Part shown: positions 1-64,000 of the stretch, piece after piece | Layout of the letters: every line of letters begins with the position of its first letter | Position numbering within the stretch: the stretch's first letter is position 1 | Source of the DNA: Cellvibrio sp. KY-YJ-3 | Lineage (GTDB): Bacteria > Pseudomonadota > Gammaproteobacteria > Pseudomonadales > Cellvibrionaceae | Reading direction: 5' to 3' | DNA length: 64,000 bases | Assembly (NCBI RefSeq): GCF_008806955.1 | Contig: NZ_CP031727.1 | Coordinates: 2,680,001-2,744,000, forward strand | The notes under the pieces: model-generated | What the model was told of the DNA's origin: nothing | The model's database searches: none | What the model saw: the letters and a program-made list of their open reading frames with translations, nothing else | Translations under genes and position numbers: made by a program

Positions 1-483
1 CACTACGGCGAACATTTTGTGTTGCCAGAAGCCTTGGTTGAGGAAAGCTCTGCAATATTGCAGGGGCTGGATGGGCGCAAAATGAGCAAGAGTTATGGCA
101 ATACCATCCCGCTTTTTTTGCCGGAAAAACAATTAAAAAAATCCATTAATAAAATCCTGACTAACCTGCTTGAACCCGGTCAAGCAAAAGACCCGGATAC
201 TTCACCGGTATTTCAAATTTGGCAGGCGTTCGCCACGCCCGCGCAAACTGCGGATATGCGCCAACAATTTGCTGATGGCATAGGTTGGGGTGAAGCTAAG
301 CGGCAATTGTTTGAGTTGGTGAATGGCCAGTTGACCGAAGCGCGCGACAAATACGAAGCATTGCTGGCTAACCCCGCACATATTGAAGAAGTGTTGCAGC
401 AGGGCGCTGAAAAAGCCCGCGCCTATAGCAAGCCCTTGTTAGAAAAAGTGCGCGAGGCCGTGGGTATTCGCAAAATAAAATAA
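1..483 (+). CDS. trpS: Tryptophanyl-tRNA synthetase, C-terminal part (cut by window edge)
   Basis: This is the last 160 residues of a class I tryptophan-tRNA ligase, which charges tRNA-Trp in the cytoplasm. The frame is open from base 1 (HYGEHFVLPEAL), so the start lies outside the window. The KMSKS ATP-binding loop is visible (GRKMSKSYGN), followed by the mostly helical C-terminal part (KAREAVGIRKIK-like end). A perfect terminator hairpin follows within 40 bases. It is a housekeeping gene and marks the left side as ordinary chromosome. Truncation is purely a window effect. Confidence 0.95.
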   Translation, partial: HYGEHFVLPEALVEESSAILQGLDGRKMSKSYGNTIPLFLPEKQLKKSINKILTNLLEPGQAKDPDTSPVFQIWQAFATPAQTADMRQQFADGIGWGEAKRQLFELVNGQLTEARDKYEALLANPAHIEEVLQQGAEKARAYSKPLLEKVREAVGIRKIK

Positions 484-517
484 TCTTATTGGCTGATATA
501 AAATTCAGTTATGCAAA

Positions 518-553
518 CAAAAACGCCCGCAAAGATATTTGCGGGCGTTTTTG
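518..553. terminator. Bidirectional terminator between trpS and bioA
   Basis: A perfect 16-bp inverted repeat (518-533 with 538-553, GC core ACGCCCGC) has A-runs on one side and T-runs on the other. It sits between two convergent genes, so it can end both transcripts. Confidence 0.9.
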
Positions 554-600
554 TTGGTGCTGTGAACTCTGGCTTTTTAATATGTATTTAGCCCAGTAAC

Positions 601-1905
601 TTATTCTGCGAGTGTTGCTACCACTTTTAAAACGGCTGACGTAAGGCGGCTCAGTTGCTCGGGAGTAATAATAAACGGCGGCATTAAATAAATAATATTG
701 CCGAATGGGCGCACCCACACACCTTGCTCCACAAATAGCGGAACCAGCTTTGAGCTAATCACAGCGTCAGTTAATTCCACCACCCCGATTGCGCCCAGTG
801 TGCGCACCTCTTTTACGTAGGAGAAATCCTTGCAGGGAGCAAGTTCAGCCTGCATTTGTTGGCCAATCGCGTTTACGCGCTCCTGCCAATTTGAATTAAG
901 CAATAATTCTATGCTGGCGTTGGCCACGGCACAGGCGAGTGGGTTACCCATGTAAGTGGGGCCGTGCATAAATGCGGGATTATCGCCACTGGCAATGCCG
1001 TTGCTGACCTTATCGTTACAGAGGGTGGCGGCAAGGGTGATGTAGCCACCGCTCAGTGCTTTGCCCAAACACATAATATCGGGGCTGATGCCCGCGTGTT
1101 CAGAGGCAAATAATTTACCCGTGCGACCAAAGCCGGTAGCGATCTCATCCACAATTAATAAAATTTCATGTTTGTCGCACAGTTCGCGCACCCGGCGTAA
1201 ATATTCCGGCGAATAAAAACGCATGCCACCGGCGCCTTGCACAATGGGTTCCACAATCACGGCGGCAATTTTTTGGCGATGTTGTTGAATCAGTTGTGCA
1301 AATTTGGCGATGTGCGTTTCCTGAAACGGCTCATCAAAACCGCAGGTGGGTGCTTCGGCAAACAAGTGATGGGCGAGCGTGTGGTGAAACAAATGATGCA
1401 TGCCTGAATGCGGGTCGCATACGGCCATAGCCCCAAAAGTGTCGCCGTGATAACCGCGTTTGAGCGTCAGAAAGGTGGTGCGCTGCGCCTGGCCCTGCGA
1501 GTGCCAATATTGCAGTGCCATTTTCAATGCAATTTCAACCGCGACCGAACCTGAGTCGGAAAAAAATACTTTGTTTAATCCGGCAGGCGTGATGCGGGCC
1601 AGAGTCGCGGCCAGTTTTACTGCTGGCTCATGGGTAATGCCCGCAAACATCACATGCGCTATTTTGCCCAGCTGATCAATAACCGCTTGATTAAGTACGG
1701 GGTGATTGTAGCCATGCACGGCAGCCCACCAGGAGGACATACCGTCAATTAATACCCGGCCATCGGCGAGGTGAAGTTCTACGCCTTGTGCGTGACTGAC
1801 AGGGGTAATTAAACCGGGGTTGGTGAAATCGGTATAGGGGTGCCAGACGTGATCGCGGTCTAGTCGCAGTAAATCCTGAGGGGCAATTTGTTGGTTGTAT
1901 ATCAT
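601..1905 (-). CDS. bioA: Adenosylmethionine-8-amino-7-oxononanoate aminotransferase (biotin synthesis)
   Basis: PLP-dependent class III aminotransferase of the biotin pathway. It converts 8-amino-7-oxononanoate to 7,8-diaminononanoate using S-adenosylmethionine as amino donor. The protein starts MIYNQQIAPQDLL and shows WHPYTDF near the N-terminus, the GYHGDTFGAMAV segment, DEIATGFGRTGKLFA and the PLP lysine in LGKALSGGY. At 434 residues it matches the usual BioA size of about 430. An in-frame TTG lies four codons upstream (1917), but the ATG at 1905 is preferred. No other bio genes are nearby, so it seems to be a single-gene unit here. Confidence 0.95.
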   Translation of the reverse strand: MIYNQQIAPQDLLRLDRDHVWHPYTDFTNPGLITPVSHAQGVELHLADGRVLIDGMSSWWAAVHGYNHPVLNQAVIDQLGKIAHVMFAGITHEPAVKLAATLARITPAGLNKVFFSDSGSVAVEIALKMALQYWHSQGQAQRTTFLTLKRGYHGDTFGAMAVCDPHSGMHHLFHHTLAHHLFAEAPTCGFDEPFQETHIAKFAQLIQQHRQKIAAVIVEPIVQGAGGMRFYSPEYLRRVRELCDKHEILLIVDEIATGFGRTGKLFASEHAGISPDIMCLGKALSGGYITLAATLCNDKVSNGIASGDNPAFMHGPTYMGNPLACAVANASIELLLNSNWQERVNAIGQQMQAELAPCKDFSYVKEVRTLGAIGVVELTDAVISSKLVPLFVEQGVWVRPFGNIIYLMPPFIITPEQLSRLTSAVLKVVATLAE

Positions 1906-1922
1906 GAGGGAGTCCAAAACCG

Positions 1923-1937
1923 GCGCACCGGGTGCGC
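1923..1937 (-). terminator. Possible hairpin after the chemoreceptor gene
   Basis: A 7-bp GC-rich inverted repeat with a 1-base centre (GCGCACC / GGTGCGC) lies in the short gap between the chemoreceptor stop and bioA. Read on the minus strand it is followed only by a weak T stretch, so termination would be partial. Confidence 0.35.
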
Positions 1938-2011
1938 TAAAAAACGTGACTCCACTTTAACGAAAAACAGGCTAAAAATCTGAATCTATTTCGCCAAAGT
2001 GGAGTGCAGCA

Positions 2012-3583
2012 TTAATTAAATCGGACAATCAAATCCAGCTGTTTGTGTGACAGTTTATCCATCTCACTATTGAGTCCATCGGCGATGCTCACTTCCTGTT
2101 GGGTCTGATCGGAAATGTGCGCAATCGTTTGGGTATTGCGTTCGATCTCCAGTGCCATGGAAGATTGTTCCTCGGCAGCAGTCGCAATTTGATGCGACAT
2201 TTGGTCGATGGTGTTCACCGAATGTGAAATAGAATCCAGCGCCGCGCGCACGTTGTTCATTTCAAGCACACTGCGATCCGCCAGATTCAAACAGTTTTTC
2301 ATATTCACGCTGGCATCTTCAGTCGCTTTGCCAAGGTTGCCGATAATCTGCTGAATATCGCCGGTGGATTCCTGGGTGCGCTGTGCCAGCGACCGCACTT
2401 CATCGGCCACCACCGCAAAACCACGCCCCTGTTCACCGGCACGGGCCGCTTCAATGGCCGCATTCAGGGCAAGCAGGTTGGTCTGTTCGGCGATGCCGCG
2501 AATTACATCCACTACGCTAGCAATTTTGCTGCTGTCCTCACTCAGTTTGTTTAAGACATTGCCGAGATTACCCACTGTTTTTGATAGATCATCAATCGCC
2601 AGGCGCGCGCCCTCAATCACCTTATTGCCTTTTTCCACTTCACCAATGGCGGTGCCTGTGGCGATAGAAGTTTGGTTGGCGCCGCTCGCCACTTCCTGTA
2701 CCGCTTGCGCCATCTGCTGCATGGCGGTGGCAACACCTGCCGTTTCACGTTGTTGCGCGGTCATGCCTTCATAGGTTTTGCTGGCGTGATGGTGCGCTGC
2801 TCCCGCCTTGTGTTGAAGCTCTTTCGCGGATTCCGCAAAGCGGCCAAGAGCCGTGCGCAGGCGCGATTTAATGGCGTGCTGTGCCAATTCAATTTCACCC
2901 ATGGCATCGCAGCGGCCGGTGTAAATATAGGCGGCAAAAGGGTCGTTAATGGTAGCGCGCGCCTCTTGCAGTGCCTGGGCAATGCGCCCCTGTTGCATCA
3001 CTTGCGCGGTTCCACCCACAACAGCGGCCACAATCAAGCTGACAATAGCGTTGGTGGTTGATAAGGAGCCCAGCAGGCCGCTGGTGATGAGTAACAGAAT
3101 CCAGCTGACAAGAGTGATTGCCACGCTGTTGCCATAAAGACTCCAGTATTTTTCAGCAGCAGAGTAGGGGGCCTTGCCTTGATTGATACGTGCATAAACG
3201 GCTTCAGCGCGTTTGATCAAGTGGGGTTCGGCTTTGGCCCGCACCGACTCGTAACCATAAATTTGGCCATTTTGGCGCAGCGGGGTGATGTAGGCATCCA
3301 CCCAATAGTGGTCGCCATTTTTACAGCGGTTTTTCACTATGCCCATCCAGGGTTTGCCGGCTTTTAGCGTTTCCCAGAGCATGGCAAACGCGGCGGGTGG
3401 CATTTGTGGATGACGCAAAATATTGTGGGGCTGATTGATAAGTTCGTCGTGGCTGTAGCCAGAAATACGACAGAAGGTGTCGTTACAAAATTCGATATCG
3501 CCGCGCAGGTTGGACGAGGAAACTATTTCATCCTTATTAGAAAGGTGTACTTCTCTGCCGGTGGTGTGGCCATTGTTGCGCAT
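2012..3583 (-). CDS. PAS-domain methyl-accepting chemotaxis protein (Aer-like)
   Basis: Inner-membrane chemoreceptor of 523 residues. A PAS domain spans about 15-125 ([20 protein letters not shown] is typical of aerotaxis/energy sensors). Two hydrophobic segments lie at about 150-205, followed by a HAMP-like linker and a long coiled-coil signalling domain. The conserved hairpin tip is readable ([20 protein letters not shown], then [15 protein letters not shown]). There is no large periplasmic domain, so the signal is probably internal (redox or flavin), as in Aer. An AGGA ribosome-binding site lies about 8 bases before ATG 3583. The ligand cannot be read from the sequence. Confidence 0.9.
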
Positions 3584-3730
3584 GTGTAGATCCTGAGTTA
3601 CGCCGATGAAAATCCCGAAATGTGATTTAATTCAAATAAATACAATCGGTCATTCAAGCCTAGTTCAAAAATAACGAATCTCTAGTGCGAATATGTTTCG
3701 CATTCGTTGCTGTAGTTTTAAATGTCGTTA

Positions 3731-4549
3731 TCAGGCGGCGTAGGCGCGTCCGTTGGCTCTGCTGGTTTGCGGGCGATGCTGTTGTAGGGCGCCGAGTTCC
3801 AAGCTGGTATTGAATTGTTGCTCGCGCAGAAATCGCCCCAGCGCCGCGCGCTTGTCCTCCTCCAGGTCGATAAACTCAATGCTGATCTGGGTGTGGCGAT
3901 AAGGGCTGCGGCCCATACGGAAAGCGCAAATCCGGGCACGGCAGCGAATTTGTAACTCTTCACTCAGGTTGACTTCACACAGCGGCATCACCGCCCCATG
4001 GCGCAGGTAAGGCAAGAGGTTGCCCGCTACCATCAGGCGCATACCACCCACGGAAATGTCTTGCAGGGTGCCAAAGCTGGGTTCCTGGCCGATTGGGCGA
4101 ATTTTTACCGACAAGGGTGATTGATGGCCAATGGTGTAGCGCGGAAAGCGGCGGCGCGGTTGATAGTAGGCAAAATTGGGTAATTCGATAGCGATACCCG
4201 AGGTGCCATAGCTGGAGCCAAGCGCCACAATCGGCGCGCGAATCACCAGTTCCTCCGTGTTGCGATGGTGGCGAATACACAGCTCGTCGCCCGCATCCAA
4301 TATCAGTTGTTGCGGAAACAGGTCATCCAGCCAGAGCAGGCCGCGCTCCAGGTCGATGGCCATAATCATGCTTTGGTAGCTGCGGCTAGTGCCGGTAATT
4401 TTTACTTCCAGCAACTGCCGTTGTTTTTTGAGTTCCCACAATGCTTGATATTCGTCCGGCACTGGCGTGCTGGTTGCGGCTTCACTCTGAACACTGTCGG
4501 CAGCGCCTTTGAGTTGACCTTTTTTAAATAATTTATCGAGAAACGACAT
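3731..4549 (-). CDS. YcgR-like flagellar brake protein with PilZ domain
   Basis: Cyclic-di-GMP effector of 272 residues. The N-terminal half resembles the YcgR N-domain; the C-terminal half is a PilZ domain with the RRRFPR binding motif and DISVGG. YcgR proteins bind c-di-GMP and slow the flagellar motor, which suits its place beside a chemoreceptor. Start chosen at ATG 4549 because GAGGGG lies seven bases upstream; an upstream in-frame ATG at 4576 would add nine residues across that site. It ends in RANGRAYAA. Confidence 0.85.
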   Translation of the reverse strand: MSFLDKLFKKGQLKGAADSVQSEAATSTPVPDEYQALWELKKQRQLLEVKITGTSRSYQSMIMAIDLERGLLWLDDLFPQQLILDAGDELCIRHHRNTEELVIRAPIVALGSSYGTSGIAIELPNFAYYQPRRRFPRYTIGHQSPLSVKIRPIGQEPSFGTLQDISVGGMRLMVAGNLLPYLRHGAVMPLCEVNLSEELQIRCRARICAFRMGRSPYRHTQISIEFIDLEEDKRAALGRFLREQQFNTSLELGALQQHRPQTSRANGRAYAA

Positions 4550-4806
4550 TCGAAACCCCTCGCGGCAACAAGTCACCCCTGGTTTTGACAGCCGAGGGTG
4601 TTTATCTGCCTAGAGCAAGCGCTGTGCCACTCGCTTGGAGGCCAGTCGTGGCGCGGGGTGCTTTTATGGCTGGCGACAAAATAATCAATTGATACCGGCA
4701 AAGCTTTGCCTCCGGGCGGTCATTGATTTCAACTTGCGGGTAAAATCCGTACAATGCGCGCCGCTGCCGAGTGAGCTGCCCGGCGCGAGCCGAGCCCTGT
4801 CTTAAC

Positions 4807-4834
4807 GCCCTGTTTTTAATGCCCTGTTTTTAAT
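4807..4834. repeat. Two 14-bp direct repeats before ttcA
   Basis: Two perfect tandem copies of GCCCTGTTTTTAAT, with the first four bases of a third, end six bases before the ttcA ATG. They are probably a local duplication in the ttcA leader. No function is evident. Confidence 0.8.
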
Positions 4835-4839
4835 GCCCC

Positions 4840-5004
4840 ATGAGTGCTGAGTCCATGAAAGAGTTACACGAACGCAAAGATCGTCTGGAATTTAACAAGC
4901 TGCAAAAGCGCCTGCGCCGTTTGACCGGCTCGGCCATTGTTGACTACAGCATGATTGAAGACGGCGATAAGGTGATGGTGTGCCTCTCCGGCGGTAAGAT
5001 GTAG
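4840..5004 (+). pseudogene. ttcA: ttcA, 5' fragment interrupted by island insertion
   Basis: 54 codons that encode the start of the tRNA 2-thiocytidine synthetase TtcA, which thiolates cytidine 32 of some tRNAs. The typical N-terminus is visible ([20 protein letters not shown]), running into the PP-loop ATP-binding motif MVCLSGGK. There the family continues with DSY, but this frame reads M and stops (TAG 5002-5004). The remaining roughly 230-250 residues, including the CxxC iron-sulfur motifs, are absent from the whole window. A recombinase operon begins about 140 bases further on, so the break is best explained by site-specific integration inside the PP-loop codons. Confidence 0.88.
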
Positions 5005-5140
5005 CCAATAAGTATTTTGTAAAGGAAATTTTGTTTGTTTTAATGTAACCGACTAACATATATACATTTCATTCAAAAAGTCTTTACATCTTAACCAATA
5101 AGATCATATTCTGAGCTATGCGCTTATTGGATGATATATT
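4986..5140. other. Left junction and end of the integrated island (attL region)
   Basis: The ttcA reading frame stops being TtcA-like at about 4998-5001, which marks the chromosome/island boundary. Just inside are three copies of an 8-mer: CCAATAAG at 5005-5012 and 5095-5102, and its inverse CTTATTGG at 5123-5130. Such repeats are what recombinase arm or core sites look like. The segment is AT-rich and holds no gene; ginA starts at 5141. Confidence 0.6.
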
Positions 5141-6388
5141 TTGCAAGCAATCAGGCTCAGGAAATACCAGTTCAACCACAAATCCTTTGTTGCGATCGTC
5201 GATGATTGTGACTGCCCTCTCGATCCCTTTGTCAGTGCTTATCTATCCACCTTCGCTTGTCAGTCATTTAATACCCAACTGAGAAAAGCCGTTGAGCTTA
5301 CCTTTGTGCTCAAGCACTTTGCCAAGAATGGTATTGACCTACCTACGAGAATGGCATCTGGGCAGTTTGTCAGTGAAAGGGAGTACTTGCAGTTCTACGA
5401 TGCAAGTTGTCTTCAGAAAGATTCAATTGATAATAATGCAGTGTCGCTTCAAAAAATTAGCGATAAAACATTGCGAAATATAATTACAGCAAATCAAAAA
5501 TCGATGGCAAAAGTCTCCAATGAAACTCTACAGGGACGAGTTAGGAGGTTTCGTGAGTACTGCATATGGCTATTTGAGCATTTTCATGATCTATACGGCG
5601 TTGATAAAGTCCTTTCCAATAAATTTCATAAGCTAATTTCAAGAATTAAATTAGATGAAGAAGGGATAGGTGGTAATCGATTACAGAGAGTTGCAGATCC
5701 CACAGAATCCGTTATCCCTGATGACGTCTTCGCTAGACTTTTAGAAATGATATTACCATCATCTCCAAACAATCCGTTTACAGGATCTAAGGTCAGAAAC
5801 TATCTAATTGTTTCCGTCCTTTACCAAACCGGAATAAGACGTGGTGCATTGGCAAAGTTGAAGATTTCGGATTGCCATTTCTCAGGTTCGTTTGACCAAA
5901 TATCCATCTACCGATCGGGAGGAGATCCAACAGATCCCCGGCTCGATAAACCAAATCAAAAAACCAAAGCACATTTGGCGACTGTTTCACCTGTCTTAAT
6001 GCGGCAGATCAAATTTTATATTGATCATCACCGTGCAAATACTCCCAAACAACAATTGCATGACTTTATTTTCATAAGTGAGAAAAATTCGAGAGGGACC
6101 GTTGGTCAACCGATTTCGCTGAAGTCAATAAACACAATTTTTCAGAAACTTTCTGATGCGCTACAGTTTCACATTCATCCGCATTTGTTGCGACACAAGT
6201 GGAATGAGATCTTCGATAAGGAAGGAGAGTTGCAAGGTGTAGACTACAAACTGCTTGAAGACATCCGAAAATACGCAATGGGCTGGTCAGAATCATCAAT
6301 TATGACTCAGACTTATAACGACAAACGTTTGGCGCAGAAAGCTAAAGACATATCTCTTGCACATCAAAAAAGAGTGGATAGCCAATGA
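5141..6388 (+). CDS. ginA: GInt island tyrosine recombinase GinA
   Basis: Tyrosine recombinase of 415 residues. Catalytic-domain residues can be placed: Arg233 in TGIRRGAL, His348 and Arg351 in HPHLLRHKW, and nucleophile Tyr392 in MTQTYNDKR. It is the first gene of a four-gene operon lying directly at the island end. In GInt islands ginA, ginB, ginC and ginD are all needed for excision and integration (established for the family). The start is TTG; no nearby ATG in this frame fits better, and the ribosome-binding site is weak. Its stop overlaps the ginB start as ATGA, suggesting translational coupling. The name rests on operon architecture and motifs, not on alignment. Confidence 0.78.
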   Translation: MQAIRLRKYQFNHKSFVAIVDDCDCPLDPFVSAYLSTFACQSFNTQLRKAVELTFVLKHFAKNGIDLPTRMASGQFVSEREYLQFYDASCLQKDSIDNNAVSLQKISDKTLRNIITANQKSMAKVSNETLQGRVRRFREYCIWLFEHFHDLYGVDKVLSNKFHKLISRIKLDEEGIGGNRLQRVADPTESVIPDDVFARLLEMILPSSPNNPFTGSKVRNYLIVSVLYQTGIRRGALAKLKISDCHFSGSFDQISIYRSGGDPTDPRLDKPNQKTKAHLATVSPVLMRQIKFYIDHHRANTPKQQLHDFIFISEKNSRGTVGQPISLKSINTIFQKLSDALQFHIHPHLLRHKWNEIFDKEGELQGVDYKLLEDIRKYAMGWSESSIMTQTYNDKRLAQKAKDISLAHQKRVDSQ

Positions 6389-8046
6389 CGTTAATGATTA
6401 GTTCGCTAGCTGCCGAAGTGGAAGGTAAAGATCAGGTAACTTTGATCACTGCCAAATCGGGAATGATGGTAAATGTGCAAGATCACGAATGGCATATCCT
6501 TCCGAATAAAGGGAAAGGGCATAAAATTCGAGTTGAATGGATATACAACTCTCTAATGGACGCAGAAGATAGGAAATTGATTATTGATGTGCTAATTCAC
6601 TATGTTAGAACGAAGAGTGCAAGTACGGCCGCGGGTATCGTTTATAATACCAAACCAACTTTGTTAAATGGAATTCCAACCCTAACTAGCCTCAGAACTG
6701 CATGGAGTGGGTTGTTTACAAGTAATAAGAAAGGGCTAAACCAATTTTTTGGGACTTTATCAAAACAAGGGTACAAACGTTTTGATGCGTACCATCAATT
6801 TACGACGAGCCATTTGGACAAAGAAGAACGTAACGCTCTGGATCCTTCTAAAGGCGCGCTAAGTGAAATTGAATTCGATTCACTGGCGAAACAAATAAAT
6901 AATAGGCTTCGTGGTTTTGAATGGACTTTACCGCGTGAATTATCCTACTATCTTCAAAGCACAAGTGGTTTTGGAGAACTACGAAATAGTGTAACCAACA
7001 AGTTAATGTTGTCGACAGTTCGGCGGCCAATCCAGTTATCGATTTTAAAGTGGGGTGACTTGATTCCAACTGGTGAAAGTTTCAATGATTCAAATATTAA
7101 ACCGTCGGATGAACTTGGCTCAATTGGTGCCCAAACTTTGCAGCTTCGAGTTTTTTATGCAAAGGAAAGTAGTGAACAGGCTTCTCGATCATCTCCCGAA
7201 CGTTATCCAATTTATCTTTCAGAGGATCTATCCTCGATTCTAGTTAACTACAAAAAACTGTATTTAACCGGGTTATTACTTTATCTAAAGTCGTTGGACG
7301 TGAATTTCGAAACGACAGAGTTGCTGCACGTCATGAATGATATGCCGATGTTTCCTGAAAGCATACTATTTAGTGCGAAATTTGACTCCATTGGGGCGTT
7401 TAGGAGTATGTTTACACCAGTCTCTACGGCGTTTCATATTGGTGAAGGTGCGATAACGAGCTCTATCAGAAGGGTCGAGATAATTTCTGATCGGCTTTCA
7501 GATTGCCTTGCTACAAACAATAGGATTCGTCATACGGTTTTAACGCGAGGTGCGCAGGCAGGTTTGTCCGCTACACAATTGGCAAGGATAACAGGTGTAA
7601 CCGTTCCGGCAGCGAGGCATTATGTCGATATGGATTATCAATCCAGACGAATGATTGACACGAACTACGTCGGCAATGAGTTTTTAAAACAGGCATTCAC
7701 GAGCACTATAACCTTAGTGCCAGAGGGTGATGAGATAATTTTTGATCAGCACTTCAATGAAGTTGGCGGGGCTCAGTGCAAAACTTCCTGCATGAATTGT
7801 TCGGCCGTTTTGGGGCGTCCGTTATCATGTTATGGTTGTCCCAACTTCCGCCCTATATTGGAAGCCGACCATCGAGCGATATTAAAACTTGCAGATGAAA
7901 AATTGAGATTAAATAAAATCTCCATCTTAAGTCCTCTCCACATACGAAGTATCGAAAAATTACAACGACAAATCGAATGGGTGAAGCTCACAATTTCGAT
8001 TTGCGACGAAATAATCATGAAGAAAAAGGCCATCGATGCTAAATAA
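6385..8046 (+). CDS. ginB: GInt island tyrosine recombinase GinB, large
   Basis: Recombinase-like protein of 553 residues. The catalytic domain shows Arg213/214 in TVRRPIQLSILKWGDL, Arg382 in RIRHTVLTRGAQAG, and the likely nucleophile Tyr413 in AARHYVDMD. The usual histidine three residues before Arg382 is replaced, so the active site is not canonical. After the catalytic part comes a cysteine-rich cluster (Cys465, 469, 472, 482, 485) that could bind a metal. Its 3' end overlaps ginC by 11 bases. In this island family the large second and third recombinases are cooperative partners rather than independent integrases. Confidence 0.75.
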   Translation: MTLMISSLAAEVEGKDQVTLITAKSGMMVNVQDHEWHILPNKGKGHKIRVEWIYNSLMDAEDRKLIIDVLIHYVRTKSASTAAGIVYNTKPTLLNGIPTLTSLRTAWSGLFTSNKKGLNQFFGTLSKQGYKRFDAYHQFTTSHLDKEERNALDPSKGALSEIEFDSLAKQINNRLRGFEWTLPRELSYYLQSTSGFGELRNSVTNKLMLSTVRRPIQLSILKWGDLIPTGESFNDSNIKPSDELGSIGAQTLQLRVFYAKESSEQASRSSPERYPIYLSEDLSSILVNYKKLYLTGLLLYLKSLDVNFETTELLHVMNDMPMFPESILFSAKFDSIGAFRSMFTPVSTAFHIGEGAITSSIRRVEIISDRLSDCLATNNRIRHTVLTRGAQAGLSATQLARITGVTVPAARHYVDMDYQSRRMIDTNYVGNEFLKQAFTSTITLVPEGDEIIFDQHFNEVGGAQCKTSCMNCSAVLGRPLSCYGCPNFRPILEADHRAILKLADEKLRLNKISILSPLHIRSIEKLQRQIEWVKLTISICDEIIMKKKAIDAK

Positions 8047-10342
8047 ATACCGCGATCGTCTTGATTCTTTAATTGCTGAGTATATAAAACAACCTCTCCC
8101 GCAGTTTGAAGGTTCTAATGGGCAAAAAGCCAATTTTGACGATCGAATTTGGTTTCATATTGATCCCAATACAGGCCGAAAAACCCGATATCTTTGCGGA
8201 CTTCATGGGATAAAAGGCAAAAGTTCGGCTGGAGACAAAGCAGAGTTTGCACTTCCATATCCGTATAACTATCTAATTAAAATTTGGATCATTGAGACCA
8301 CGAACACGTCATTGTCTGTTTCTGCGAAACAATCTCGTGTTTCAATAGCTAGGAAGCTCTTTTCTACTATGACTGGTGAGCTCTGTGCTCAAACTGAATC
8401 GACAATAGTCAGTCGATGCTTGAAAAGTGCTAAGGATGGTGAGCGTTTACGGCCGTTCATTACATTTTGTGTTGATAATGGTCTGATGCAAAATATTTCA
8501 TTTAGCAGTAGTAATGATGATCGTGATAGAACTGGTCATGCAGAATTTGATGCTCGTGTGGAAAAACTTCCAGAAATTGAATCTTTGATTGCTCTGGGAA
8601 GTATTTTTGCAGCAGTTTTTAAAAACGTCAATGCTGATGGACTAAGTGACAAAGAGGTAAATATTAAAGACGCTTGGGTTGCTACCTATGCGTTGTTAGG
8701 TCTGGCAACTCCAAGTCGACTGTCTGCTGAAGTCCCTGTTATGCCGAAGCAAAGGCTGAAAAGTTATTCAGAGGGAGAAGGTGAACCAGTCTATTTCCTC
8801 GATTATAAAGGAAGTAAGGGTTTTAAAGATAGTAAAACGCATGTACTTGGAGCTTTGTCTGAGGAGCTCAAAAAAGCCATCAATTTCTTCTTCACTCTAT
8901 GTGAGCCAGCTAGGATTTTATGCCGCTTTTATGAAAACCCCAAACAAACTCTGAAAGATTTGCTTGGCAGTTTCAAGGTTGAAGAAGAAAGAATAAAACA
9001 TCTACATCTCGATTGTCCCCCCAACCTCTTTACATTGGGTTATGCAATTGGTTTCTATGGGGTCGATGTTAGAATTCAAATCCTGAAAGTCGGAGCCGAA
9101 CTTTCGGGAGCTAATAACTTCACAAGACGTCAATTTTTCGAAGAAAAACCGATTTATTTTCTGACTTTAAATGATAGGTTAAGTACGTCTATTACAAAGG
9201 GTAGCCCGTATTCAAGTCTGCCATATTTGTTCGGTTACGACTCACTCCCTAAGCCATTCAAAAAGGCATTTCCAGACGCGCTGACAGCTACGGTTGGGGA
9301 AGTTCAGGAGTGGTGGCTTTTTTATTTTGTAAAATCGCTAATGCCGAGTTTTCCACTCGCTTATTCAACAGGTGAATCTAGCATCAGGCTTGCAGATGCT
9401 CTATTTTGCATGCAAGGAAATTGGATCTATGGCAGGGTTGAAGGAGGACGTGGTTCTGGTGGAAAGCCATTTCAAATATCTCCGTTTGCGCTAGCTCCAT
9501 TAAGTACGTTGGGAGTGTTAGCTGCACAGAGCCTATCTGATACTAGAAAGCAAACTATTTTTGAAGATTATGGTTTCTCATCCGAGTTAGCTGTTCGCCC
9601 TCATAGTCTTCGCCACTTTGGAAACACCCTTGCTCATCTTAGCGATATTCCGAATGAGCTCATTACAGCTTGGTCGGGTAGGATAAATCCAGAGCAGACG
9701 ACCACCTATATCCATTCCAGTCATGAGGATCGGGCTGATCGAACACGGATTACGTTTAACAGATCTGAAATCGACACACGAGAAATTCGAGTTGTTGCGC
9801 AGGAAAATATTACGCACAAAACGAATCTTCTAGCTTCACTCACCTCAACGGGTGTCTGCACCCAAGACTTGACTACTACACCTTGTGATTATTTAAACGA
9901 TTTTGTCTCTCAGTGCTTCATGTGTTCTGAGGCTTGCCATGTTGCAGGAGATGTTAAAGCAATCGAATTCTTTGAGAAGGATTTTTCGTTTCAAAAGTCG
10001 AGGCTTGAGGCGGTTTCTATTGATATTCGATTATCCGTCTCTCATGCGATGCAGCGGTGGTATGTTATCCATTCACGCAACACATTCATTTTGTCACAAT
10101 TAATCCATCTGATGAAAACCAGTCAAGCCGGTTTTATCATTCGCTACTCGGCTAAAAAATCTGAATTTTATTTGTCTAACCTGCAGACGAGAGAAATTAG
10201 TAATTACCCATGTGTTCTGCCTGATTTTGATGAAGCCTTAAAGTTACTTATGGCGAATCGCTCCGAAGATGAAGTTTCAAACACTAATCCTCAATTACAG
10301 TCATTATTATTAGCTTTTGGGCTATCTGCGGAGGGAGTTTAA
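8036..10342 (+). CDS. ginC: GInt island tyrosine recombinase GinC, very large
   Basis: 768 residues, about twice the size of an ordinary phage integrase. Catalytic residues: Arg228 in TPSRLSAEV, His523 and Arg526 in RPHSLRHFGN, Tyr558 in TTTYIHSS. A second cysteine-rich stretch follows (CDYLNDFVSQCFMCSEAC, around residues 615-640), echoing the one in GinB. About 200 residues precede the first catalytic arginine and probably bind DNA arms. The gene begins inside ginB and ends immediately before the ginD start (TAA then ATG), so all four genes are read as one message. Confidence 0.75.
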   Translation: MLNKYRDRLDSLIAEYIKQPLPQFEGSNGQKANFDDRIWFHIDPNTGRKTRYLCGLHGIKGKSSAGDKAEFALPYPYNYLIKIWIIETTNTSLSVSAKQSRVSIARKLFSTMTGELCAQTESTIVSRCLKSAKDGERLRPFITFCVDNGLMQNISFSSSNDDRDRTGHAEFDARVEKLPEIESLIALGSIFAAVFKNVNADGLSDKEVNIKDAWVATYALLGLATPSRLSAEVPVMPKQRLKSYSEGEGEPVYFLDYKGSKGFKDSKTHVLGALSEELKKAINFFFTLCEPARILCRFYENPKQTLKDLLGSFKVEEERIKHLHLDCPPNLFTLGYAIGFYGVDVRIQILKVGAELSGANNFTRRQFFEEKPIYFLTLNDRLSTSITKGSPYSSLPYLFGYDSLPKPFKKAFPDALTATVGEVQEWWLFYFVKSLMPSFPLAYSTGESSIRLADALFCMQGNWIYGRVEGGRGSGGKPFQISPFALAPLSTLGVLAAQSLSDTRKQTIFEDYGFSSELAVRPHSLRHFGNTLAHLSDIPNELITAWSGRINPEQTTTYIHSSHEDRADRTRITFNRSEIDTREIRVVAQENITHKTNLLASLTSTGVCTQDLTTTPCDYLNDFVSQCFMCSEACHVAGDVKAIEFFEKDFSFQKSRLEAVSIDIRLSVSHAMQRWYVIHSRNTFILSQLIHLMKTSQAGFIIRYSAKKSEFYLSNLQTREISNYPCVLPDFDEALKLLMANRSEDEVSNTNPQLQSLLLAFGLSAEGV

Positions 10343-10753
10343 ATGGCTTTACCGAGAATATCAGCGCAGCAACAGCGCAAAATAGAGGCCGTTCTAACTA
10401 AATGGGTTGGCAAACTTACTTGGGAAGCATTGGTCGAGCGTATCAAGCTTGAATTGGATATTGAAACAACAAGGCAGACATTATGCACATATGCAGGTAT
10501 TAATGTCTGCTTCAAAAAGAAAAAGGCACAGCTTCGGGGTGTAACTCCATCTCTGTACACGGTAGTTACAGCTTCTGATGTTAAATTAGTTGAACAGGTA
10601 GAGCGTTTGAAGGCTGAAATCTCGATCTTGGAAAAAAATAATGCAGAACAGTTACGCCTAATTGAAAGAATATTCGCTAATGCAAAAGCTATTCCGAACT
10701 TAGATCTAAGAGCTCTGATCAAAACGAGGCCAGAGGAAATATTACGTAAATAA
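10343..10753 (+). CDS. ginD: GInt accessory protein GinD, small helical DNA-binding type
   Basis: 136 residues, basic. The N-terminal half looks like a helical DNA-binding fold (LTWEALVERIKLELDIETTR followed by QTLCTYAGI). The C-terminal half is a predicted coiled coil (VEQVERLKAEISILEKNNAE). It has GGAGGGAG just upstream and starts on the base after the ginC stop. GInt islands carry exactly such a small gene after the three recombinases, where it is required for recombination; Tn554-type transposons have a comparable TnpC. Placement and size, more than sequence, support the name. Confidence 0.7.
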   Translation: MALPRISAQQQRKIEAVLTKWVGKLTWEALVERIKLELDIETTRQTLCTYAGINVCFKKKKAQLRGVTPSLYTVVTASDVKLVEQVERLKAEISILEKNNAEQLRLIERIFANAKAIPNLDLRALIKTRPEEILRK

Positions 10754-10954
10754 TTTCTAATTAAACTCTGCTAACACGCGTAATGAAAGGGATGCATAAT
10801 TTTTAAATATAATGTCCCCCGCGAGCACTAACACTTAAGGATTTTCAAGGTAGTGGTGGCAGCCAGTTGGGTTCGTTATTTTAAAACCTGGGTGTGTCAG
10901 ATATAAGCGCGACTTTAATTTTTTAATATCAATCACTTATTTTAAGTGCAAAGC
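10754..10954. other. AT-rich gap between ginD and the helicase gene
   Basis: The two flanking genes converge here. I see an imperfect palindrome (CACTTATTTTAAGTG near 10934) but no convincing terminator, no open frame and no copy of the ttcA junction sequence. Confidence 0.5.
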
Positions 10955-12379
10955 TTATAATGGGCTGCTGGATTCTTGTGCATAAATCCGATTCAATTGC
11001 AGCAACTCTTGCCGAAACCGGCCAAATACATTGATGGTAGTTTCATAGGATTGTGCCAGCACGGAAATATGAATGGGTTTCTCGTCGTTTGTGTTATTTT
11101 GTGCTTCACCTACAGGCATATTTTCAAAAATAATTTCCGTGATTTCTTCGGTATGTGATGGTTCTTGTAGCTTGATGGCTAGAGGCTGCTCATCGTCATG
11201 ATTCGGCATAGTGTCGCGTCTAATAATTGCAGATTCCGGTATTTCTTCTGCGACACGATTTGCGTATTCCGCTAGATTAGGTTCAGCCGGTAGATACAAA
11301 TAACTTTCACCGGGAATATCTCCCATACGTAAAACACGTCCCAATACCTGCCGAAAATGCAATTCTGTTTTAACCCGGGTCAAGTGGCAGCACACACGCA
11401 GCCGTGGAATGTTAGTGCCCTCGCTTACCATTCCTACAGAGATAATCCAGGGCTGGGTGCTGTTTCTAAAGGAATTAATCGTGCCGTGGGCATCTTCGTC
11501 CAAATAGGTGGCGACGCAAGCTCGCTGCCCCAAATGACGTTCCAGTAGCGTTGCAATCTTATTGGCATGTTCTACCGATGCCGCGACGATAAGGCCGCCA
11601 GCATTTTGGTGTAGCTTGCGAATTTGCATCAACTTCTTGGAGGATTTTTTTAACAAATACACAATCAGAGCATCGTTATCAATCAGTTGCTGATAGGAAC
11701 AATCTGATAACTTAAGTAGTTCTGCAAAAGATGAATATCTCTCCGTGGTATCGCCGCGTTTTACGATGATGCGATCATTGTCAACAAGCGTGATGCTGGG
11801 AACTCGACACACATTTTCCTGAATAGCTTGCGCCATTCCATAAATAAAATCACAGCGGATTTTGTTTTGCTGACAATAACTGGATAAAGCGATGGGGATT
11901 CGGTCAGAGCGCCAAGGTGTACCGGTCAAGGCAATGGTATAAGCCGCGCGCCCCTGAATATGTTCGATGATGGTTTGCCCCCAAGCATTGGCATTCTCAA
12001 GATTATCACCCGCACAGTGATGGATCTCATCAAAAATCACCAAAACACGATGTGTTTGGAACAATGCCCAAAAAGCATCTTCCAGGCTCAACATTGATTG
12101 GTAGGTCAATGATTGCCCCTTCGACCCGAGACGGCCATCCATTCGTGAATGAGTATAGGTTTCCAATGCTTGCTGGAAATCGGTAGACACAATGATTGAG
12201 GGAGAAAAACACAGTACCAAATCAACCATGCCTAGCTGTAAAAGCTGCTGCGCTAAGGTTGCCGCCATGACTGTCTTGCCTGCACCTGGGGTGGCAAGGC
12301 ACAGGAAGTGGTTCTCTTCGTTTCTGAATTTCACCAGAGCCTGTTCAACGCACCTGGATTGCCAGCGCCTTAACCTCAT
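10955..12379 (-). CDS. SF2 DEAD/DEAH-type helicase of island cargo
   Basis: Superfamily 2 helicase of 474 residues. Walker A is ATPGAGKT (Lys35), Walker B is DEIH (117-120), and a TGTPWRSDR motif and the arginine-finger segment QVLGRVLRMG (motif VI) follow, so both RecA lobes are complete. The C-terminal hundred residues are not recognised. An ATG at 12379 overlaps the upstream stop codon as ATGA, which decides the start; a longer frame to 12448 exists but lies inside the neighbour. It forms an operon with the 179-residue gene before it, controlled by the divergent XRE regulator. Helicases of this kind are common cargo on integrative elements and may serve defence or element maintenance; nothing here proves either. 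Confidence 0.8.
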   Translation of the reverse strand: MRLRRWQSRCVEQALVKFRNEENHFLCLATPGAGKTVMAATLAQQLLQLGMVDLVLCFSPSIIVSTDFQQALETYTHSRMDGRLGSKGQSLTYQSMLSLEDAFWALFQTHRVLVIFDEIHHCAGDNLENANAWGQTIIEHIQGRAAYTIALTGTPWRSDRIPIALSSYCQQNKIRCDFIYGMAQAIQENVCRVPSITLVDNDRIIVKRGDTTERYSSFAELLKLSDCSYQQLIDNDALIVYLLKKSSKKLMQIRKLHQNAGGLIVAASVEHANKIATLLERHLGQRACVATYLDEDAHGTINSFRNSTQPWIISVGMVSEGTNIPRLRVCCHLTRVKTELHFRQVLGRVLRMGDIPGESYLYLPAEPNLAEYANRVAEEIPESAIIRRDTMPNHDDEQPLAIKLQEPSHTEEITEIIFENMPVGEAQNNTNDEKPIHISVLAQSYETTINVFGRFRQELLQLNRIYAQESSSPL

Positions 12380-12915
12380 TGCGCTAAACCTGTTTCCCTT
12401 GCCAATAAGCTTTCTAATGCTTTCACACGGCCCAGCAGCTTGGAACATTTGTCCCGGGATTGGTTGTAGAGGGGTTGCACATCGTCTCTTAGTTCTGGCA
12501 TCTCACTACATATCGAGTCATATTCTTCCGTTTCGCCCATTGCGGAGAGCATTTCCAATTTATGCCGATTGAGTCGTGCTTGCAGGCTTTGGCGAGGATT
12601 ATCTTTTGGGGCAGTCGCTTTATCATGAGTCGCCAGCGGTGCGACAGTTATTACAGGCGTTCCTCCTGAGACTCTAAACCGAGGGGTTAATCGATACAAA
12701 GGCCAGCCACTCTCCACGACGACACGGGTCAATTCCTCAGTGTTGATAAGGCGCAGCATATTGCGATAAACGAACTGGCGAGCGGCTTTTTTGGAGCCAT
12801 GAAGGCATGCCGGATCGTTCAAATAGGCTTCTGTTAGATCATGCACGGTGAATTCGCGGTTTACCAGAGTTGATAGTGCAGAGAGTAACCCGGACTTAAC
12901 GGTGAGAGATTTCAT
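12376..12915 (-). CDS. Unrecognised partner protein of the helicase
   Basis: I do not recognise this 179-residue protein. It starts MKSLTVKSGLLSAL; residues about 1-75 look like a winged-helix or AT-hook-free helical domain (REFTVHDLTEAYLNDP, KAARQFVYRNMLRL). The middle is low in structure and the end is a coiled coil (SKLLGRVKALESLLARE). ATG 12915 is chosen over an upstream in-frame ATG at 12954 because a good minus-strand promoter (TTGTCT, 17 bases, TAGAAT) places the transcript start between the two. It is translationally coupled to the helicase by an ATGA overlap, so the two products probably act together. Confidence 0.6.
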   Translation of the reverse strand: MKSLTVKSGLLSALSTLVNREFTVHDLTEAYLNDPACLHGSKKAARQFVYRNMLRLINTEELTRVVVESGWPLYRLTPRFRVSGGTPVITVAPLATHDKATAPKDNPRQSLQARLNRHKLEMLSAMGETEEYDSICSEMPELRDDVQPLYNQSRDKCSKLLGRVKALESLLARETGLAQ

Positions 12916-12951
12916 GATAGAGATTGACGCCTCATGTCTCGAATTTCGCGC

Positions 12952-12981
12952 CATTCTATCCTGTCTCTATCATCGAGACAA
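12952..12981. promoter_or_regulatory. XRE operator inside divergent helicase/XRE promoters
   Basis: The palindrome TGTCTC-N7-GAGACA spans 12962-12980 and touches the XRE start codon. It lies between the -35 (TTGTCT) and -10 (TAGAAT, 12957-12952) of a minus-strand promoter with a 17-base spacer. On the plus strand TATCAT (12968-12973) could be the -10 of the XRE gene, which would make that message leaderless. Related half-sites recur at 12914-12923 and 12935-12942. Autorepression is the natural reading. Confidence 0.6.
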
Positions 12982-13244
12982 TGAAATCATCTCCTTACTC
13001 ACCGCATTACGAAAAGCTGAGACTCTGGCTGAAAAAGCAGCGGGAGGCTAGTGGTTTAACACTCCGCGAGGCATCGCTCGCTATGGGACGTCATCACTCC
13101 GTCTTGGGTAAGATGGAGCAAGATCGACGGAAAATCGAAGTGCTTGAATTTGTAAGATATTGTCAGGTACTGGGTGTCGATCCTCATGAAGGGTTGGAGA
13201 TCGTCATTAACTCTCTCAAAGACGAGATTAATAGATCACAATAA
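12981..13244 (+). CDS. XRE-family (Cro/CI-type) regulator
   Basis: A helix-turn-helix protein of 87 residues. The HTH covers about residues 14-60 (LKKQREASGLTLREASLAMG, then HHSVLGKMEQDRRKIEV), followed by a short helical tail that probably dimerises. ATG 12981 is chosen because the HTH domain is complete from there and the operator palindrome ends at base 12980. It is divergent from the helicase operon with only 65 bases between start codons, so it almost certainly controls both directions. Small XRE proteins placed like this control restriction, toxin-antitoxin and defence cassettes. Confidence 0.8.
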   Translation: MKSSPYSPHYEKLRLWLKKQREASGLTLREASLAMGRHHSVLGKMEQDRRKIEVLEFVRYCQVLGVDPHEGLEIVINSLKDEINRSQ

Positions 13245-13314
13245 AAATAGCCTCATCCATCTCCCCGACAAATGATTTACATTGCTTCTCATGATTAACT
13301 CCTTCTAATTGTGA

Positions 13315-13629
13315 CGCACGGATTTACAGTCATCTGCTCTCCTGTTTCGAAAAGCAATCCTGAAAGAAAAAGTAGTTGAATTCCAATTTGATTCATTTGA
13401 TCTTTTTCCAATCAATTGCTGCGAGTTTTCCTCGGATTCATTAGCAAAATCCCTGATTGAAAAAATTGGTTTATCATCTCTGGAAATAGTCGTCGGCGAA
13501 AAACGCTATAAAAAATTACACCGACACGTTTGGTTGAAGCTTGATATAGCTGACATAGATATTACCGCCAACCGATTTTCATCGACAGATAGAGCGGTCT
13601 TTGTTGAGGTGCGCAGCCAGAGGCATTAA
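13315..13629 (+). pseudogene. 104-codon open frame without a start codon, probable gene remnant
   Basis: The frame is open from a stop at 13312 to TAA 13627 and reads like real protein (KEKVVEFQFDSFDLFP, LEIVVGEKRYKKLHRHVWLK, DIDITANRFSSTDRAVFVEV). It has no ATG, GTG or TTG before its first third, and no ribosome-binding site. I do not recognise the family. It is most likely the 3' part of a gene whose front was lost, lying in island cargo after the XRE gene. A non-standard start cannot be excluded. Confidence 0.45.
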
Positions 13630-13950
13630 CAATTTGAAAAAATTAACGTTGAAAACCCTAATCCGAAGTTGACACAACTCAATAGAGACGCAAGAGCTGC
13701 ACTGTTATAGGTTTATAAAAAGATCCTTAACTGCCTCTTGTGAGCATGTCCAATTTAAAAATTCGTCGGTAAATCCTGTACATAAGCGCAGGGGATTGTT
13801 AATGCGGCTAATCCATTTCTGAGTTGTGTTTTCAGGGTTGCGCTACCCAATTTCCGGGCAATTAGTCAAAGGGCGTCCCTCTGCGCGCGCTCAGAACAAG
13901 TTTGTTGTCGGGCATCTTGGGACTTTTTTTGCGACACTCATCCTATCTTA
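13630..13950. other. Gene-free stretch upstream of the large adhesin
   Basis: About 320 bases with no open frame, no tRNA and no clear repeat. It may hold the leader of the next gene; I see nothing else that I can support. Confidence 0.5.
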
Positions 13951-13968
13951 GTGTAAAATGTTAACAAT
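13951..13968 (+). promoter_or_regulatory. TGTTAACA-type operator before the large adhesin gene
   Basis: GTGTAAAATGTTAACAAT, one of the best copies of the palindrome shared across this locus. It lies 71 bases before ATG 14040. TAAAAT within it could be a -10 box, so a bound protein would block the promoter. Confidence 0.65.
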
Positions 13969-14039
13969 GCTGGCGTGTGGTCCAGTCCGGCACGCACATG
14001 CTTGGCCCCGATGTTAGTCCTAAGATAGGTTCGGTATCT

Positions 14040-17000
14040 ATGTCAAGGTCACCGCGTCGTCCTTTAATTGAAGCTCTGGAGCCAAGATTATTGTTCTCTG
14101 CCACCGCAGATATTGCCCTGTTTGACGGTGGTTATGCTGACGTGCAGAGTTTAGCGCAGGCCGCAGAAACGGCGGATCTGGTTAGTATTTACATGCCAGA
14201 CCCACCGTCGATGATGGAGAACCATACTAATGGACTCGACAGTCATGTTGAACCTCAAGCCGATATTGGCCCAATTGCGCAGCCTAATATTACTGCGGTG
14301 GTCTTTGTAGATTCTGGGGTCGCTGACTATCAGGTTTTAGTTGATGATATTCGCACCCACTCAAACGCTAATTCGATGGCGATTATCTATCTTGATCCAC
14401 AAAGCAATGGTATAGAGCAAATTACAGTTGCTCTGGCGCAATATTCTGGTCTACGTGAAGTTCACATTATTTCTCACGGTTCGGCGGGTGCGGTGGAATT
14501 GGGTAAAGCAATCCTTAGCGATAATAGCCTTGTCCAATATGAAGACAACCTAAATGCTTGGGGTAAATCCCTTAGCGCTGACGCCGATATTTTGTTTTAT
14601 GGATGCGATGTTGCTATTCACCCAGCGGGTAAGGCCTTGGTTGAAAAAATTGCTCTCCTAACCGATGCCGATGTGGCAGCAAGTGAAGACTTTACGGGGC
14701 ATTCATCCCTAGACGGCGACTGGGATTTGGAGTACACGGTCGGTAGGATAGAATCGCAGGTTTTAATCAGCTCCGCGATGCAACAATCTTTTGTTGGGGT
14801 AATGGCAACTACGCATTATATTAATATTGAGGGTGGGTCGAGCAGTCAGGCATTTTCAAATGCATCCAACATTGGACAAACGTTTGTTTACGATAGTCCT
14901 GTAGCGACCTATACGGTCAATCAATTCAGCCTGCAATTAAAGCGAGACCCCACTGCAGCAGATCAAAATATCACGCTAGAGTTACGCAGCGGTGACTACA
15001 ATGGCACATGGCTGGGTAACTCTACTGTAAATGTCAGTGCGCTGAGCACCAATTTTGACTGGGTAACTTTCAATCTTGGTGATTTTGTCCTGAATGATAA
15101 TCAGCAATATACCATTCGACTAATTAGCACGGGTTCGGATAGCAAAGTCTTTGCCGCTTATAGCGCAACCAATCTTTGGAATAATTCAGAGCTAGTCGTC
15201 AATGGTGTGGCGAATAGCACCGCCGATTTATCATTATTGGTGTCTTATTACGATGGAGTGAATACACCACCTCAGGGCTTTAATTGGGCGATAGATACAC
15301 CCGAAGATACACCACTTGTATTAACGGCAGCTAATTTTGGTTTTAGTGATCCCGTTGACAAACATAATTTTGCTGGCGTAGTGATCAGTAGTTTACCTGG
15401 CGCCGGTAGCTTGACCTTAACTGGCGTCGGGCAAGTTAGCGTTAATCAATTTATTACCATTGCAGATATCAATGCGGGGAAATTGGTTTTCACGCCAACG
15501 GCAAATGAAAATGCCACGAATTATGCGCAGATCGGTTTTCAAGTGCGCGATGATGGCGGTGGTACAGATACGGATCCGACACCTAACACATTGACCATTG
15601 ATGTGAGCTACGTGAATGATGATCCCGTCAATACAGTTCCGGCGGGGCCGATTACTACAGTAGAAGACACGACTGTTGCTATTTCGGGTGTTAGTATTAG
15701 CGATATCGACGACTACAATCTTTGGGATGTGGAAGTAACCTTAAGTGTTAGTCACGGTGTTTTATCTGTTAGTGGTGGCTCAGCCGCTATTTCAGGTAGT
15801 GGTACCGCCACCGTGGTATTAACCGGCACTATGGCGCAAATTAATGCAACACTTGCCGCTACGCTTAACTACACCCCAGCCAGTAATTTTTTTGGTGCCG
15901 ATGTTTTCACCATAGTGACCAATGATAAAGGTGCAGGTCGTACCGGAGACTTTGATAAAACAGATACAGACACAGTAGCCATCAACGTTACTTCAGTTAA
16001 TGATGCACCTATCGTTGCCAATGCAATTCCCGATCAATCAACCAATGAAGAGTCACTTTACAGTTATACATTTCCAGCCAATACCTTTAACGATGTTGAT
16101 GGCAATACGCTGACCTATACCGCTACTTTATCGGATGGAAATCCACTTCCTGCGTGGCTCAATTTCAATGTGGGTACGCGTACGTTTAGTGGTGTCCCTG
16201 ATGACGGCGATATTGGCACCATCAGTATTAGAGTTACCGCCAACGATGGATTTGGCGGAACAGTAAACGACACCTTTGATTTGACCGTAGTCAATATCAA
16301 TGATTTGCCCTTTGTGAATATTCCGATTCCTAATCAAAGTGCGACTGAAGATGCAGTGTTCAGTTACAGTTTTCCAGCCAATACATTTGGCGACGGTGAT
16401 GTAGGCACTAGTTTTACTTATACTGCGACCCTAGTTGATGGAAACCCATTGCCAGGTTGGTTGAGTTTTGACTCAGCCACGCGCACATTTTCAGGTACGC
16501 CAGCAAATGACGATGTAGGCACTCTCTCGGTAAGAGTCACCGCGAATGATGGTGCAGGGGCAACGGTTTCAGACAATTTTGATATCCTCATCGCGAACAC
16601 CAATGATGCGCCGACGGTGGTAAATCAAATACCGAATCAGAACGCGACCGAAAATTCGCTGTATAACTACACTTTTCCAATCAATACGTTTAATGACCAA
16701 GATGTAGGTGACACGTTAACCTACAGCGCGCAAATTCCCGGTGGGGCGCCATTACCGGCGTGGCTTAGCTTCGATGCGGCAACCCGTACATTCAGTGGTA
16801 TACCCTCCAATGGCGATGTTGGGAATGTCACCATCGAGGTAATTGCAAATGACGGCACCACCACTGTGTCGGATTTTTTTGATTTGCAGGTTCACAACGT
16901 TGGTGCCACCAATGTTAATTACGAATCTTCGGGTGCTGCGACAAACACTCAGTCTATTTCTGCGGGCGTGCCTCTTTTTCAATCGTTTGCACATGACAGC

Positions 17001-20000
17001 GTAGGCGCAACTTACACAATCGATTCAATTGTTTTGCAAGTCAGGAAGGATCCCTCCGCCAGTGTGCAAACTATTACCGTCTCATTAATATCATCGACTT
17101 ATAATGGTACGGTGGTTGCCAGTGACACTAAGTCATCTGCTGGCTTGAATACTATGTTGAGCTGGGAAGCATTTAATTTTTCTGGCGTCGCGCTAAACGA
17201 CAATCAAATTTATTTTATAAGGGTTGAAACCACCAGCAATGATGGCCTAGTAAGCGTGGGCATTCACAATACGAATGTTTACCCCAATGGTTCATTTCAC
17301 TCCAGCACGGGCACACCCGATCCAGATCGTGATTTGGCGTTTCAGGTATCCAGTGGCGTAAACAATAATCCTCAGATCGCCAATCCAATTCCCAATCAAA
17401 ACGCAGCGGAAGATGCCGCGTTTAATTTTCAATTTGCCGCGAATACGTTTAGTGATGCAGATGGCGATACGCTGACCTACAGCGCAACTATGGCCGATGG
17501 CAGCGCGCTGCCAGCATGGTTAAGTTTTAATGCCGCAACTCGCACATTCTCGGGTACTCCTGTTAATGCGGACGTAGGCACTATCTCGATTAAGGTGACC
17601 GCCGACGACGCCAGAGACGGTACGCCCGCGACGGATACCTTTGACTTAGTGATCGCGAATACTAACGATGCGCCTACGGTTGCCAATCCAATCCCCAATC
17701 AAAATGCGATTGAAGATGCTGCGTTTAATTTTCAGTTTGCCGCTAATACATTTGCAGATTCTGATGTTGGCGATACGCTCAGCTACAGCGCGCAACTTGC
17801 CGGTGGCGGGGCATTGCCCGCGTGGTTAAGTTTTGATGCAGCAACGCGCACCTTCAGTGGCACGCCAACGAATGCTTTTGTCGGAACTGTATCAATTGAT
17901 GTAATCGCCAATGATGGCAATGGCGGAACAGTGACTGACACATTCGATATTGTCGTCGCCAACACTAACGATGCGCCTACGGTTGCTTTCCCAATTGCAG
18001 ACCAGAGTGCAACTGAAAATACCGCTTTCAACTTCACCTTTGGCGCCAATGTATTTGCTGATCCCGATGTTGGCCACACACTGACTTACAGCGCGCAACT
18101 TGCTGGCGGCGCACCCTTGCCCACTTGGTTGAGTTTTAATCCTGCCACCCGTACTTTTAGCGGTACACCTGCGCTTGGTGATGTGGGCAGTATCAATGTT
18201 GAAGTCTCTGCGAATGATGGACAGGGCGGTTCAGTGAGCGATGTTTTTGTGCTCACTGTTACTGGTTTGCCGGTCAATGCCCCGCCGTTTGTGCAGTCGG
18301 CTATTGCCGATCAAGTAGCTGCTGAGAATCAACGCTTTGATTTCAGTTTTCCCGTGTCGACCTTTGTTGACCCGGAGGGTGATCCGTTAAGTTATTCCGT
18401 CCAATTGGTAGGCGGTGGGTCTTTGCCAGCCTGGTTAAGTTTTGATGCCGCGACGCGCAGTTTTAGCGGTACTCCGACGGCGGGCGATATCGGCAGCATC
18501 AATGTATTGGTGACGGCGAGTGATGCAAATGGCGGCTCTATTAGCGATAGCTTTGTTATTGTCGTGAACAACGTTAATGACGCACCGGTGCTGGTAAATC
18601 CTCCGGCCAACCAAACCGCACTGGAAGATCTACCGTTCAGTGTAACTTTCCCCGCTAGCATGTTTACTGATGCCGATGTGGGCACCACCTTAGTCAATAG
18701 CGCGCAATTAGCTGGCGGCGCGCCCTTGCCAAGCTGGTTGGTATTTGATGCCGCGACGCTGAGTTTTAATGGCACACCTAGCCAGGCGGACGTTGGAAAC
18801 CTAAGTATCCAAATTATCGCCAGTGATGGCATGGCCGCTGCGACAGCTCAATTTGAGTTGACCGTGGAAGAGGTCAATGATGTGCCTGAAACCACCGGCA
18901 GTATCGTCATCAATAATATTGAAGACGCGGCTGGTGATCAGGTTGATTTATGGGCCTTGTTTAGCGATGAGGAAACTGCCACCCGCAATCTGGTGTTTTC
19001 TGTCGTTAGCAATAGCAACCCGGCCTTGGTGAGCAATGCGAGTATTGATCTTGCCTCCGGTAAATTGCAGTTGAACTATGGCGCCAATCAATTTGGCAGC
19101 AGCGATGTGGTGGTGCGTGCACAAGATGAGCAGGGCGCTTGGGTTGATGCATTGGTACGCATCAATATCGCCTCGGTAAACGATGTGCCTGTGTCAAGCG
19201 GTATGGCGGATATCAGCGTTAAGGCCGGTGCTGCACCCCAGCAAATGAATCTGCGCACTGTATTTAGCGATGTGGAAAATGGCACCACGCTCAGCTGGAC
19301 ACTGATGCAAAACAGCAATAATAGCGCGGTTCCCAGTATTCAAATCGACCCGGCTACTGGCCTTATGACGCTCTCGTTTGCCTCTCAAATCGGTGGCGAG
19401 TCAACCATTACTCTGCGCGCGCAAGACAATGATGGTGCTTGGGTAGAAACCTCGTTTAAAGTCACTGTAGCTGCGTTGGAAAAGCCACCCGTTACTGTGC
19501 CGCCGGTAGAGCCGCCAACCCCTCCAACAACGCCGCCTACCACACCTCCAACAACACCGCCTACCACACCTCCAATAACACCGCCTACCACAGATGGGCC
19601 AAAAGCCCCTGATGGTGCAGATACAGATCTGCCAGAGATTCCCGGTGAATTGCCAAATCAGGGTGGCAATAACAGCCTTGAGCCACTGCTTCCCGATGGC
19701 TTGGACGCCCAACGAATTATCGTGGAAACCGGCGATAGCAACCACACTGACACGGTGATTAACGATAAGTCCAGCCGCGATTATGAACGTGCTGAGGAGG
19801 TCAATAGCGATGGCAATGTTCCGCTTACCACCTTAACCGCCTCACCTAATCTGGCAGGCTTGATTGCGCCAGACGCCGGTTTTGCCCCTTGGGAAGAGGC
19901 AGATTTTGATAATGAAGTGCGCCGTTTGCGCGCCCAAATGGATGAGGCCATGGTAGAAGAGCAGGATCGCAGGACCGTGGTGGCTGGTCTGACTTTTTCT

Positions 20001-20222
20001 GTCACTACCGGTTTGCTGGTGTGGTCTTTGCGCGCGAGCAGTCTATTGTTAACCATGATGTCTATGCTGCCGCTCTGGCGCGGGCTTGATCCGCTGCCTA
20101 TTCTGGAAGAAGTAAACAAAAAGAAAAAAGAATTGGAGCAGCAGCGTAAAGATAAAATTAAGGAAGACAGGGAAGCTCACGAAGTGGGTTATCTTTTTGA
20201 TCAGGTTAACAAAAAAGAGTGA
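14040..20222 (+). CDS. Giant LEPR-XLL / DUF4347 cadherin-repeat surface protein
   Basis: About 2060 residues. The N-terminus has the LEPR-XLL motif (EALEPRLLFSA, residues 12-22), then a DUF4347 domain (about 85-240, with EVHIISHGSAG and DILFYGCDV). Two related jelly-roll-like blocks lie near 255-380 and 960-1080. Eight dystroglycan-type cadherin/Ig repeats follow or are interspersed (signature LPAWLSFDAATRTFSGTP), then two further beta-sandwich repeats and a Pro-Thr linker. The C-terminus has two hydrophobic segments and a Lys/Glu-rich tail, suggesting membrane anchoring. ATG 14040 is chosen because the LEPR motif is normally very near the N-terminus; an in-frame GTG at 13977 would lie 9 bases from the operator. 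A role in adhesion to the polysaccharide is inferred. Confidence 0.8.
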   Translation: MSRSPRRPLIEALEPRLLFSATADIALFDGGYADVQSLAQAAETADLVSIYMPDPPSMMENHTNGLDSHVEPQADIGPIAQPNITAVVFVDSGVADYQVLVDDIRTHSNANSMAIIYLDPQSNGIEQITVALAQYSGLREVHIISHGSAGAVELGKAILSDNSLVQYEDNLNAWGKSLSADADILFYGCDVAIHPAGKALVEKIALLTDADVAASEDFTGHSSLDGDWDLEYTVGRIESQVLISSAMQQSFVGVMATTHYINIEGGSSSQAFSNASNIGQTFVYDSPVATYTVNQFSLQLKRDPTAADQNITLELRSGDYNGTWLGNSTVNVSALSTNFDWVTFNLGDFVLNDNQQYTIRLISTGSDSKVFAAYSATNLWNNSELVVNGVANSTADLSLLVSYYDGVNTPPQGFNWAIDTPEDTPLVLTAANFGFSDPVDKHNFAGVVISSLPGAGSLTLTGVGQVSVNQFITIADINAGKLVFTPTANENATNYAQIGFQVRDDGGGTDTDPTPNTLTIDVSYVNDDPVNTVPAGPITTVEDTTVAISGVSISDIDDYNLWDVEVTLSVSHGVLSVSGGSAAISGSGTATVVLTGTMAQINATLAATLNYTPASNFFGADVFTIVTNDKGAGRTGDFDKTDTDTVAINVTSVNDAPIVANAIPDQSTNEESLYSYTFPANTFNDVDGNTLTYTATLSDGNPLPAWLNFNVGTRTFSGVPDDGDIGTISIRVTANDGFGGTVNDTFDLTVVNINDLPFVNIPIPNQSATEDAVFSYSFPANTFGDGDVGTSFTYTATLVDGNPLPGWLSFDSATRTFSGTPANDDVGTLSVRVTANDGAGATVSDNFDILIANTNDAPTVVNQIPNQNATENSLYNYTFPINTFNDQDVGDTLTYSAQIPGGAPLPAWLSFDAATRTFSGIPSNGDVGNVTIEVIANDGTTTVSDFFDLQVHNVGATNVNYESSGAATNTQSISAGVPLFQSFAHDSVGATYTIDSIVLQVRKDPSASVQTITVSLISSTYNGTVVASDTKSSAGLNTMLSWEAFNFSGVALNDNQIYFIRVETTSNDGLVSVGIHNTNVYPNGSFHSSTGTPDPDRDLAFQVSSGVNNNPQIANPIPNQNAAEDAAFNFQFAANTFSDADGDTLTYSATMADGSALPAWLSFNAATRTFSGTPVNADVGTISIKVTADDARDGTPATDTFDLVIANTNDAPTVANPIPNQNAIEDAAFNFQFAANTFADSDVGDTLSYSAQLAGGGALPAWLSFDAATRTFSGTPTNAFVGTVSIDVIANDGNGGTVTDTFDIVVANTNDAPTVAFPIADQSATENTAFNFTFGANVFADPDVGHTLTYSAQLAGGAPLPTWLSFNPATRTFSGTPALGDVGSINVEVSANDGQGGSVSDVFVLTVTGLPVNAPPFVQSAIADQVAAENQRFDFSFPVSTFVDPEGDPLSYSVQLVGGGSLPAWLSFDAATRSFSGTPTAGDIGSINVLVTASDANGGSISDSFVIVVNNVNDAPVLVNPPANQTALEDLPFSVTFPASMFTDADVGTTLVNSAQLAGGAPLPSWLVFDAATLSFNGTPSQADVGNLSIQIIASDGMAAATAQFELTVEEVNDVPETTGSIVINNIEDAAGDQVDLWALFSDEETATRNLVFSVVSNSNPALVSNASIDLASGKLQLNYGANQFGSSDVVVRAQDEQGAWVDALVRINIASVNDVPVSSGMADISVKAGAAPQQMNLRTVFSDVENGTTLSWTLMQNSNNSAVPSIQIDPATGLMTLSFASQIGGESTITLRAQDNDGAWVETSFKVTVAALEKPPVTVPPVEPPTPPTTPPTTPPTTPPTTPPITPPTTDGPKAPDGADTDLPEIPGELPNQGGNNSLEPLLPDGLDAQRIIVETGDSNHTDTVINDKSSRDYERAEEVNSDGNVPLTTLTASPNLAGLIAPDAGFAPWEEADFDNEVRRLRAQMDEAMVEEQDRRTVVAGLTFSVTTGLLVWSLRASSLLLTMMSMLPLWRGLDPLPILEEVNKKKKELEQQRKDKIKEDREAHEVGYLFDQVNKKE
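16003..18875 (+). repeat. Eight cadherin-type repeats of about 300 bp
   Basis: Eight coding repeats start with variants of PIPNQNATED and end in FSGTP...VTANDG...TDTFDLVVANTND. Three precede and five follow an inserted jelly-roll block at about 16900-17360. Copies four and five (17362-17976) are nearly identical over long runs, which points to recent duplication. Confidence 0.8.
19500..19593 (+). repeat. Pro-Thr linker tandem repeat
   Basis: Short tandem DNA repeats encode PPTTPPTTPP units between the last Ig-like domain and the membrane-anchored end. This is a typical flexible spacer and a spot prone to copy-number change. Confidence 0.8.
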
Positions 20223-20399
20223 GATATTTCATTGATGAAAATAATGTTTATTATTGGTTCATTAATATTGAAAAATTGAATTGAGAGAGTGTCTTTATAA
20301 ATTCGATGAACTGTCAAAAGACCAAATAGTTTTCAAACGTTTAATTTGAATCTTTTGTGAGTAAATCCGTCCTTGGACATAAATAAAAATTGAAAGTGT
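20223..20399. other. AT-rich gap between convergent genes
   Basis: Contains no open frame and no strong terminator hairpin that I can see. Confidence 0.5.
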
Positions 20400-23300
20400 T
20401 TAGTGGACAGAGGGAACAATCTTTATATCATCAATAGTGGCGTCATACATTTTGCCATTACTGGATACAAATGAAGCGCGCAGTTGGTAAAACTGGCCTG
20501 CGGGTAGCTCGGCACTAGGGATTAGATTCTCAAGCGAAAAGGTCATGGTGGATTTTCCTGATTCGGTTTTTAAGGCGCTTGCATCTATTAAGACTCTGTC
20601 TTTCACGGGGACCCATTTGGATTGAAAATGGCGCAGCCAAAAACGAACTCCCCCTTCATCTGACGCAATAACTTTATTACCTGATCCGGCGTGGTATTCG
20701 ACGGTTAAGGAAATTTTATCCTTTTGAGTCCATACCTTATCGCGCAATTTTTTCTCGTTCGTAAATTTTATAAAGGGTGCGATGGTCGGCGCCACGTCCA
20801 GTTTTATGGTGTCTTTCACAGTAGGTTTTTTTGCGGAAGCTACTTTGATAGTTGCAGTGCCGGGTTGTAGTGCGGTGATTGTTCCCGCTGTATCTACCCG
20901 CACGACTTTTATATTGCTAGTGCTCCAGATGAGTTCCGAGTTGTCGGCATGAGCTGGAAATAAAGTTGCAGTGAGTGTAAGGCTTTCACCCACCAATAAT
21001 TTTGTCGGTGATGGTTCGAGAGTTAGCGATTTTGCTTGCACGGCAAACCAAGGCTCAATGGTGATGTTGCTCTGCGCATTTACTCCATTGGTGGGGCTGG
21101 TGGCTGTTATTGTCGCGCTTTGGCCAATGTTGCCCAGCGCAGTGATTTGGCCTTGCTGATCTACAGCGATAATATTTTTATCGCTGGATGACCATTGCAG
21201 CCGGGTGTCCGCATTCGCTGGAGTTAAGTGACTGGAGAGATTTAATTTTGTACCTTGGCGAAGATTTGTTTGTGCCGGTTCAAGCTGCAGACTTTCTACA
21301 TCTGCTTTGTCGGTATCAAATAATTGATTGGCAGGTTTGTTGGTGAAATGTTGTGTTTCACCATTGCGCCATCTAATACTAATGCGCTCAATTGTTTGTG
21401 CACTCCCTAAACCAAAATGCACAATGTTTAACAGGCTTTGGGAAAAAATTCCTCCCGCTGAACCTACCCGTTTGCGATAAACACCTTGCGCGGTGGTGAT
21501 TTTAACCTCAGCGCCTATGGCATCCACATGAGCTTTAGGTGAATAACCCACTCGTACTAATGCGTAATGTCCGGTTTCATTTTTTTTGTTGCGATAAAGA
21601 TACCACTCACCACATTCACTGCCATTTAATAGATCTAGGCCGCCATCCAAATCAAAATCAAAGGCTTGACCCATATCACCATTGCCGGGGCCGCCAACAT
21701 CATTGGCGCCGTGTTGTGTCAGCGTGTAGAAATGACCTTTGCCATCGTTTAATAGTATGTAATCAGAAATGCGCGCACCAATATTCCCCCAGCGATAAAG
21801 AAATAAATCCTGATGACTGTCGTTATTGAAATCACCCGTGGTGACACCCAATGTATTGCCGCCGGGTTGAATCTGCCATTCGCGTGATACGTCAGTGAAT
21901 TTTCCACCGTCATTGCGCAATAGAATGTCATTCATGTTGCGATTCTCTGGAATAAATTCGGTAGTGGCGCCAGTAACGCCAGAGAGACTAAATTTAAAAT
22001 TCCAAAAAATATCCCCATTGCGAACTAATGCGGCTTTCCAGTGGCCGTTGCCCAAGTAACCAAAATAAACACCATTTTCCGCAATATTATTCGGCCAGCC
22101 TTGCGCTTCGCTTGGATCTATTTCCAGCTCCTGCCCAGCAGAAAGTACTTTCGATGTTTTTTTGCTGCCCAGAAAAAAAGGATAATCTTTTCCTCTGAAT
22201 TCACCCTGCGCGAGAAAATAATAATTGTGCAATTTGATTTTTCCTGCAGCGGTGAATTCGAATTTATCCACACCTTTAAAGCCGCGTGGTTTGATCGAAA
22301 ACTCCTGCGTGATGGGGTCGTGATCGACTGCAGGTGCTTCGCCTTTGCCGTGTTCAACTTCTTTGCCGCGTGCGAGGTAAAGATCCTGATCGCCATCATT
22401 GTCGATATCCAAATCGGCAACTGCCATTATGTTATGTAGGGCGATGACCTCGGCAGGAAATTGCGCGGTAATATCGGTGAAAGTGAAATCGCCATTGCCC
22501 AGCCAGACAGAAAGTGGGCCAAATAAAATTACATCATCAATGTTGTCGTGGTTTAAATCCGTTATCAAAGAGCGCGATGGTTCCTGATCTTGCAAACCTG
22601 CGATTGTGCGTTGCGTAAAGGTTCCATCACCTTTATTTTCATAAAAAAAATGTTGTGGCTTTTCATGGGAAAGGCTGGATTCGTTAATGAGCATTAAATC
22701 CAGATCGCCATCCAAATCCATATCTGACCATTGCGCGGCACGGCCGCGGCCTCCTTTGTTGATGCCCACATCACCTGTGGTGAGTATCATCGTGCCATTG
22801 TCATTGGTATAGAAATTGGCTTTGGAAGGATCTGTGCCATTGCCGCCACCTTGGGTGACAACCAAATCCAGATCCCCATCATTATCGTAATCGCCAGCAG
22901 CGGTGCCGTGCAGATCATGCATAAACCAGCGCGCCAGATTTTGACTGTGTTTGGTTACAGTGCCGTCGCCATTATTCCAATAAAGTTTGCTGCTCTCTTC
23001 ATTGTGATTATTCACAATAAAATCGTAATCGCCGTCACTATCTATATCGGCGATTGTGGGACCCCCGTATTTAATTGAGCTGACTTTATCTATGCCTGCG
23101 CTAACGGAGATGTCTTCGAATTGAGGTACATGCTGATCGGGGATATCTATAAATTCAAGACGATGAATGTTGAGTATTGCATTGTTGGCTCTAAGGCTGA
23201 GCTTAAGTTTTCCCAGCGCAGGAAACTTGATGAGCGCAGTTAATTGCTGCTGACCAGAGTGTGGAATATCGATGCTGTCGAGCAGTAATTCATCGTTGGC

Positions 23301-23525
23301 GTAAAGACTAAAGTTGGCATAATTTTTTGGGTTGTCGACGACTAACACCATTTTTTTTATCAAACTGCCTTGAGCCTGATATTGAATTATTTTCGGCGTT
23401 GCAGGTTCGAGATCAATATCGCTGACAAGGGGGGCGGCCTGACTGTTGATTGCGCTTAGGAGCAAAACCGTCCAGAGAAACGATAGGTATTGAAGACAGG
23501 AATAGGGTACTTTTTTTATCATCAT
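20400..23525 (-). CDS. Secreted CRTAC1-like FG-GAP/VCBS protein with ASPIC/UnbV and Big_2 domains
   Basis: 1041 residues with a Sec signal peptide (ends near INSQAA, about residue 31). At least six calcium-binding loops of the integrin-propeller type are readable (DIDSDGDYDF, DYDNDGDLDL, DMDLDGDLDL, DIDNDGDQDL, DFNNDSHQDL, DFDLDGGLDL). An ASPIC/UnbV segment spans about 660-730 (ISIRWRNGETQHF), followed by two Big_2 Ig-like domains (about 742-910) and an unrecognised C-terminal domain. It is likely extracellular or periplasmic. The role is unknown; CRTAC1 relatives bind matrix or polysaccharide. A weaker copy of the shared operator lies about 120 bases upstream. Confidence 0.85.
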   Translation of the reverse strand: MMIKKVPYSCLQYLSFLWTVLLLSAINSQAAPLVSDIDLEPATPKIIQYQAQGSLIKKMVLVVDNPKNYANFSLYANDELLLDSIDIPHSGQQQLTALIKFPALGKLKLSLRANNAILNIHRLEFIDIPDQHVPQFEDISVSAGIDKVSSIKYGGPTIADIDSDGDYDFIVNNHNEESSKLYWNNGDGTVTKHSQNLARWFMHDLHGTAAGDYDNDGDLDLVVTQGGGNGTDPSKANFYTNDNGTMILTTGDVGINKGGRGRAAQWSDMDLDGDLDLMLINESSLSHEKPQHFFYENKGDGTFTQRTIAGLQDQEPSRSLITDLNHDNIDDVILFGPLSVWLGNGDFTFTDITAQFPAEVIALHNIMAVADLDIDNDGDQDLYLARGKEVEHGKGEAPAVDHDPITQEFSIKPRGFKGVDKFEFTAAGKIKLHNYYFLAQGEFRGKDYPFFLGSKKTSKVLSAGQELEIDPSEAQGWPNNIAENGVYFGYLGNGHWKAALVRNGDIFWNFKFSLSGVTGATTEFIPENRNMNDILLRNDGGKFTDVSREWQIQPGGNTLGVTTGDFNNDSHQDLFLYRWGNIGARISDYILLNDGKGHFYTLTQHGANDVGGPGNGDMGQAFDFDLDGGLDLLNGSECGEWYLYRNKKNETGHYALVRVGYSPKAHVDAIGAEVKITTAQGVYRKRVGSAGGIFSQSLLNIVHFGLGSAQTIERISIRWRNGETQHFTNKPANQLFDTDKADVESLQLEPAQTNLRQGTKLNLSSHLTPANADTRLQWSSSDKNIIAVDQQGQITALGNIGQSATITATSPTNGVNAQSNITIEPWFAVQAKSLTLEPSPTKLLVGESLTLTATLFPAHADNSELIWSTSNIKVVRVDTAGTITALQPGTATIKVASAKKPTVKDTIKLDVAPTIAPFIKFTNEKKLRDKVWTQKDKISLTVEYHAGSGNKVIASDEGGVRFWLRHFQSKWVPVKDRVLIDASALKTESGKSTMTFSLENLIPSAELPAGQFYQLRASFVSSNGKMYDATIDDIKIVPSVH

Positions 23526-23640
23526 CTAACTCACCATAAAGTTATAACCATAGGTATGGCCGCATCAAGCAGCACATTATTGTGCTACTTGGTGCGGCCG
23601 AGCCTAAACTTTAACCTAGTGTTTTAATTGGTGATAGTTA

Positions 23641-23653
23641 AATGTTGACAAAG
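23641..23653 (-). promoter_or_regulatory. Weak copy of the shared operator before the CRTAC1-like gene
   Basis: AATGTTGACAAAG differs from the strong sites by A to G at the centre. It lies between the IclR gene end and the start of the minus-strand CRTAC1-like gene, where a promoter is expected. Confidence 0.35.
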
Positions 23654-23674
23654 TGGGGTGCGGGAGGGCGCGAG

Positions 23675-24445
23675 TTACAAATCCCCCAACTGTTGAGCAA
23701 TTTTATTTGCAGTGGTCACTATTCGTGTGTGCAGTTCTTCTTGTGCTATGGCGGTGCTCCAGTGTGACTTGAGCGGCGAAATAGCCAATGCTGCAATCAC
23801 TTTACCTTCTGGTCTACCAATGAGCGCGGCAAAATCGGTGGCGCCTTCGATAAAAGGGCTTTGTGCAGCGAGGTAGCCATCTTGTTTTATCGCTTCCAAT
23901 TCGTTGATCAGGGCAGTGCGTTTATTTTTACTGAGTTTGGCGTAGTCGGCGTCGCGCTCCAAAATCATATCGCGCACGGCTGGGTTGCTATTGGCAAGCA
24001 ACACCTTGCCCGCTGTGGTTGTCATGGTGGGGAATAGGGAGCCTTCGCTCATATTGAGCGAGATAGGGCTGTGGCCGCGCGCGTGCACAATAATCATGGT
24101 CTGGCTTTGGTAGAGCATCGCCAAATAGCAGGATTGGCCAATGTTGACCGCCAGATCTTCCATATAGGGCAGCGCGCATTGGCGCATTTGATCGATAGGC
24201 GAAATACTGCGAGATAGGTTGTACAGCTTGAGCGACAGCCGATAGCGCCCCGATAGCTCATCTCTCACTAAATAACCCCGCGCCTCTAAGCCAACCAGTA
24301 CCCGATAAATATCATTGGGGTTGCGTCCCAAGCCTTGGGCGATCTCGGTTTGAGATTTGGGCAGCTCCTGAGTCACCAGGTATTCCAATATATCCAGCCC
24401 TTTATCCAGCGCGGGAACCGCGTATTTATTGGTGGCAGTAGTCAA
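23675..24445 (-). CDS. IclR-family transcriptional regulator
   Basis: 256 residues: winged HTH at about 10-70 (SQTEIAQGLGRNPNDIYRVL, then GYLVRDELSGRYRLS) and an IclR effector-binding domain at about 85-250 (ISLNMSEGSLFPTMTTTAGKVLLA; AALIGRPEGKVIAALAIS). IclR proteins bind small carboxylates or sugar-acid intermediates and usually repress adjacent catabolic genes. It is divergent from the dioxygenase gene, and a perfect copy of the shared palindrome lies in the gap between them. It is therefore the best candidate in this window for the regulator of that motif, but this is not proven. Confidence 0.88.
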   Translation of the reverse strand: MTTATNKYAVPALDKGLDILEYLVTQELPKSQTEIAQGLGRNPNDIYRVLVGLEARGYLVRDELSGRYRLSLKLYNLSRSISPIDQMRQCALPYMEDLAVNIGQSCYLAMLYQSQTMIIVHARGHSPISLNMSEGSLFPTMTTTAGKVLLANSNPAVRDMILERDADYAKLSKNKRTALINELEAIKQDGYLAAQSPFIEGATDFAALIGRPEGKVIAALAISPLKSHWSTAIAQEELHTRIVTTANKIAQQLGDL

Positions 24446-24677
24446 AGTCGGTCGGTCCTATTGTCTGGTTTCTAGCTCGATTTTTCAGGGTGAAGCAAGC
24501 CATGCATTCTTGCCCATCAACTGGCGTACCCGCAAATTAGTTCGTTCGCAAAAATACCCTATCCGCCGTCAAATAAACAGAAATTACCGGTTTTGAGCAT
24601 AGGCCTGCTTATTTTTATAGAAATAAAGTATTTATATATAAATAAAATGCTTGCCTTTTATTTTTTGCTGAATGATG

Positions 24678-24689
24678 ATTGTTAACAAT
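24678..24689. promoter_or_regulatory. Perfect ATTGTTAACAAT operator between iclR and the dioxygenase
   Basis: A perfect 12-base palindrome 35 bases before the dioxygenase ATG and 232 bases from the IclR start. It is the most symmetrical member of the motif set. Confidence 0.65.
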
Positions 24690-24724
24690 GCGAGCATGCA
24701 GACATAACCCTTGGAGACCAGATA

Positions 24725-25489
24725 ATGAACGCAAGAAAACTGACTCAAGAACAGATTGATGCCTACCACAGCGATGGCTATGTGATTGTGCGTGGCTACT
24801 ACACGCCAGAAGAAATCAAACGCTTACAGGATGCCGCCTTTAATGACGATTCATTAAATGAGCGTGCCTGGCAGAAAAAAGATGGCACTGGAAAGGTGAG
24901 CAAGGTGTGCTTGTGGCAACAAACGGGCGATGATTTTTACAGCATGTTTTCTCGTGGTCGTCGTTTGGTAGATACGGCAGAAACCTTAATTGGCGAGCCG
25001 ATTTATCACACCAGTACCAAAATTATGATGAAAGAACCCTTTGTGGGCGGCGCTTGGGAATGGCATCAGGATTTTGGTTACTGGCATCGCGATAATCTTA
25101 TGCTGTATCCAAAATCCTTGAGTTGCATGGTGGCAATTAACCGTGCAACGGTAGAGAACGGCTGTTTACAAGTATTGAAAGGGTCACACCATTTAGGGCG
25201 TTTGGATCACAGTAAAACCGGTGATCAAAAAGGTGCTGACATGTTGTTTGTGAACGAAGCAATGAAATATCACGAGCTGATCAATGTGGAGTTGGAGCCG
25301 GGTGATACCTTGTTTTTCCATTGCAATTTGCTGCACAAATCCAATGAAAATCGCTCATCCGAACCGCGCTGGTCCATGATTTGTGCCTACAACGCCATCA
25401 CCAATCAGGCGTTCCAGGAAAACGAAGCAATTTATTATCCTTTGTATCCCGTTGATGATGACGCCATTCTGAATTGGAAGGCCGCATAA
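24725..25489 (+). CDS. PhyH-family Fe(II)/2-oxoglutarate dioxygenase
   Basis: Phytanoyl-CoA-dioxygenase-like protein of 254 residues, with no signal peptide and therefore cytoplasmic. The iron ligands are readable: His114 and Asp116 in WEWHQDFGYWH and His204 in NLLHKSNENRS; Arg215 (or 210) would hold 2-oxoglutarate. Family members hydroxylate C-H bonds of diverse small molecules. It is followed by a terminator and an NHL-propeller gene. Substrate is unknown; hydroxylation of a methoxy group on an agar sugar is one guess discussed in the findings. The AGGA-free start has GGAGACC seven bases upstream. Confidence 0.85.
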   Translation: MNARKLTQEQIDAYHSDGYVIVRGYYTPEEIKRLQDAAFNDDSLNERAWQKKDGTGKVSKVCLWQQTGDDFYSMFSRGRRLVDTAETLIGEPIYHTSTKIMMKEPFVGGAWEWHQDFGYWHRDNLMLYPKSLSCMVAINRATVENGCLQVLKGSHHLGRLDHSKTGDQKGADMLFVNEAMKYHELINVELEPGDTLFFHCNLLHKSNENRSSEPRWSMICAYNAITNQAFQENEAIYYPLYPVDDDAILNWKAA

Positions 25490-25518
25490 TTTTTTCAGTC
25501 GTGTTGTTGTTGATTATT

Positions 25519-25552
25519 GCTCTGCCGGAGTAGTGCTCGGCAGAGCTTTTTT
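25519..25552 (+). terminator. Terminator after the dioxygenase gene
   Basis: A 9-bp stem GCTCTGCCG / CGGCAGAGC is followed by six T. It lies before the NHL gene start and rules out an upstream start for that gene. Confidence 0.9.
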
Positions 25553-25579
25553 ATTGTTCTATTCGGAGCTTGCCCGCCA

Positions 25580-26659
25580 ATGATTAAGCAAAATATTCCC
25601 TTGCCCAAATCCAAAATTAATCCACATGGTCTGATTGTAGGGCAGGACGATTTTCAATATCGCGTTAACAGTCACTGGGGGTTGCTTGATGCGCAAAAAA
25701 CGCCGGTAGAAAATTGTCATGGCTTGGCGATGGATTCACAGGGGCGCATAGTGATGGTGACCGATCATCCGCGCAATAACGTGATTGTGTATAGCAAGGA
25801 TGGCAAATTGCTCGATGCCTGGGGCACGCAATTTCCGGGAGCACATGCGCTGCGCATTGTTAATGAAAACGGTGAAGATGTTATTTATTTGGTGGATAGT
25901 GGCTGGGTGCTGAATCGCAATTGGGATGGCAAATCTACCGATGATTGGGCATCACCCTACAATAAAGTGATTGCGCAAAGTGGCTTCATCGCCAAGCTCA
26001 CCTTGGATGGGCGTTTGATTTATACCATTGGTCATCCACAAACCATTGGGGTCTATCGCCCGGATCAACCTTTTCGCCCGACCGACATAGCGGTGGCGCC
26101 CAATGGCGACCTCTATGTTACCGATGGCTACGGCTCGGATTATCTACTGCAGTACGACGCCAACGGGCGTTACATTCGTCACTGGGGTGGCGGCGATAAC
26201 GCCAACCCTGCACACAATTTAAAAAACACCCACGGCATAGAAGTGGATTTACGCAATCCGCAAGATCCGCATTTGATGGTGAGCTCACGCGCAGAGCGAG
26301 CATTAAAATTATTTGAACTCAATGGCGATTATCGCGGAGCAATCGATGTGGCTGGAGCTTACATTGGTGGGCCGGTGTTTAGCGGCGATCATTTTTTTGC
26401 CCCGGTATGTTGGTCGCACATTGATGGAAAAAATGCCGACGATTCAGGTTTTATTAGTGTGTTTGATCGCGACAATCGTGTCGTCGCTAATCTTGGTGGT
26501 ACTCAGCCTGAATATCGCAATGGTGTTTTGCAGCCTATGCGCAGCACTTGGGATGTATTCAACCACTGTCACGCACTATGTGTGGATGAAGATGAAAACT
26601 TGTATGTGGGTCAGTGGCGAGCAAATCAAACCTATCCGTTTAAATTGGAGCGGTTGTAA
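25580..26659 (+). CDS. NHL-repeat beta-propeller protein, PAL-like
   Basis: 359 residues built of NHL/SMP-30-like blades (ENCHGLAMDSQGRIVMVTDH; RPTDIAVAPNGDLYVTDGYG; NLKNTHGIEVDLRNPQDP; CHALCVDEDENLYVGQWRAN). Its arrangement recalls six-bladed propellers such as peptidyl-alpha-hydroxyglycine lyase (PAL). Histidines repeated at matching blade positions could bind metal. No signal peptide is seen from ATG 25580, which is chosen because the longer frame runs through the upstream terminator. It follows the PhyH-type dioxygenase directly, suggesting a shared pathway. Substrate unknown. Confidence 0.75.
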   Translation: MIKQNIPLPKSKINPHGLIVGQDDFQYRVNSHWGLLDAQKTPVENCHGLAMDSQGRIVMVTDHPRNNVIVYSKDGKLLDAWGTQFPGAHALRIVNENGEDVIYLVDSGWVLNRNWDGKSTDDWASPYNKVIAQSGFIAKLTLDGRLIYTIGHPQTIGVYRPDQPFRPTDIAVAPNGDLYVTDGYGSDYLLQYDANGRYIRHWGGGDNANPAHNLKNTHGIEVDLRNPQDPHLMVSSRAERALKLFELNGDYRGAIDVAGAYIGGPVFSGDHFFAPVCWSHIDGKNADDSGFISVFDRDNRVVANLGGTQPEYRNGVLQPMRSTWDVFNHCHALCVDEDENLYVGQWRANQTYPFKLERL

Positions 26660-26832
26660 GCGCTATTAGCTTCATTATTGGGTGTTATTCCATTTTATAT
26701 ATTTTTCGAACTTGGAATGAACAATATAAAATTTCAATAAATTACTATTCAGGTATATTCTGTAAGGGTAAAAAGTTAATGTGTATTCATAAGAGTTATA
26801 GATGATCTAAATATCAAAAAGGTCAATTGTTA

Positions 26833-27717
26833 ATGATGCGTAAAATTAAAATAATAAAGCATGCTTTAGTGGCTATTTTCTTATGTAATAGTTATATCTG
26901 TACTGCCTGCAGTTTAACCGCAACAATTCCATTAATTGAATCAGAGAAGGATCAGCTTATCTCTGATCTTTTGGCTTTATCTTTATCAAAAACGGGGGTT
27001 AAGGTTTGTTTAAATCAGTTAGATCAAGTTATTACTGATGCGAGAAAGTCTCGCCGCGTAGAAAAGGGAACCTTAAGTCTAAAATGGTCATCTGCCTCTA
27101 ATCCTTTGGAGAAAAATCTTCGTCCGATAAAAATTCCTATTTTTAAAGGGTTGCTGGGGTATCGTATTTTTGTGATTCGTAAGGGCGATCAAAATCGATT
27201 TAACGATATAAAAACACTTGAAGATTTGCGTAAGTTAACGGCGGGGCAGGGTTATTTTTGGGGCGATACAAAAATACTGCAAACCGCTGGAATTCCGGTT
27301 GTTACCGCAGCACAAGGGCGGAACCTATGGTCTATGTTGGCCAGTCACCGTTTTGATTATATGTCCTTGGCGGTGCATGAACCTTGGCTGGATCTTGAGC
27401 ATCGCGCCGAGCTTCAGCTTGAGGTAGAAAAAACCCTGCTATTGGTTTACCCGTCAGCACTGTTTTTTTATGTGTCGCCAGATAATAAAGTGCTTTACGA
27501 TTTGATTTTGTCCGGTATGGAAATTGCGATTAACGATGGCAGTTATGATCGCTTGTTCTATCAGTCCGGAATGATTCAGGCTGTAGTTGAGCACGCCAAC
27601 CTTTCTGCGCGTAAGGTTATCTATATTAATAACCCTTTAATAAATATGGATGTTCTTCCGGCCGATCCTAAATATTGGTTCTCTTTGCCATTACTGAATT
27701 TTATTCCTGCACAATAA
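26833..27717 (+). CDS. Orphan periplasmic substrate-binding-like protein 1
   Basis: 294 residues with an N-terminal secretion signal (HALVAIFLCNSYICTACS; a lipoprotein-like Cys-rich end). The body resembles type-2 periplasmic binding proteins (GYRIFVIRKGDQNRFNDIKT, LEDLRKLTAGQGYFWGDT). It is paralogous to the protein at 34856-35725 (same order: GYRI, LEEL/LEDL-KKLT, NPLI). No ABC permease or ATPase is nearby, so a transport role is doubtful; sensing or delivery to the TonB receptor is possible. ATG 26833 is used rather than the in-frame TTG at 26827. A degenerate operator-like sequence overlaps the start. Confidence 0.7.
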   Translation: MMRKIKIIKHALVAIFLCNSYICTACSLTATIPLIESEKDQLISDLLALSLSKTGVKVCLNQLDQVITDARKSRRVEKGTLSLKWSSASNPLEKNLRPIKIPIFKGLLGYRIFVIRKGDQNRFNDIKTLEDLRKLTAGQGYFWGDTKILQTAGIPVVTAAQGRNLWSMLASHRFDYMSLAVHEPWLDLEHRAELQLEVEKTLLLVYPSALFFYVSPDNKVLYDLILSGMEIAINDGSYDRLFYQSGMIQAVVEHANLSARKVIYINNPLINMDVLPADPKYWFSLPLLNFIPAQ

Positions 27718-27724
27718 TATCGCC

Positions 27725-28462
27725 CTACGCCAGTGGGGTAATGAGGTTGCTTTTCCAGGAAATCAATTTTTCTAAATGTGTAGCTGAGCTAAGTAATAAA
27801 TAGCAAAGATTCAAATAGCCTTTTTTATGGCACTCTTCAAGTGCTGCACTACTGAGTTGTTGCAGGGCATTTTCGTCTATACCATAAAAACCTTCCAAGG
27901 CTGATTGTGCGCCGTTGTTGAGTGTTATATCCAAAGTAATAGGCATTAATAACTTATGTTGATGCAGTCCTTGTAAGGCGATGCGCGATAATTGTGCGCC
28001 GCTCATAAGCTGTGTAATCATTTTTTGGATTCGCAGGAGGTAGGTGGATGGATTTCCATTATGGTCGAATATCGCTTCTGCTTTCTCATGAGCAATATTT
28101 TCCAGCAGGTCACTGGATTCATTAATGGCTATTTGGCCTGTGGCTTTTGGGTTGTTTTCAGAAAATATCACCTGAAATGGATGCCTTAATAGATCCATAG
28201 GTATAAAGCGTGCGTTCCATTGCCCATTTTGTAAATACAAATTTTCGCCGGTTTCAAAACCCAGAATGGCATTTAGTTGAAATTGCCCCGTAATACTATT
28301 TTTATTAATGAATATGGGATATTCGTGTACCAAATTTGAGAGTTCATTAATATTAATGTAAACACGATTAACTTGATGGTGGGTGCTATTTAATTTGGTG
28401 GTGTTTACACCTAGCTTATTGTGCTTAACGGGATCTAGTAAAACAATGTTTCCAGTGTTCAT
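27725..28462 (-). CDS. SapC-family protein
   Basis: 245 residues matching the SapC family: EYPIFINKN, TGQFQLNAILGFETGENLYL, and the W-x-ARFIPMDLLRHPF block. In proteobacteria this family is regularly found beside TonB-dependent receptors and a flavin-dependent tryptophan-halogenase-like protein in carbohydrate loci; its biochemical role is unknown. It lies 20 bases downstream of the halogenase gene on the same strand, so they form an operon. It converges tightly with the binding-protein gene (7-base gap). Confidence 0.85.
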   Translation of the reverse strand: MNTGNIVLLDPVKHNKLGVNTTKLNSTHHQVNRVYININELSNLVHEYPIFINKNSITGQFQLNAILGFETGENLYLQNGQWNARFIPMDLLRHPFQVIFSENNPKATGQIAINESSDLLENIAHEKAEAIFDHNGNPSTYLLRIQKMITQLMSGAQLSRIALQGLHQHKLLMPITLDITLNNGAQSALEGFYGIDENALQQLSSAALEECHKKGYLNLCYLLLSSATHLEKLISWKSNLITPLA

Positions 28463-28482
28463 GAAATTTTCCTCATAAAACC

Positions 28483-30039
28483 TTAGATGCTGCTAAGGCC
28501 GTATAGATTAATTTTTTGTAGTAGTTCGCGCTGTGTCGGCAAAATGTCCAGTAATTGTCTGGTAATCATATTATTTTGCATTACCAGTTCGGTCGCCATT
28601 TTTTGTGTTTCCAAGGGCGTGCTGAAAGCGAGGTTGGTTTTAAATCCCATACCATATAAAACATATTGATAACTTAGTGCATGGAATATTTCACCGGTGC
28701 GGTCAAAGTCATAGTGTTGAGGCGAGGTGTTTTGCCAGAGTAAAAGGCGCTCACTTAAATCTTGTGGAACGGTGCTTGGTTGGCGATTGTCTTGCCAAAA
28801 AGGCGAGTCATTTCGTTGGCTTAAAAGATAGTGCAGTTTGAGAAAATCTACTGCTCGCTCCCATCTATAACTAAATCGCTCATTAAACCGTTTGGCAATA
28901 ATGGGTATGGCGGACGTGGTCTTGGGTAGCTGTTCGGCAATCATTAATGCCGAGAGTTCAACCATTACCAATGCCGAGGCTTCCAAGGGTTCCAAAAAAC
29001 CAGCAGAAAGGCCTACTGCCACACAATTATGTTTCCAGAATTCTTTGCGATAACCAGAGTTAAAATGAATTTCTCGTATGCTGATTTGCGAGCTATCACC
29101 GCCAGTTTCATGAATGTAGTCAATTAATTGTTGCGTGGCATGATCGATGGATTGATATTCCTTGGCGAATACATGCCCCACACCGCGACGAGTGGGTAGG
29201 CCTATATCCCAAATCCAGCCAGCTGTCTGCGCACTCGAAAGAGTGGCAGATGCTATAGGGCTATCCTCATAGGGGTAAGCAATTTGTGTGGCGAGTGCGC
29301 AGTTGGTAAATAAAGTGTCGCTTATTGAAATTTTTTCAACGCCTAATGTTTCTCCCAATAGCATTGCTGTAAAACCTGTGCAGTCAACAAATAAATCACC
29401 AGTAATTATGCCTGCACGGTCTGTTATTAGTGATTGAATGTGTCCATTTTCTTGCTGCGTAATTTCTGTCACCTCGGCAAGAATATGATGTACGTGAAGG
29501 TTGGTTAGGCAGTGCTTTCGTAAAAATTCTGCGAAGCGGCCAGCATTTAAATGGTAGCCATAATTAACGATGGCATCATATTCAGCCGTGGTAATCGTCT
29601 TGGGCGCCAAACTTGCTTCGCATATGGCTTCTTGCGGATGAAATGCGGTTGAGAATGACATAGGGTCATTGGTATTCAACCAATGTTCTGCCAGATTAAT
29701 GCTGGATTGACCTTGCGGGACGGAAAAAGGGTGATAGTAAAAATCTTTTTCTGAACCATCTTTCCAGCGTAAAAATTTTGATCCTTGCTTAAACGCAACA
29801 TCGCACTCACGAATAAAGGCGGTTTCGGATACACCTATTTTTTTTAAGGTTGCGCGCATGGTAGGCCAAGTGCCTTCACCTACACCAATAATAGGTATTG
29901 ATGGTGATTCACAGAGCGTAATCTGGAGTTCACCTTGTTTGATTTTGTGTTGATGCTCAGCAGCAATTATTCCTGCCGTTAGCCAGCCAGCAGTACCGCC
30001 ACCGACAATCACGACTGATTGAATGAGGTTGTTTGTCAT
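28483..30039 (-). CDS. Tryptophan-halogenase-family flavoprotein
   Basis: 518 residues of the flavin-dependent tryptophan halogenase family. FAD-binding GGGTAGWLTA lies at the start, the catalytic lysine equivalent is Lys84 (VAFKQGSKFLRWK), and a GFLEPLEAS motif is present. The halogenase signature WxWxIP reads WIWDIGLP, with Gly where Pro is expected, so chlorination is not assured. Such proteins accompany TonB receptors in sugar-utilisation loci of Xanthomonas, Caulobacter and relatives with unknown activity. It is transcribed with the SapC gene and divergently from galT across a strong operator. Confidence 0.88.
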   Translation of the reverse strand: MTNNLIQSVVIVGGGTAGWLTAGIIAAEHQHKIKQGELQITLCESPSIPIIGVGEGTWPTMRATLKKIGVSETAFIRECDVAFKQGSKFLRWKDGSEKDFYYHPFSVPQGQSSINLAEHWLNTNDPMSFSTAFHPQEAICEASLAPKTITTAEYDAIVNYGYHLNAGRFAEFLRKHCLTNLHVHHILAEVTEITQQENGHIQSLITDRAGIITGDLFVDCTGFTAMLLGETLGVEKISISDTLFTNCALATQIAYPYEDSPIASATLSSAQTAGWIWDIGLPTRRGVGHVFAKEYQSIDHATQQLIDYIHETGGDSSQISIREIHFNSGYRKEFWKHNCVAVGLSAGFLEPLEASALVMVELSALMIAEQLPKTTSAIPIIAKRFNERFSYRWERAVDFLKLHYLLSQRNDSPFWQDNRQPSTVPQDLSERLLLWQNTSPQHYDFDRTGEIFHALSYQYVLYGMGFKTNLAFSTPLETQKMATELVMQNNMITRQLLDILPTQRELLQKINLYGLSSI

Positions 30040-30173
30040 TAATCATCCTTTTGGCAGGTTGCGCAGACAAGCATGATGGTCTTCATAGAGCAGCCTTGGT
30101 AGCGTGCGAAAAACAGGTTGGTAAAAATATGTGATTTATCGGTTTATTGTAGGTGCATATTCCATCTTAATGG

Positions 30174-30190
30174 TGTAAATTGTTAACAAT
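30174..30190. promoter_or_regulatory. TGTTAACA-type operator between halogenase and galT
   Basis: GTGTAAATTGTTAACAA plus T contains the perfect 12-base palindrome (30179-30190) and lies between the divergent halogenase/SapC and galT operons, so one bound protein could control both. Confidence 0.7.
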
Positions 30191-30268
30191 AGGCAATTTC
30201 AATAAATTGTAGCACGTCTACATGATGGCGCCAGTTAACACGATAATCAGCATTAGTTGGATAGGTAT

Positions 30269-31321
30269 ATGAAACCAGTGTTTGTATTGAGTGATCATCC
30301 GCACCGTCGGTTTAATCCGCTGACGGGCGATTGGGTGTTGGTCTCACCTCATAGAGCCAAGCGCCCATGGCAGGGTCAAATTGAAGAGCTGGCGGCGGAT
30401 GATAAACCTGCCTATGACTCGTCTTGTTATTTATGCCCAGGCAATACCCGCATCAATGGTGCGGTGAATGACAATTATGTCGGCGCTTATGTGTTTACCA
30501 ATGACTTTGCGGCACTGGAGCCGGAAGATAGGGATTATCAAAGCAGTAGCGATTTGTTTTGTGCCGAGAGTGAGCGCGGCACCAGCCGTGTGATTTGTTA
30601 TTCCGAAAGCCACAATAAAACCCTGCCAGAAATGTCCCAGGCGGCAGTGACAGAGCTTATCGAGACCTGGTGCGATTTGTATCGCGAACTGGGTGAGAGT
30701 CATTCCTGGGTGCAGATTTTTGAAAATAAAGGCGCGATCAACGGCTGCTCTAACCCTCATCCTCATGGGCAAGTTTGGGCAACAGGTTCGGTGCCGACAT
30801 TGCCGCAACGGGAAGATGAAAAGCAGTTGGCTTATCAACATAAGCATCAACGCCCCATGCTGCTGGATTATGCGCAACAAGAGTTGGCCTTTAAAGAACG
30901 TATTGTGGTGCAAAATCAGGATTGGTTGGTGGTCGTGCCTTATTGGGCCAGCTGGCCATTTGAAACGCTGCTGTTACCGCTGCGCCATGTGCCTGATATG
31001 TTGAGCCTTTCTTTATTGGAGCGCGAATCACTGGCCGATATTTTGATTCAATTAACAACCCGTTACGACAATCTATTTAAAACCTCCTTTCCTTACAGCA
31101 TGGGGTGGCATTGCGCACCTTTTACTGCAGAAGATCATAGCCATTGGCAGTTGCATGCCCATTTTTATCCGCCGTTGTTGCGCTCGGCATCCATCAAAAA
31201 ATTCATGGTGGGTTACGAAATGCTGGGTGAAGTTCAACGCGATATTACTCCTGAACAAGCGGCGCAGTATCTGCGCGATCAATCCGCTATTCACTATAAA
31301 AATGCGGCATCTACAGATTAA
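30269..31321 (+). CDS. galT: Galactose-1-phosphate uridylyltransferase
   Basis: 350 residues, the usual GalT length. It exchanges UMP between UDP-glucose and galactose-1-phosphate in the Leloir pathway. Zinc ligands Cys53 and Cys56 (SSCYLCPGN) and the active-site NPHPHGQ, with nucleophile His166, are visible. ATG 30269 is chosen over an in-frame TTG at 30257 since the protein N-terminus then matches the family ([17 protein letters not shown]). First gene of galT-galK-dgoK-GH117, it feeds the D-galactose released from agar into central metabolism. Confidence 0.95.
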
Positions 31322-31334
31322 AAGGTAATTGGTT

Positions 31335-32492
31335 ATGAGTATGTTGGAAAATGTTATCCAGTGTTTTACCGAGCATTTTGATCAATTGCCGGATTTTGTT
31401 TCCAAAGCGCCGGGGCGGGTTAATTTGATTGGCGAGCACACAGACTATAACGATGGTTTTGTATTGCCAGCAGCGATTGATTTTTTCACTTTGGTTGCCA
31501 CCTCTGCGCGACAAGATAATTTAATTAAAGTGATCGCGCTGGATTACGCCGGGCAGACCGATGAGTTTGCACTGAACTCTCTCTATGAGGCTCATCCCAC
31601 CCAGATGTGGAGTAATTATGTCCGTGCCGTTGTACGCACACTGGTAGATCGCGGTTATCAGCTCAAGGGCTGTAATTTGGTGGTGTCGGGCAATGTCCCT
31701 CAAGGCGCTGGTTTAAGTTCTTCGGCATCTTTGGAAGTTGCCTTGGCACAGGCGCTTTTAACCGTTGCTGGCATTCAAATTCCGGCCACCGAATTGGCTT
31801 TAATTGGCCAGGCAGCGGAAAACAATTATGTCGGCTGTGCCTGCGGCATTATGGATCAACTGGTATCGGCTGGTGGTCAACAGGGCCATGCACTATTGAT
31901 CGATTGCCGCAGTTTGGAAACCACACCCATTCGTATGCCGTCTGAGTTGTCGATTGTGATTATCAACTCGGGTGTAAAAAGAGGCTTGGTCGACAGCGAA
32001 TATAATTTGCGTCGCGAGCAGTGTGCAGAAGCGGCGAAATTTTTTAATCAATCGGTTTTGCGCGATGTAACCAAAGAACAATTTTTTGCTGCTGCCGATC
32101 AATTACCAGAGCTGGTGCGCAAGCGCGCGCAACATGTGATTGAAGAGAATGAGCGAACCTTGAAAGCAGCTGAGGCATTGGCAACCAATAATGTCGCACT
32201 GTTAAGTCAGTTGATGGCGGAGAGCCATGTGTCAATGCGCGATTTGTTTGAGATCACCACCCCTGAAATTGATTATCTGGTGGCAGCGCTGGATAAAGAA
32301 TTGGGCAGTGATGGGGGTGTGCGTATGACCGGTGGCGGTTTTGGCGGTTGCATCGTCGCTTTAGTGCCACAACAAAAACTGTCCATAGTTGAGCCCATTC
32401 TGGCTGATTACCAATTAAAAACGGGTTTAATCGCCACGCCTTTTATCTGTACGCCAGAGCAGGGTGCTAGTTTGGTGGCCTTGGAAAGTTAA
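31335..32492 (+). CDS. galK: Galactokinase
   Basis: GHMP kinase of 385 residues that phosphorylates D-galactose at C1. Substrate motif PGRVNLIGEHTDYNDGFVLP lies at the N-terminus, the ATP loop is GAGLSSSASLEVALA, and the C-terminal motif is MTGGGFGGCIVAL. AAAGG nine bases upstream supports ATG 31335. It is 13 bases after galT and clearly cotranscribed. With galT and the separate galE it completes the Leloir pathway in this window. Confidence 0.96.
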   Translation: MSMLENVIQCFTEHFDQLPDFVSKAPGRVNLIGEHTDYNDGFVLPAAIDFFTLVATSARQDNLIKVIALDYAGQTDEFALNSLYEAHPTQMWSNYVRAVVRTLVDRGYQLKGCNLVVSGNVPQGAGLSSSASLEVALAQALLTVAGIQIPATELALIGQAAENNYVGCACGIMDQLVSAGGQQGHALLIDCRSLETTPIRMPSELSIVIINSGVKRGLVDSEYNLRREQCAEAAKFFNQSVLRDVTKEQFFAAADQLPELVRKRAQHVIEENERTLKAAEALATNNVALLSQLMAESHVSMRDLFEITTPEIDYLVAALDKELGSDGGVRMTGGGFGGCIVALVPQQKLSIVEPILADYQLKTGLIATPFICTPEQGASLVALES

Positions 32493-32533
32493 TATTCTCC
32501 TTGTGACTCTTTGTACCTGTTGAGGGCTATATC

Positions 32534-33463
32534 TTGGGTGAGATGATTGCCATTGATTGGGGCGGTACCAATTTTCGGCTACAGGTAGTGAATGCTGTAG
32601 GCGATATTGTGTATAGCATTACCCGGCCAATTGGCATTAACCAATCATCGCGCGCCGAGCTTGAGCAATGTTTACTTGATGCCATTATACAATTGCCTGC
32701 GCAGTATGCGAATGCACCGATTGTGATGAGCGGTGCAGTGGGTTCCAATATTGGATTGTATGAAACGCCTTATATTGAATGCCCGGTGAATCCTTATCAA
32801 TTGGTCGAGCATTTAATTAATATCCAAGTGAGCGACGTCAATGCTTTTATCGTGCCAGGAATTAAAACTCATGTGCGCGAAGGTTTGCCTGACGTCATGC
32901 GCGGTGAAGAAACCCAAATTCTGGGTTGGATGCAGCAGGCAAGTAGAGCTGAATTAAAAGAGGCACTCCTGTGTTTACCCGGAACCCACTCTAAATGGGT
33001 GCTAGTTAAACGAGGAGAAATTGTTGATTTTTACACCGCATTTTCGGGTGAGCTTTTTGGCAGTTTATGTGCGCATAGTTTGTTGGTGAGCGGCACACAA
33101 ATTCATGATGAAACCGCGTTTCTTCAAGGCGTTAAGGTCAATACGAGAGATACTTTTTTATTGAATTTAATGTTCAGTGCCCGCTCCAGAGTGTTAGCAG
33201 GGCTACATGAAAAAAATGTGAGTGCTGCGTACCTATCGGGGGTATTGATAGGCGCCGAAGTAAAAGCAGCAATGAAACTGTACGGGAAGAAAAAAAATAT
33301 ACATCTGATTGGTGCAGATCTTTTAGTGAATAGTTACACCACAGCGATACAAATTTACCAAGGGAAATCGATTAAACATCAAGGAGCATTGATGGCGGCA
33401 AAAGGGGCAAGGTTATTGGCTAATCGATTTTTAGTGAATCACTCGCTGGAGCGCCGCGCCTGA
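32534..33463 (+). CDS. dgoK: 2-dehydro-3-deoxygalactonokinase
   Basis: 309 residues, sugar-acid kinase of the DgoK family: phosphate loop IAIDWGGTNFRLQV, MRGEETQILG and the hallmark CLPGTHSKWVLV. It phosphorylates 2-keto-3-deoxy-galactonate for aldol cleavage to pyruvate and glyceraldehyde-3-phosphate. In agar degraders such acids come from 3,6-anhydro-L-galactose, so its place between galK and GH117 fits. TTG 32534 is a likely start because GAGGG sits nine bases before it; ATG 32543 is the alternative. The dehydrogenase, cycloisomerase and aldolase partners are not in this window. Confidence 0.88.
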   Translation: MGEMIAIDWGGTNFRLQVVNAVGDIVYSITRPIGINQSSRAELEQCLLDAIIQLPAQYANAPIVMSGAVGSNIGLYETPYIECPVNPYQLVEHLINIQVSDVNAFIVPGIKTHVREGLPDVMRGEETQILGWMQQASRAELKEALLCLPGTHSKWVLVKRGEIVDFYTAFSGELFGSLCAHSLLVSGTQIHDETAFLQGVKVNTRDTFLLNLMFSARSRVLAGLHEKNVSAAYLSGVLIGAEVKAAMKLYGKKKNIHLIGADLLVNSYTTAIQIYQGKSIKHQGALMAAKGARLLANRFLVNHSLERRA

Positions 33464-33552
33464 CAAAAATCGTATCTACTAAGCCGTATACCGAATAAAC
33501 GCTGTTTCTGATAAAAATAGTTCAAGTCATCATGTTAAAAAGTGAGTGAGAT

Positions 33553-34647
33553 ATGGGTGATCTTCCAGAAAAAAAATTAAGTAAAGCCAGTTTGCGCGCT
33601 ATTGAACGTGGCTACGATCAAAAAAATGCCGACTGGGTATTTGAGTTTGATGTAAAACCCTTGGGCGGTGATTTTGCCTACCAAGAGGGAGTGATTCGCC
33701 GTGACCCTTCAGCGGTTATCAGTGTCGATGGTGTTTATCATGTTTGGTACACCAAAGGTGAAGGTGAAACTATTGGTTTTGGTAGCAATAATCCTGAGGA
33801 TAAAGTGTTTCCCTGGGATAAAACTGAAGTGTGGCATGCAACCTCCAGCGATGGTTGGGATTGGAAAGAGCAGGGTGCGGCGATCGTAGCCGGTGCATCT
33901 GGCGCCTATGATGATCGCGCGGTATTTACGCCTGAGGTTCTTGCCCATGAAGGTCGCTATTATTTGGTTTATCAAACTGTCCAAGCGCCTTATTTAAATC
34001 GCACCAAAGAATGCATTGCACTCGCCAGTGCAGACTCGCCTTATGGCCCTTGGGTTAAAAGTCCAGCTCCCATTTTAACGCCAGCCGATAATGGTGTCTG
34101 GGATGGTGATGAAGACAACCGCTTTCATTGCAAAATTCGCGGCGATTTTGATAGCCATAAAGTGCATGACCCATGTTTGATGTTTTATCAAAATAAATTT
34201 TATCTTTATTACAAAGGTGAAATTATGGGGGAGCGTATGAACTTTGGTGGACGTGAAATAAAACACGGGGTTGCCATTGCCGATAAAATTGAAGGGCCTT
34301 ATGTGAAATCGGAATTTAATCCGATCACCAACAGTGGGCATGAGGTTGTTGTGTGGCATGTGAATGGTGGAATTGCCAGTTTGTTGACTACCGATGGGCC
34401 AGAAAAAAATACCTGCCAATGGTCACCGGATGGTATTAACTTTGACATCATGGCGCATATTAAAGGTGCACCAGAGGCGTTGGGTTTATATCGCGACCCC
34501 GCTGCGGACACTCAAGACCCTATGGCTGGATTGGCGTGGGGGCTGTGTCACAAGTATGATTCTTCATGGAACTGGAATTATATTTGCCGTTTTAAAACCC
34601 GTCGGCAGATATTGGATCCTGGCACCTTTCAGAATGTAGCATCCTGA
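33553..34647 (+). CDS. GH117 alpha-1,3-neoagarobiose hydrolase
   Basis: 364 residues, no signal peptide, cytoplasmic. GH117 five-bladed propeller enzymes split neoagarobiose and short neoagarooligosaccharides into 3,6-anhydro-L-galactose and D-galactose or the shorter chain. Family residues are in place: Asp51 in RRDPSAV, Asp206 in VHDPCLMF, His263 and Glu264 in NSGHEVVVW. The N-terminal helix used for dimer swapping in GH117 ([12 protein letters not shown]) is present. Last gene of the gal operon, followed by a strong terminator. From memory, its length equals that of the published Cellvibrio sp. KY-GH-1 enzyme; unverified. Confidence 0.93.
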
Positions 34648-34670
34648 TAATCTCCGCCTGATATTTTCGT

Positions 34671-34705
34671 AAGCGCTGCGATAGCTTGTTTCGCAGCGCT
34701 TTTTG
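34671..34705 (+). terminator. Terminator of the galT-galK-dgoK-GH117 operon
   Basis: An 11-bp stem AAGCGCTGCGA / TCGCAGCGCTT with a 9-base loop runs into T's. Confidence 0.9.
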
Positions 34706-34825
34706 TTTCTGCGCTTATTCCCGCCGTCCCTTTATCTTCCTATAAATTCGCGTAAACGTTCTTAATTTGCCGCAAAAACTTCTCGCTTATGGCATTGCAA
34801 TCTACCTGTATTGGCGCTAGCATTG

Positions 34826-34843
34826 TGTAAAATGTTAACAATT
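34826..34843 (+). promoter_or_regulatory. TGTTAACA-type operator before binding protein 2
   Basis: GTGTAAAATGTTAACAATT is identical over 18 bases to the adhesin-gene site and lies 12 bases before ATG 34856. A bound protein there would block the promoter or the start region. Confidence 0.68.
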
Positions 34844-34855
34844 AACAGGTGATGT

Positions 34856-35725
34856 ATGCTGCGTATTATAATTTTAAGTATTGCCATATTTGCGCTAAAT
34901 GTGTTTGCAGCGGCTCCTACCGTTATCACCTTTGGTTCGGGGGAGATAGCGCCAAAAGAGGAAATCTACGAGTACCACCTGTTGCGCCTGGCACTGGATG
35001 CTACCAAGGCGGAATACGGCGACTACGAAATTAGAGATTTGCCTAAAGGCGATGTGCCCACTTACTCACGTTTGCGAGTATTTGCTGAGGATAATCAATT
35101 CGAAAATTTTGTTTATAAAGATTCGGCGTCCAATGACATCATTGAAAAATTGCATGGCGTGGAGTTTCCCGTAGATTTGGGCGTTACTGGCTACCGTATT
35201 GGTTTTGTGTCGCCAGACTCTAAGCGTAAGTTGGAAAAAATTGAAACCTTGGAAGAATTGAAGAAACTGACGATAATTCAGGGGCGTGGTTGGTTAGATA
35301 GCGAAATACTCAAAAAAATTGGTTTTAAAGTTGTTGAGGGCGGTAATATCAAAGGTTTGTTTTATATGGCCGCCAATGATCGTGGTGATATTTTTTTGAT
35401 TGGTGCAAATGAGCTGGAACGGGAGTGGAAGAAAAATCAGGATGTTGAATATTTAAATTATGACCAAAACGTATGTATTTATTATCCTTTGCCAAAATTC
35501 TTTTTCTTAAACAAAAAAAATATCAAACTGGCTGAGCGTATTGAAAAGGGGCTTCACATTGCTTATGAGTCGGGTGCTGTTAGGAAATTGTGGGATGAAT
35601 ATTACGGGGATGCTGTGAGATTTTCTGAGCTGAAAAAACGAAAAATATTCCGTTTTGATAATCCCTTGATTGATGCATTAGGTAAAGATTATGAGCGATT
35701 TGTTATAAATCCTGAATTGTTATAA
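34856..35725 (+). CDS. Orphan periplasmic substrate-binding-like protein 2
   Basis: 289 residues: Sec signal peptide of about 19 residues (RIIILSIAIFALNVFAAAP), then a type-2 binding-protein-like body (VTGYRIGFVSPDSKRKLEKI, ETLEELKKLTIIQGRGWLDS). It is a divergent paralogue of the protein at 26833-27717; both end in a FxNPLI motif. No transporter genes adjoin. It starts an operon with the small VOC protein and galE, under a strong operator. A role in sensing or holding agar-derived sugars is possible but not shown. Confidence 0.75.
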   Translation: MLRIIILSIAIFALNVFAAAPTVITFGSGEIAPKEEIYEYHLLRLALDATKAEYGDYEIRDLPKGDVPTYSRLRVFAEDNQFENFVYKDSASNDIIEKLHGVEFPVDLGVTGYRIGFVSPDSKRKLEKIETLEELKKLTIIQGRGWLDSEILKKIGFKVVEGGNIKGLFYMAANDRGDIFLIGANELEREWKKNQDVEYLNYDQNVCIYYPLPKFFFLNKKNIKLAERIEKGLHIAYESGAVRKLWDEYYGDAVRFSELKKRKIFRFDNPLIDALGKDYERFVINPELL

Positions 35726-35740
35726 TTTTTGAGGTTATTC

Positions 35741-36076
35741 ATGCGCTGGCAATCACTAAGTGTGAAAGATCCTATTGAGTCAGCTAAGCGTTACCAGCGT
35801 TTGTTTTCTGCTCATGTTATGGAGTTAAAAAATACGCTTGGCGAAAGTAGTTTTTATATGAATTTAGGGGGGGCGTGCCTAAAGCTGGCCGCTGCTCCTT
35901 GTGTCAATGCAGATTCACAGCAGCGAATTGAGTTGCGCATGAAAGAGAAGGATATATTTTCCATAGTTGATAGCTTGATTCAGGCGCGGGAGCTTTTTCA
36001 GATTGAATCCACAACTGGAAATTTGTTTTATACGGATGTTGATGGCAATATTTTCGAAATTGTTTGCATTAAGTAA
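35741..36076 (+). CDS. Small glyoxalase/VOC-fold-like protein
   Basis: 111 residues that look like one vicinal-oxygen-chelate domain: N-terminal SLSVKDPIESAKRYQRLF and C-terminal GNLFYTDVDGNIFEIVCIK, which matches the usual F-x-D-P-D-G-N-x-x-E-I ending. Only part of the metal-ligand set is evident. GAGG seven bases before ATG 35741 decides the start (an in-frame TTG lies upstream). It sits 15 bases after the binding-protein gene and before galE. A run of seven G at 35867-35873 lies in the gene. Substrate unknown. Confidence 0.6.
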   Translation: MRWQSLSVKDPIESAKRYQRLFSAHVMELKNTLGESSFYMNLGGACLKLAAAPCVNADSQQRIELRMKEKDIFSIVDSLIQARELFQIESTTGNLFYTDVDGNIFEIVCIK

Positions 36077-36109
36077 GGTTTATATGAACTCCGTATTTGG
36101 GAAATGGTA

Positions 36110-37144
36110 ATGAAATCGTATCTTAGGAAGGTTTTGGTAACCGGAGGTGCAGGTTACATAGGTAGTCATGTTTGCATCGAATTAATCAACAATGGTTACT
36201 TTCCGGTAGTGGTAGATAATCTATCAAATGGAAAATTAGAGTCGCTGGCCAGAGTTGAAAAAATTACCGGTGTTAAACCGGATTTTTTTCAGTTGGATAT
36301 CAATAATAAAGCCGCGTTACATCAAGTTTTTTCTGATTATGCGATAGGTTGTGTAATGCATTTTGCGGGCTTGAAAGCGGTGGGAGAGTCTACCCAAATA
36401 CCTATCAAGTATTACCGGAATAATGTGGCGGGTACTTTGTCTTTGCTAGAGGTCATGGAGGAGCACTCAGTTTTTAATTTTGTATTTAGTTCTTCGGCGA
36501 CCGTTTATGGCGATCCCGTATCTGTACCCATTGACGAATCATTTCCTCTGTCAGCCACCAATCCCTATGGTCGCAGCAAGTTGATCGTAGAAGATATTCT
36601 GCGTGATATGGCCAAGGCGCCAGACAATCAGTGGAACTTTTCAATCCTGCGTTACTTTAATCCTGCGGGTGCTCATGAGTCAGGTTTAATCGGTGAGGAC
36701 CCCAAGGGGATACCTAATAACTTGATCCCCTATATCGCCCAGGTCGCAGTGGGCAAGCGTGAGGCGCTTACCGTTTATGGCAATGATTATGCGACCCCTG
36801 ATGGCACTGGCGTGCGCGATTACATACATGTCGTGGATTTGGCGCGAGGTCATGTGGCAGCACTCAATGGTTTGACGCAGCAGTCGCGAGGTTGTTCAAC
36901 CTATAATCTGGGTACTGGCACTGGCTATTCCGTATTGGAGATGTTGAAAGCATTTGAGCTGGCGTGCGGCAAATCTATACCCTATGTGATCAGCGCGCGC
37001 CGCCCCGGCGATATCGCCAGTTGTTATGCCGACGTCTCTCTGGCTAAGGAGCGTTTAGGTTGGGCTGCTGAATTCAATGTTGAACGCATGATGGCGGATA
37101 CTTGGCGCTGGCAGTCGCGCAACCCAAATGGTTTTGCTGAATAA
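36110..37144 (+). CDS. galE: UDP-glucose 4-epimerase
   Basis: 344 residues of the short-chain dehydrogenase family. NAD-binding GGAGYIGSH lies at the start, catalytic Ser/Thr in FSSSATVYG and YxxxK in YGRSK are present, and GTGVRDYIHVVDLA is a GalE hallmark. It interconverts UDP-galactose and UDP-glucose, closing the Leloir cycle begun by GalK and GalT. Two starts are close together (36104 and 36110). It ends with a strong terminator at 37175. Confidence 0.96.
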   Translation: MKSYLRKVLVTGGAGYIGSHVCIELINNGYFPVVVDNLSNGKLESLARVEKITGVKPDFFQLDINNKAALHQVFSDYAIGCVMHFAGLKAVGESTQIPIKYYRNNVAGTLSLLEVMEEHSVFNFVFSSSATVYGDPVSVPIDESFPLSATNPYGRSKLIVEDILRDMAKAPDNQWNFSILRYFNPAGAHESGLIGEDPKGIPNNLIPYIAQVAVGKREALTVYGNDYATPDGTGVRDYIHVVDLARGHVAALNGLTQQSRGCSTYNLGTGTGYSVLEMLKAFELACGKSIPYVISARRPGDIASCYADVSLAKERLGWAAEFNVERMMADTWRWQSRNPNGFAE

Positions 37145-37174
37145 GGTTTTTCTGTGCTTGCTGTTGTGTTCTTT

Positions 37175-37199
37175 GGGAGGCCTGTGCCTCCCTTTTTTT
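37175..37199 (+). terminator. Terminator after galE
   Basis: A 7-bp stem GGGAGGC / GCCTCCC with a 4-base loop is followed by seven T. Confidence 0.92.
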
Positions 37200-37273
37200 G
37201 TCTGCTTTTTGTCTTTATCGCTATAGTGGCGCATGCGCTATGGTTACCTTTTTTCACACTACTTGAGATTGAA

Positions 37274-37291
37274 GTGTAAATTGCTAACAAT
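37274..37291 (+). promoter_or_regulatory. TGTTAACA-type operator before the TonB receptor
   Basis: GTGTAAATTGCTAACAAT (one mismatch to the palindrome) lies 141 bases before the receptor ATG. TTCACA at 37255-37260 and TAAATT inside the site could be -35 and -10 boxes. Confidence 0.6.
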
Positions 37292-37432
37292 CTACAATTG
37301 ATTATTGACAATGTGGATTGGCTGAGTAGTATTGGAATTGGCGTTAAATACTTTACGTTTTTGTGTCGATTCATGTTGTTTCGAATGGATGGCATGAAAT
37401 AAAACAATAAATACCTACATGGGGGCTTTACG

Positions 37433-40400
37433 ATGTCAAACATCACTCACCGCCTTAGAATTACGGCGTTGTCAGCAGCAATATGTGCAGTTAACAGTGG
37501 TGCCATCTATGCACAGTCAGTTAACGGTGCGTCCACGCAAGAACAGGAAGTGGAGGAGGTTACTGTAACCGGTATCCGTGGTGCGCATCAGCGCTCGATA
37601 GATGATAAACGCAATGCTAAAAACATTACCGATACCATCAATGCTGAGGATATGGGTAAAACCACTGATCAGAATATTGCAGACTCTTTAGGGCGTGTGA
37701 CAGGTGTAACGGTTGTAAGCCGGGATGGTGAGGGGTCCAGTGTGACGGTTCGCGGTGCAACTGCTGCGCAAAATAATATCACCTTGAATGGTCAGCAACT
37801 AACCAGTACCGACTTTAGTCAATCTGTTGATTTAAGTTCATTTTCTGCAGACATTCTTTCCAAGCTGGAAGTTGTTAAAACCCCAAGCGCCGATCACGAT
37901 GAAGGTTCATTGGGTGCAAGCATTAATTTGGAAACTGTTCGCCCACTGGATCGGAGTGAAGATTCTCGCTCGATTACAGTGCAGGGGCGTTATAACGATT
38001 TCGCTGATGAAACTGACCATAAGTTGCAAATTTCTGCGACACAAAAGTTTATGGATGACACTTTGGGTGTTGCCTTTAGCGCATACGATGAAACGAACAC
38101 CTATCGCAAAGATCAATACCGTGTAGAAAACTTTATTGCCTCTCCTGAAATTGCAGAAGCAACCGATCAAAATGGTGAAATAGTTTCAGGTATTAAGGCC
38201 ATTTATCATCTAAACACTGGCTATGAATTGCATCAAAATTCATCTGACCGACAAGGTCTAACTCTGGGTGTGCAATGGGCTCCTAACGAAGATACTGAGC
38301 TGATGCTGGATACAACTTACAGCAAGCAAGAGCAAACCCGTAGTTTAGATGCATTGAAAACACGTTACCCAGGCAATGCCAATTTTGTTGAAGGCAAAAA
38401 GCCATTGGGTGATTTGCGCCCTGCAGCATCATTCACTGATCCACAAGCAGATTGGTATGGCGTGGATACTCGCACAAATACTATGACAAAAATGGTCAAT
38501 CGATTTGGTGCTGGTGACATGACTCGCTCTGAGGGTGGGGACGATCAAGAAAACGCCAGTGCAAGTTTGAAGTTAAAACAAACGTTGACTGATCGTTTCC
38601 GTATGGAAGCGCAAATTGGTTATTCGGAAAGTACGTCAGAAAGTTTGCCTAATGCATACGCGGCTCTGCAAAACTACAAGAATATTCCTGCTAGTAAATT
38701 ATTTGATGCGGGCGCTGACGTTGAACCAGTAGGCTATGACTGCACGAGTGGACGTTGTGTTCAAGTGTTTGGTACATCATTTGTCGATTTTGGCGATCAG
38801 TTATTAGATGAAACGGTTGATGGCGTATTGATTCCTGGTTATGAAGATAACATTGTTAAAACGGGCTTTAATCCATTGGATACAGATACATTCCATTTGG
38901 CATTTCTTTCTGAAACCGATGTGACTGTTGAAGATACATTACAAAATGCGCAGGTTGATTTTGACTTTGATTTAGATGTGTTTGGTCTGACCACGATCGA
39001 GTTTGGTGCAAAAGTCACCCAGCGTGAGAAAATGGTAGATAACCAACGTTATCAATTTAATTCCGTAACCAAAACAGATGTTGTTACCGACAAAAATGGC
39101 AATCCAGTTGCCGTTCCGGGTGGCGCTCTACTTGATGTGACTGCATCTTTAGTTGCACGTGATGGTTTGGACTATAACGATTTTATGAGTTCATTGGGTT
39201 ATGGTCGTAACAATGCTACTAAAGGCTGGTTGCCTATTGATGCGCGCGCGGCTGTAAGTTTGGTATTGGATGATGAGAACACTGTCCGCACACCTAATGA
39301 TACCGAATCGCGCACCACAGATATTGATACTGAAGCCTTTTATTTAAAAACTAATTTCTCATTTCTGGATGAGCGCCTCACCGGTGATATAGGTGTGCGC
39401 TATGTAAAAACAGAAGTGGAATCCAAAGGTTATGCGGGTGCAGATTTTTGGCAGTTCAGTGAATCACTTGAGCGTGAATATGATTTAGTGAAATTAAAAG
39501 AATTGCGCGATACCTCTTTGCCCGAGTGTCGCCCCTATAGTACCGCTACTGCTGCTAATCGTCCTGGTTATGAAAGCAAATTTGAGCGTGTTGATGGACT
39601 TGGTTGGGATACCTCTAGTGGTAGCGATCCTGCTGGTTGGACACCTATCCCTGATCAAGGTCCATGTCATGATCCTGACTATGCTGCATGGGTTGCCTAT
39701 CAGCAAGATCCGACTTTACCTGATCCAGGTGTAACTATTAACTGGTTAACCATGTGGCGTTATGCAGATGTATCAACGACTCGTGAAAATGGTTGGGGTT
39801 CTCCGATTAGTTATGACGGCACAACTCCTATTGCATCTAATAACGCCAATCAGTTTGACTTTGAAACGCTAGTCAATAAAGAGCTTCAATCGTTTGAAGC
39901 CAAAGGCACGCACACTTATAGCAACGTATTGCCGAGTTTAAATCTTAATTACGCATTCCGTGATGATTTGATTGGTCGATTTGCCATTTCAAAGACTATG
40001 ACGCGCCCGGAAATTGATCAGCTGCGTCCTGGCTTTCAGGTAGTTGAAAATGGTTACTGGGCATCGGGTGATACTGGTAGCAAAGTGAGCATGTACAACA
40101 CCAAATTGGATCCATTGGAATCTAAAAATATTGATGTTTCACTTGAATGGTATTTCACTGATTCGGGCATGTTGAGTGTCGCAGTATTTAATAAAGACAT
40201 GACCAATTTTACCGATGTAGAAAGTGCAAAAACCTATATTTCTGATTTGCGCAATGTTGATGGGCCTGTCGATGCTTCCACATTGATTAAGTTGCCAACA
40301 GATGATGCTGCAAATGATTATGGTTTACAGAGTTGTATGCCATTGCGCGCAACAGCGGATTATGGATGGTGGGCAACAGACCTTAATCGTTTTAGTAATG

Positions 40401-41065
40401 ATTTGCGCGATCTTTGTGCACAATACAGTGTAAACAAAATTATTAATGGTAAAGGGGCAACTATCACCGGTGTGGAATTAGGCTATAGCCAATCCTACGA
40501 TTTCCTGCCTGGCTACTTCTTGAGTGGTTTAGGTATGTCGGCTAACTACACCTATCAAAATAGTGAGTATGAACCAGATAAATCTACTATTGATCCAACT
40601 AAAAACTTACCGGCATTTCCTGTGGCGGATACCCCTGAGCACAGTTACAACTTGACCGCCTATTGGGAGCAAGATGGTCATCAAGTACGCTTGAGTTATC
40701 GTGGGTCTAGTGATTCTTTGGTGGGAACAGATTACAACACTGGTCTGCAAGGGCGTACCTGGAATCAGGGATCAATCTGGAATGAGGGGCGCGACACGCT
40801 GGACTTCTCTGCCACCTATGCGTTTAGTGAAAACATGGACTTAACCTTTCAGGCAACCAATCTGACTGATGCAGTATATCGCACGTATTTTACAAGCCGT
40901 GAATTGGAAGTGCAGCGAGTTTACAGTGCAGATAATGCAAATGGTTATGAGTATGTTGCCTATGAAGAAGGTAATCCGTTAGATGGAGAGGCTACCAAAT
41001 CCCGGACTTACACTGAATATAAGGTGGGCGCCACCTTACGTTTAGGTGTGCGTGTGAACTTCTAA
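37433..41065 (+). CDS. TonB-dependent outer-membrane receptor (Xanthomonas/Caulobacter carbohydrate type)
   Basis: 1210 residues. Signal peptide ends near GAIYAQS; a TonB-box-like EEVTVTGIRG follows, then a plug domain (about 55-165: KNITDTINAEDMGKTTDQNI, VTVVSRDGEGSSVTVRGA) and a very long 22-strand barrel ending in the aromatic C-terminus VGATLRLGVRVNF. The IADSLGRVTGVTV and plug pattern is that of the TonB-Xanth-Caul subfamily, which imports oligosaccharides. Here the likely cargo is neoagarooligosaccharides. The next gene, after a hairpin, encodes a glycan-binding lipoprotein. Confidence 0.93.
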   Translation: MSNITHRLRITALSAAICAVNSGAIYAQSVNGASTQEQEVEEVTVTGIRGAHQRSIDDKRNAKNITDTINAEDMGKTTDQNIADSLGRVTGVTVVSRDGEGSSVTVRGATAAQNNITLNGQQLTSTDFSQSVDLSSFSADILSKLEVVKTPSADHDEGSLGASINLETVRPLDRSEDSRSITVQGRYNDFADETDHKLQISATQKFMDDTLGVAFSAYDETNTYRKDQYRVENFIASPEIAEATDQNGEIVSGIKAIYHLNTGYELHQNSSDRQGLTLGVQWAPNEDTELMLDTTYSKQEQTRSLDALKTRYPGNANFVEGKKPLGDLRPAASFTDPQADWYGVDTRTNTMTKMVNRFGAGDMTRSEGGDDQENASASLKLKQTLTDRFRMEAQIGYSESTSESLPNAYAALQNYKNIPASKLFDAGADVEPVGYDCTSGRCVQVFGTSFVDFGDQLLDETVDGVLIPGYEDNIVKTGFNPLDTDTFHLAFLSETDVTVEDTLQNAQVDFDFDLDVFGLTTIEFGAKVTQREKMVDNQRYQFNSVTKTDVVTDKNGNPVAVPGGALLDVTASLVARDGLDYNDFMSSLGYGRNNATKGWLPIDARAAVSLVLDDENTVRTPNDTESRTTDIDTEAFYLKTNFSFLDERLTGDIGVRYVKTEVESKGYAGADFWQFSESLEREYDLVKLKELRDTSLPECRPYSTATAANRPGYESKFERVDGLGWDTSSGSDPAGWTPIPDQGPCHDPDYAAWVAYQQDPTLPDPGVTINWLTMWRYADVSTTRENGWGSPISYDGTTPIASNNANQFDFETLVNKELQSFEAKGTHTYSNVLPSLNLNYAFRDDLIGRFAISKTMTRPEIDQLRPGFQVVENGYWASGDTGSKVSMYNTKLDPLESKNIDVSLEWYFTDSGMLSVAVFNKDMTNFTDVESAKTYISDLRNVDGPVDASTLIKLPTDDAANDYGLQSCMPLRATADYGWWATDLNRFSNDLRDLCAQYSVNKIINGKGATITGVELGYSQSYDFLPGYFLSGLGMSANYTYQNSEYEPDKSTIDPTKNLPAFPVADTPEHSYNLTAYWEQDGHQVRLSYRGSSDSLVGTDYNTGLQGRTWNQGSIWNEGRDTLDFSATYAFSENMDLTFQATNLTDAVYRTYFTSRELEVQRVYSADNANGYEYVAYEEGNPLDGEATKSRTYTEYKVGATLRLGVRVNF

Positions 41066-41081
41066 CTTATCCATTAAGACC

Positions 41082-41101
41082 GGTGCGGATTTTTCCGCAC
41101 C
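41082..41101 (+). terminator. Hairpin between receptor and lipoprotein genes
   Basis: An 8-bp stem GGTGCGGA / TCCGCACC with a short T loop and no T tail. It more likely reduces or stabilises readthrough than ends the message. Confidence 0.5.
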
Positions 41102-41134
41102 TATCGCTAATAAAATAAATAAGTGGTGTTTAAT

Positions 41135-43102
41135 ATGAAATTTTATGAAAAGTCTAGATTGTTTGTTGGTTTAATGATCGTATCGACGTTAACTGCTTGC
41201 GGTGGTGATGATAATAAAAAATCAGCTTCTTCAGGTGGTGGTGCAGCACCAACGCACAGCGGCAATATATCTAAGGTTTATAGTGAAAAAGATGCATTTG
41301 AATTTGTTGAATTATTAAAAGGAGCTGTTGACACTGATGGCGACATCTTATTGGTGCGCAATCTGACGGCTGATGTTTCTGACACCACAGGTTTTGAAAA
41401 TGCTGGTGTTCGTATTGGTGTTCGTCCCTCTGCTTTGGCGCCTCATTTAGATACAGGTGATGTGCGCACAGTTACTTACACATATAACATTAGTGATGGT
41501 GTTAATAGTGTGCAGCGAACCGCAACTTTTTCAGTAATGGGTGAAGATGCTGCGCCGGAGTTTGAAAATATAGTGATCACCTCTGCAGAGGATGCGGCGG
41601 ATGTGGTTTCAGTTGATTTGTTGCAAAATGTAGTTGATGCGGATGAAGAGCCGTTATCAATTAGTGATGTCAAGGTTATTTCTAATCCTGACTCGGCAGC
41701 AACCTTGGTTGGTTCTGTGGTCACCATAAATGTTGGATCGTTTAAGGATTCCATCAAGGGTGGTGATACTCGTGTATTTAGTTATGAATACAAGGTTAAT
41801 GATCACAATCACAGTTTGCCACGCACAGCCGTTATCACTATTAATGGTGTTTCTACAGAGCCCGAACCGCCGACAGTTTATGGTCCACAAAAAGCCACAT
41901 TTACAACTGCCGGTGCAAAAGTAAATTTGGATTTAATTGCTGCGCCCAATGTGGTGGATTGGAACGGTGATGCAATCAGTGTTGATTACAATACAATAAG
42001 TCCGGTTGGCGATGCTCCTGCATTTAAGTTTTCTGGCTCTGCTAATGGCAAGCTGGTGATTGAACCCGCTGCTTTTTACCAGCATGTGCAAGATACCAAG
42101 ACGTTTACTTATTCTTACGATGTGATTGATTCTACCGGACGTAAAGCAACTGCTACCGCAGAGTTAACGGTTACTAGAGCCCCAGCTGTATCGCGTATAG
42201 CTAATGGTGGATTTGAAAATGGATTGGTAGGCTGGACTGCGGAAAAAGGAGATATTGCTTCGGTAAAAACAACATCCGCATTAGGTCTTGATTTTAAAGG
42301 AACACAATTAGCTAGCTTTGCCGATGTGGAGACACTTACTGCAAACCTCACCGGGTTGGAAGTTGGGTCAACTTACATTGTTGAAAATCGTGTAAAACAT
42401 GCCGATGGATGGGGGGGGGCAGCAACTAGTGCTATCTTCGGTACAGTGGCAGGTGTTTCTGGTACACGAATTACCGGTAATTCTATGTATGAACATGGCG
42501 GGGGTGCACGTACTAATGCGTTGGCATTTGTTGGCGGGCAAGGAATGACCTATGCATTTACTGCCAACCAGATTACTGAGTTAGATGATGTCAGTGTTTA
42601 CAAGTATGGTTTTGAACAAGCAAACAACCTTATCTCTGAGAATGATTCTACATTTGAGTCTGGAGTGAGCAATTGGAAGCTTGGTGCTGGTGCGACAGTG
42701 AGTGCCAATAGTCCTCTCTCTGGTGCAATGAGTTTAGACTCAGGAAAGGTGGGTGATATTAGAAATATTTTGCCCTTAGCAACGGGCGCTATTAAAAATG
42801 GTAAACGTTATTTGGTTACCATGGATGTAGAAATAGTCGGATTTGCTAAGGCTGATCACACCTTCCGTGTCTCGGTAGTAGATCCTGCAAATGCGGATAC
42901 CACGGTGATTGGTGGAGCATTCAAAGGTGTCTATATGTTGTCAGAAGCAAAACAGACTTTTGCTGCGGTGCTTGATGTTGCTCGCGATTCGACAGTTACC
43001 GATTGGGCAACCAGAGCACAAGAGTTGCATGTGGGTACCAATGTGTGGGGGCAAGCTTTCAATTATCGGATTGATAATGTGCGGTTATTTGAAATTCAAT
43101 AG
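41135..43102 (+). CDS. Surface-type lipoprotein with Ig-like and CBM4/9-like domains
   Basis: 655 residues. Lipobox VSTLTAC gives a lipidated Cys followed by a Gly/Ser-rich tether. Three cadherin/Ig-like repeats occupy about 45-345. Two jelly-roll modules follow that begin like carbohydrate-binding modules of the CBM4/9 type (NGGFENGLVGWTAEKGDIAS; STFESGVSNWKLGAG). ATG 41135 puts the signal peptide at the N-terminus; an upstream GTG is in frame. Position right after the receptor suggests it captures agar fragments at the surface, a job SusD-like proteins do in Bacteroidota. A run of nine G at 42411-42419 could make it phase variable. Confidence 0.75.
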   Translation: MKFYEKSRLFVGLMIVSTLTACGGDDNKKSASSGGGAAPTHSGNISKVYSEKDAFEFVELLKGAVDTDGDILLVRNLTADVSDTTGFENAGVRIGVRPSALAPHLDTGDVRTVTYTYNISDGVNSVQRTATFSVMGEDAAPEFENIVITSAEDAADVVSVDLLQNVVDADEEPLSISDVKVISNPDSAATLVGSVVTINVGSFKDSIKGGDTRVFSYEYKVNDHNHSLPRTAVITINGVSTEPEPPTVYGPQKATFTTAGAKVNLDLIAAPNVVDWNGDAISVDYNTISPVGDAPAFKFSGSANGKLVIEPAAFYQHVQDTKTFTYSYDVIDSTGRKATATAELTVTRAPAVSRIANGGFENGLVGWTAEKGDIASVKTTSALGLDFKGTQLASFADVETLTANLTGLEVGSTYIVENRVKHADGWGGAATSAIFGTVAGVSGTRITGNSMYEHGGGARTNALAFVGGQGMTYAFTANQITELDDVSVYKYGFEQANNLISENDSTFESGVSNWKLGAGATVSANSPLSGAMSLDSGKVGDIRNILPLATGAIKNGKRYLVTMDVEIVGFAKADHTFRVSVVDPANADTTVIGGAFKGVYMLSEAKQTFAAVLDVARDSTVTDWATRAQELHVGTNVWGQAFNYRIDNVRLFEIQ

Positions 43103-43152
43103 GCCGGATATTGCTCTAGGTAACTTTTAAGTTAGTGTTCCCTACTTTTTAC

Positions 43153-43184
43153 GCCCTTAACCTTACGGTTAAGGGCGATTTTTT
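43153..43184 (+). terminator. Terminator after the glycan-binding lipoprotein gene
   Basis: A 10-bp stem GCCCTTAACC / GGTTAAGGGC with loop TTAC is followed by a T-run. Confidence 0.92.
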
Positions 43185-43334
43185 ATGTGGTACATAAATT
43201 GTTGGTAATAGTAAATTTTCTAAACGGTTGCTGTTGTTTAGTTTGCGAACTTGGTTGAGGATGCTCCTCTTCTTGCGGAGAAAAGGAGTTGAGAATGTAG
43301 ATAAGGACGTTTGAATGGAGTGTTTTTAATATTA

Positions 43335-44141
43335 TTAATAATTAAATTCTTGAATTTGACTAAAAAAATGGAATGTTTTGCGAACATTACGATTCCAATA
43401 ATCCCAACTGTGTTCACCGGATAATGATTCCAGTTCAGCAGTAATACCAAGTTGTTTCAATCTCTGGTTGAACATCTGATTGCCTGAATAGAGTGTATCT
43501 TCAGTTCCGCAATCAAATCGAATTGGTGGAAGGTGGTTTTTATTAACCTTTAACCAATGTGCTATATCGCTTTCATAATTCAAATGAGTGTTATAAAGCG
43601 ATAAATCTTCAGCGACAAATTGCGCCATTTCTCGAATATCTGTTATTGATGAGTGCGCCGATATACCTTTAAAAATGGTAGGGTATTTGGCCCCTAGACG
43701 CAGTGCGCCATAACCGCCCATAGATAGCCCAGCGATATAGATATTGGAAGCAGGTGAGGCGGACGGGTTGCATTTAATAACGGCTTCAATCACATCTTCT
43801 ACAATCCATTTTTCATAATTCTCACCGTTTGCCAGCGGCAAATAAGCTGAGCCGCCATAAAAGCCGCCGTCCGAAGGCATCACCAAAATCATTTGGCTGA
43901 GACCACCTTTGGCGTATTCATCGCTATAGGCCTTGTGTACGCCGCCCAAGCCCGACCATACCCAGTGATTGCCGTAAACACCGTGCAATAAAATTACAAT
44001 TGGTAAATTTTTGCCATCGGGGTGAGCGTTAAAGACGCTGATATCGCAGCGTCTGTTTAAGTGTGAACTCTGAACGGTGAGTAATTGAAAATGTTCAGCG
44101 AGATATTCCGGGTTGGATTGTTCAATTCTAATAACAGCCAT
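43335..44141 (-). CDS. Esterase D / S-formylglutathione-hydrolase-like alpha/beta hydrolase
   Basis: 268 residues, no signal peptide. Catalytic triad readable as Ser140 (IAGLSMGGYGAL), Asp215 (CGTEDTLYSG) and His244 (SGEHSWDYW); oxyanion region ILLHGVYGNHWVW. It fits the PF00756 esterase family that includes FrmB/S-formylglutathione hydrolase. It lies five bases after a class-III-like alcohol dehydrogenase gene, the same order as formaldehyde-detoxification operons (frmA-frmB). Alternatively it could be a carbohydrate esterase acting on imported sugars. Confidence 0.8.
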   Translation of the reverse strand: MAVIRIEQSNPEYLAEHFQLLTVQSSHLNRRCDISVFNAHPDGKNLPIVILLHGVYGNHWVWSGLGGVHKAYSDEYAKGGLSQMILVMPSDGGFYGGSAYLPLANGENYEKWIVEDVIEAVIKCNPSASPASNIYIAGLSMGGYGALRLGAKYPTIFKGISAHSSITDIREMAQFVAEDLSLYNTHLNYESDIAHWLKVNKNHLPPIRFDCGTEDTLYSGNQMFNQRLKQLGITAELESLSGEHSWDYWNRNVRKTFHFFSQIQEFNY

Positions 44142-44146
44142 TTGGA

Positions 44147-45262
44147 TTATTCCTCGTCATCAAAGACAACAACACCTTTGGCGATACGGCCATTAATTAA
44201 ATCATCAAAACCCTGTGCTACATCTTCAATGCGATAGGTTTTAGTGACCAACTCGTCCAATTTTAATTGGCCCGCGCTATATAAATCCAAAATGCGTGGA
44301 AAATCCCGGTCGGGATTGCACATGCCATAAAGTGGATTAATATAAATTTTGTCCCATTCAAATAATTCACAGTCAAAATCAATGCGCTGCTCAATACCAC
44401 TGACTTGCACCGCCGTTCCGGCACTGCGAATAAGTTTGAGAGGTGCTGAGCCAAGCGCGGGAACGGCGGTGCATTCAAAGGCATAATCTGTTCCGCGTCC
44501 GCCGTTGATCGCACATACTTGCGCGGCTACTTCGTTAAAATCCTTATCGTCTCGCGTCGCTATGATACCGTGGGTCGCACCGAATTTTTTAGCTTGATCC
44601 AAGCGCTCGCTATTGATATCAATGGCTATAATTTTATTGGCGCCTGACAATTTTGCCGCTTGAATAACATTTAAGCCGACACCGCCGCAACCAATCACAC
44701 AAACAGATGAACCTAGCTTGACGTTGGCGGCATTGACTACAGAGCCCCAGCCCGTCATAACACCGCAACCAATAATTGATGCGGTGGCGTAGGGGATGTC
44801 GCAGTGAATTTTGACTACTGCAGATTCTTTAACAATAGTATGTTCAGACATAGTGCCGAGATGAAAAGAGCGTTCAATCGGCGCGCCCTGATGGCTTGCA
44901 GCTTCTGGGTGTGCATGTCCACAAAGGCCTTGCCCACAAACCGGTGAGTTTATCTCGCAGATGTGAGTATTTCCTTCGCGACATTGAAAACAGTGCCCAC
45001 AGGGAATTGCCCAATTTAAAATCACTCTGTCGCCAGCTTTTACTTTAGTTACTGCCGAACCAACGGAAACCACAATGCCGGCGCCTTCATGGCCAACGAT
45101 AAAAGGTTTGTTCCAAGTGTTGATGGAGTCCCAGTCGGTGTGGCAAATGCCCGATGCTTTTAATTTAATCAGCACCTCGTCTTGTGCCGGAGTACTAATG
45201 GCAATTGTGGTTAAATGGAAGTTTCCTTTGCCATCAGACAATATGGCTTTTGAATGAATCAT
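44147..45262 (-). CDS. Zinc alcohol dehydrogenase, class III / thiol-dependent formaldehyde dehydrogenase type
   Basis: 371 residues, the size of glutathione- or mycothiol-dependent formaldehyde dehydrogenases. Catalytic zinc site: GICHTDWD and GHEGAGIVV; structural zinc cysteines CGHCFQCREGNTHIC; coenzyme loop IGCGGVGLNVIQAA with IDINSE, indicating NAD. The CGVMTGWGSV segment is typical of class III enzymes. It heads an operon with the FrmB-like esterase and is divergent from an AraC regulator. Formaldehyde oxidation is the best guess; oxidation of a sugar aldehyde is possible. Confidence 0.85.
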   Translation of the reverse strand: MIHSKAILSDGKGNFHLTTIAISTPAQDEVLIKLKASGICHTDWDSINTWNKPFIVGHEGAGIVVSVGSAVTKVKAGDRVILNWAIPCGHCFQCREGNTHICEINSPVCGQGLCGHAHPEAASHQGAPIERSFHLGTMSEHTIVKESAVVKIHCDIPYATASIIGCGVMTGWGSVVNAANVKLGSSVCVIGCGGVGLNVIQAAKLSGANKIIAIDINSERLDQAKKFGATHGIIATRDDKDFNEVAAQVCAINGGRGTDYAFECTAVPALGSAPLKLIRSAGTAVQVSGIEQRIDFDCELFEWDKIYINPLYGMCNPDRDFPRILDLYSAGQLKLDELVTKTYRIEDVAQGFDDLINGRIAKGVVVFDDEE

Positions 45263-45440
45263 GAGAGTTAGCTCCAGTAATATTCGTGAAGTAGGTATTC
45301 AGTGAGTTAAAAACGAAATATATAGACTAAAATTAGTTTGATTTTCATTGTTGATGATCGGTCACAGCTAAAAAATATTGCTATCGCATTAAAAATATAA
45401 TCAACTTTGTTCCAAGAATATTGACTACTGGAAAATTAGC
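45263..45440. promoter_or_regulatory. Divergent promoter region between the dehydrogenase and araC-type genes
   Basis: 178 AT-rich bases that must contain both promoters. A partial motif CATTGTTGATGAT (about 45348) only loosely resembles the shared operator. No clear AraC half-sites could be fixed by eye. Confidence 0.4.
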
Positions 45441-46307
45441 ATGGGCAAAAACAACGTATATTGTGAGCCGTTTTGCATACAGCATGGTTATGATTTTGAA
45501 ATTCATCATGTGGTGTATTCGGAGGACTCTCCCTATTCCTGTTTTATGCATTTTCATGAAGTTCACGAACTTATCGTCTTTGATTCTATTGAGGGAACTT
45601 TTTTTTACAGTCAGGGCAAGTCAGCTTTGTGCGATCAGGATCTCGTCTTCACTCCCGCATTGGAAACCCATGATTTTGAGCTGTCATCGCGCAATAAATC
45701 CTGGTATATCATCCAGTTTTTACCTGCCCTTTTGCTGGCCCCTGGGTTAGAGCAGGCAGAAAATTTCTTTAAGTATGGGATGCATTTACGTCTAAAACCT
45801 GAGGATGCAAGTGCCATTCAAACCCTGTCAAAATGGCTGCTGGATTCCTATCGTGAATCGCCTTCCAGCAATCGCAGCCAGGCATTGTTGCGTGCGCTGT
45901 TAACCTGGGTGGCAGATCGTGCAACTCCGTTAAAACCTCCGCACTACGACACACTGTTAAAATCTTCCGGTTATATGAAGCTGGAACCGGTAATTAATTT
46001 ATTTCGCCACCATAAAAGTGTTGAGCTTTCCCTGGATCAGGCCGCGGAGTTGTGTTGTATCTCTCCTGCGTATTTTTCACGCTTGTTTAAATCCGTATTT
46101 CGCTGCAATTATTCTGACTACAATGTTAAACACCGGCTTTACAGCGCTGCACGAATGTTAAGTCAAAGCCAGTTTTCAATCACTGAGATCAGTTATGAAC
46201 TCAATTTTTCCAGCCCCTCCCATTTCATTTCCCAATTCAAAAAACTATTTGGCGTAACTCCAAAGAAATTCAAAACCACCATGCTACAGCGGGTTACCGA
46301 GCTCTAG
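45441..46307 (+). CDS. AraC-family transcriptional regulator with cupin sensor
   Basis: 288 residues. An N-terminal cupin-like sensor covers about 15-160 (FMHFHEVHELIVFDS, DLVFTPALETHDFEL). The C-terminal double HTH spans about 190-285 (SLDQAAELCCISPAYFSRLF, then YELNFSSPSHFISQFKKLFG, VTPKKFK). It is divergent from the dehydrogenase-esterase operon, so that pair is its most likely target, with the downstream GH50 gene as a second possibility. The inducer is unknown. Confidence 0.9.
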   Translation: MGKNNVYCEPFCIQHGYDFEIHHVVYSEDSPYSCFMHFHEVHELIVFDSIEGTFFYSQGKSALCDQDLVFTPALETHDFELSSRNKSWYIIQFLPALLLAPGLEQAENFFKYGMHLRLKPEDASAIQTLSKWLLDSYRESPSSNRSQALLRALLTWVADRATPLKPPHYDTLLKSSGYMKLEPVINLFRHHKSVELSLDQAAELCCISPAYFSRLFKSVFRCNYSDYNVKHRLYSAARMLSQSQFSITEISYELNFSSPSHFISQFKKLFGVTPKKFKTTMLQRVTEL

Positions 46308-46621
46308 ATCTGGTGCGTCATCATTGGTGTGTTGCAATAGATCCGCGTATTGAGCCGATTTAATGTAGCAAAATGCATCTGTTAGAAATGGCACGAATAA
46401 AGCCAGGAATGTCATTTATTTGATATACAGCGTACGCCTATGTCTGTATTTGATGACGGGTGTCTTAAGCGAGGTTGATAAAATGTCAGCATGGTGTATA
46501 TTGTTTATTGTTGACAAATTAGTGGCTGCAGCACTAAGGAAATTGGTTGTTTCATAAGGTTTTTTTAAGAAATCGCGATTATCAATAACACTTTAATATA
46601 TAAACTACAAACAGGTGATTC
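46308..46621 (+). promoter_or_regulatory. Upstream region of the GH50 gene with a variant operator
   Basis: 313 bases without a gene. ATTGTTGACAAA at 46507-46518 differs from the shared palindrome at two positions and lies 103 bases before the GH50 ATG. TTTATTGTTGACAAATT could also serve as a -35 region (TTGACA). Nothing else stands out. Confidence 0.45.
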
Positions 46622-49018
46622 ATGATGAACTCAAGTTATAAGCCTGATCGATCCATTACATTCTTTTTGAAAACCAGTGTGCTTAGTGTGGCTGCGCTGC
46701 TCTTAATCGCTTGTCAGGAAGAGACAGCAGATAAGGGCGCTGTTGTATCCGAGGTTAAGTCAATGCCTGCGGATAAGGTATTGTTTGATTTTGAGGGCGA
46801 GCAGTTACCAGCGGAAATCAGCTTTTTTAATGCTGAAGGTAGCTTGGTAAAAACAGCGGCGAACAATAATTCTGCCTCACAAGCGTTAAAAATAAAGTTT
46901 CACTCTGTTGAGCATGAATACACCTCTTTAGTTATCCAGCCAAAATCAGACGCGTGGAATTGGAGTGATCTTGGCGATGCCAGCCTTGCCTTTGATATAG
47001 CCAATGATGGCGATCATTCCGTGCAGCTATTTTTAGATGTGTCTGATGCAAAAGGTAATAACTTTACTCGCAGCGTTAGTGTGCCGGTAGGCAAGTCCCG
47101 AGTTTATTATTCCAAGTTAAGTGGCCACGATATGGTCAGTGCAAATCCGGATTCCAAGGTGGAGTTAAATGCGGCCTCAGGATTGCGCGGCAACCCGCCG
47201 ACCTGGTCTGGCGATGATGTGCAGTTCATCTGGATGTGGGGCGTTATGAATTTGGATTTGTCCGCTATTAAGCGCATATCCTTAAGTGTTCAATATGCTT
47301 TGCACGATAAAGAAATCACCCTCGACAATATTCGGGTTATTAAAAGCCCTGCAATGAATAAAGATTTCCTGGTCAATCTGGTCGATAAATTTGGCCAGCC
47401 AGCCAAAGTGGATTTTGCCGGTAAGATTCATTCTGAGGCAGAGTTGCAAGCAGCAACTCAGAGCGAGTTGAAAGAACTAAATAACGGCGCGCCATTAGCC
47501 GACAGATCTACATTTGGCGGTTGGAAAAATGGGCCTAAACAACCAGCAACAGGTTATTTTTATCCAAAAAAAGTCGATGGAAAATGGTGGTTGGTTGATC
47601 CAGAAGGCTATTTATATTTTGCCACCGGTTTGGATATCGTACGCTTGGCTAATGCTTACACTATGACTGGTTACGACTATGATGCATCGACTATTGAGCA
47701 GCGTCGCGCGGATGATCTGACTCCTGAAGATTCAAAAGATAAAATTGATATCAGTGAAGCTGCGCAAAAAACCCGTCATTTGGTTTCTAAAACCCGTGCC
47801 GATATGTTTGAGTGGTTGCCCAAGCACAGTGATCCTCTGGGCAATCATTACGACTACAATCGCGATGCTCACTCTGGCCCCTTACTCAAAGGTGAAGTAT
47901 TTAGTTTTTACAGTGCTAACCTTGAACGCAAATACGGTGAGTCTGAACCAGAATCCTATTTAAGACAGTGGGAAAAAGTCACTGTGGATCGTATGTTGAA
48001 TTGGGGTTTTACCTCGCTGGGAAACTGGACTGATCCAAAATTTTACAATAATCAACGTATTCCTTATTTTGCCAATGGTTGGATTATCGGTAACTTCAAA
48101 ACAGTTTCCAGTGGCAATGATTTTTGGGGCGGTTTGCCCGATCCATTTGATCCAATATTCAAAGAGCGCGCACTTGCCACGGCCAAGGCTATTGCTGAAG
48201 AAACTAAAAATAGCCCTTGGTGTGTCGGCGTATTTATTGATAACGAAAAAAGCTGGGGGCGCTCAGAAAGCAAAGAGTCTGAATATGGCATAGTGTTAAA
48301 TACACTGACTCGCGATGGAGCAGACTCACCAACGAAAAATAAATTTACCCAGTTGATGAAAGAAAAGTATGTGGATATAGCAGCATTAAATACCGCATGG
48401 GGAACCTCAGTTGAATCTTGGGATGCATTCCAAAAAGGTGTAAAAACTGGCATTAACAACGATATGCAACTGCAGGATTTTAGTCTGTTATTTACCCAGT
48501 ATGCTGAAGAGTATTTCAAAATTGTTGAGGGCGCCTTAACACAATATATGCCTAATCACCTGTATCTGGGTGTGCGCTTTGCAGATTGGGGAATGCCAAA
48601 AGATGTAGTTAAAGCAGCGGCAAAATACGCCGATGTTGTTAGCTATAACTTCTATAAAGAAGGTTTAACCAAAAATAAATGGACGTTTTTAGCAGAGCTG
48701 GATAAACCCAGTATTATCGGTGAATTCCACGTAGGCACAACGGAATCAGGTTTGTTTCATCCCGGCTTGGTGCATGCGGCCAATCAGGATGATCGCGCCA
48801 AAATGTATAAAGAGTACATGGAAACGGTTGTCGATAATCCCTATTTTATTGGCGCACATTGGTTCCAATATATGGATTCCCCAGTAACTGGCCGCTCCTA
48901 TGATGGTGAAAACTACAATGTAGGTTTTGTGTCGGTGACTGACACACCCTATGCACCTATGGTGAAAGCCGCCAAAGAGTTGCATGGCGAAATGTATACT
49001 CGCCGCGCGAAAAAATAA
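46622..49018 (+). CDS. GH50 beta-agarase, lipoprotein
   Basis: 798 residues (797 from the second ATG). Lipobox ALLLIAC gives a lipidated Cys near residue 31. An N-terminal jelly-roll module (about 45-245) precedes the GH50 barrel. Catalytic acid/base is Glu542 in FIDNEKSWG and nucleophile Glu701 in IIGEFHVG; other GH50 signatures are YFANGWIIGNFK, GLDIVRLANAYTMTGYD and AHWFQYMDSPVTGRSYDGEN. GH50 enzymes cleave beta-1,4 links of agarose, typically exo-acting to neoagarobiose. AGGTGA is placed six bases upstream. It is about 100 bases after a variant operator and is followed by a terminator. Confidence 0.93.
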   Translation: MMNSSYKPDRSITFFLKTSVLSVAALLLIACQEETADKGAVVSEVKSMPADKVLFDFEGEQLPAEISFFNAEGSLVKTAANNNSASQALKIKFHSVEHEYTSLVIQPKSDAWNWSDLGDASLAFDIANDGDHSVQLFLDVSDAKGNNFTRSVSVPVGKSRVYYSKLSGHDMVSANPDSKVELNAASGLRGNPPTWSGDDVQFIWMWGVMNLDLSAIKRISLSVQYALHDKEITLDNIRVIKSPAMNKDFLVNLVDKFGQPAKVDFAGKIHSEAELQAATQSELKELNNGAPLADRSTFGGWKNGPKQPATGYFYPKKVDGKWWLVDPEGYLYFATGLDIVRLANAYTMTGYDYDASTIEQRRADDLTPEDSKDKIDISEAAQKTRHLVSKTRADMFEWLPKHSDPLGNHYDYNRDAHSGPLLKGEVFSFYSANLERKYGESEPESYLRQWEKVTVDRMLNWGFTSLGNWTDPKFYNNQRIPYFANGWIIGNFKTVSSGNDFWGGLPDPFDPIFKERALATAKAIAEETKNSPWCVGVFIDNEKSWGRSESKESEYGIVLNTLTRDGADSPTKNKFTQLMKEKYVDIAALNTAWGTSVESWDAFQKGVKTGINNDMQLQDFSLLFTQYAEEYFKIVEGALTQYMPNHLYLGVRFADWGMPKDVVKAAAKYADVVSYNFYKEGLTKNKWTFLAELDKPSIIGEFHVGTTESGLFHPGLVHAANQDDRAKMYKEYMETVVDNPYFIGAHWFQYMDSPVTGRSYDGENYNVGFVSVTDTPYAPMVKAAKELHGEMYTRRAKK

Positions 49019-49046
49019 TAGCGTTTATGATTGTCTCAAAACGAAG

Positions 49047-49075
49047 GAGCTAGCCAGCAATGGTTGGCTCTTTTT
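49047..49075 (+). terminator. Terminator after the first GH50 gene
   Basis: An imperfect 10-bp stem GAGCTAGCCA / TGGTTGGCTC is followed by five T. Confidence 0.8.
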
Positions 49076-49151
49076 ATAACGATGAAACATCTGATCACTA
49101 AATCCAATACGGGTTTGCAATTTCCATAATGATAAATAATAGTGGATTTTT

Positions 49152-51509
49152 ATGACTGATTTTTTTTCACGTCGCGATGCATTAAAGCTGGCAGTTGCAG
49201 GCTTGGCAACTAGCGCTATTGGTTGTTCTGTAAACACGAGCACTGATAAGCCAGTAACACAACAATTACTTGATTCATCGGTAGCTGATAGCTGGGGCAA
49301 TAGCCATGATCGGGTATGGGTCGGTGGTAGCTATTGGGCTAACCCCATGGAGGATTGGCGTATTGTTAATGGCGGTGCAGAGTGTTTGAGTACCGGTGGT
49401 AATCGTAGTATTCACTCCCTGACTCATCAGCTGACAAACGCTTCGGGAATTTTTTCTCTTTCAGTTTGCCTTAAGCGAGTTAAACACGGTGAGCAAGATG
49501 GCGGTGGCGGTATTCGCATTGGTGTGAATAGTGATATTAAAGAATATCGCAGTAACTGTTTTGTGCAGAAAGGCTTTGACGCTGGAATTATTCATAATCA
49601 ACTTGCATTGGGCGATAAACGCGTCGAATTACTGCAAGCTTTGGGCGATGCAGAAGTTGAATTGAAACTCTCTGGCGAGCCGCGTATTGGTATCTACGCG
49701 TTAAAGTTTGAAGCAAGGTTAGTCGGCAGTGGAAAATTAATTGGCCAAATAGATGATTTGGTAGCAACCGATAACATCATGGGTAATGTCGCTGTGGTCA
49801 GCAACTTTGCAATTTCTTCGGAAATTGCCGCGAACCCGAAAGGCACCACCTATCGGTTTTCAAAGTGGACATTGCAAGGTGATGCATTTAACTATGTTCC
49901 AGAACAGAAGTTTGGTCCTATTTTATGGACTATGTACACACTTAACGATACACGTACAGATGAAGGCTTTGTATTGAAGTTAAGTGTATTAACTGGACCT
50001 ATGGGTGTGAATGATAGCAACGAGGTTGAGTTACAAATTGAAAAGTCCGGTCATTGGAAATCTTTGGCAAACGCTACGCTTGATTCAGATGCCTGGTTGG
50101 CAACATTTCGTATTGCTCATTGGAATGAAAAGGATGATGTAAATTATCGTGTGGTTTATCGCGAGCAGCGTCGTGATGGCAGTCATGTGCCAGATTATTT
50201 CACTGGTCTTATTAAGGCCAATCCTGTGGGGCGGAATTTGCATATGGCAGCACTGACTTGCCAAAATGATTATGCATTTCCCTATGCGCCGGTAGCAAGC
50301 AATGTTGCCAAATTGAATCCGGATTTAGTGTTTTTTTCCGGTGACCAACTCTATGAAAATCACGGTGGTTTTGGTTTTATTCGCACGCCCGCGGAGCCTG
50401 CCATTTTAAATTATTTGCGAAAATTTTATCAGTTTGGTTGGGCGTTTAGAGATGTGATGCGCAATGCGCCAACTATTTGTTTGCCTGATGATCACGATAT
50501 TTTGCAAGGTAATTTATGGGGTGAGGGCGGTGCTGCTGCGCCAACAGATGCACCTATTGCTGGTAATGTAGATGCTTGGGGTGGTTATGTAACGCCAGTC
50601 CATGTTGTTAATGTGGTACACAAAACCAATACGGCGCATCACCCGGAACCCTATGATGCAACCCCTACGCCGCGTGGTATAAGTGTTTATTACACCGATT
50701 TAGTATACGGCAATGTAGGCTTTGCGATTCTTGCTGATCGTCAGTGGAAGAGCGGCCCGGAACGGTTAAATATTCAAGTGGGAGTAACTGGGGAGGGTGA
50801 GGCCCCAACCTATATCAATCCCCAATTTGATCGTGCCGATTTACACCTGTTAGGAACCAAACAAGAAGAGTTCTTGGCGCAATGGGCTAATGATTGGCGC
50901 AGTCATTCATTAAAAGCTGTGTTAAGCCAAACTGTTTTTGCTGGTATATCAACACATCAACCGCTGCCTACCAAATATTTAAAATATGATTTTGACTCCA
51001 GCGGTTGGCCTGCCAGTGCACGCAATCGCGCAATTGAAATCATGCGCATATCAAAAGCGTTGCACATTTGTGGCGACACACATCTGGGTTCGTTGTGTCA
51101 ATACGGCGTTAATGCTCAGCGCGATAGTAACTGGGCCTTTTGTACACCTGCTATTGCAGCCGGTTGGCCAAGATGGTGGCGCCCTGATGATATCAAAATT
51201 CCTTTTGCTCATCGTCCTGTCCATGGTCACGCGCAAACTGGCGAATATTTGGATAGCTTCGGAAATAAAATTTATGTTTATGCTGTTGGTAATCCAGAAG
51301 TGGGTAAATCGCCTAATCGTTATATTCAAGCGCATGAAAAGGGCAGTGGCTTTGGTTTTATTGTGTTTGATACTGTCGCAAAAACCTATACCACTCAAGC
51401 GTTTAAATTCTTAGTGGACGTTGCAAGCAACAGATCGGAAAATCAATTTTTGGGTTGGCCGGTGACTATTCATCAAGACGAAAATATCGGGGTGAATAGT
51501 TTGAGCTAA
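49152..51509 (+). CDS. PhoD-like metallophosphoesterase-fold Tat lipoprotein
   Basis: 785 residues. A twin-arginine signal (FSRRDALKLAVAG) runs into a lipobox (SAIGC, Cys25), so it is exported folded and lipid-anchored. The N-terminal third looks like a laminin-G/concanavalin-type sandwich. The C-terminal part has PhoD-type metal motifs: Asp398 in FFSGDQLYE, Asp446/447 and His448 in LPDDHDILQG, Asp642 and His644 in GDTHLG. PhoD enzymes are phosphodiesterases needing Ca and Fe. Located between agarase genes, it may act on a substituted galactan (phosphate or sulfate ester) or simply scavenge phosphate; the sequence does not decide. Confidence 0.8.
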   Translation: MTDFFSRRDALKLAVAGLATSAIGCSVNTSTDKPVTQQLLDSSVADSWGNSHDRVWVGGSYWANPMEDWRIVNGGAECLSTGGNRSIHSLTHQLTNASGIFSLSVCLKRVKHGEQDGGGGIRIGVNSDIKEYRSNCFVQKGFDAGIIHNQLALGDKRVELLQALGDAEVELKLSGEPRIGIYALKFEARLVGSGKLIGQIDDLVATDNIMGNVAVVSNFAISSEIAANPKGTTYRFSKWTLQGDAFNYVPEQKFGPILWTMYTLNDTRTDEGFVLKLSVLTGPMGVNDSNEVELQIEKSGHWKSLANATLDSDAWLATFRIAHWNEKDDVNYRVVYREQRRDGSHVPDYFTGLIKANPVGRNLHMAALTCQNDYAFPYAPVASNVAKLNPDLVFFSGDQLYENHGGFGFIRTPAEPAILNYLRKFYQFGWAFRDVMRNAPTICLPDDHDILQGNLWGEGGAAAPTDAPIAGNVDAWGGYVTPVHVVNVVHKTNTAHHPEPYDATPTPRGISVYYTDLVYGNVGFAILADRQWKSGPERLNIQVGVTGEGEAPTYINPQFDRADLHLLGTKQEEFLAQWANDWRSHSLKAVLSQTVFAGISTHQPLPTKYLKYDFDSSGWPASARNRAIEIMRISKALHICGDTHLGSLCQYGVNAQRDSNWAFCTPAIAAGWPRWWRPDDIKIPFAHRPVHGHAQTGEYLDSFGNKIYVYAVGNPEVGKSPNRYIQAHEKGSGFGFIVFDTVAKTYTTQAFKFLVDVASNRSENQFLGWPVTIHQDENIGVNSLS

Positions 51510-51558
51510 TTGTTTAATTCCTATAGCTGATCATCCACATGTCTTTCTCTTCTTAAAG

Positions 51559-51585
51559 CTGCGGCCTTATGCCGCAGATTTTTTT
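51559..51585 (+). terminator. Terminator after the PhoD-like gene
   Basis: A 7-bp stem CTGCGGC / GCCGCAG with a 5-base loop, then A and seven T. Confidence 0.9.
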
Positions 51586-51621
51586 GTTTAGACGAAAAGG
51601 TTATTTTCCTGACTATTGAAT

Positions 51622-51634
51622 AATGTTAACAATT
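51622..51634 (+). promoter_or_regulatory. TGTTAACA-type operator before the GH16 pair
   Basis: AATGTTAACAATT, with a further TTAACAT directly after, lies 136 bases before the first GH16 ATG and follows a terminator, so it belongs to the GH16 promoter. Confidence 0.65.
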
Positions 51635-51770
51635 AACATATATTTGGGTTGTATTGATTAGACATAGATGTCGCCTGACTTATAAAAATAATAATTAACC
51701 TAGTTCAATTAACGTCATATCAACAAGCGTTTTTCCGTCCCGTATAAAAATAATTTCGTGGAGTTCTGTT

Positions 51771-53204
51771 ATGAAAAAGCATATTTCATGCTGTATTGCA
51801 TTAATGTTGAGTTCAGTAGCTTCGTTGGCTGCAGATTGGGATGCATATCCTGTGCCCGCTAGTGCAGGTGCTGGAAAAGTTTGGCAGCTACAACCTCAAT
51901 CCGATGAATTCAATTACAACTTCTCTGCAACCCCATCTGCAGCCACCTTCGGCGGTAAATGGACTAACTTTTATCACAATAGTTGGGAAGGGCCTGGGCC
52001 AACTCGTTGGATGCGCGAAAATACCTCAGTATCCGGCGGACAATTACAAATCAAAGCAACACGTGTTGCGGGTGAAACCAAAACCTACGACGTGGATTTA
52101 AATCTCGATGGGGTTAATGAGCAATTCACTTCTCCTGCTACGCGTGCTGGCTGCATCACCTCAACGACTAGAGTGAAATATCCGGTATTTGTTGAAGCGC
52201 GGGTAAAAATTGCCAATGCGGTAATGGCCTCTGATGTCTGGCTGCTCAGCCCTGACGACACAGAAGAAATTGATATTCTTGAGGCTTATGGTGGCAAAGC
52301 GGCGCGCAATGATTGGTTCGCGCAACGCTTGCATTTAAGCCATCACTTATTTATTCGCAATCCATTTACCGATTACCAACCGCGCGATGCCAGCACTTGG
52401 TACGCAGGGGCAGGGGTAACTTATTGGGCTGATAATTGGGTTCGTATAGGTGTGAATTGGGTTAGTCCAACCCGCCTTGAATATTATGTAAATGGCCAGT
52501 TAGTTAAAGTGATGGACAAACTGAATACCGTCAACGGCATTGATGGTATAGATCCGTGGAATATCACGGGTGGTAAAGGTATTACTAAAGAGATGGATAT
52601 CATTATCAATATGGAAGATCAAAATTGGAATGCAGCGCAAGGGCGCCAACCTACGGATGCTGAAATTACTAATGCAAGTAATCACACCTTTAAAGTGGAT
52701 TGGATTCGTGTTTATAAGCCTGTAACCGCAACAACCAGTTCATCGTCTAGTAATAGTAGCGCTGCTAGCAGTGCTTCAAGCAATACAGTTCAGCTGATCG
52801 ATTTCGCCAATTATTTTGATACAGGTAAGGTTACGGCGAGTGTTTCTGGCGATAACTATATTGGTTTTAATAAGTCCGGTGGCGGCAATATTAATTACAA
52901 CACGGTCGGTGATTGGGGTGATTATTTAGTGACACTGCCTAGCGACGGTAAATATAAATTTGAAATTATTACCGCATCGCCTATGACCAGCGGTCTTGGT
53001 GCAAAACTCATTATTGATGGAATTTATGTGGGAACCATCAGTGTGGGTTCTACCGGTGGGTGGGAGGTGTATAGCGCATTTGCGCTGGCTAATAGTATCT
53101 CCATTGGTGCTGGTACCCACACTGTGCGCATTGAAAGCACTGGTAGCAGCAGCTGGCAATGGAATGGCGATCAAATTCGAATTACTCGAGTTGGCTCACT
53201 CTAA
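51771..53204 (+). CDS. Secreted GH16 beta-agarase with one CBM6
   Basis: 477 residues. Signal peptide ends near SVASLAA. The GH16 domain (about 22-318) has the catalytic motif Glu166-Ile-Asp168-Ile-Leu-Glu171 within a DTEEIDILEAYG context and agarase-typical WMRENTSV and HHLFIRNPFTDYQPRD segments. A serine-rich linker (about 322-341) leads to a C-terminal CBM6 (about 342-477), a module that binds agarose chain ends in related enzymes. Endo-cleavage of agarose to neoagarooligosaccharides is expected. It is followed 78 bases later by a second GH16-CBM6 gene and is probably cotranscribed. Confidence 0.93.
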   Translation: MKKHISCCIALMLSSVASLAADWDAYPVPASAGAGKVWQLQPQSDEFNYNFSATPSAATFGGKWTNFYHNSWEGPGPTRWMRENTSVSGGQLQIKATRVAGETKTYDVDLNLDGVNEQFTSPATRAGCITSTTRVKYPVFVEARVKIANAVMASDVWLLSPDDTEEIDILEAYGGKAARNDWFAQRLHLSHHLFIRNPFTDYQPRDASTWYAGAGVTYWADNWVRIGVNWVSPTRLEYYVNGQLVKVMDKLNTVNGIDGIDPWNITGGKGITKEMDIIINMEDQNWNAAQGRQPTDAEITNASNHTFKVDWIRVYKPVTATTSSSSSNSSAASSASSNTVQLIDFANYFDTGKVTASVSGDNYIGFNKSGGGNINYNTVGDWGDYLVTLPSDGKYKFEIITASPMTSGLGAKLIIDGIYVGTISVGSTGGWEVYSAFALANSISIGAGTHTVRIESTGSSSWQWNGDQIRITRVGSL

Positions 53205-54645
53205 CCTTTAGCTAGCTTGTTAAATAATGATTGTATTTTTTACGGTTTCGTTAATATAAAAATAACTTTTGGAGTTTTTGCAATGAAAAAAATCACTTCA
53301 TGTATTGCTGCAGCTTTGTTGCTGTCGGCTCCTTTGGCATCATTCGCTGCCGATTGGGATTCAGTTCCTATTCCTGCAGCAGCTGGAACAGGTAAAACGT
53401 GGCAGTTGCAGTCAATATCAGACGAGTTTAATTACACTGCTAGCCCCACCGTTAAACCGGCGGAATTTAATACACGCTGGAATCCCTCTTTTATTAATAG
53501 TTGGACTGGCCCAGGCGATAGTGAATTTAACGCTGGTCATTCCTATACTTCGGGAGGTTCTTTGGCCTTGCAATCAAGTGCAAAGGCGGGCACCAACAAA
53601 ATCTATACCGGCATTATTTCGTCCAAGGAAACGTTTACTTATCCGTTGTATTTAGAGGCGCGGGTAAAACATACCGGCAACACTCTGGCAAATGCGGTGT
53701 GGATGCTAAGTGCTGATTCAACGCAAGAAATTGATGCCATGGAATCCTATGGTAGCGATCGTGCAGGGCAAGAGTGGTTTGATCAGCGTATGCATGTGAG
53801 CCACCATGTATTTATTCGCAGTCCGTTTCAAGACTATCAGCCAAAAGATGAGGGATCATGGGTTGTAAATCCGGCGGGTGGCACTTGGCGTGGCGCTATG
53901 CATGTTTACGGAGTGCACTGGAAAGACCCTTGGAATTTGGACTACTACATTGATGGCGTAAAAGTTCGTACAGTTTCCGGTCCTGCGATGATTGATCCAT
54001 ATAACTTTACCAATGGCACAGGCATCAATAAACCGCTGCACATTATTATTGATGTGGAGCATCAAGATTGGCGCGATGTACGACCAACAGCAGCAGAGTT
54101 GGCTGATACTAGTAAGAGCATAATGTTTGTGGATTGGATTCGCGTATACAAGCCGGTTACCAGCAGCGCGACTAGCTCCAGTAATAGTGTAAGTTCTTCA
54201 AGTAGTAGCCTGAGCAACTCAAGTAGCAGTAGTGCGACTACGGTTATTGATTTTGCAAATTATTTTGATACAGGTAAATCAACAGCAAGTGTAGCGGGTG
54301 ATACCTATGTTGGTTTTAACAAGTCCGGTAGCGGCAATATTAATTATAATACTGCCGGTGATTGGGCTGACTATTTGGTTACTTTGCCGAGTGATGGGCA
54401 ATACAAAATTGAAGTTACCACTGCATCGCCAATGACTAGCGGTATAGGTGCAAAGCTCAGCGTTGATGGTATTTATGTCAGCACCACTAGCTTGGCTGCA
54501 ACCGGTGGTTGGGAGTTATATAGTGCCTCCACGCTGGCAAATAATTTGTCGATTGGTGCAGGCACCCATACGGTTCGCATTGAAAGTACCGGTACTAGTG
54601 CATGGCAATGGAATGGTGATGAAATTCGCGTGACCAAAGTAGGCA
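52796..54645 (+). repeat. Duplicated CBM6 coding segment
   Basis: The segments 52796-53200 and 54241-54645 encode nearly matching CBM6 modules (IDFANYFDTGK..., NINYNT.GDW.DYLVTLPSDG, IGAGTHTVRIESTG) with long stretches of identical DNA. Unequal recombination between them could delete or fuse the two agarase genes. Confidence 0.75.
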
Positions 54646-55076
54646 GCGCACCTGTCGGTTCGCCGACTACGCCAGCACCGGTGGCCATGATCATACAAGC
54701 GGAAAGTTTTTCAGCAACGGGCGGTGTTTACGATGGCTTTAAGACCTATAGCGTAAATGGAGTAAGTGCGATTAATTACAATCAGCGTGGCGACTGGGCG
54801 GATTACGCCGTTAATGTAGCGGCCGACGGCAGCTACACCTTCAACGCTTATGTCAGTTCACCCATGTCGGGTGCTGCGCTGGAAGTCAGTGTTGATGGAG
54901 TAAAAGTATTAACTCAAGCCGTGCCCAATAATGGCAGTTGGGATAGTTTCCAAAAAGTCAGCTCTGCCAGCAAAATTGCCCTAACCAAAGGCGCGCATAC
55001 TATTCGCGTCACTAGTGCTGGCACCACCTCATCGACCTGGGAGTGGAATGCAGACAAGTTTGAATTGATACCCTAA
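53283..55076 (+). CDS. Secreted GH16 beta-agarase with two CBM6 modules
   Basis: 597 residues from ATG 53283 (GGAG upstream; the frame extends back to 53217 without a good start). Signal peptide ends near LASFAA. Catalytic motif Glu149-Ile-Asp151-Ala-Met-Glu154 sits in STQEIDAMESYG. A serine linker (about 293-319) joins a first CBM6 (320-454); a short Pro-Thr linker joins a second, less similar CBM6 (466-597). The first CBM6 is nearly the same as that of the upstream enzyme, so the two genes share a duplication. A strong terminator follows. Confidence 0.93.
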   Translation: MKKITSCIAAALLLSAPLASFAADWDSVPIPAAAGTGKTWQLQSISDEFNYTASPTVKPAEFNTRWNPSFINSWTGPGDSEFNAGHSYTSGGSLALQSSAKAGTNKIYTGIISSKETFTYPLYLEARVKHTGNTLANAVWMLSADSTQEIDAMESYGSDRAGQEWFDQRMHVSHHVFIRSPFQDYQPKDEGSWVVNPAGGTWRGAMHVYGVHWKDPWNLDYYIDGVKVRTVSGPAMIDPYNFTNGTGINKPLHIIIDVEHQDWRDVRPTAAELADTSKSIMFVDWIRVYKPVTSSATSSSNSVSSSSSSLSNSSSSSATTVIDFANYFDTGKSTASVAGDTYVGFNKSGSGNINYNTAGDWADYLVTLPSDGQYKIEVTTASPMTSGIGAKLSVDGIYVSTTSLAATGGWELYSASTLANNLSIGAGTHTVRIESTGTSAWQWNGDEIRVTKVGSAPVGSPTTPAPVAMIIQAESFSATGGVYDGFKTYSVNGVSAINYNQRGDWADYAVNVAADGSYTFNAYVSSPMSGAALEVSVDGVKVLTQAVPNNGSWDSFQKVSSASKIALTKGAHTIRVTSAGTTSSTWEWNADKFELIP

Positions 55077-55124
55077 TAATATTTTGCGCGCGTAGTTTTA
55101 AATATCTATTAAATAATCAATGAT

Positions 55125-55179
55125 AAAAAGATCCAGCAATCGCGATATGTTTATATCTCAATTGTTGGATCTTTTTTTT
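55125..55179 (+). terminator. Terminator after the GH16 pair
   Basis: A-run, GATCCAGCAAT, about 20 bases, ATTGTTGGATC and eight T. An 11-bp stem with one wobble pair. Confidence 0.85.
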
Positions 55180-55268
55180 GGTTAAACAGGATTTTTGGAA
55201 TTGGATGAATCCCTGCAATTAGCTTGTAGTGGTAAATCTAATTAAGATAAAACTTAAGGATTTCATAA

Positions 55269-55529
55269 ATGAATATTAAAAATATCTTCATATTACCTTG
55301 CGTTATCTTAATGCTTTCTGCTTGCACAGGGCGGGAGATTGTCTCCGGTGTGGCTCAATTTGAAGCAGATAAATACTGCAGTAACACCAGTGATATTAGC
55401 TACTTGCAATGTGGAACCCAGGTTGATGATGAGTATGTAAAAAATAGACTGTTAAAAGAACAGCAATTGCGTGAGGCTGATGAAGCTCTGCGACAAGAAA
55501 AGTTGGAGCAATTAAAAAAAGCCAAATAA
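55269..55529 (+). CDS. Small lipoprotein
   Basis: 86 residues. Signal peptide with lipobox LMLSAC (Cys20) and a charged helical C-terminus (NRLLKEQQLREADEALRQEK). Three further cysteines lie in the middle. I do not recognise a family. It has AAGGA about ten bases upstream and its own gap after a terminator, so it is probably expressed separately from the agarases. Confidence 0.65.
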   Translation: MNIKNIFILPCVILMLSACTGREIVSGVAQFEADKYCSNTSDISYLQCGTQVDDEYVKNRLLKEQQLREADEALRQEKLEQLKKAK

Positions 55530-55538
55530 CTAAGGTGG

Positions 55539-55727
55539 GTGATTGGCCCTTATCAAAAACGTAATCTGTTGCTGGAAAACCTTAAGAAAATCGAATGGAA
55601 AGCGGGTGAGCCTGCTATATTTATTGCTGCTGAATCAGCCCGGATGCAAGCGATAAAGCTATATGTAAAGAGTCAGCCAGGTTATAGTAAAATCCAAACT
55701 TACGCATCTGGATACTGGAAGGCATAA
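55539..55727 (+). CDS. Possible small protein after the lipoprotein gene
   Basis: 62 residues, basic, starting at GTG 55539 with AAGG just upstream and 9 bases after the lipoprotein stop. It contains IEWKAGEPAIFIAAESARMQ and ends in YASGYWKA. Unrecognised. The close spacing and protein-like composition support a real gene, but nothing else does. Confidence 0.4.
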   Translation: MIGPYQKRNLLLENLKKIEWKAGEPAIFIAAESARMQAIKLYVKSQPGYSKIQTYASGYWKA

Positions 55728-55869
55728 ATACAGAATCTCTCATATCAACTATCAAAATGAAGATGCTGAGGCTGCATTAATTTCCGGGGAAAATAAATAC
55801 AGCCTCAGCTCGACAATAGGTTTGACACTCGCGATCGCGATTATTGTTAAAAAAATAGTTTTTCTTTTA
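55728..55869. other. Gap between convergent genes
   Basis: A 10-bp inverted repeat GCTGAGGCTG (55765-55774) / CAGCCTCAGC (55800-55809) with a 25-base loop may act as a weak terminator. No gene seen. Confidence 0.45.
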
Positions 55870-58188
55870 TTATTTTCCAAAACGCTTAATGTAAAGGCTT
55901 TTATTGACTTCTTGCGCCGCCTTTACTAAGGGTGTGTAGGGGATGTCGGCAACACTTACAAAACCCACATTATAATTCTCACCGTCATAAGCCCGCCCAG
56001 TTAATGGCGAGTCAATATACTGAAACCAGTGTGCCCCCACAAAATAGGGGTTTTCAATCACACTATTGAGATAGCTTTTATATTTTTCACCGCGATCAAA
56101 TTGAGATTCTGCATGTATTAACCCAGGGTTTAAGAGGCCAGAGTCAATGGCGCCATTATGGAATTCACCAATAATGCTGGGTTTGTCTAACTCAGCTAAA
56201 AAATCCCAATAAGGTTGATCAATACCTTCCCTATAGTAGTTGTAGCTCATCACATCTACATATTTTGCGGCGGCTTTTAGTACTTCAGGTGTCATAGCCC
56301 AATGCGCAAAGCGTGGGCCCATATACAGATGATTCGGCATATATTTTGTTAGTGCTTTATCTACGCGACTGAAGTAGGCATCAGCATAAAGATAAAGCAA
56401 TTCAGAGAAGTCACCCAGCATTTGTGCATTATAAGATGTCAGCTCTACCGGCCGAGACAGCTGTGCCCAAGAAGTATGTTTTAAATCCCATGCGGTATTT
56501 AAACTTTCTATATTCTGATACTTATTTTTCAGATGATTGATAAACTCCTGTTTTAAGGGGCTGTCATTAGCATACTTTTTTAATCCATTGATAACAATTC
56601 CATACTGGAGCGAAGGGCTACCCATGCTCCCCCAGCTTTTTTCATTATCAATAAATACGCCTACACACCATGGGTTGTTTTTTACTTCATCGGCTATTTT
56701 TTTAATGGCCTTGTTGGTGCGCTGTGTAAATACTGGGTCAAATGGATCGGGCATGGCACCCCAATAGTCGTTGCCTGAATTAACTGTTTTGAAGTCACCA
56801 ATAATCCAACCATTAGCAAAATAAGGAAGTCTATTCATTTGATAGAAGCTAGCGTCCACCCAATTACCAAAGGATGTAAAGCCCCAATTATGCATACGTT
56901 TGATGGTGGTGTCGCGCCAGTCTTGCATTAGTGCTTCTTCATTTTGCGTGGCGTATTTACGGGCTAAATTAGCTCTATAGAAACTAAAGGTTTCGCCTTT
57001 TTTTAAGCTGCCAGAATGTACGCTGCGGCGATATCCATAATTGGCGCCTGCAGCTTCACTGTAGCTGGGCAGCCAAGTAAACATATCAGCCCTCAATTGG
57101 GAGCTTATATGACGCGATGACCAAGCTTGTTTCGGGGCAGTGTTTAAACCTATCGAATCTTCGGGGGTGTAATCGCCAGCATCTCGTTGTTTGATTAGGG
57201 CAGCATCAAAATCATAACCGGTAATGGTTGAGGTGTTCGCCATGCGAATATTGGCAATACCATTCGAGAAAAATAGATATCCTTCTGGATCAACGAGAGA
57301 CCATTTACCCTGATATTTCTCAGCCCGAAAGTAACCGGTACTTTTTAACTTGGGGCCATTTATCCAGCCATTAAATGTTGAACGGGATGGGAATTGTTGG
57401 TCAGTTAAATTTTCTTGCTCTTGTTGTGAAAAACTACGTAATTGATCGGCGCTGTAAACCTTCCCAGCGAAGTCTTGTTTTGCATTTTGGCCATACTCAT
57501 CAACTAAACCAGTGAGGTATTCTGGGTCAAAATTATTAGGTTTAACTACGCGGAGGTTATCAATGATTAATTGTTTATTTTCCAATACGCCTGAAATAAG
57601 CAGACGAATAGATGTGATTGCACTAGTGTCGAGTGTTTTTGTGCCGCCTCGCCAAATAGTTGAAATATAGTTATGGGGCCAACTGGGTGGGTCGTTGCGA
57701 ATTCCGGTATTAAGAAGAAAAGATGGTACTTTAAGTTCAATTAAGTAACTGTTATTTGATTCAGCTGGTACGGCGACATTACTTAGTTGAAATGCTCCGC
57801 TTTTATCGTAAGTATATATGTAGATGTGGGTTGAACTTTTTGTTGAATTTTCAATATCTAACACGAGAGCTGCTGATTCATAATCATTAAAATTCCATGT
57901 GTTTGACGGGTTGATGTAAACCGATGAATCATGATTGTTGAGTGAGTCAAAATTGATTTCTAACCCGTGATTTCCCTCATTAACAATGAGTTTCGATCTG
58001 GCGTTTTGTAGCTCAATTGCTTTTATGTCGCTCTCGTTTTCAAAATCAAGCAGAATGCGTTCTTTAACTTCAAGCAGGTTAATTTTATCATTCTTGCCTT
58101 TTTTGTGTTTTGGTTCAGCGCAGGATGCTATTAAAAATAGACTAATTATGCACAATATAATTTGATTAAGATGTTGTGAGTTTTTCAT
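55870..58188 (-). CDS. Second GH50 beta-agarase, lipoprotein
   Basis: 772 residues from ATG 58188, where AGGA lies nine bases upstream; the frame extends to 58215 but would overlap the FecR-like gene. Lipobox FLIASC gives a lipoprotein. Architecture equals the GH50 at 46622: N-terminal jelly roll, then barrel with Glu516 (FIDNEKSWGSMG) and Glu675 (IIGEFHNG). The two proteins are clearly paralogous but well diverged along their length. It is the last gene of the GH117-FAD-sigma-FecR operon. Confidence 0.92.
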   Translation of the reverse strand: MKNSQHLNQIILCIISLFLIASCAEPKHKKGKNDKINLLEVKERILLDFENESDIKAIELQNARSKLIVNEGNHGLEINFDSLNNHDSSVYINPSNTWNFNDYESAALVLDIENSTKSSTHIYIYTYDKSGAFQLSNVAVPAESNNSYLIELKVPSFLLNTGIRNDPPSWPHNYISTIWRGGTKTLDTSAITSIRLLISGVLENKQLIIDNLRVVKPNNFDPEYLTGLVDEYGQNAKQDFAGKVYSADQLRSFSQQEQENLTDQQFPSRSTFNGWINGPKLKSTGYFRAEKYQGKWSLVDPEGYLFFSNGIANIRMANTSTITGYDFDAALIKQRDAGDYTPEDSIGLNTAPKQAWSSRHISSQLRADMFTWLPSYSEAAGANYGYRRSVHSGSLKKGETFSFYRANLARKYATQNEEALMQDWRDTTIKRMHNWGFTSFGNWVDASFYQMNRLPYFANGWIIGDFKTVNSGNDYWGAMPDPFDPVFTQRTNKAIKKIADEVKNNPWCVGVFIDNEKSWGSMGSPSLQYGIVINGLKKYANDSPLKQEFINHLKNKYQNIESLNTAWDLKHTSWAQLSRPVELTSYNAQMLGDFSELLYLYADAYFSRVDKALTKYMPNHLYMGPRFAHWAMTPEVLKAAAKYVDVMSYNYYREGIDQPYWDFLAELDKPSIIGEFHNGAIDSGLLNPGLIHAESQFDRGEKYKSYLNSVIENPYFVGAHWFQYIDSPLTGRAYDGENYNVGFVSVADIPYTPLVKAAQEVNKSLYIKRFGK

Positions 58189-58204
58189 TGGTAGGTTCCT
58201 GGTG

Positions 58205-59773
58205 CTAATGGCCAACAGTATTTTTTTTCATTAGGTTTTTAATCTGCGGTTCATCAAGAGCCGAGTCAAAGATGTATAGTTCATCTAATTGCCCGCGGAA
58301 AAAACGATTATTTTGATTGGTGTTTTGATCATCAAACGCAATATTACGACCCATGGTTAATGGTTTTGAATTTGGGTGATTAAGGTCGGTAAAGACTTTA
58401 GCTATAGATTTGTGATCGCTGTATTCTAAGTTGCCATCTACATAAATAAGGACATTTGTACTAAGATTTGCGTCTTTGCCACCAAATAAAACAATTGCTA
58501 AGTGATGCCAATTGTCATCGCGTAAGTCGGTAGTTCCCACTATTTCACCTTGATTCGTTCCTATACGGATGCGACCAAGGGGGCCACTAACAGCTAATGG
58601 ATTCAATGAAATTTGCCATGCGGATTGCACATCGCTCAAACCCCAATTCAATATTCCAAACCCTTGTGATAAAGAAAAATCTTTAGGTGCTTTCAACCAA
58701 AAAGCCACAGTTCGAGGTTTGTGCCCGCCGATCCCTTTATATACAGTGGCCAGCCAGCTGTTTTCACCATCAAAATTAACGGCATTTCCAAATTTACCTG
58801 GTACGGTTGATATGCCTGCAAGTTTCTTGTTTAGTGAATTTACTTTTGCGTTGTAACATTTTCCGTCTATTCCCGTCCCGACACAGGAAAATTCTTGTTG
58901 TGACAACTCATCAAAAGACCAATGCAGGTAATTGGGTTGTGCTACTGATTGACCAGGAAGGCTGCGCATAAAATGATTGGGGTTATTTTTAATGTGAATA
59001 ACCTGTTGTTGTAAATCAAAGGCGCGCGCTTGATCTTTCACTAATAATTGGTAGGGTTGATCGGTGCTGGCTCTTACTTTTACTTCACCGGTAAGTACGT
59101 GCACCTGACTTTTTCCATCATCTTCAACACTAACGCCAAACTCTGTACCTAAATCAATAATGCTCGAACTGGGCGTGTCAACTTTGAAACCGGTGGCGGC
59201 TGGCGGTACATTGGCCACTAGTTTTCCGCGTCTTAACAATAGGTGCTCATCCGATAGTATATCTACACTCATTGGTGCTTCTAATAAAAGACGAACACCA
59301 TTTTTCAGCGTGATTTCGGCATAACCTTGGCTTAAGGAAAAAGGGCCTGATAATATTTTCTGCCCTTCAGTCAATGGTTTGCCTGAAGAAATGGCGGAAA
59401 CAACTCGATATACCGCACCTACCTCGGTAATTTCCGGGGAAAAAATCTTTAGTACAAACAGAAAAGAAAAAAAGCTAATGGCTGCAGCTAGTGCATACCA
59501 GTGTCGCTTGATATTGAATATCTTTACAGTTTGGTTGCGTATGGCAGGTTGGCTATTATTGCCATAACGACTATTAAGTTTCTGTTCTAGTTTTTGCACA
59601 AAATCATCTGTTGAGTTTTCATTTAATAAGTGACCCAATTGCCTGTGCATGGCACGTTGACTAGCTAACTTATTTAACAGCTCTGGATTTTTAGCAATGG
59701 CTTCTGCCAATTGCGACCCAACTTTTTCGCCTGCGAGATAGTCCGCTATTAATTGTTCGTCATGATTTCTCAT
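58205..59773 (-). CDS. FecR-type anti-sigma factor fused to a LamG domain
   Basis: 522 residues. Cytoplasmic N-terminal region (about 1-88, binds sigma), one membrane span (about 91-112, YALAAAISFFSFLFVLKIF), a periplasmic FecR domain (about 120-240, NGVRLLLEAPMSVDILSDEH; IIDLGTEFGVSVEDDG), and a C-terminal LamG/concanavalin-like sandwich (about 280-515, AVNFDGENSWLAT; DDNWHHLAIVLFGG; FRGQLDELYIFDSAL). LamG domains often bind sugars, so the protein could sense agar fragments directly. It overlaps the sigma gene by ATGA. FecR-LamG fusions with this sigma type are best known from Planctomycetes and Verrucomicrobia, which hints at transfer. Confidence 0.85.
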   Translation of the reverse strand: MRNHDEQLIADYLAGEKVGSQLAEAIAKNPELLNKLASQRAMHRQLGHLLNENSTDDFVQKLEQKLNSRYGNNSQPAIRNQTVKIFNIKRHWYALAAAISFFSFLFVLKIFSPEITEVGAVYRVVSAISSGKPLTEGQKILSGPFSLSQGYAEITLKNGVRLLLEAPMSVDILSDEHLLLRRGKLVANVPPAATGFKVDTPSSSIIDLGTEFGVSVEDDGKSQVHVLTGEVKVRASTDQPYQLLVKDQARAFDLQQQVIHIKNNPNHFMRSLPGQSVAQPNYLHWSFDELSQQEFSCVGTGIDGKCYNAKVNSLNKKLAGISTVPGKFGNAVNFDGENSWLATVYKGIGGHKPRTVAFWLKAPKDFSLSQGFGILNWGLSDVQSAWQISLNPLAVSGPLGRIRIGTNQGEIVGTTDLRDDNWHHLAIVLFGGKDANLSTNVLIYVDGNLEYSDHKSIAKVFTDLNHPNSKPLTMGRNIAFDDQNTNQNNRFFRGQLDELYIFDSALDEPQIKNLMKKNTVGH

Positions 59774-60345
59774 TCGCTTTCTCCTTGCTGCTGTTTAATA
59801 ATGCAATCGCGCAGCCATTCACGGCAGCGATATAGCCGCATGGTCATTGTTGAATGTTTTACGGTAAATTTTTCACAGAGTTGTTTCACACTAAAACCCT
59901 CAACGTAATGATCGCGTAATATCGCCTGTTGATCAGGCTCAAGCTTCAAAAAACATCCTGAAAGCCCGGTAAAATCAATTGCATCCTCCGTGCTTATGCT
60001 CCCGCTTAATTGTTGTGTGTCTAGTAACTCTTGAATAATGTCGGGTTCATAAGGTGTGGAGCGCAGATGCTTTCGGCGATGATTGCGGATAAGATTTAAA
60101 GCAATACCAGAAATCCATGAACGAAAAGCGGCAGGGTCATTTATTTTTTTTAAATTCTCATAGGCCAATATAAATGCCTCTTGTGCGAGGTCATCTACAT
60201 CTTGAGTGTATTCAGTGCGGCTGGCTATAAAAGCGCGCAAATAACGTTGATTTAGCTGCACTAGTTTACTGAAAGCAGACCGATCACCCGCTTGAGCCGC
60301 CTTTACATTGGTGCATACATCTTTGTCGGCTACTTTATTTTCCAT
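59770..60345 (-). CDS. ECF sigma factor (Planctomycete/Verrucomicrobia-like)
   Basis: 191 residues. Region 2 spans about 15-95 (RYLRAFIASRTEYTQDVDDL, AQEAFILAYENLKKINDP, FRSWISGIALNLIRNHRRK) and region 4 about 125-185 (LEPDQQAILRDHYVEGFSVK, TVKHSTMTMRLYRCREWL). The pattern recalls the Rhodopirellula/Verrucomicrobium sigma family. It is translationally coupled to its FecR-LamG partner, which should hold it inactive at the membrane. Targets are unknown; its own operon, with GH117 and GH50, is the obvious candidate. Confidence 0.88.
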   Translation of the reverse strand: MENKVADKDVCTNVKAAQAGDRSAFSKLVQLNQRYLRAFIASRTEYTQDVDDLAQEAFILAYENLKKINDPAAFRSWISGIALNLIRNHRRKHLRSTPYEPDIIQELLDTQQLSGSISTEDAIDFTGLSGCFLKLEPDQQAILRDHYVEGFSVKQLCEKFTVKHSTMTMRLYRCREWLRDCIIKQQQGESE

Positions 60346-60448
60346 AAAGCTACTCTTGGCTGACTCATGAAATTTTCGAAAAAAGAATGAGTTTTAAAAA
60401 ACCTATTACAGATTTAATTAGGGGCATTCTCTTGTAAACGCTAAATCT

Positions 60449-62731
60449 TTACAGAATTTCAATTGCAAATAGACTGGCGGGAGCGCCAGCTTCAGTATGA
60501 GACAATTCGATATTTAAACAATTGGACAGCAGTGGAGGGTTAAAATGAATGATCTTTATGCTTTGATAATTTCCCGCGCAGGCATATAGCTCTTCGCCAT
60601 ATGCATTTAATACGCGGATGGTCTGTACACAACAAGGCATTTGAGTTTCTGGATGCTCCATCAGTACAGTTTCTAAGGCGTGATCAGCATCAGTATCGAA
60701 AAATAGTTTTAGCCCAGTTATTTTAACGTTATCTGACCAAGATAATTCGATATTAGGGTTTTTATCTTCAAGTTTAGCAACCCAAGCATTTGTGCCGAGA
60801 TAAGGGCGAATAAAACCACCGCGTAAATGCTCTGCCGAATAAGGTTTGAGTGCGGGCGATAGGTGTAAGGCAAGATTATGTCCATTGGGGCGACGCTCAG
60901 GCGTCCAAAATTCAAATGCGTCTAAACCACTATTTTCGGGCGGGTCTTGGCGCCCAGTGTTTGAAACAGCCTTATGCACTTTGTTAAGCAGTGTGCATAA
61001 CCCAGTTATACGTTGGTCGCTCAACGCCAGACTCAGGGTGTTATTGCGCATAAAACATAAAAACCCATATTGTTGCTGACTTAATTCAGCCGTAAATTCT
61101 ATATCGATATTTTGTTCACCTGGTGTAAGTGGTAACTCAATTCTTTCCACTAAAATATCGGGCGTATAGTTTCCGGTTTTACTGCTTATGCGTAATTCGC
61201 AGATCAAAATGCTTTCCGTTTGTGCGCGCACATCGACACTTATCTTTGGCACCGGGCCTGCGTTCAATGGGAGTAATTGCGCCAAACTTTGGTCTAATGT
61301 TTTGAATTCACCATTAGGGCGCAAATCATTTAATTCGAATGTGGAGCTGACTTTAATCTTGGCTTTTTGCATTAAAAGAGAAGGTGATATCGGAATCAGG
61401 GGGATTGACTGTCCATTAAGATTCAAGCGTTGTTGAAGTTCTCGCATGTGTTTAGGCGCAAGTAGTGCAGCGGGTTTGCAATTCAACTCACGGCAAAAGG
61501 CGGCAGCCTCGCCAACTGCCTGACCACCATGGGCACAGGTAATCATTACGCGAGTGGATCCAAAAGCCATATGGCTTGCACTGATAATGCGTCCCGCTAA
61601 AAATAGATTATCAATATCACGACTCACAAAACAACGATAGGGAATTTGATAAACCCCTTTAGAGTGAAATTGCGAGCATGCAGGCTTATCGCTATAGATG
61701 CCTTCGGCTGGATGTAAATCAATCGCCCAGCCGCCGTAAGAAACTGCATCGTCGAAAATGTGTTGCGTCACAATATCCTGTTGCTTCAGCATGTAATGCC
61801 CTTCGAAACGCCTACTTTCGCGCTTGCCCGGAATAGTGCCCACCCATTCTAAGGTTAAGTTTTCTACGTCTTCAAATTTTCCGCTATTTTTTATGTAATC
61901 CCAAATGCCATAAACAATTTTCCAAAGCTCCCATTTTATATCTTCACTTTGGTAGATCGTATCAAGCACGCCGCCAAATTCTAACCACCAAAACTTACAA
62001 CCGGAATCATTGCCATTAATATTTTTGCAGCGAGGAATAGCGGCAATTTCTTCGTGGCTATAAGCAAAGTCAGGTTTGGTGAATACCACTGGACGGTCTA
62101 ATTTTTTACTGTAAAAAAATAACGAATGACCGAGTAAGTCGGTACTTTCATTTTTAGGCGCCATGAGTTCGCCAAACTCATCGCAAGACTCTGCACCCAT
62201 ACGAAAACTTGCACCAGCATTAAAAGCCAGTATGCCATCACCACTTGCGTCACAAAATAACGGGGCATTAATATGGTATTGAGTAGAGTTTTGGCTACAA
62301 AAGGCTAAAACGCTGTCTATGTGTGTAGCTAAGGTTTTATTTACTTGAAATACTGCAGTGTTTAACAGCAGAGTGATATTAGCTTCAGCGGCAACTTTAT
62401 TTAACAAAATACTATCAAAAATTAGCGCATTACCCAGTTGATTTTGTTTTAAGTTGTCAAGCATGATCTCATCAATCACGCCTCCCTCACGCGACCAGCG
62501 ATTATTATTGCCCATGTGAGAGGTGGCACCGAGGGCCCAGAGTCTAACTTCGGAAGAGGCATTGCCACCGAGCACAGGACGATCTTGTACTAATACTACA
62601 CGGCTGCCTGCGCGCGCTGTAGTTATAGCTGCACAAACTCCCGCTAAACCACCACCTGCAATCACTAAGTCGGTATTAATAACTATTTCTTTGTTTAAAC
62701 GTGATGTTGAACTAAAGGGTGTAGTAATCAT
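60449..62731 (-). CDS. FAD-dependent oxidoreductase with C-terminal sandwich region
   Basis: 760 residues, no signal peptide. Rossmann FAD loop DLVIAGGGLAGVCAAITTARAG at residues 21-42, GGNASSEVRLWALGA, and a second FAD segment DIDNLFLAGRIISASHMAFG (about 370-390) place the first 430 residues in the PF12831 FAD_oxidored family. The remaining 320 residues are beta-rich and may form a discoidin-like module. The family is frequent in carbohydrate loci but its reactions are largely unknown. It lies 37 bases after GH117 and before the sigma gene, so it may process a GH117 product in the cytoplasm. Confidence 0.8.
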   Translation of the reverse strand: MITTPFSSTSRLNKEIVINTDLVIAGGGLAGVCAAITTARAGSRVVLVQDRPVLGGNASSEVRLWALGATSHMGNNNRWSREGGVIDEIMLDNLKQNQLGNALIFDSILLNKVAAEANITLLLNTAVFQVNKTLATHIDSVLAFCSQNSTQYHINAPLFCDASGDGILAFNAGASFRMGAESCDEFGELMAPKNESTDLLGHSLFFYSKKLDRPVVFTKPDFAYSHEEIAAIPRCKNINGNDSGCKFWWLEFGGVLDTIYQSEDIKWELWKIVYGIWDYIKNSGKFEDVENLTLEWVGTIPGKRESRRFEGHYMLKQQDIVTQHIFDDAVSYGGWAIDLHPAEGIYSDKPACSQFHSKGVYQIPYRCFVSRDIDNLFLAGRIISASHMAFGSTRVMITCAHGGQAVGEAAAFCRELNCKPAALLAPKHMRELQQRLNLNGQSIPLIPISPSLLMQKAKIKVSSTFELNDLRPNGEFKTLDQSLAQLLPLNAGPVPKISVDVRAQTESILICELRISSKTGNYTPDILVERIELPLTPGEQNIDIEFTAELSQQQYGFLCFMRNNTLSLALSDQRITGLCTLLNKVHKAVSNTGRQDPPENSGLDAFEFWTPERRPNGHNLALHLSPALKPYSAEHLRGGFIRPYLGTNAWVAKLEDKNPNIELSWSDNVKITGLKLFFDTDADHALETVLMEHPETQMPCCVQTIRVLNAYGEELYACAGNYQSIKIIHFNPPLLSNCLNIELSHTEAGAPASLFAIEIL

Positions 62732-62768
62732 GAAGGGACTCTGAAAATTCTATGTTTTAAAATTTAGA

Positions 62769-63947
62769 TTATGGATTGGATTTTCTAGCTTTTATTTGAT
62801 CGGGGCTTAGACTCTGATAGAAATATACCTCAGGTTTATGCACCAGATCTGTTTCTTTCATGTCAGTGTTATTGCTGTCGGGGATTAAATTACAATCAAA
62901 TCTGCCGAGAAAGCTGAATTTTTTATCAGATTTTTCTTTGTCGCAAAAATGTGCTAGCCCCCAGCGGATTCCTTGCCCATTACCGGAGTCATCAAACGCA
63001 TCTGGCACATAGGGGCCTGCTGCAATCGGCATTAAAGAGCTGACAGCCGCTAAGCTAAAGTTCACGCCATCTTCTGCATATTGAATCGTATTGTTTTCAT
63101 TGCCATTGCGTGTAGCTAAGGCAGCAATACCTTTTTTAAAGGGGAAAAAACATGTTTCATGCCCTGAATTTAATACGGGGTTTAAGGCGTGTTTTTTAAA
63201 GGGTCCCAATGGTGATTCTGCGATAGCCAAACCATTAGCCACTAAATATTCAGGCCTATCACCAAAGGCGGCTTTGTAATAAAGATGAATTTTATTGTTA
63301 TAGATAAGTAAATAAGGATCATGAATGGAGTATTGATCCCACTCACCGGGTGCACCATTAGGTACCACCACATTGCCGCAGGCTTGCCAGGGGCCATTGG
63401 GTGAATCAGACATCGACATGGTTACCGGGCAGTGATCACCCTTAAGTCCACTTGCTTCCATGAACGCCTGATAATAAAGATAGAATCTACCCTTCCAAAT
63501 TAGAATGTCAGGAGTGCTCACGGAGCGCCAGCCAAGCTCAGGTTTTTGTGGGCGTTTGATTGCCACTCCTTGTTCTTGCCAACTAAAGCCATCTTTGCTT
63601 GTCGCGTACCATATTTCTGCTAAATCCCAATCTGTTGATGGAATTTCATCGCTACATTTAAGCGGCCCTTGGGGTGCTGCGATGGTGTGACGTTTGGTAT
63701 ACCAAACATAAAAAATTTCATTGTGTTTAATGATTTTAGAGGGGTCTCGACGAGAAACTCTCCCTGTATCACCTTGGTAATCAAAACCTTCTATTCGCGT
63801 ATATTTAAAACTGCTGAATAGATCATTGTCCTCTGGGCGAGGGCTTTGGTAATTATCATAGAGTCTACTCATTGCGGCACTTAACTCACGCTTAGGGCGC
63901 TGTTGAGGAATGTCCCATGGAAATCCGCCAGAATCTTGGTCGCTCAT
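62769..63947 (-). CDS. Second GH117-family glycoside hydrolase
   Basis: 392 residues, cytoplasmic. It keeps the GH117 active-site pattern: Asp68 in SRRDPSKI, Asp210 in IHDPYLLI, His263 and Glu264 in NSGHETCFF. Overall it is distant from the GH117 at 33553, with a different N-terminus (LSAAMSRLYDNYQSPRPEDN) and substrate-side loops. Some GH117 clades do not hydrolyse neoagarobiose, so its substrate may be a variant such as a methylated or sulfated unit. AAGGAG seven bases before ATG 63947. It is the first visible gene of the operon running to GH50. Confidence 0.88.
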   Translation of the reverse strand: MSDQDSGGFPWDIPQQRPKRELSAAMSRLYDNYQSPRPEDNDLFSSFKYTRIEGFDYQGDTGRVSRRDPSKIIKHNEIFYVWYTKRHTIAAPQGPLKCSDEIPSTDWDLAEIWYATSKDGFSWQEQGVAIKRPQKPELGWRSVSTPDILIWKGRFYLYYQAFMEASGLKGDHCPVTMSMSDSPNGPWQACGNVVVPNGAPGEWDQYSIHDPYLLIYNNKIHLYYKAAFGDRPEYLVANGLAIAESPLGPFKKHALNPVLNSGHETCFFPFKKGIAALATRNGNENNTIQYAEDGVNFSLAAVSSLMPIAAGPYVPDAFDDSGNGQGIRWGLAHFCDKEKSDKKFSFLGRFDCNLIPDSNNTDMKETDLVHKPEVYFYQSLSPDQIKARKSNP

Positions 63948-64000
63948 TAATTGCTCCTTGAAAACAATTTATCTTTACCTAAAAGTATCAGAGCAATTGC

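Follow-up and report, generated by a model that had tools for sequence, protein, structure and literature searches.

A probable GInt-type island with agar and porphyran cargo and a ttcA of its own at the TtcA PP-loop codons of Cellvibrio sp. KY-YJ-3

In the genome of Cellvibrio sp. KY-YJ-3, a cluster of agarase, galactose and TonB genes follows a ttcA gene that breaks off in its catalytic motif beside a set of recombinase genes, which raises the question of whether the agar-utilisation locus is the cargo of a mobile island and, if so, where that island ends. The original prediction, made from a 64,000-nucleotide stretch of DNA (the window), was that some or all of these genes are cargo of a GInt island inserted in the PP-loop of ttcA. 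We followed this prediction into the flanking contig and into related genomes; the coordinates of the features are collected in Table 1.

Insertion site and island ends

As predicted, ttcA is cut within its SGGK(DS) codons: the interrupted product, which starts at 4840, reads MSAESMKE...CLSGGKM before a stop, and the last host bases are GGTAAG. The four-gene module begins directly after the cut, its co-oriented open reading frames (5141–10753) comprising three recombinase genes that overlap and a fourth gene, for a small protein, that abuts the third. Likewise, no second junction lies inside the window, as a search of the 64 kb with a 32-base junction pattern, allowing up to 3 mismatches, returned only the junction itself, with a shuffle mean of 0.00. 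The ttcA 3′ remainder (GKDSYTMLD) was found on the same contig, 51.6 kb past the window end at genome position 2795625 (115625 in window-equivalent numbering), adjoining the identical 6-bp core.

Table 1 Features of the island and its insertion site. Positions beyond 64000 are window-equivalent and lie outside the window.
Feature	Position	Strand	Basis or remark
Host ttcA 5′ part, ending SGGK	4840–4998	+	98% identical to the uncut G007 TtcA across 53 aa
attL 6-bp core, GGTAAG	4993–4998	+	Gly-Lys codons of the TtcA PP-loop
Left island terminus	4999–5140	+	73% A+T; first 12 nt pair inverted with right terminus, 9/12
ginA-like tyrosine recombinase, 415 aa	5141–6388	+	PF00589, E 4e-13
ginB-like recombinase, 553 aa	6385–8046	+	NF041502 site-specific integrase, E 5.5e-23, under the curated cut-off
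ginC-like recombinase, 768 aa	8036–10342	+	13 homologous loci
ginD-like small protein, 136 aa	10343–10753	+	3′ of ginC in 13/13 relatives, 39–71% identity
RadD/PbeA-like helicase gene and partner gene	10955–12954	−	Passenger pair recurring in the element family
Agar/porphyran utilisation locus (cargo)	13977–64000, on to about 108400		Pfam
Carried complete divergent ttcA	114309–115202 (L008:10310–11203)	−	
attR core	115625–115630 (L008:11626–11631)		Then ttcA 3′ part up to 116386

The two junctions enclose 110,626 bp, with the ginABCD-like module at the left end, and are flanked by a perfect 7-bp direct repeat, CGGTAAG. The outer arms of the island ends form an inverted repeat, and when 727 GGNAAR sites were ranked by the match of their arms to the left terminus, the right terminus at 115625 came first (9/12); none of the six best candidates lay near 13.6 kb, where an end had been sought as counter-evidence. 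The island has a GC content of 44% vs 50–51% in its flanks, and its final 422 bp at the right are 65% A+T. The nearest congener examined (G007) holds an empty site, its genome matching the flanks at 1619999–1612171 and 1612177–1606267 with 7 bp in common. Because the TtcA remainder lies at 115625 and the site is empty in this congener, the agarase, galactose and TonB genes can be placed inside the element, as had been proposed; read from the DNA sequence, the conclusion holds that the agar locus lies within one 110,626-bp island set between the two halves of ttcA.

The agar and porphyran cargo

The first gene 3′ of ginD ends about 200 bp past it. About 95 kb of the island looks like an agar and porphyran catabolic pathway, apparently complete from its gene content: its sugar genes, assigned by Pfam, are galT, galK, a galE-like gene, a DGOK kinase gene and genes for GH43-like hydrolases, and it further encodes a giant Ig/cadherin-like protein, a TonB receptor, CBM6 proteins, a sigma factor, FecR and agarases, which we take to be of the GH50 type. 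An agar locus at this position in a genome lacking the recombinases had also been sought as counter-evidence; three congeners carry the cargo, in each case at another site and not at ttcA. Cargo DNA is 88–99% identical in these three where the gene is present in full (26 of 30 gene–genome pairs), and the backbone genes ttcA, pilZ and ald are 72–81% identical in the same genomes. In G014, one of these congeners, the cargo is accompanied by a second recombinase quartet, distinct from the present one, and in another it lies beside a P4-like integrase. BLAST of the present quartet vs that of G014 gave no clear similarity, and no remnant of the G014 quartet was found in the present island, where among the searched proteins only a HAD gene matched.

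These recurrences bear on a tentative alternative, namely that ttcA first received the recombinase module by itself or lightly loaded and that the agar block was added later, via another element or homologous recombination; the block would then be a passenger of the site and would not move together with ginABCD. In G004 and G014 the same block occupies other sites and is accompanied by other integrases, which speaks for such a history. So do the sizes of the remaining four elements whose two ends share a contig (only about 21.6–31 kb each) and those of published GInts, for which the available text of Bardaji et al. 2017 (PMC5385486) gives maxima of at least 70 kb of cargo and at least 76 kb of island, below the present island. 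Homology to G014 begins about 200 bp past ginD, which fits a swap of the whole block and would fit ordinary GInt cargo too. However, the block is bounded by features of the element family, ginD on the left and the carried ttcA with attR on the right, and no internal second core whose arms match equally well was found. We accordingly regard later addition as possible but doubtful.

Recombinases and related elements

Catalytic residues are retained across the recombinase trio. In the ginA-like protein, H348, R351, H352, W382 and Y392 are invariant across the rows compared (13 of 14). The ginB-like and ginC-like proteins had no match in a Pfam search; NRxRHT...Y is conserved in the former, which keeps R213/R214, R382, H383 and the tyrosine and lacks the first box-II histidine, while HxxRH...W...Y is conserved in the latter, with R228, H523, R526, H527, W546 and Y558 invariant. 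GinC of published GInts lacks the first catalytic arginine; here R228, in a TPSRL motif, is invariant in both the 9-row and the 13-row comparison and is a putative first arginine. The Gin tree and the conservation count exclude L050, in which the ginA match is split. Searches that used GinB or GinA as a single query recovered few relatives (3/369 and 3/57, respectively, the own genome counted and the others weak).

In each of the 13 GinC relatives, a PP-loop stump stands immediately 5′ of ginABCD and belongs to ttcA in 12; such a stump also precedes the module in three further full-length GinC matches from an independent sample of 390 genomes, in which at most two candidates were scored per genome and module counts are thus a lower bound. 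The target motif is identical across the 17 elements, the 16 related ones being inserted in ttcA (15) or another PP-loop gene (1). The weak GinC homologues of the 390-genome sample (6/6) have no adjacent ttcA stump and have an uncut ttcA elsewhere in the genome. We located the right end of 14 of the 17 elements, 5 of them with both ends on one contig and most, in draft genomes, on separate contigs; the other three belong to MAGs (G429, G431 and G432) whose assemblies have neither a right end nor an intact TtcA. Terminal arms agree at 5–10 of 12 positions (11 elements).

The ends also resemble those of strand-biased circularizing elements (SEs), which, in the available text of PMC10214605, have four core genes, inverted terminal arms, a 6-bp spacer and a donor footprint at attR; here, too, the attL and attR six-mers are unlike in 10 of the 14 elements, at wobble bases only. 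That the present element is an SE and not a GInt is nevertheless unlikely, since the second SE protein is without the catalytic set, whereas the second and third proteins here both retain most of it; SEs also differ in gene order (intA-tfp-intB-srap) and are reported to be smaller, with a median of 15.7 kb.

The carried ttcA and the proposed mechanism

A replacement ttcA was absent from the first reading and is located outside the window. It lies 422 bp from the right end of the island, and the TtcA motifs SGGKDS, CGLC and CNLC are intact. All 14 elements with a located right end hold an intact TtcA, on the island side of that end or after ginD, and placement varies among them: the gene adjoins attR, adjoins it inverted, or follows ginD. 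It is inverted in the present island, unlike in the other 13.

We built TtcA trees from 18 of the 20 other genomes of the genus (G002 and G020 were left out) and from the 29 best-scoring loci of a class sample with matches in 313 of 369 genomes; L060_host, a different PP-loop protein with 33% identity and a very long branch, was excluded from both trees, and L069 represents the host of L061, whose host piece was too short. In the larger tree, 13 of the 14 carried TtcA sequences cluster with one MAG sequence in a single lineage distinct from the TtcA of their hosts, and the present island's TtcA groups with the G783 TtcA (98/87), next to the clade that holds those 13; a single origin of the carried copies was not rejected (p 0.573, AU test). 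The smaller tree, built without G783, places the present island's TtcA with the other carried copies and L094 (99/91), and a clade of the carried copies that leaves L094 out was rejected (p 7.8e-05). As the gene is inverted and groups with the G783 TtcA, it may have arrived separately. The Gin tree and the carried-TtcA tree conflict over the placement of the present element, for which the trees do not support a strictly joint inheritance of the Gin proteins and the carried TtcA.

We also considered a recoding of the carried ttcA at the target that would give immunity, and found no clear excess of codon change: host and carried ttcA have 1–2 of the six SGGKDS codons in common, vs 31–43% at identical residues elsewhere (10 pairs, covering the elements with a located right end except G781, G663, G683 and Halothiobacillus, G428).

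It is quite improbable that the carried ttcA is there by chance and is no compensating device. GInt cargo is varied, the copy differs in position and orientation, and E. coli does not require ttcA; against this, a copy is present in 14/14 elements with a right end, the separate lineage described above holds nearly all of them, and the genomes whose distant Gin modules lie outside ttcA (6/6) have no extra intact copy, though G783 has a degenerate piece.

Very probably, then, this is a GInt-type island that inserted itself at the TtcA PP-loop codons, with agar/porphyran cargo and a compensating ttcA. Its ginABCD-like recombinases would insert the 110,626 bp at GGTAAG, the Gly-Lys codons of SGGKDS, leaving a 5′ stump of the host ttcA on one side, its 3′ remainder on the other and a 6-bp direct repeat at the junctions. 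The carried full-length, divergent ttcA would sustain tRNA thiolation, so the cost of the insertion to the host would be small even though a catalytic motif is hit. Excision would yield a circle with the predicted joint TATTGGCTTTAC-GGTAAG-ATGTAGCCAATA, and growth on agar and a route between cells would complete the scheme. The island is apparently mobile, mobility and compensation both being deduced from sequence. With less assurance, we lean towards a broader picture in which a gammaproteobacterial lineage of recombinase trios targets the TtcA PP-loop and repays its hosts with a ttcA lineage of its own, regained from another source in the present branch, and in which the same 90–100 kb pathway has come to be combined with at least three different integrase modules in the genus, the present one included.

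The locus would thus offer a worked case of an entire polysaccharide-eating lifestyle that could travel as a single unit. A catalytic motif gives a nearly identical DNA target across distant hosts, and replacing the broken gene is a way for a mobile element to afford such a target. Since the six attR bases, in the Gly-Lys codons, may record the previous host, donor tracing and the question of strand bias, described as open for GInts in the available part of PMC10214605, become testable from sequence.

Comparison with known systems

The 77-kb agarase cluster of Cellvibrio sp. KY-GH-1 (PMC10163192) is similarly large, with several GH16 enzymes, and is called a gene cluster, with no mention of a mobile element in the available text. 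The Rac prophage of E. coli (PMC4632033) also integrates into ttcA; unlike the present island, it is a lambdoid prophage with IntR and XisR and a site at the ttcA 5′ end, where excision alters four N-terminal TtcA residues, and the available text mentions no second full ttcA. In Vibrio cholerae S24, a recA mobile element (PMC4405046) is likewise inserted inside a host gene, carries a divergent full copy and has had compensation proposed for it; the part of that report available describes one recA element, whereas here the gene is ttcA, in 14 elements from several host families. The assignment to the GInt type is supported by architecture, ends and target behaviour, published GInts being compared by description only. 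As described in PMC5385486, GInts share with the present element a terminal module of four genes, for three recombinases and a small protein, with the cargo placed after ginD, an A+T-rich far end, short flanking repeats (in published GInts direct and imperfect, 10–17 nt), 6-nt staggered cuts and a fixed target. Published GInts excise as a circle, and all four of their module genes are essential. The present target, by contrast, is the PP-loop of ttcA, a gene not mentioned in the available text, and the element, at 110.6 kb, is larger and brings a replacement for the gene that it cuts.

Ends and cargo of the ttcA island

The window is part (bases 2680001–2744000) of a single contig of 4,489,528 bases, and a pattern search of its whole 64 kb upheld the statement of the original prediction that it holds no second junction. 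The remainder of ttcA, for which a search beyond 64 kb had been proposed, was found on the same contig at genome position 2795625 (L008:11626, in the locus with the right end; 115625 when the window's numbering is extended along the contig). At this right junction the core GGTAAG appears again and, together with the GACTCTTACACC that follows it, encodes GKDSYT, the start of the ttcA remainder. The island thus measures 110,626 bp between the two cores, neither of them counted. Its GC content is 44%, that of the flanks 50–51%. The 12 bases that precede the right core and the 12 that follow the left one are inverted repeats of each other, with 9 of 12 positions matching and the outer eight perfect. 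When the 727 GGNAAR sites found in 140 kb (both strands) are ranked by arm match, the right end comes first and the second-best site reaches 8/12.

The genome G007, of the same genus, contains the empty site: here ttcA is intact, and the flanks (81–82% DNA identity) extend to 1612171 and resume at 1612177, with 7 bp in common. A single stop-free ttcA match starting at residue 4–6 was present in 18 of 20 other genomes of the genus, and ttcA has the same left neighbour gene in 18 of 20. The G020 gene is split over two contigs; the match in G002 (L031, G002:C42) covers residues 34–248 only, with the PP-loop uncut, perhaps owing to an assembly fault.

Features of the island and its left border, in window numbering extended along the contig
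Feature	Position	Strand	Remarks
Host ttcA, 5' part	start 4840; cut after GGTAAG 4993–4998		window left end
ginABCD-like module, four ORFs	5141–10753		directly after the ttcA stump
Giant DUF4347/Ig/cadherin-like protein, 2081 aa	13977–20222
IS256-family transposase gene	113026–114234		L008:9027–10235; ~75 bp from carried ttcA
Carried ttcA, complete, 297 aa	114309–115202	minus	422 bp from right core, inside island

The TtcA encoded within the island scores 477 bits with the TtcA model (cut-off 272), keeps SGGKDS, CGLC and CNLC, and shares 66% identity with the C-terminal part of the host's TtcA. Inverted repeats of 12 bp, at 112980 and 114239, surround the neighbouring transposase gene.

A Pfam scan of 53 island proteins (one cut by the locus end) identified three proteins with an Agarase_CBM domain, which we take to be GH50-type, and two with porphyranase domains, presumably GH86-type, along with two GH16 enzymes, two GH43-like hydrolases and many CBM6 modules. 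Also present are galT, galK, a galE-like gene, a DGOK kinase, an aldehyde dehydrogenase, an SDR, an enolase-superfamily enzyme, a KDPG-type aldolase and a P450-ferredoxin-reductase trio. These predicted enzymes fit the anhydrogalactose pathway and the 6-O-demethylation of porphyran sugars. No conjugation genes were seen among the 53 proteins. Counterpart ORFs of the giant protein measure 2453 aa in G004 and 2552 aa in G014, two other genomes of the genus.

Related elements and their carried ttcA copies

Searching a genome contig collection of 84,980 species with GinC yielded 13 loci, in Pseudomonas, Stutzerimonas, Halothiobacillus, Marinobacter, Pseudohongiella, Halomonas/Vreelandella, Alcanivorax and one unclassified gammaproteobacterium. 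At all 13, ginABCD is immediately preceded by a stump that terminates in the PP-loop SGGK. The gene cut in Halothiobacillus (G428; L060, L043) is, judged from its remainder, a different PP-loop gene, 33–35% identical to TtcA, so the recombinases may recognise the DNA of the motif rather than the gene. The right end could be located for ten loci, and all ten have a full TtcA near the right core, on the side of the island and encoded on the same strand as the host gene.

Of 390 genomes of the order, sampled independently, ten had GinC matches, the window's own included. Three others are full-length (G781, G663, G683), each inserted in ttcA and with an intact TtcA immediately following ginD; the remaining six are weak homologues with no adjacent ttcA stump, in genomes with uncut ttcA. 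One of these six, G783, additionally has a degenerate ttcA-like piece. In total, 17 elements including the window's were found, and an intact TtcA is present in all 14 with a known right end. Both ends lie on one contig in five (the window's, G427, G430, G428 and G781), and where they lie on separate contigs, assignment to one element was by the ends. The three elements lacking a right end come from MAG assemblies, where the search for an intact TtcA was likewise negative.

A RadD/PbeA-like helicase and its ~200-aa partner (window 10955–12954) recur within flanks of up to 10 kb at six of the 13 GinC loci (L039–L042, L045 and L050), on a Pseudomonas aeruginosa plasmid (L082, NZ_CP129201.1) and in the G014 island; the helicase occurs without the partner in the right-end loci of G433 and G436. 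The pair is possibly a defence pair of this gin element family. The plasmid's copy of the gin module has ginA and ginB in pieces and ginC and ginD matched over nearly full length; the stretch searched there contains no part of ttcA.

Every attL and attR core reads GGNAAR (Gly-Lys). The two cores of an element are equal in the window's island and differ, at wobble bases only, in 10 of 14. Among seven loci with Pseudomonas-like Gin (L039–L042, L044, L045, L050), attL is GGCAAG in six, while five different forms occur among the six known attR copies, which suggests that elements with uniform attL but varied attR may have come from other ttcA alleles.

In trees of both 68 and 80 rows, host TtcAs cluster with those of the hosts' relatives, and the carried TtcAs are separate from them. 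In the larger, 13 of 14 carried copies and the MAG sequence L094 form one clade (100/96). Next to this clade, the window's copy and the only full TtcA of G783 (L194, L206) form a pair (98/87); a single clade of all 14 plus L094 was not rejected (AU p 0.573). In the smaller tree, which lacks G783, the window's copy is sister to the other carried copies plus L094 (99/91), and a clade of the 11 carried copies excluding L094 was rejected (p 7.8e-05). No GinC match was detected in the 81%-complete MAG of L094, whose TtcA, a member of the carried lineage, is perhaps a source or left-over. In the Gin tree, the window's element falls with Halothiobacillus and Marinobacter (96/99); in Halothiobacillus, the carried TtcA, unlike Gin, groups with Pseudomonas (86/96). 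Given these placements and the inverted position of the carried ttcA in the window's island, it is quite possible that this gene had a separate origin or was exchanged, in which case replacement would have arisen more than once.

The agar locus in congeners

One GH50-type gene of the window has counterparts of 93–96% amino-acid identity in 3 of 20 congeners (G004, G014, G019); in the family at large, remoter homologues are frequent, with matches in 28 of 144 genomes, own included. In line with the original view of the agar genes as cargo, the locus lies elsewhere in all three, with an intact ttcA at a distance of >500 kb or on a separate contig. The collinear block spans window-equivalent 10959–111812 (G014), 13749–108485 (G004) and 20412–108400 (G019), with gaps, aligning in long pieces of 82–97.5% identity. 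For ten cargo genes, 26 of 30 gene-genome pairs matched at full length with 88–99% DNA identity. Matches were short or missing for the other four: in G014 the large TonB receptor gene, and in G019 this gene, one GH50-type gene and the enolase-superfamily gene. In the same comparison, the alignable matches to ttcA, pilZ and ald were at 72–81%.

The borders of the block differ. In G014 it lies in a 109.8-kb stretch flanked by ffh and yjbQ; matches to these two genes are 127–140 bp apart in G000, G007 and G004 and on separate contigs in G019. At the yjbQ end, a second set of four genes, three overlapping recombinase-like ones plus a small one (G014:C1:635376–640748; L152, L153), was recognised from order, size and motifs. 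By BLAST it does not clearly resemble the gin genes of the window, and scanning three of its four proteins gave no NCBIfam match. In G004, an integrase adjoining mutS borders the block (L139, G004:C2:810164–811468), P4-like by our reading, with NCBIfam matches below cut-off; a DRT-type reverse transcriptase lies on the other side. No integrase was among the ORFs listed at the G019 borders. Judged by the high cargo identity and differing border modules, the predicted agar/porphyran pathway is common to several species and combined with different integration modules.

Proposed mechanism and known systems

The target, ends and gene content of the element are directly visible; we infer the recombination reaction, the function of the carried copy and the route between cells. 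Most likely, GinABC would cut and rejoin at the six bases with the help of GinD, the element leaving as a circle, by excision or copy-out, to enter another ttcA, where the carried TtcA would take over thiolation.

Among the matches listed in the open-licence literature (titles and abstract starts), including those on ttcA islands or integrases, replacement copies and mobile agar loci, we recognised no account of this element type, which is weak evidence for its novelty. As described in excerpts of PMC5385486, GInts have the same architecture as the window's element, and ttcA was found nowhere in that text. The wobble differences between attL and attR resemble the donor footprint reported for SEs in excerpts of PMC10214605. 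The clearest precedent for replacement of the cut gene, as seen in excerpts of PMC4405046, is a recA island that brings its own recA.
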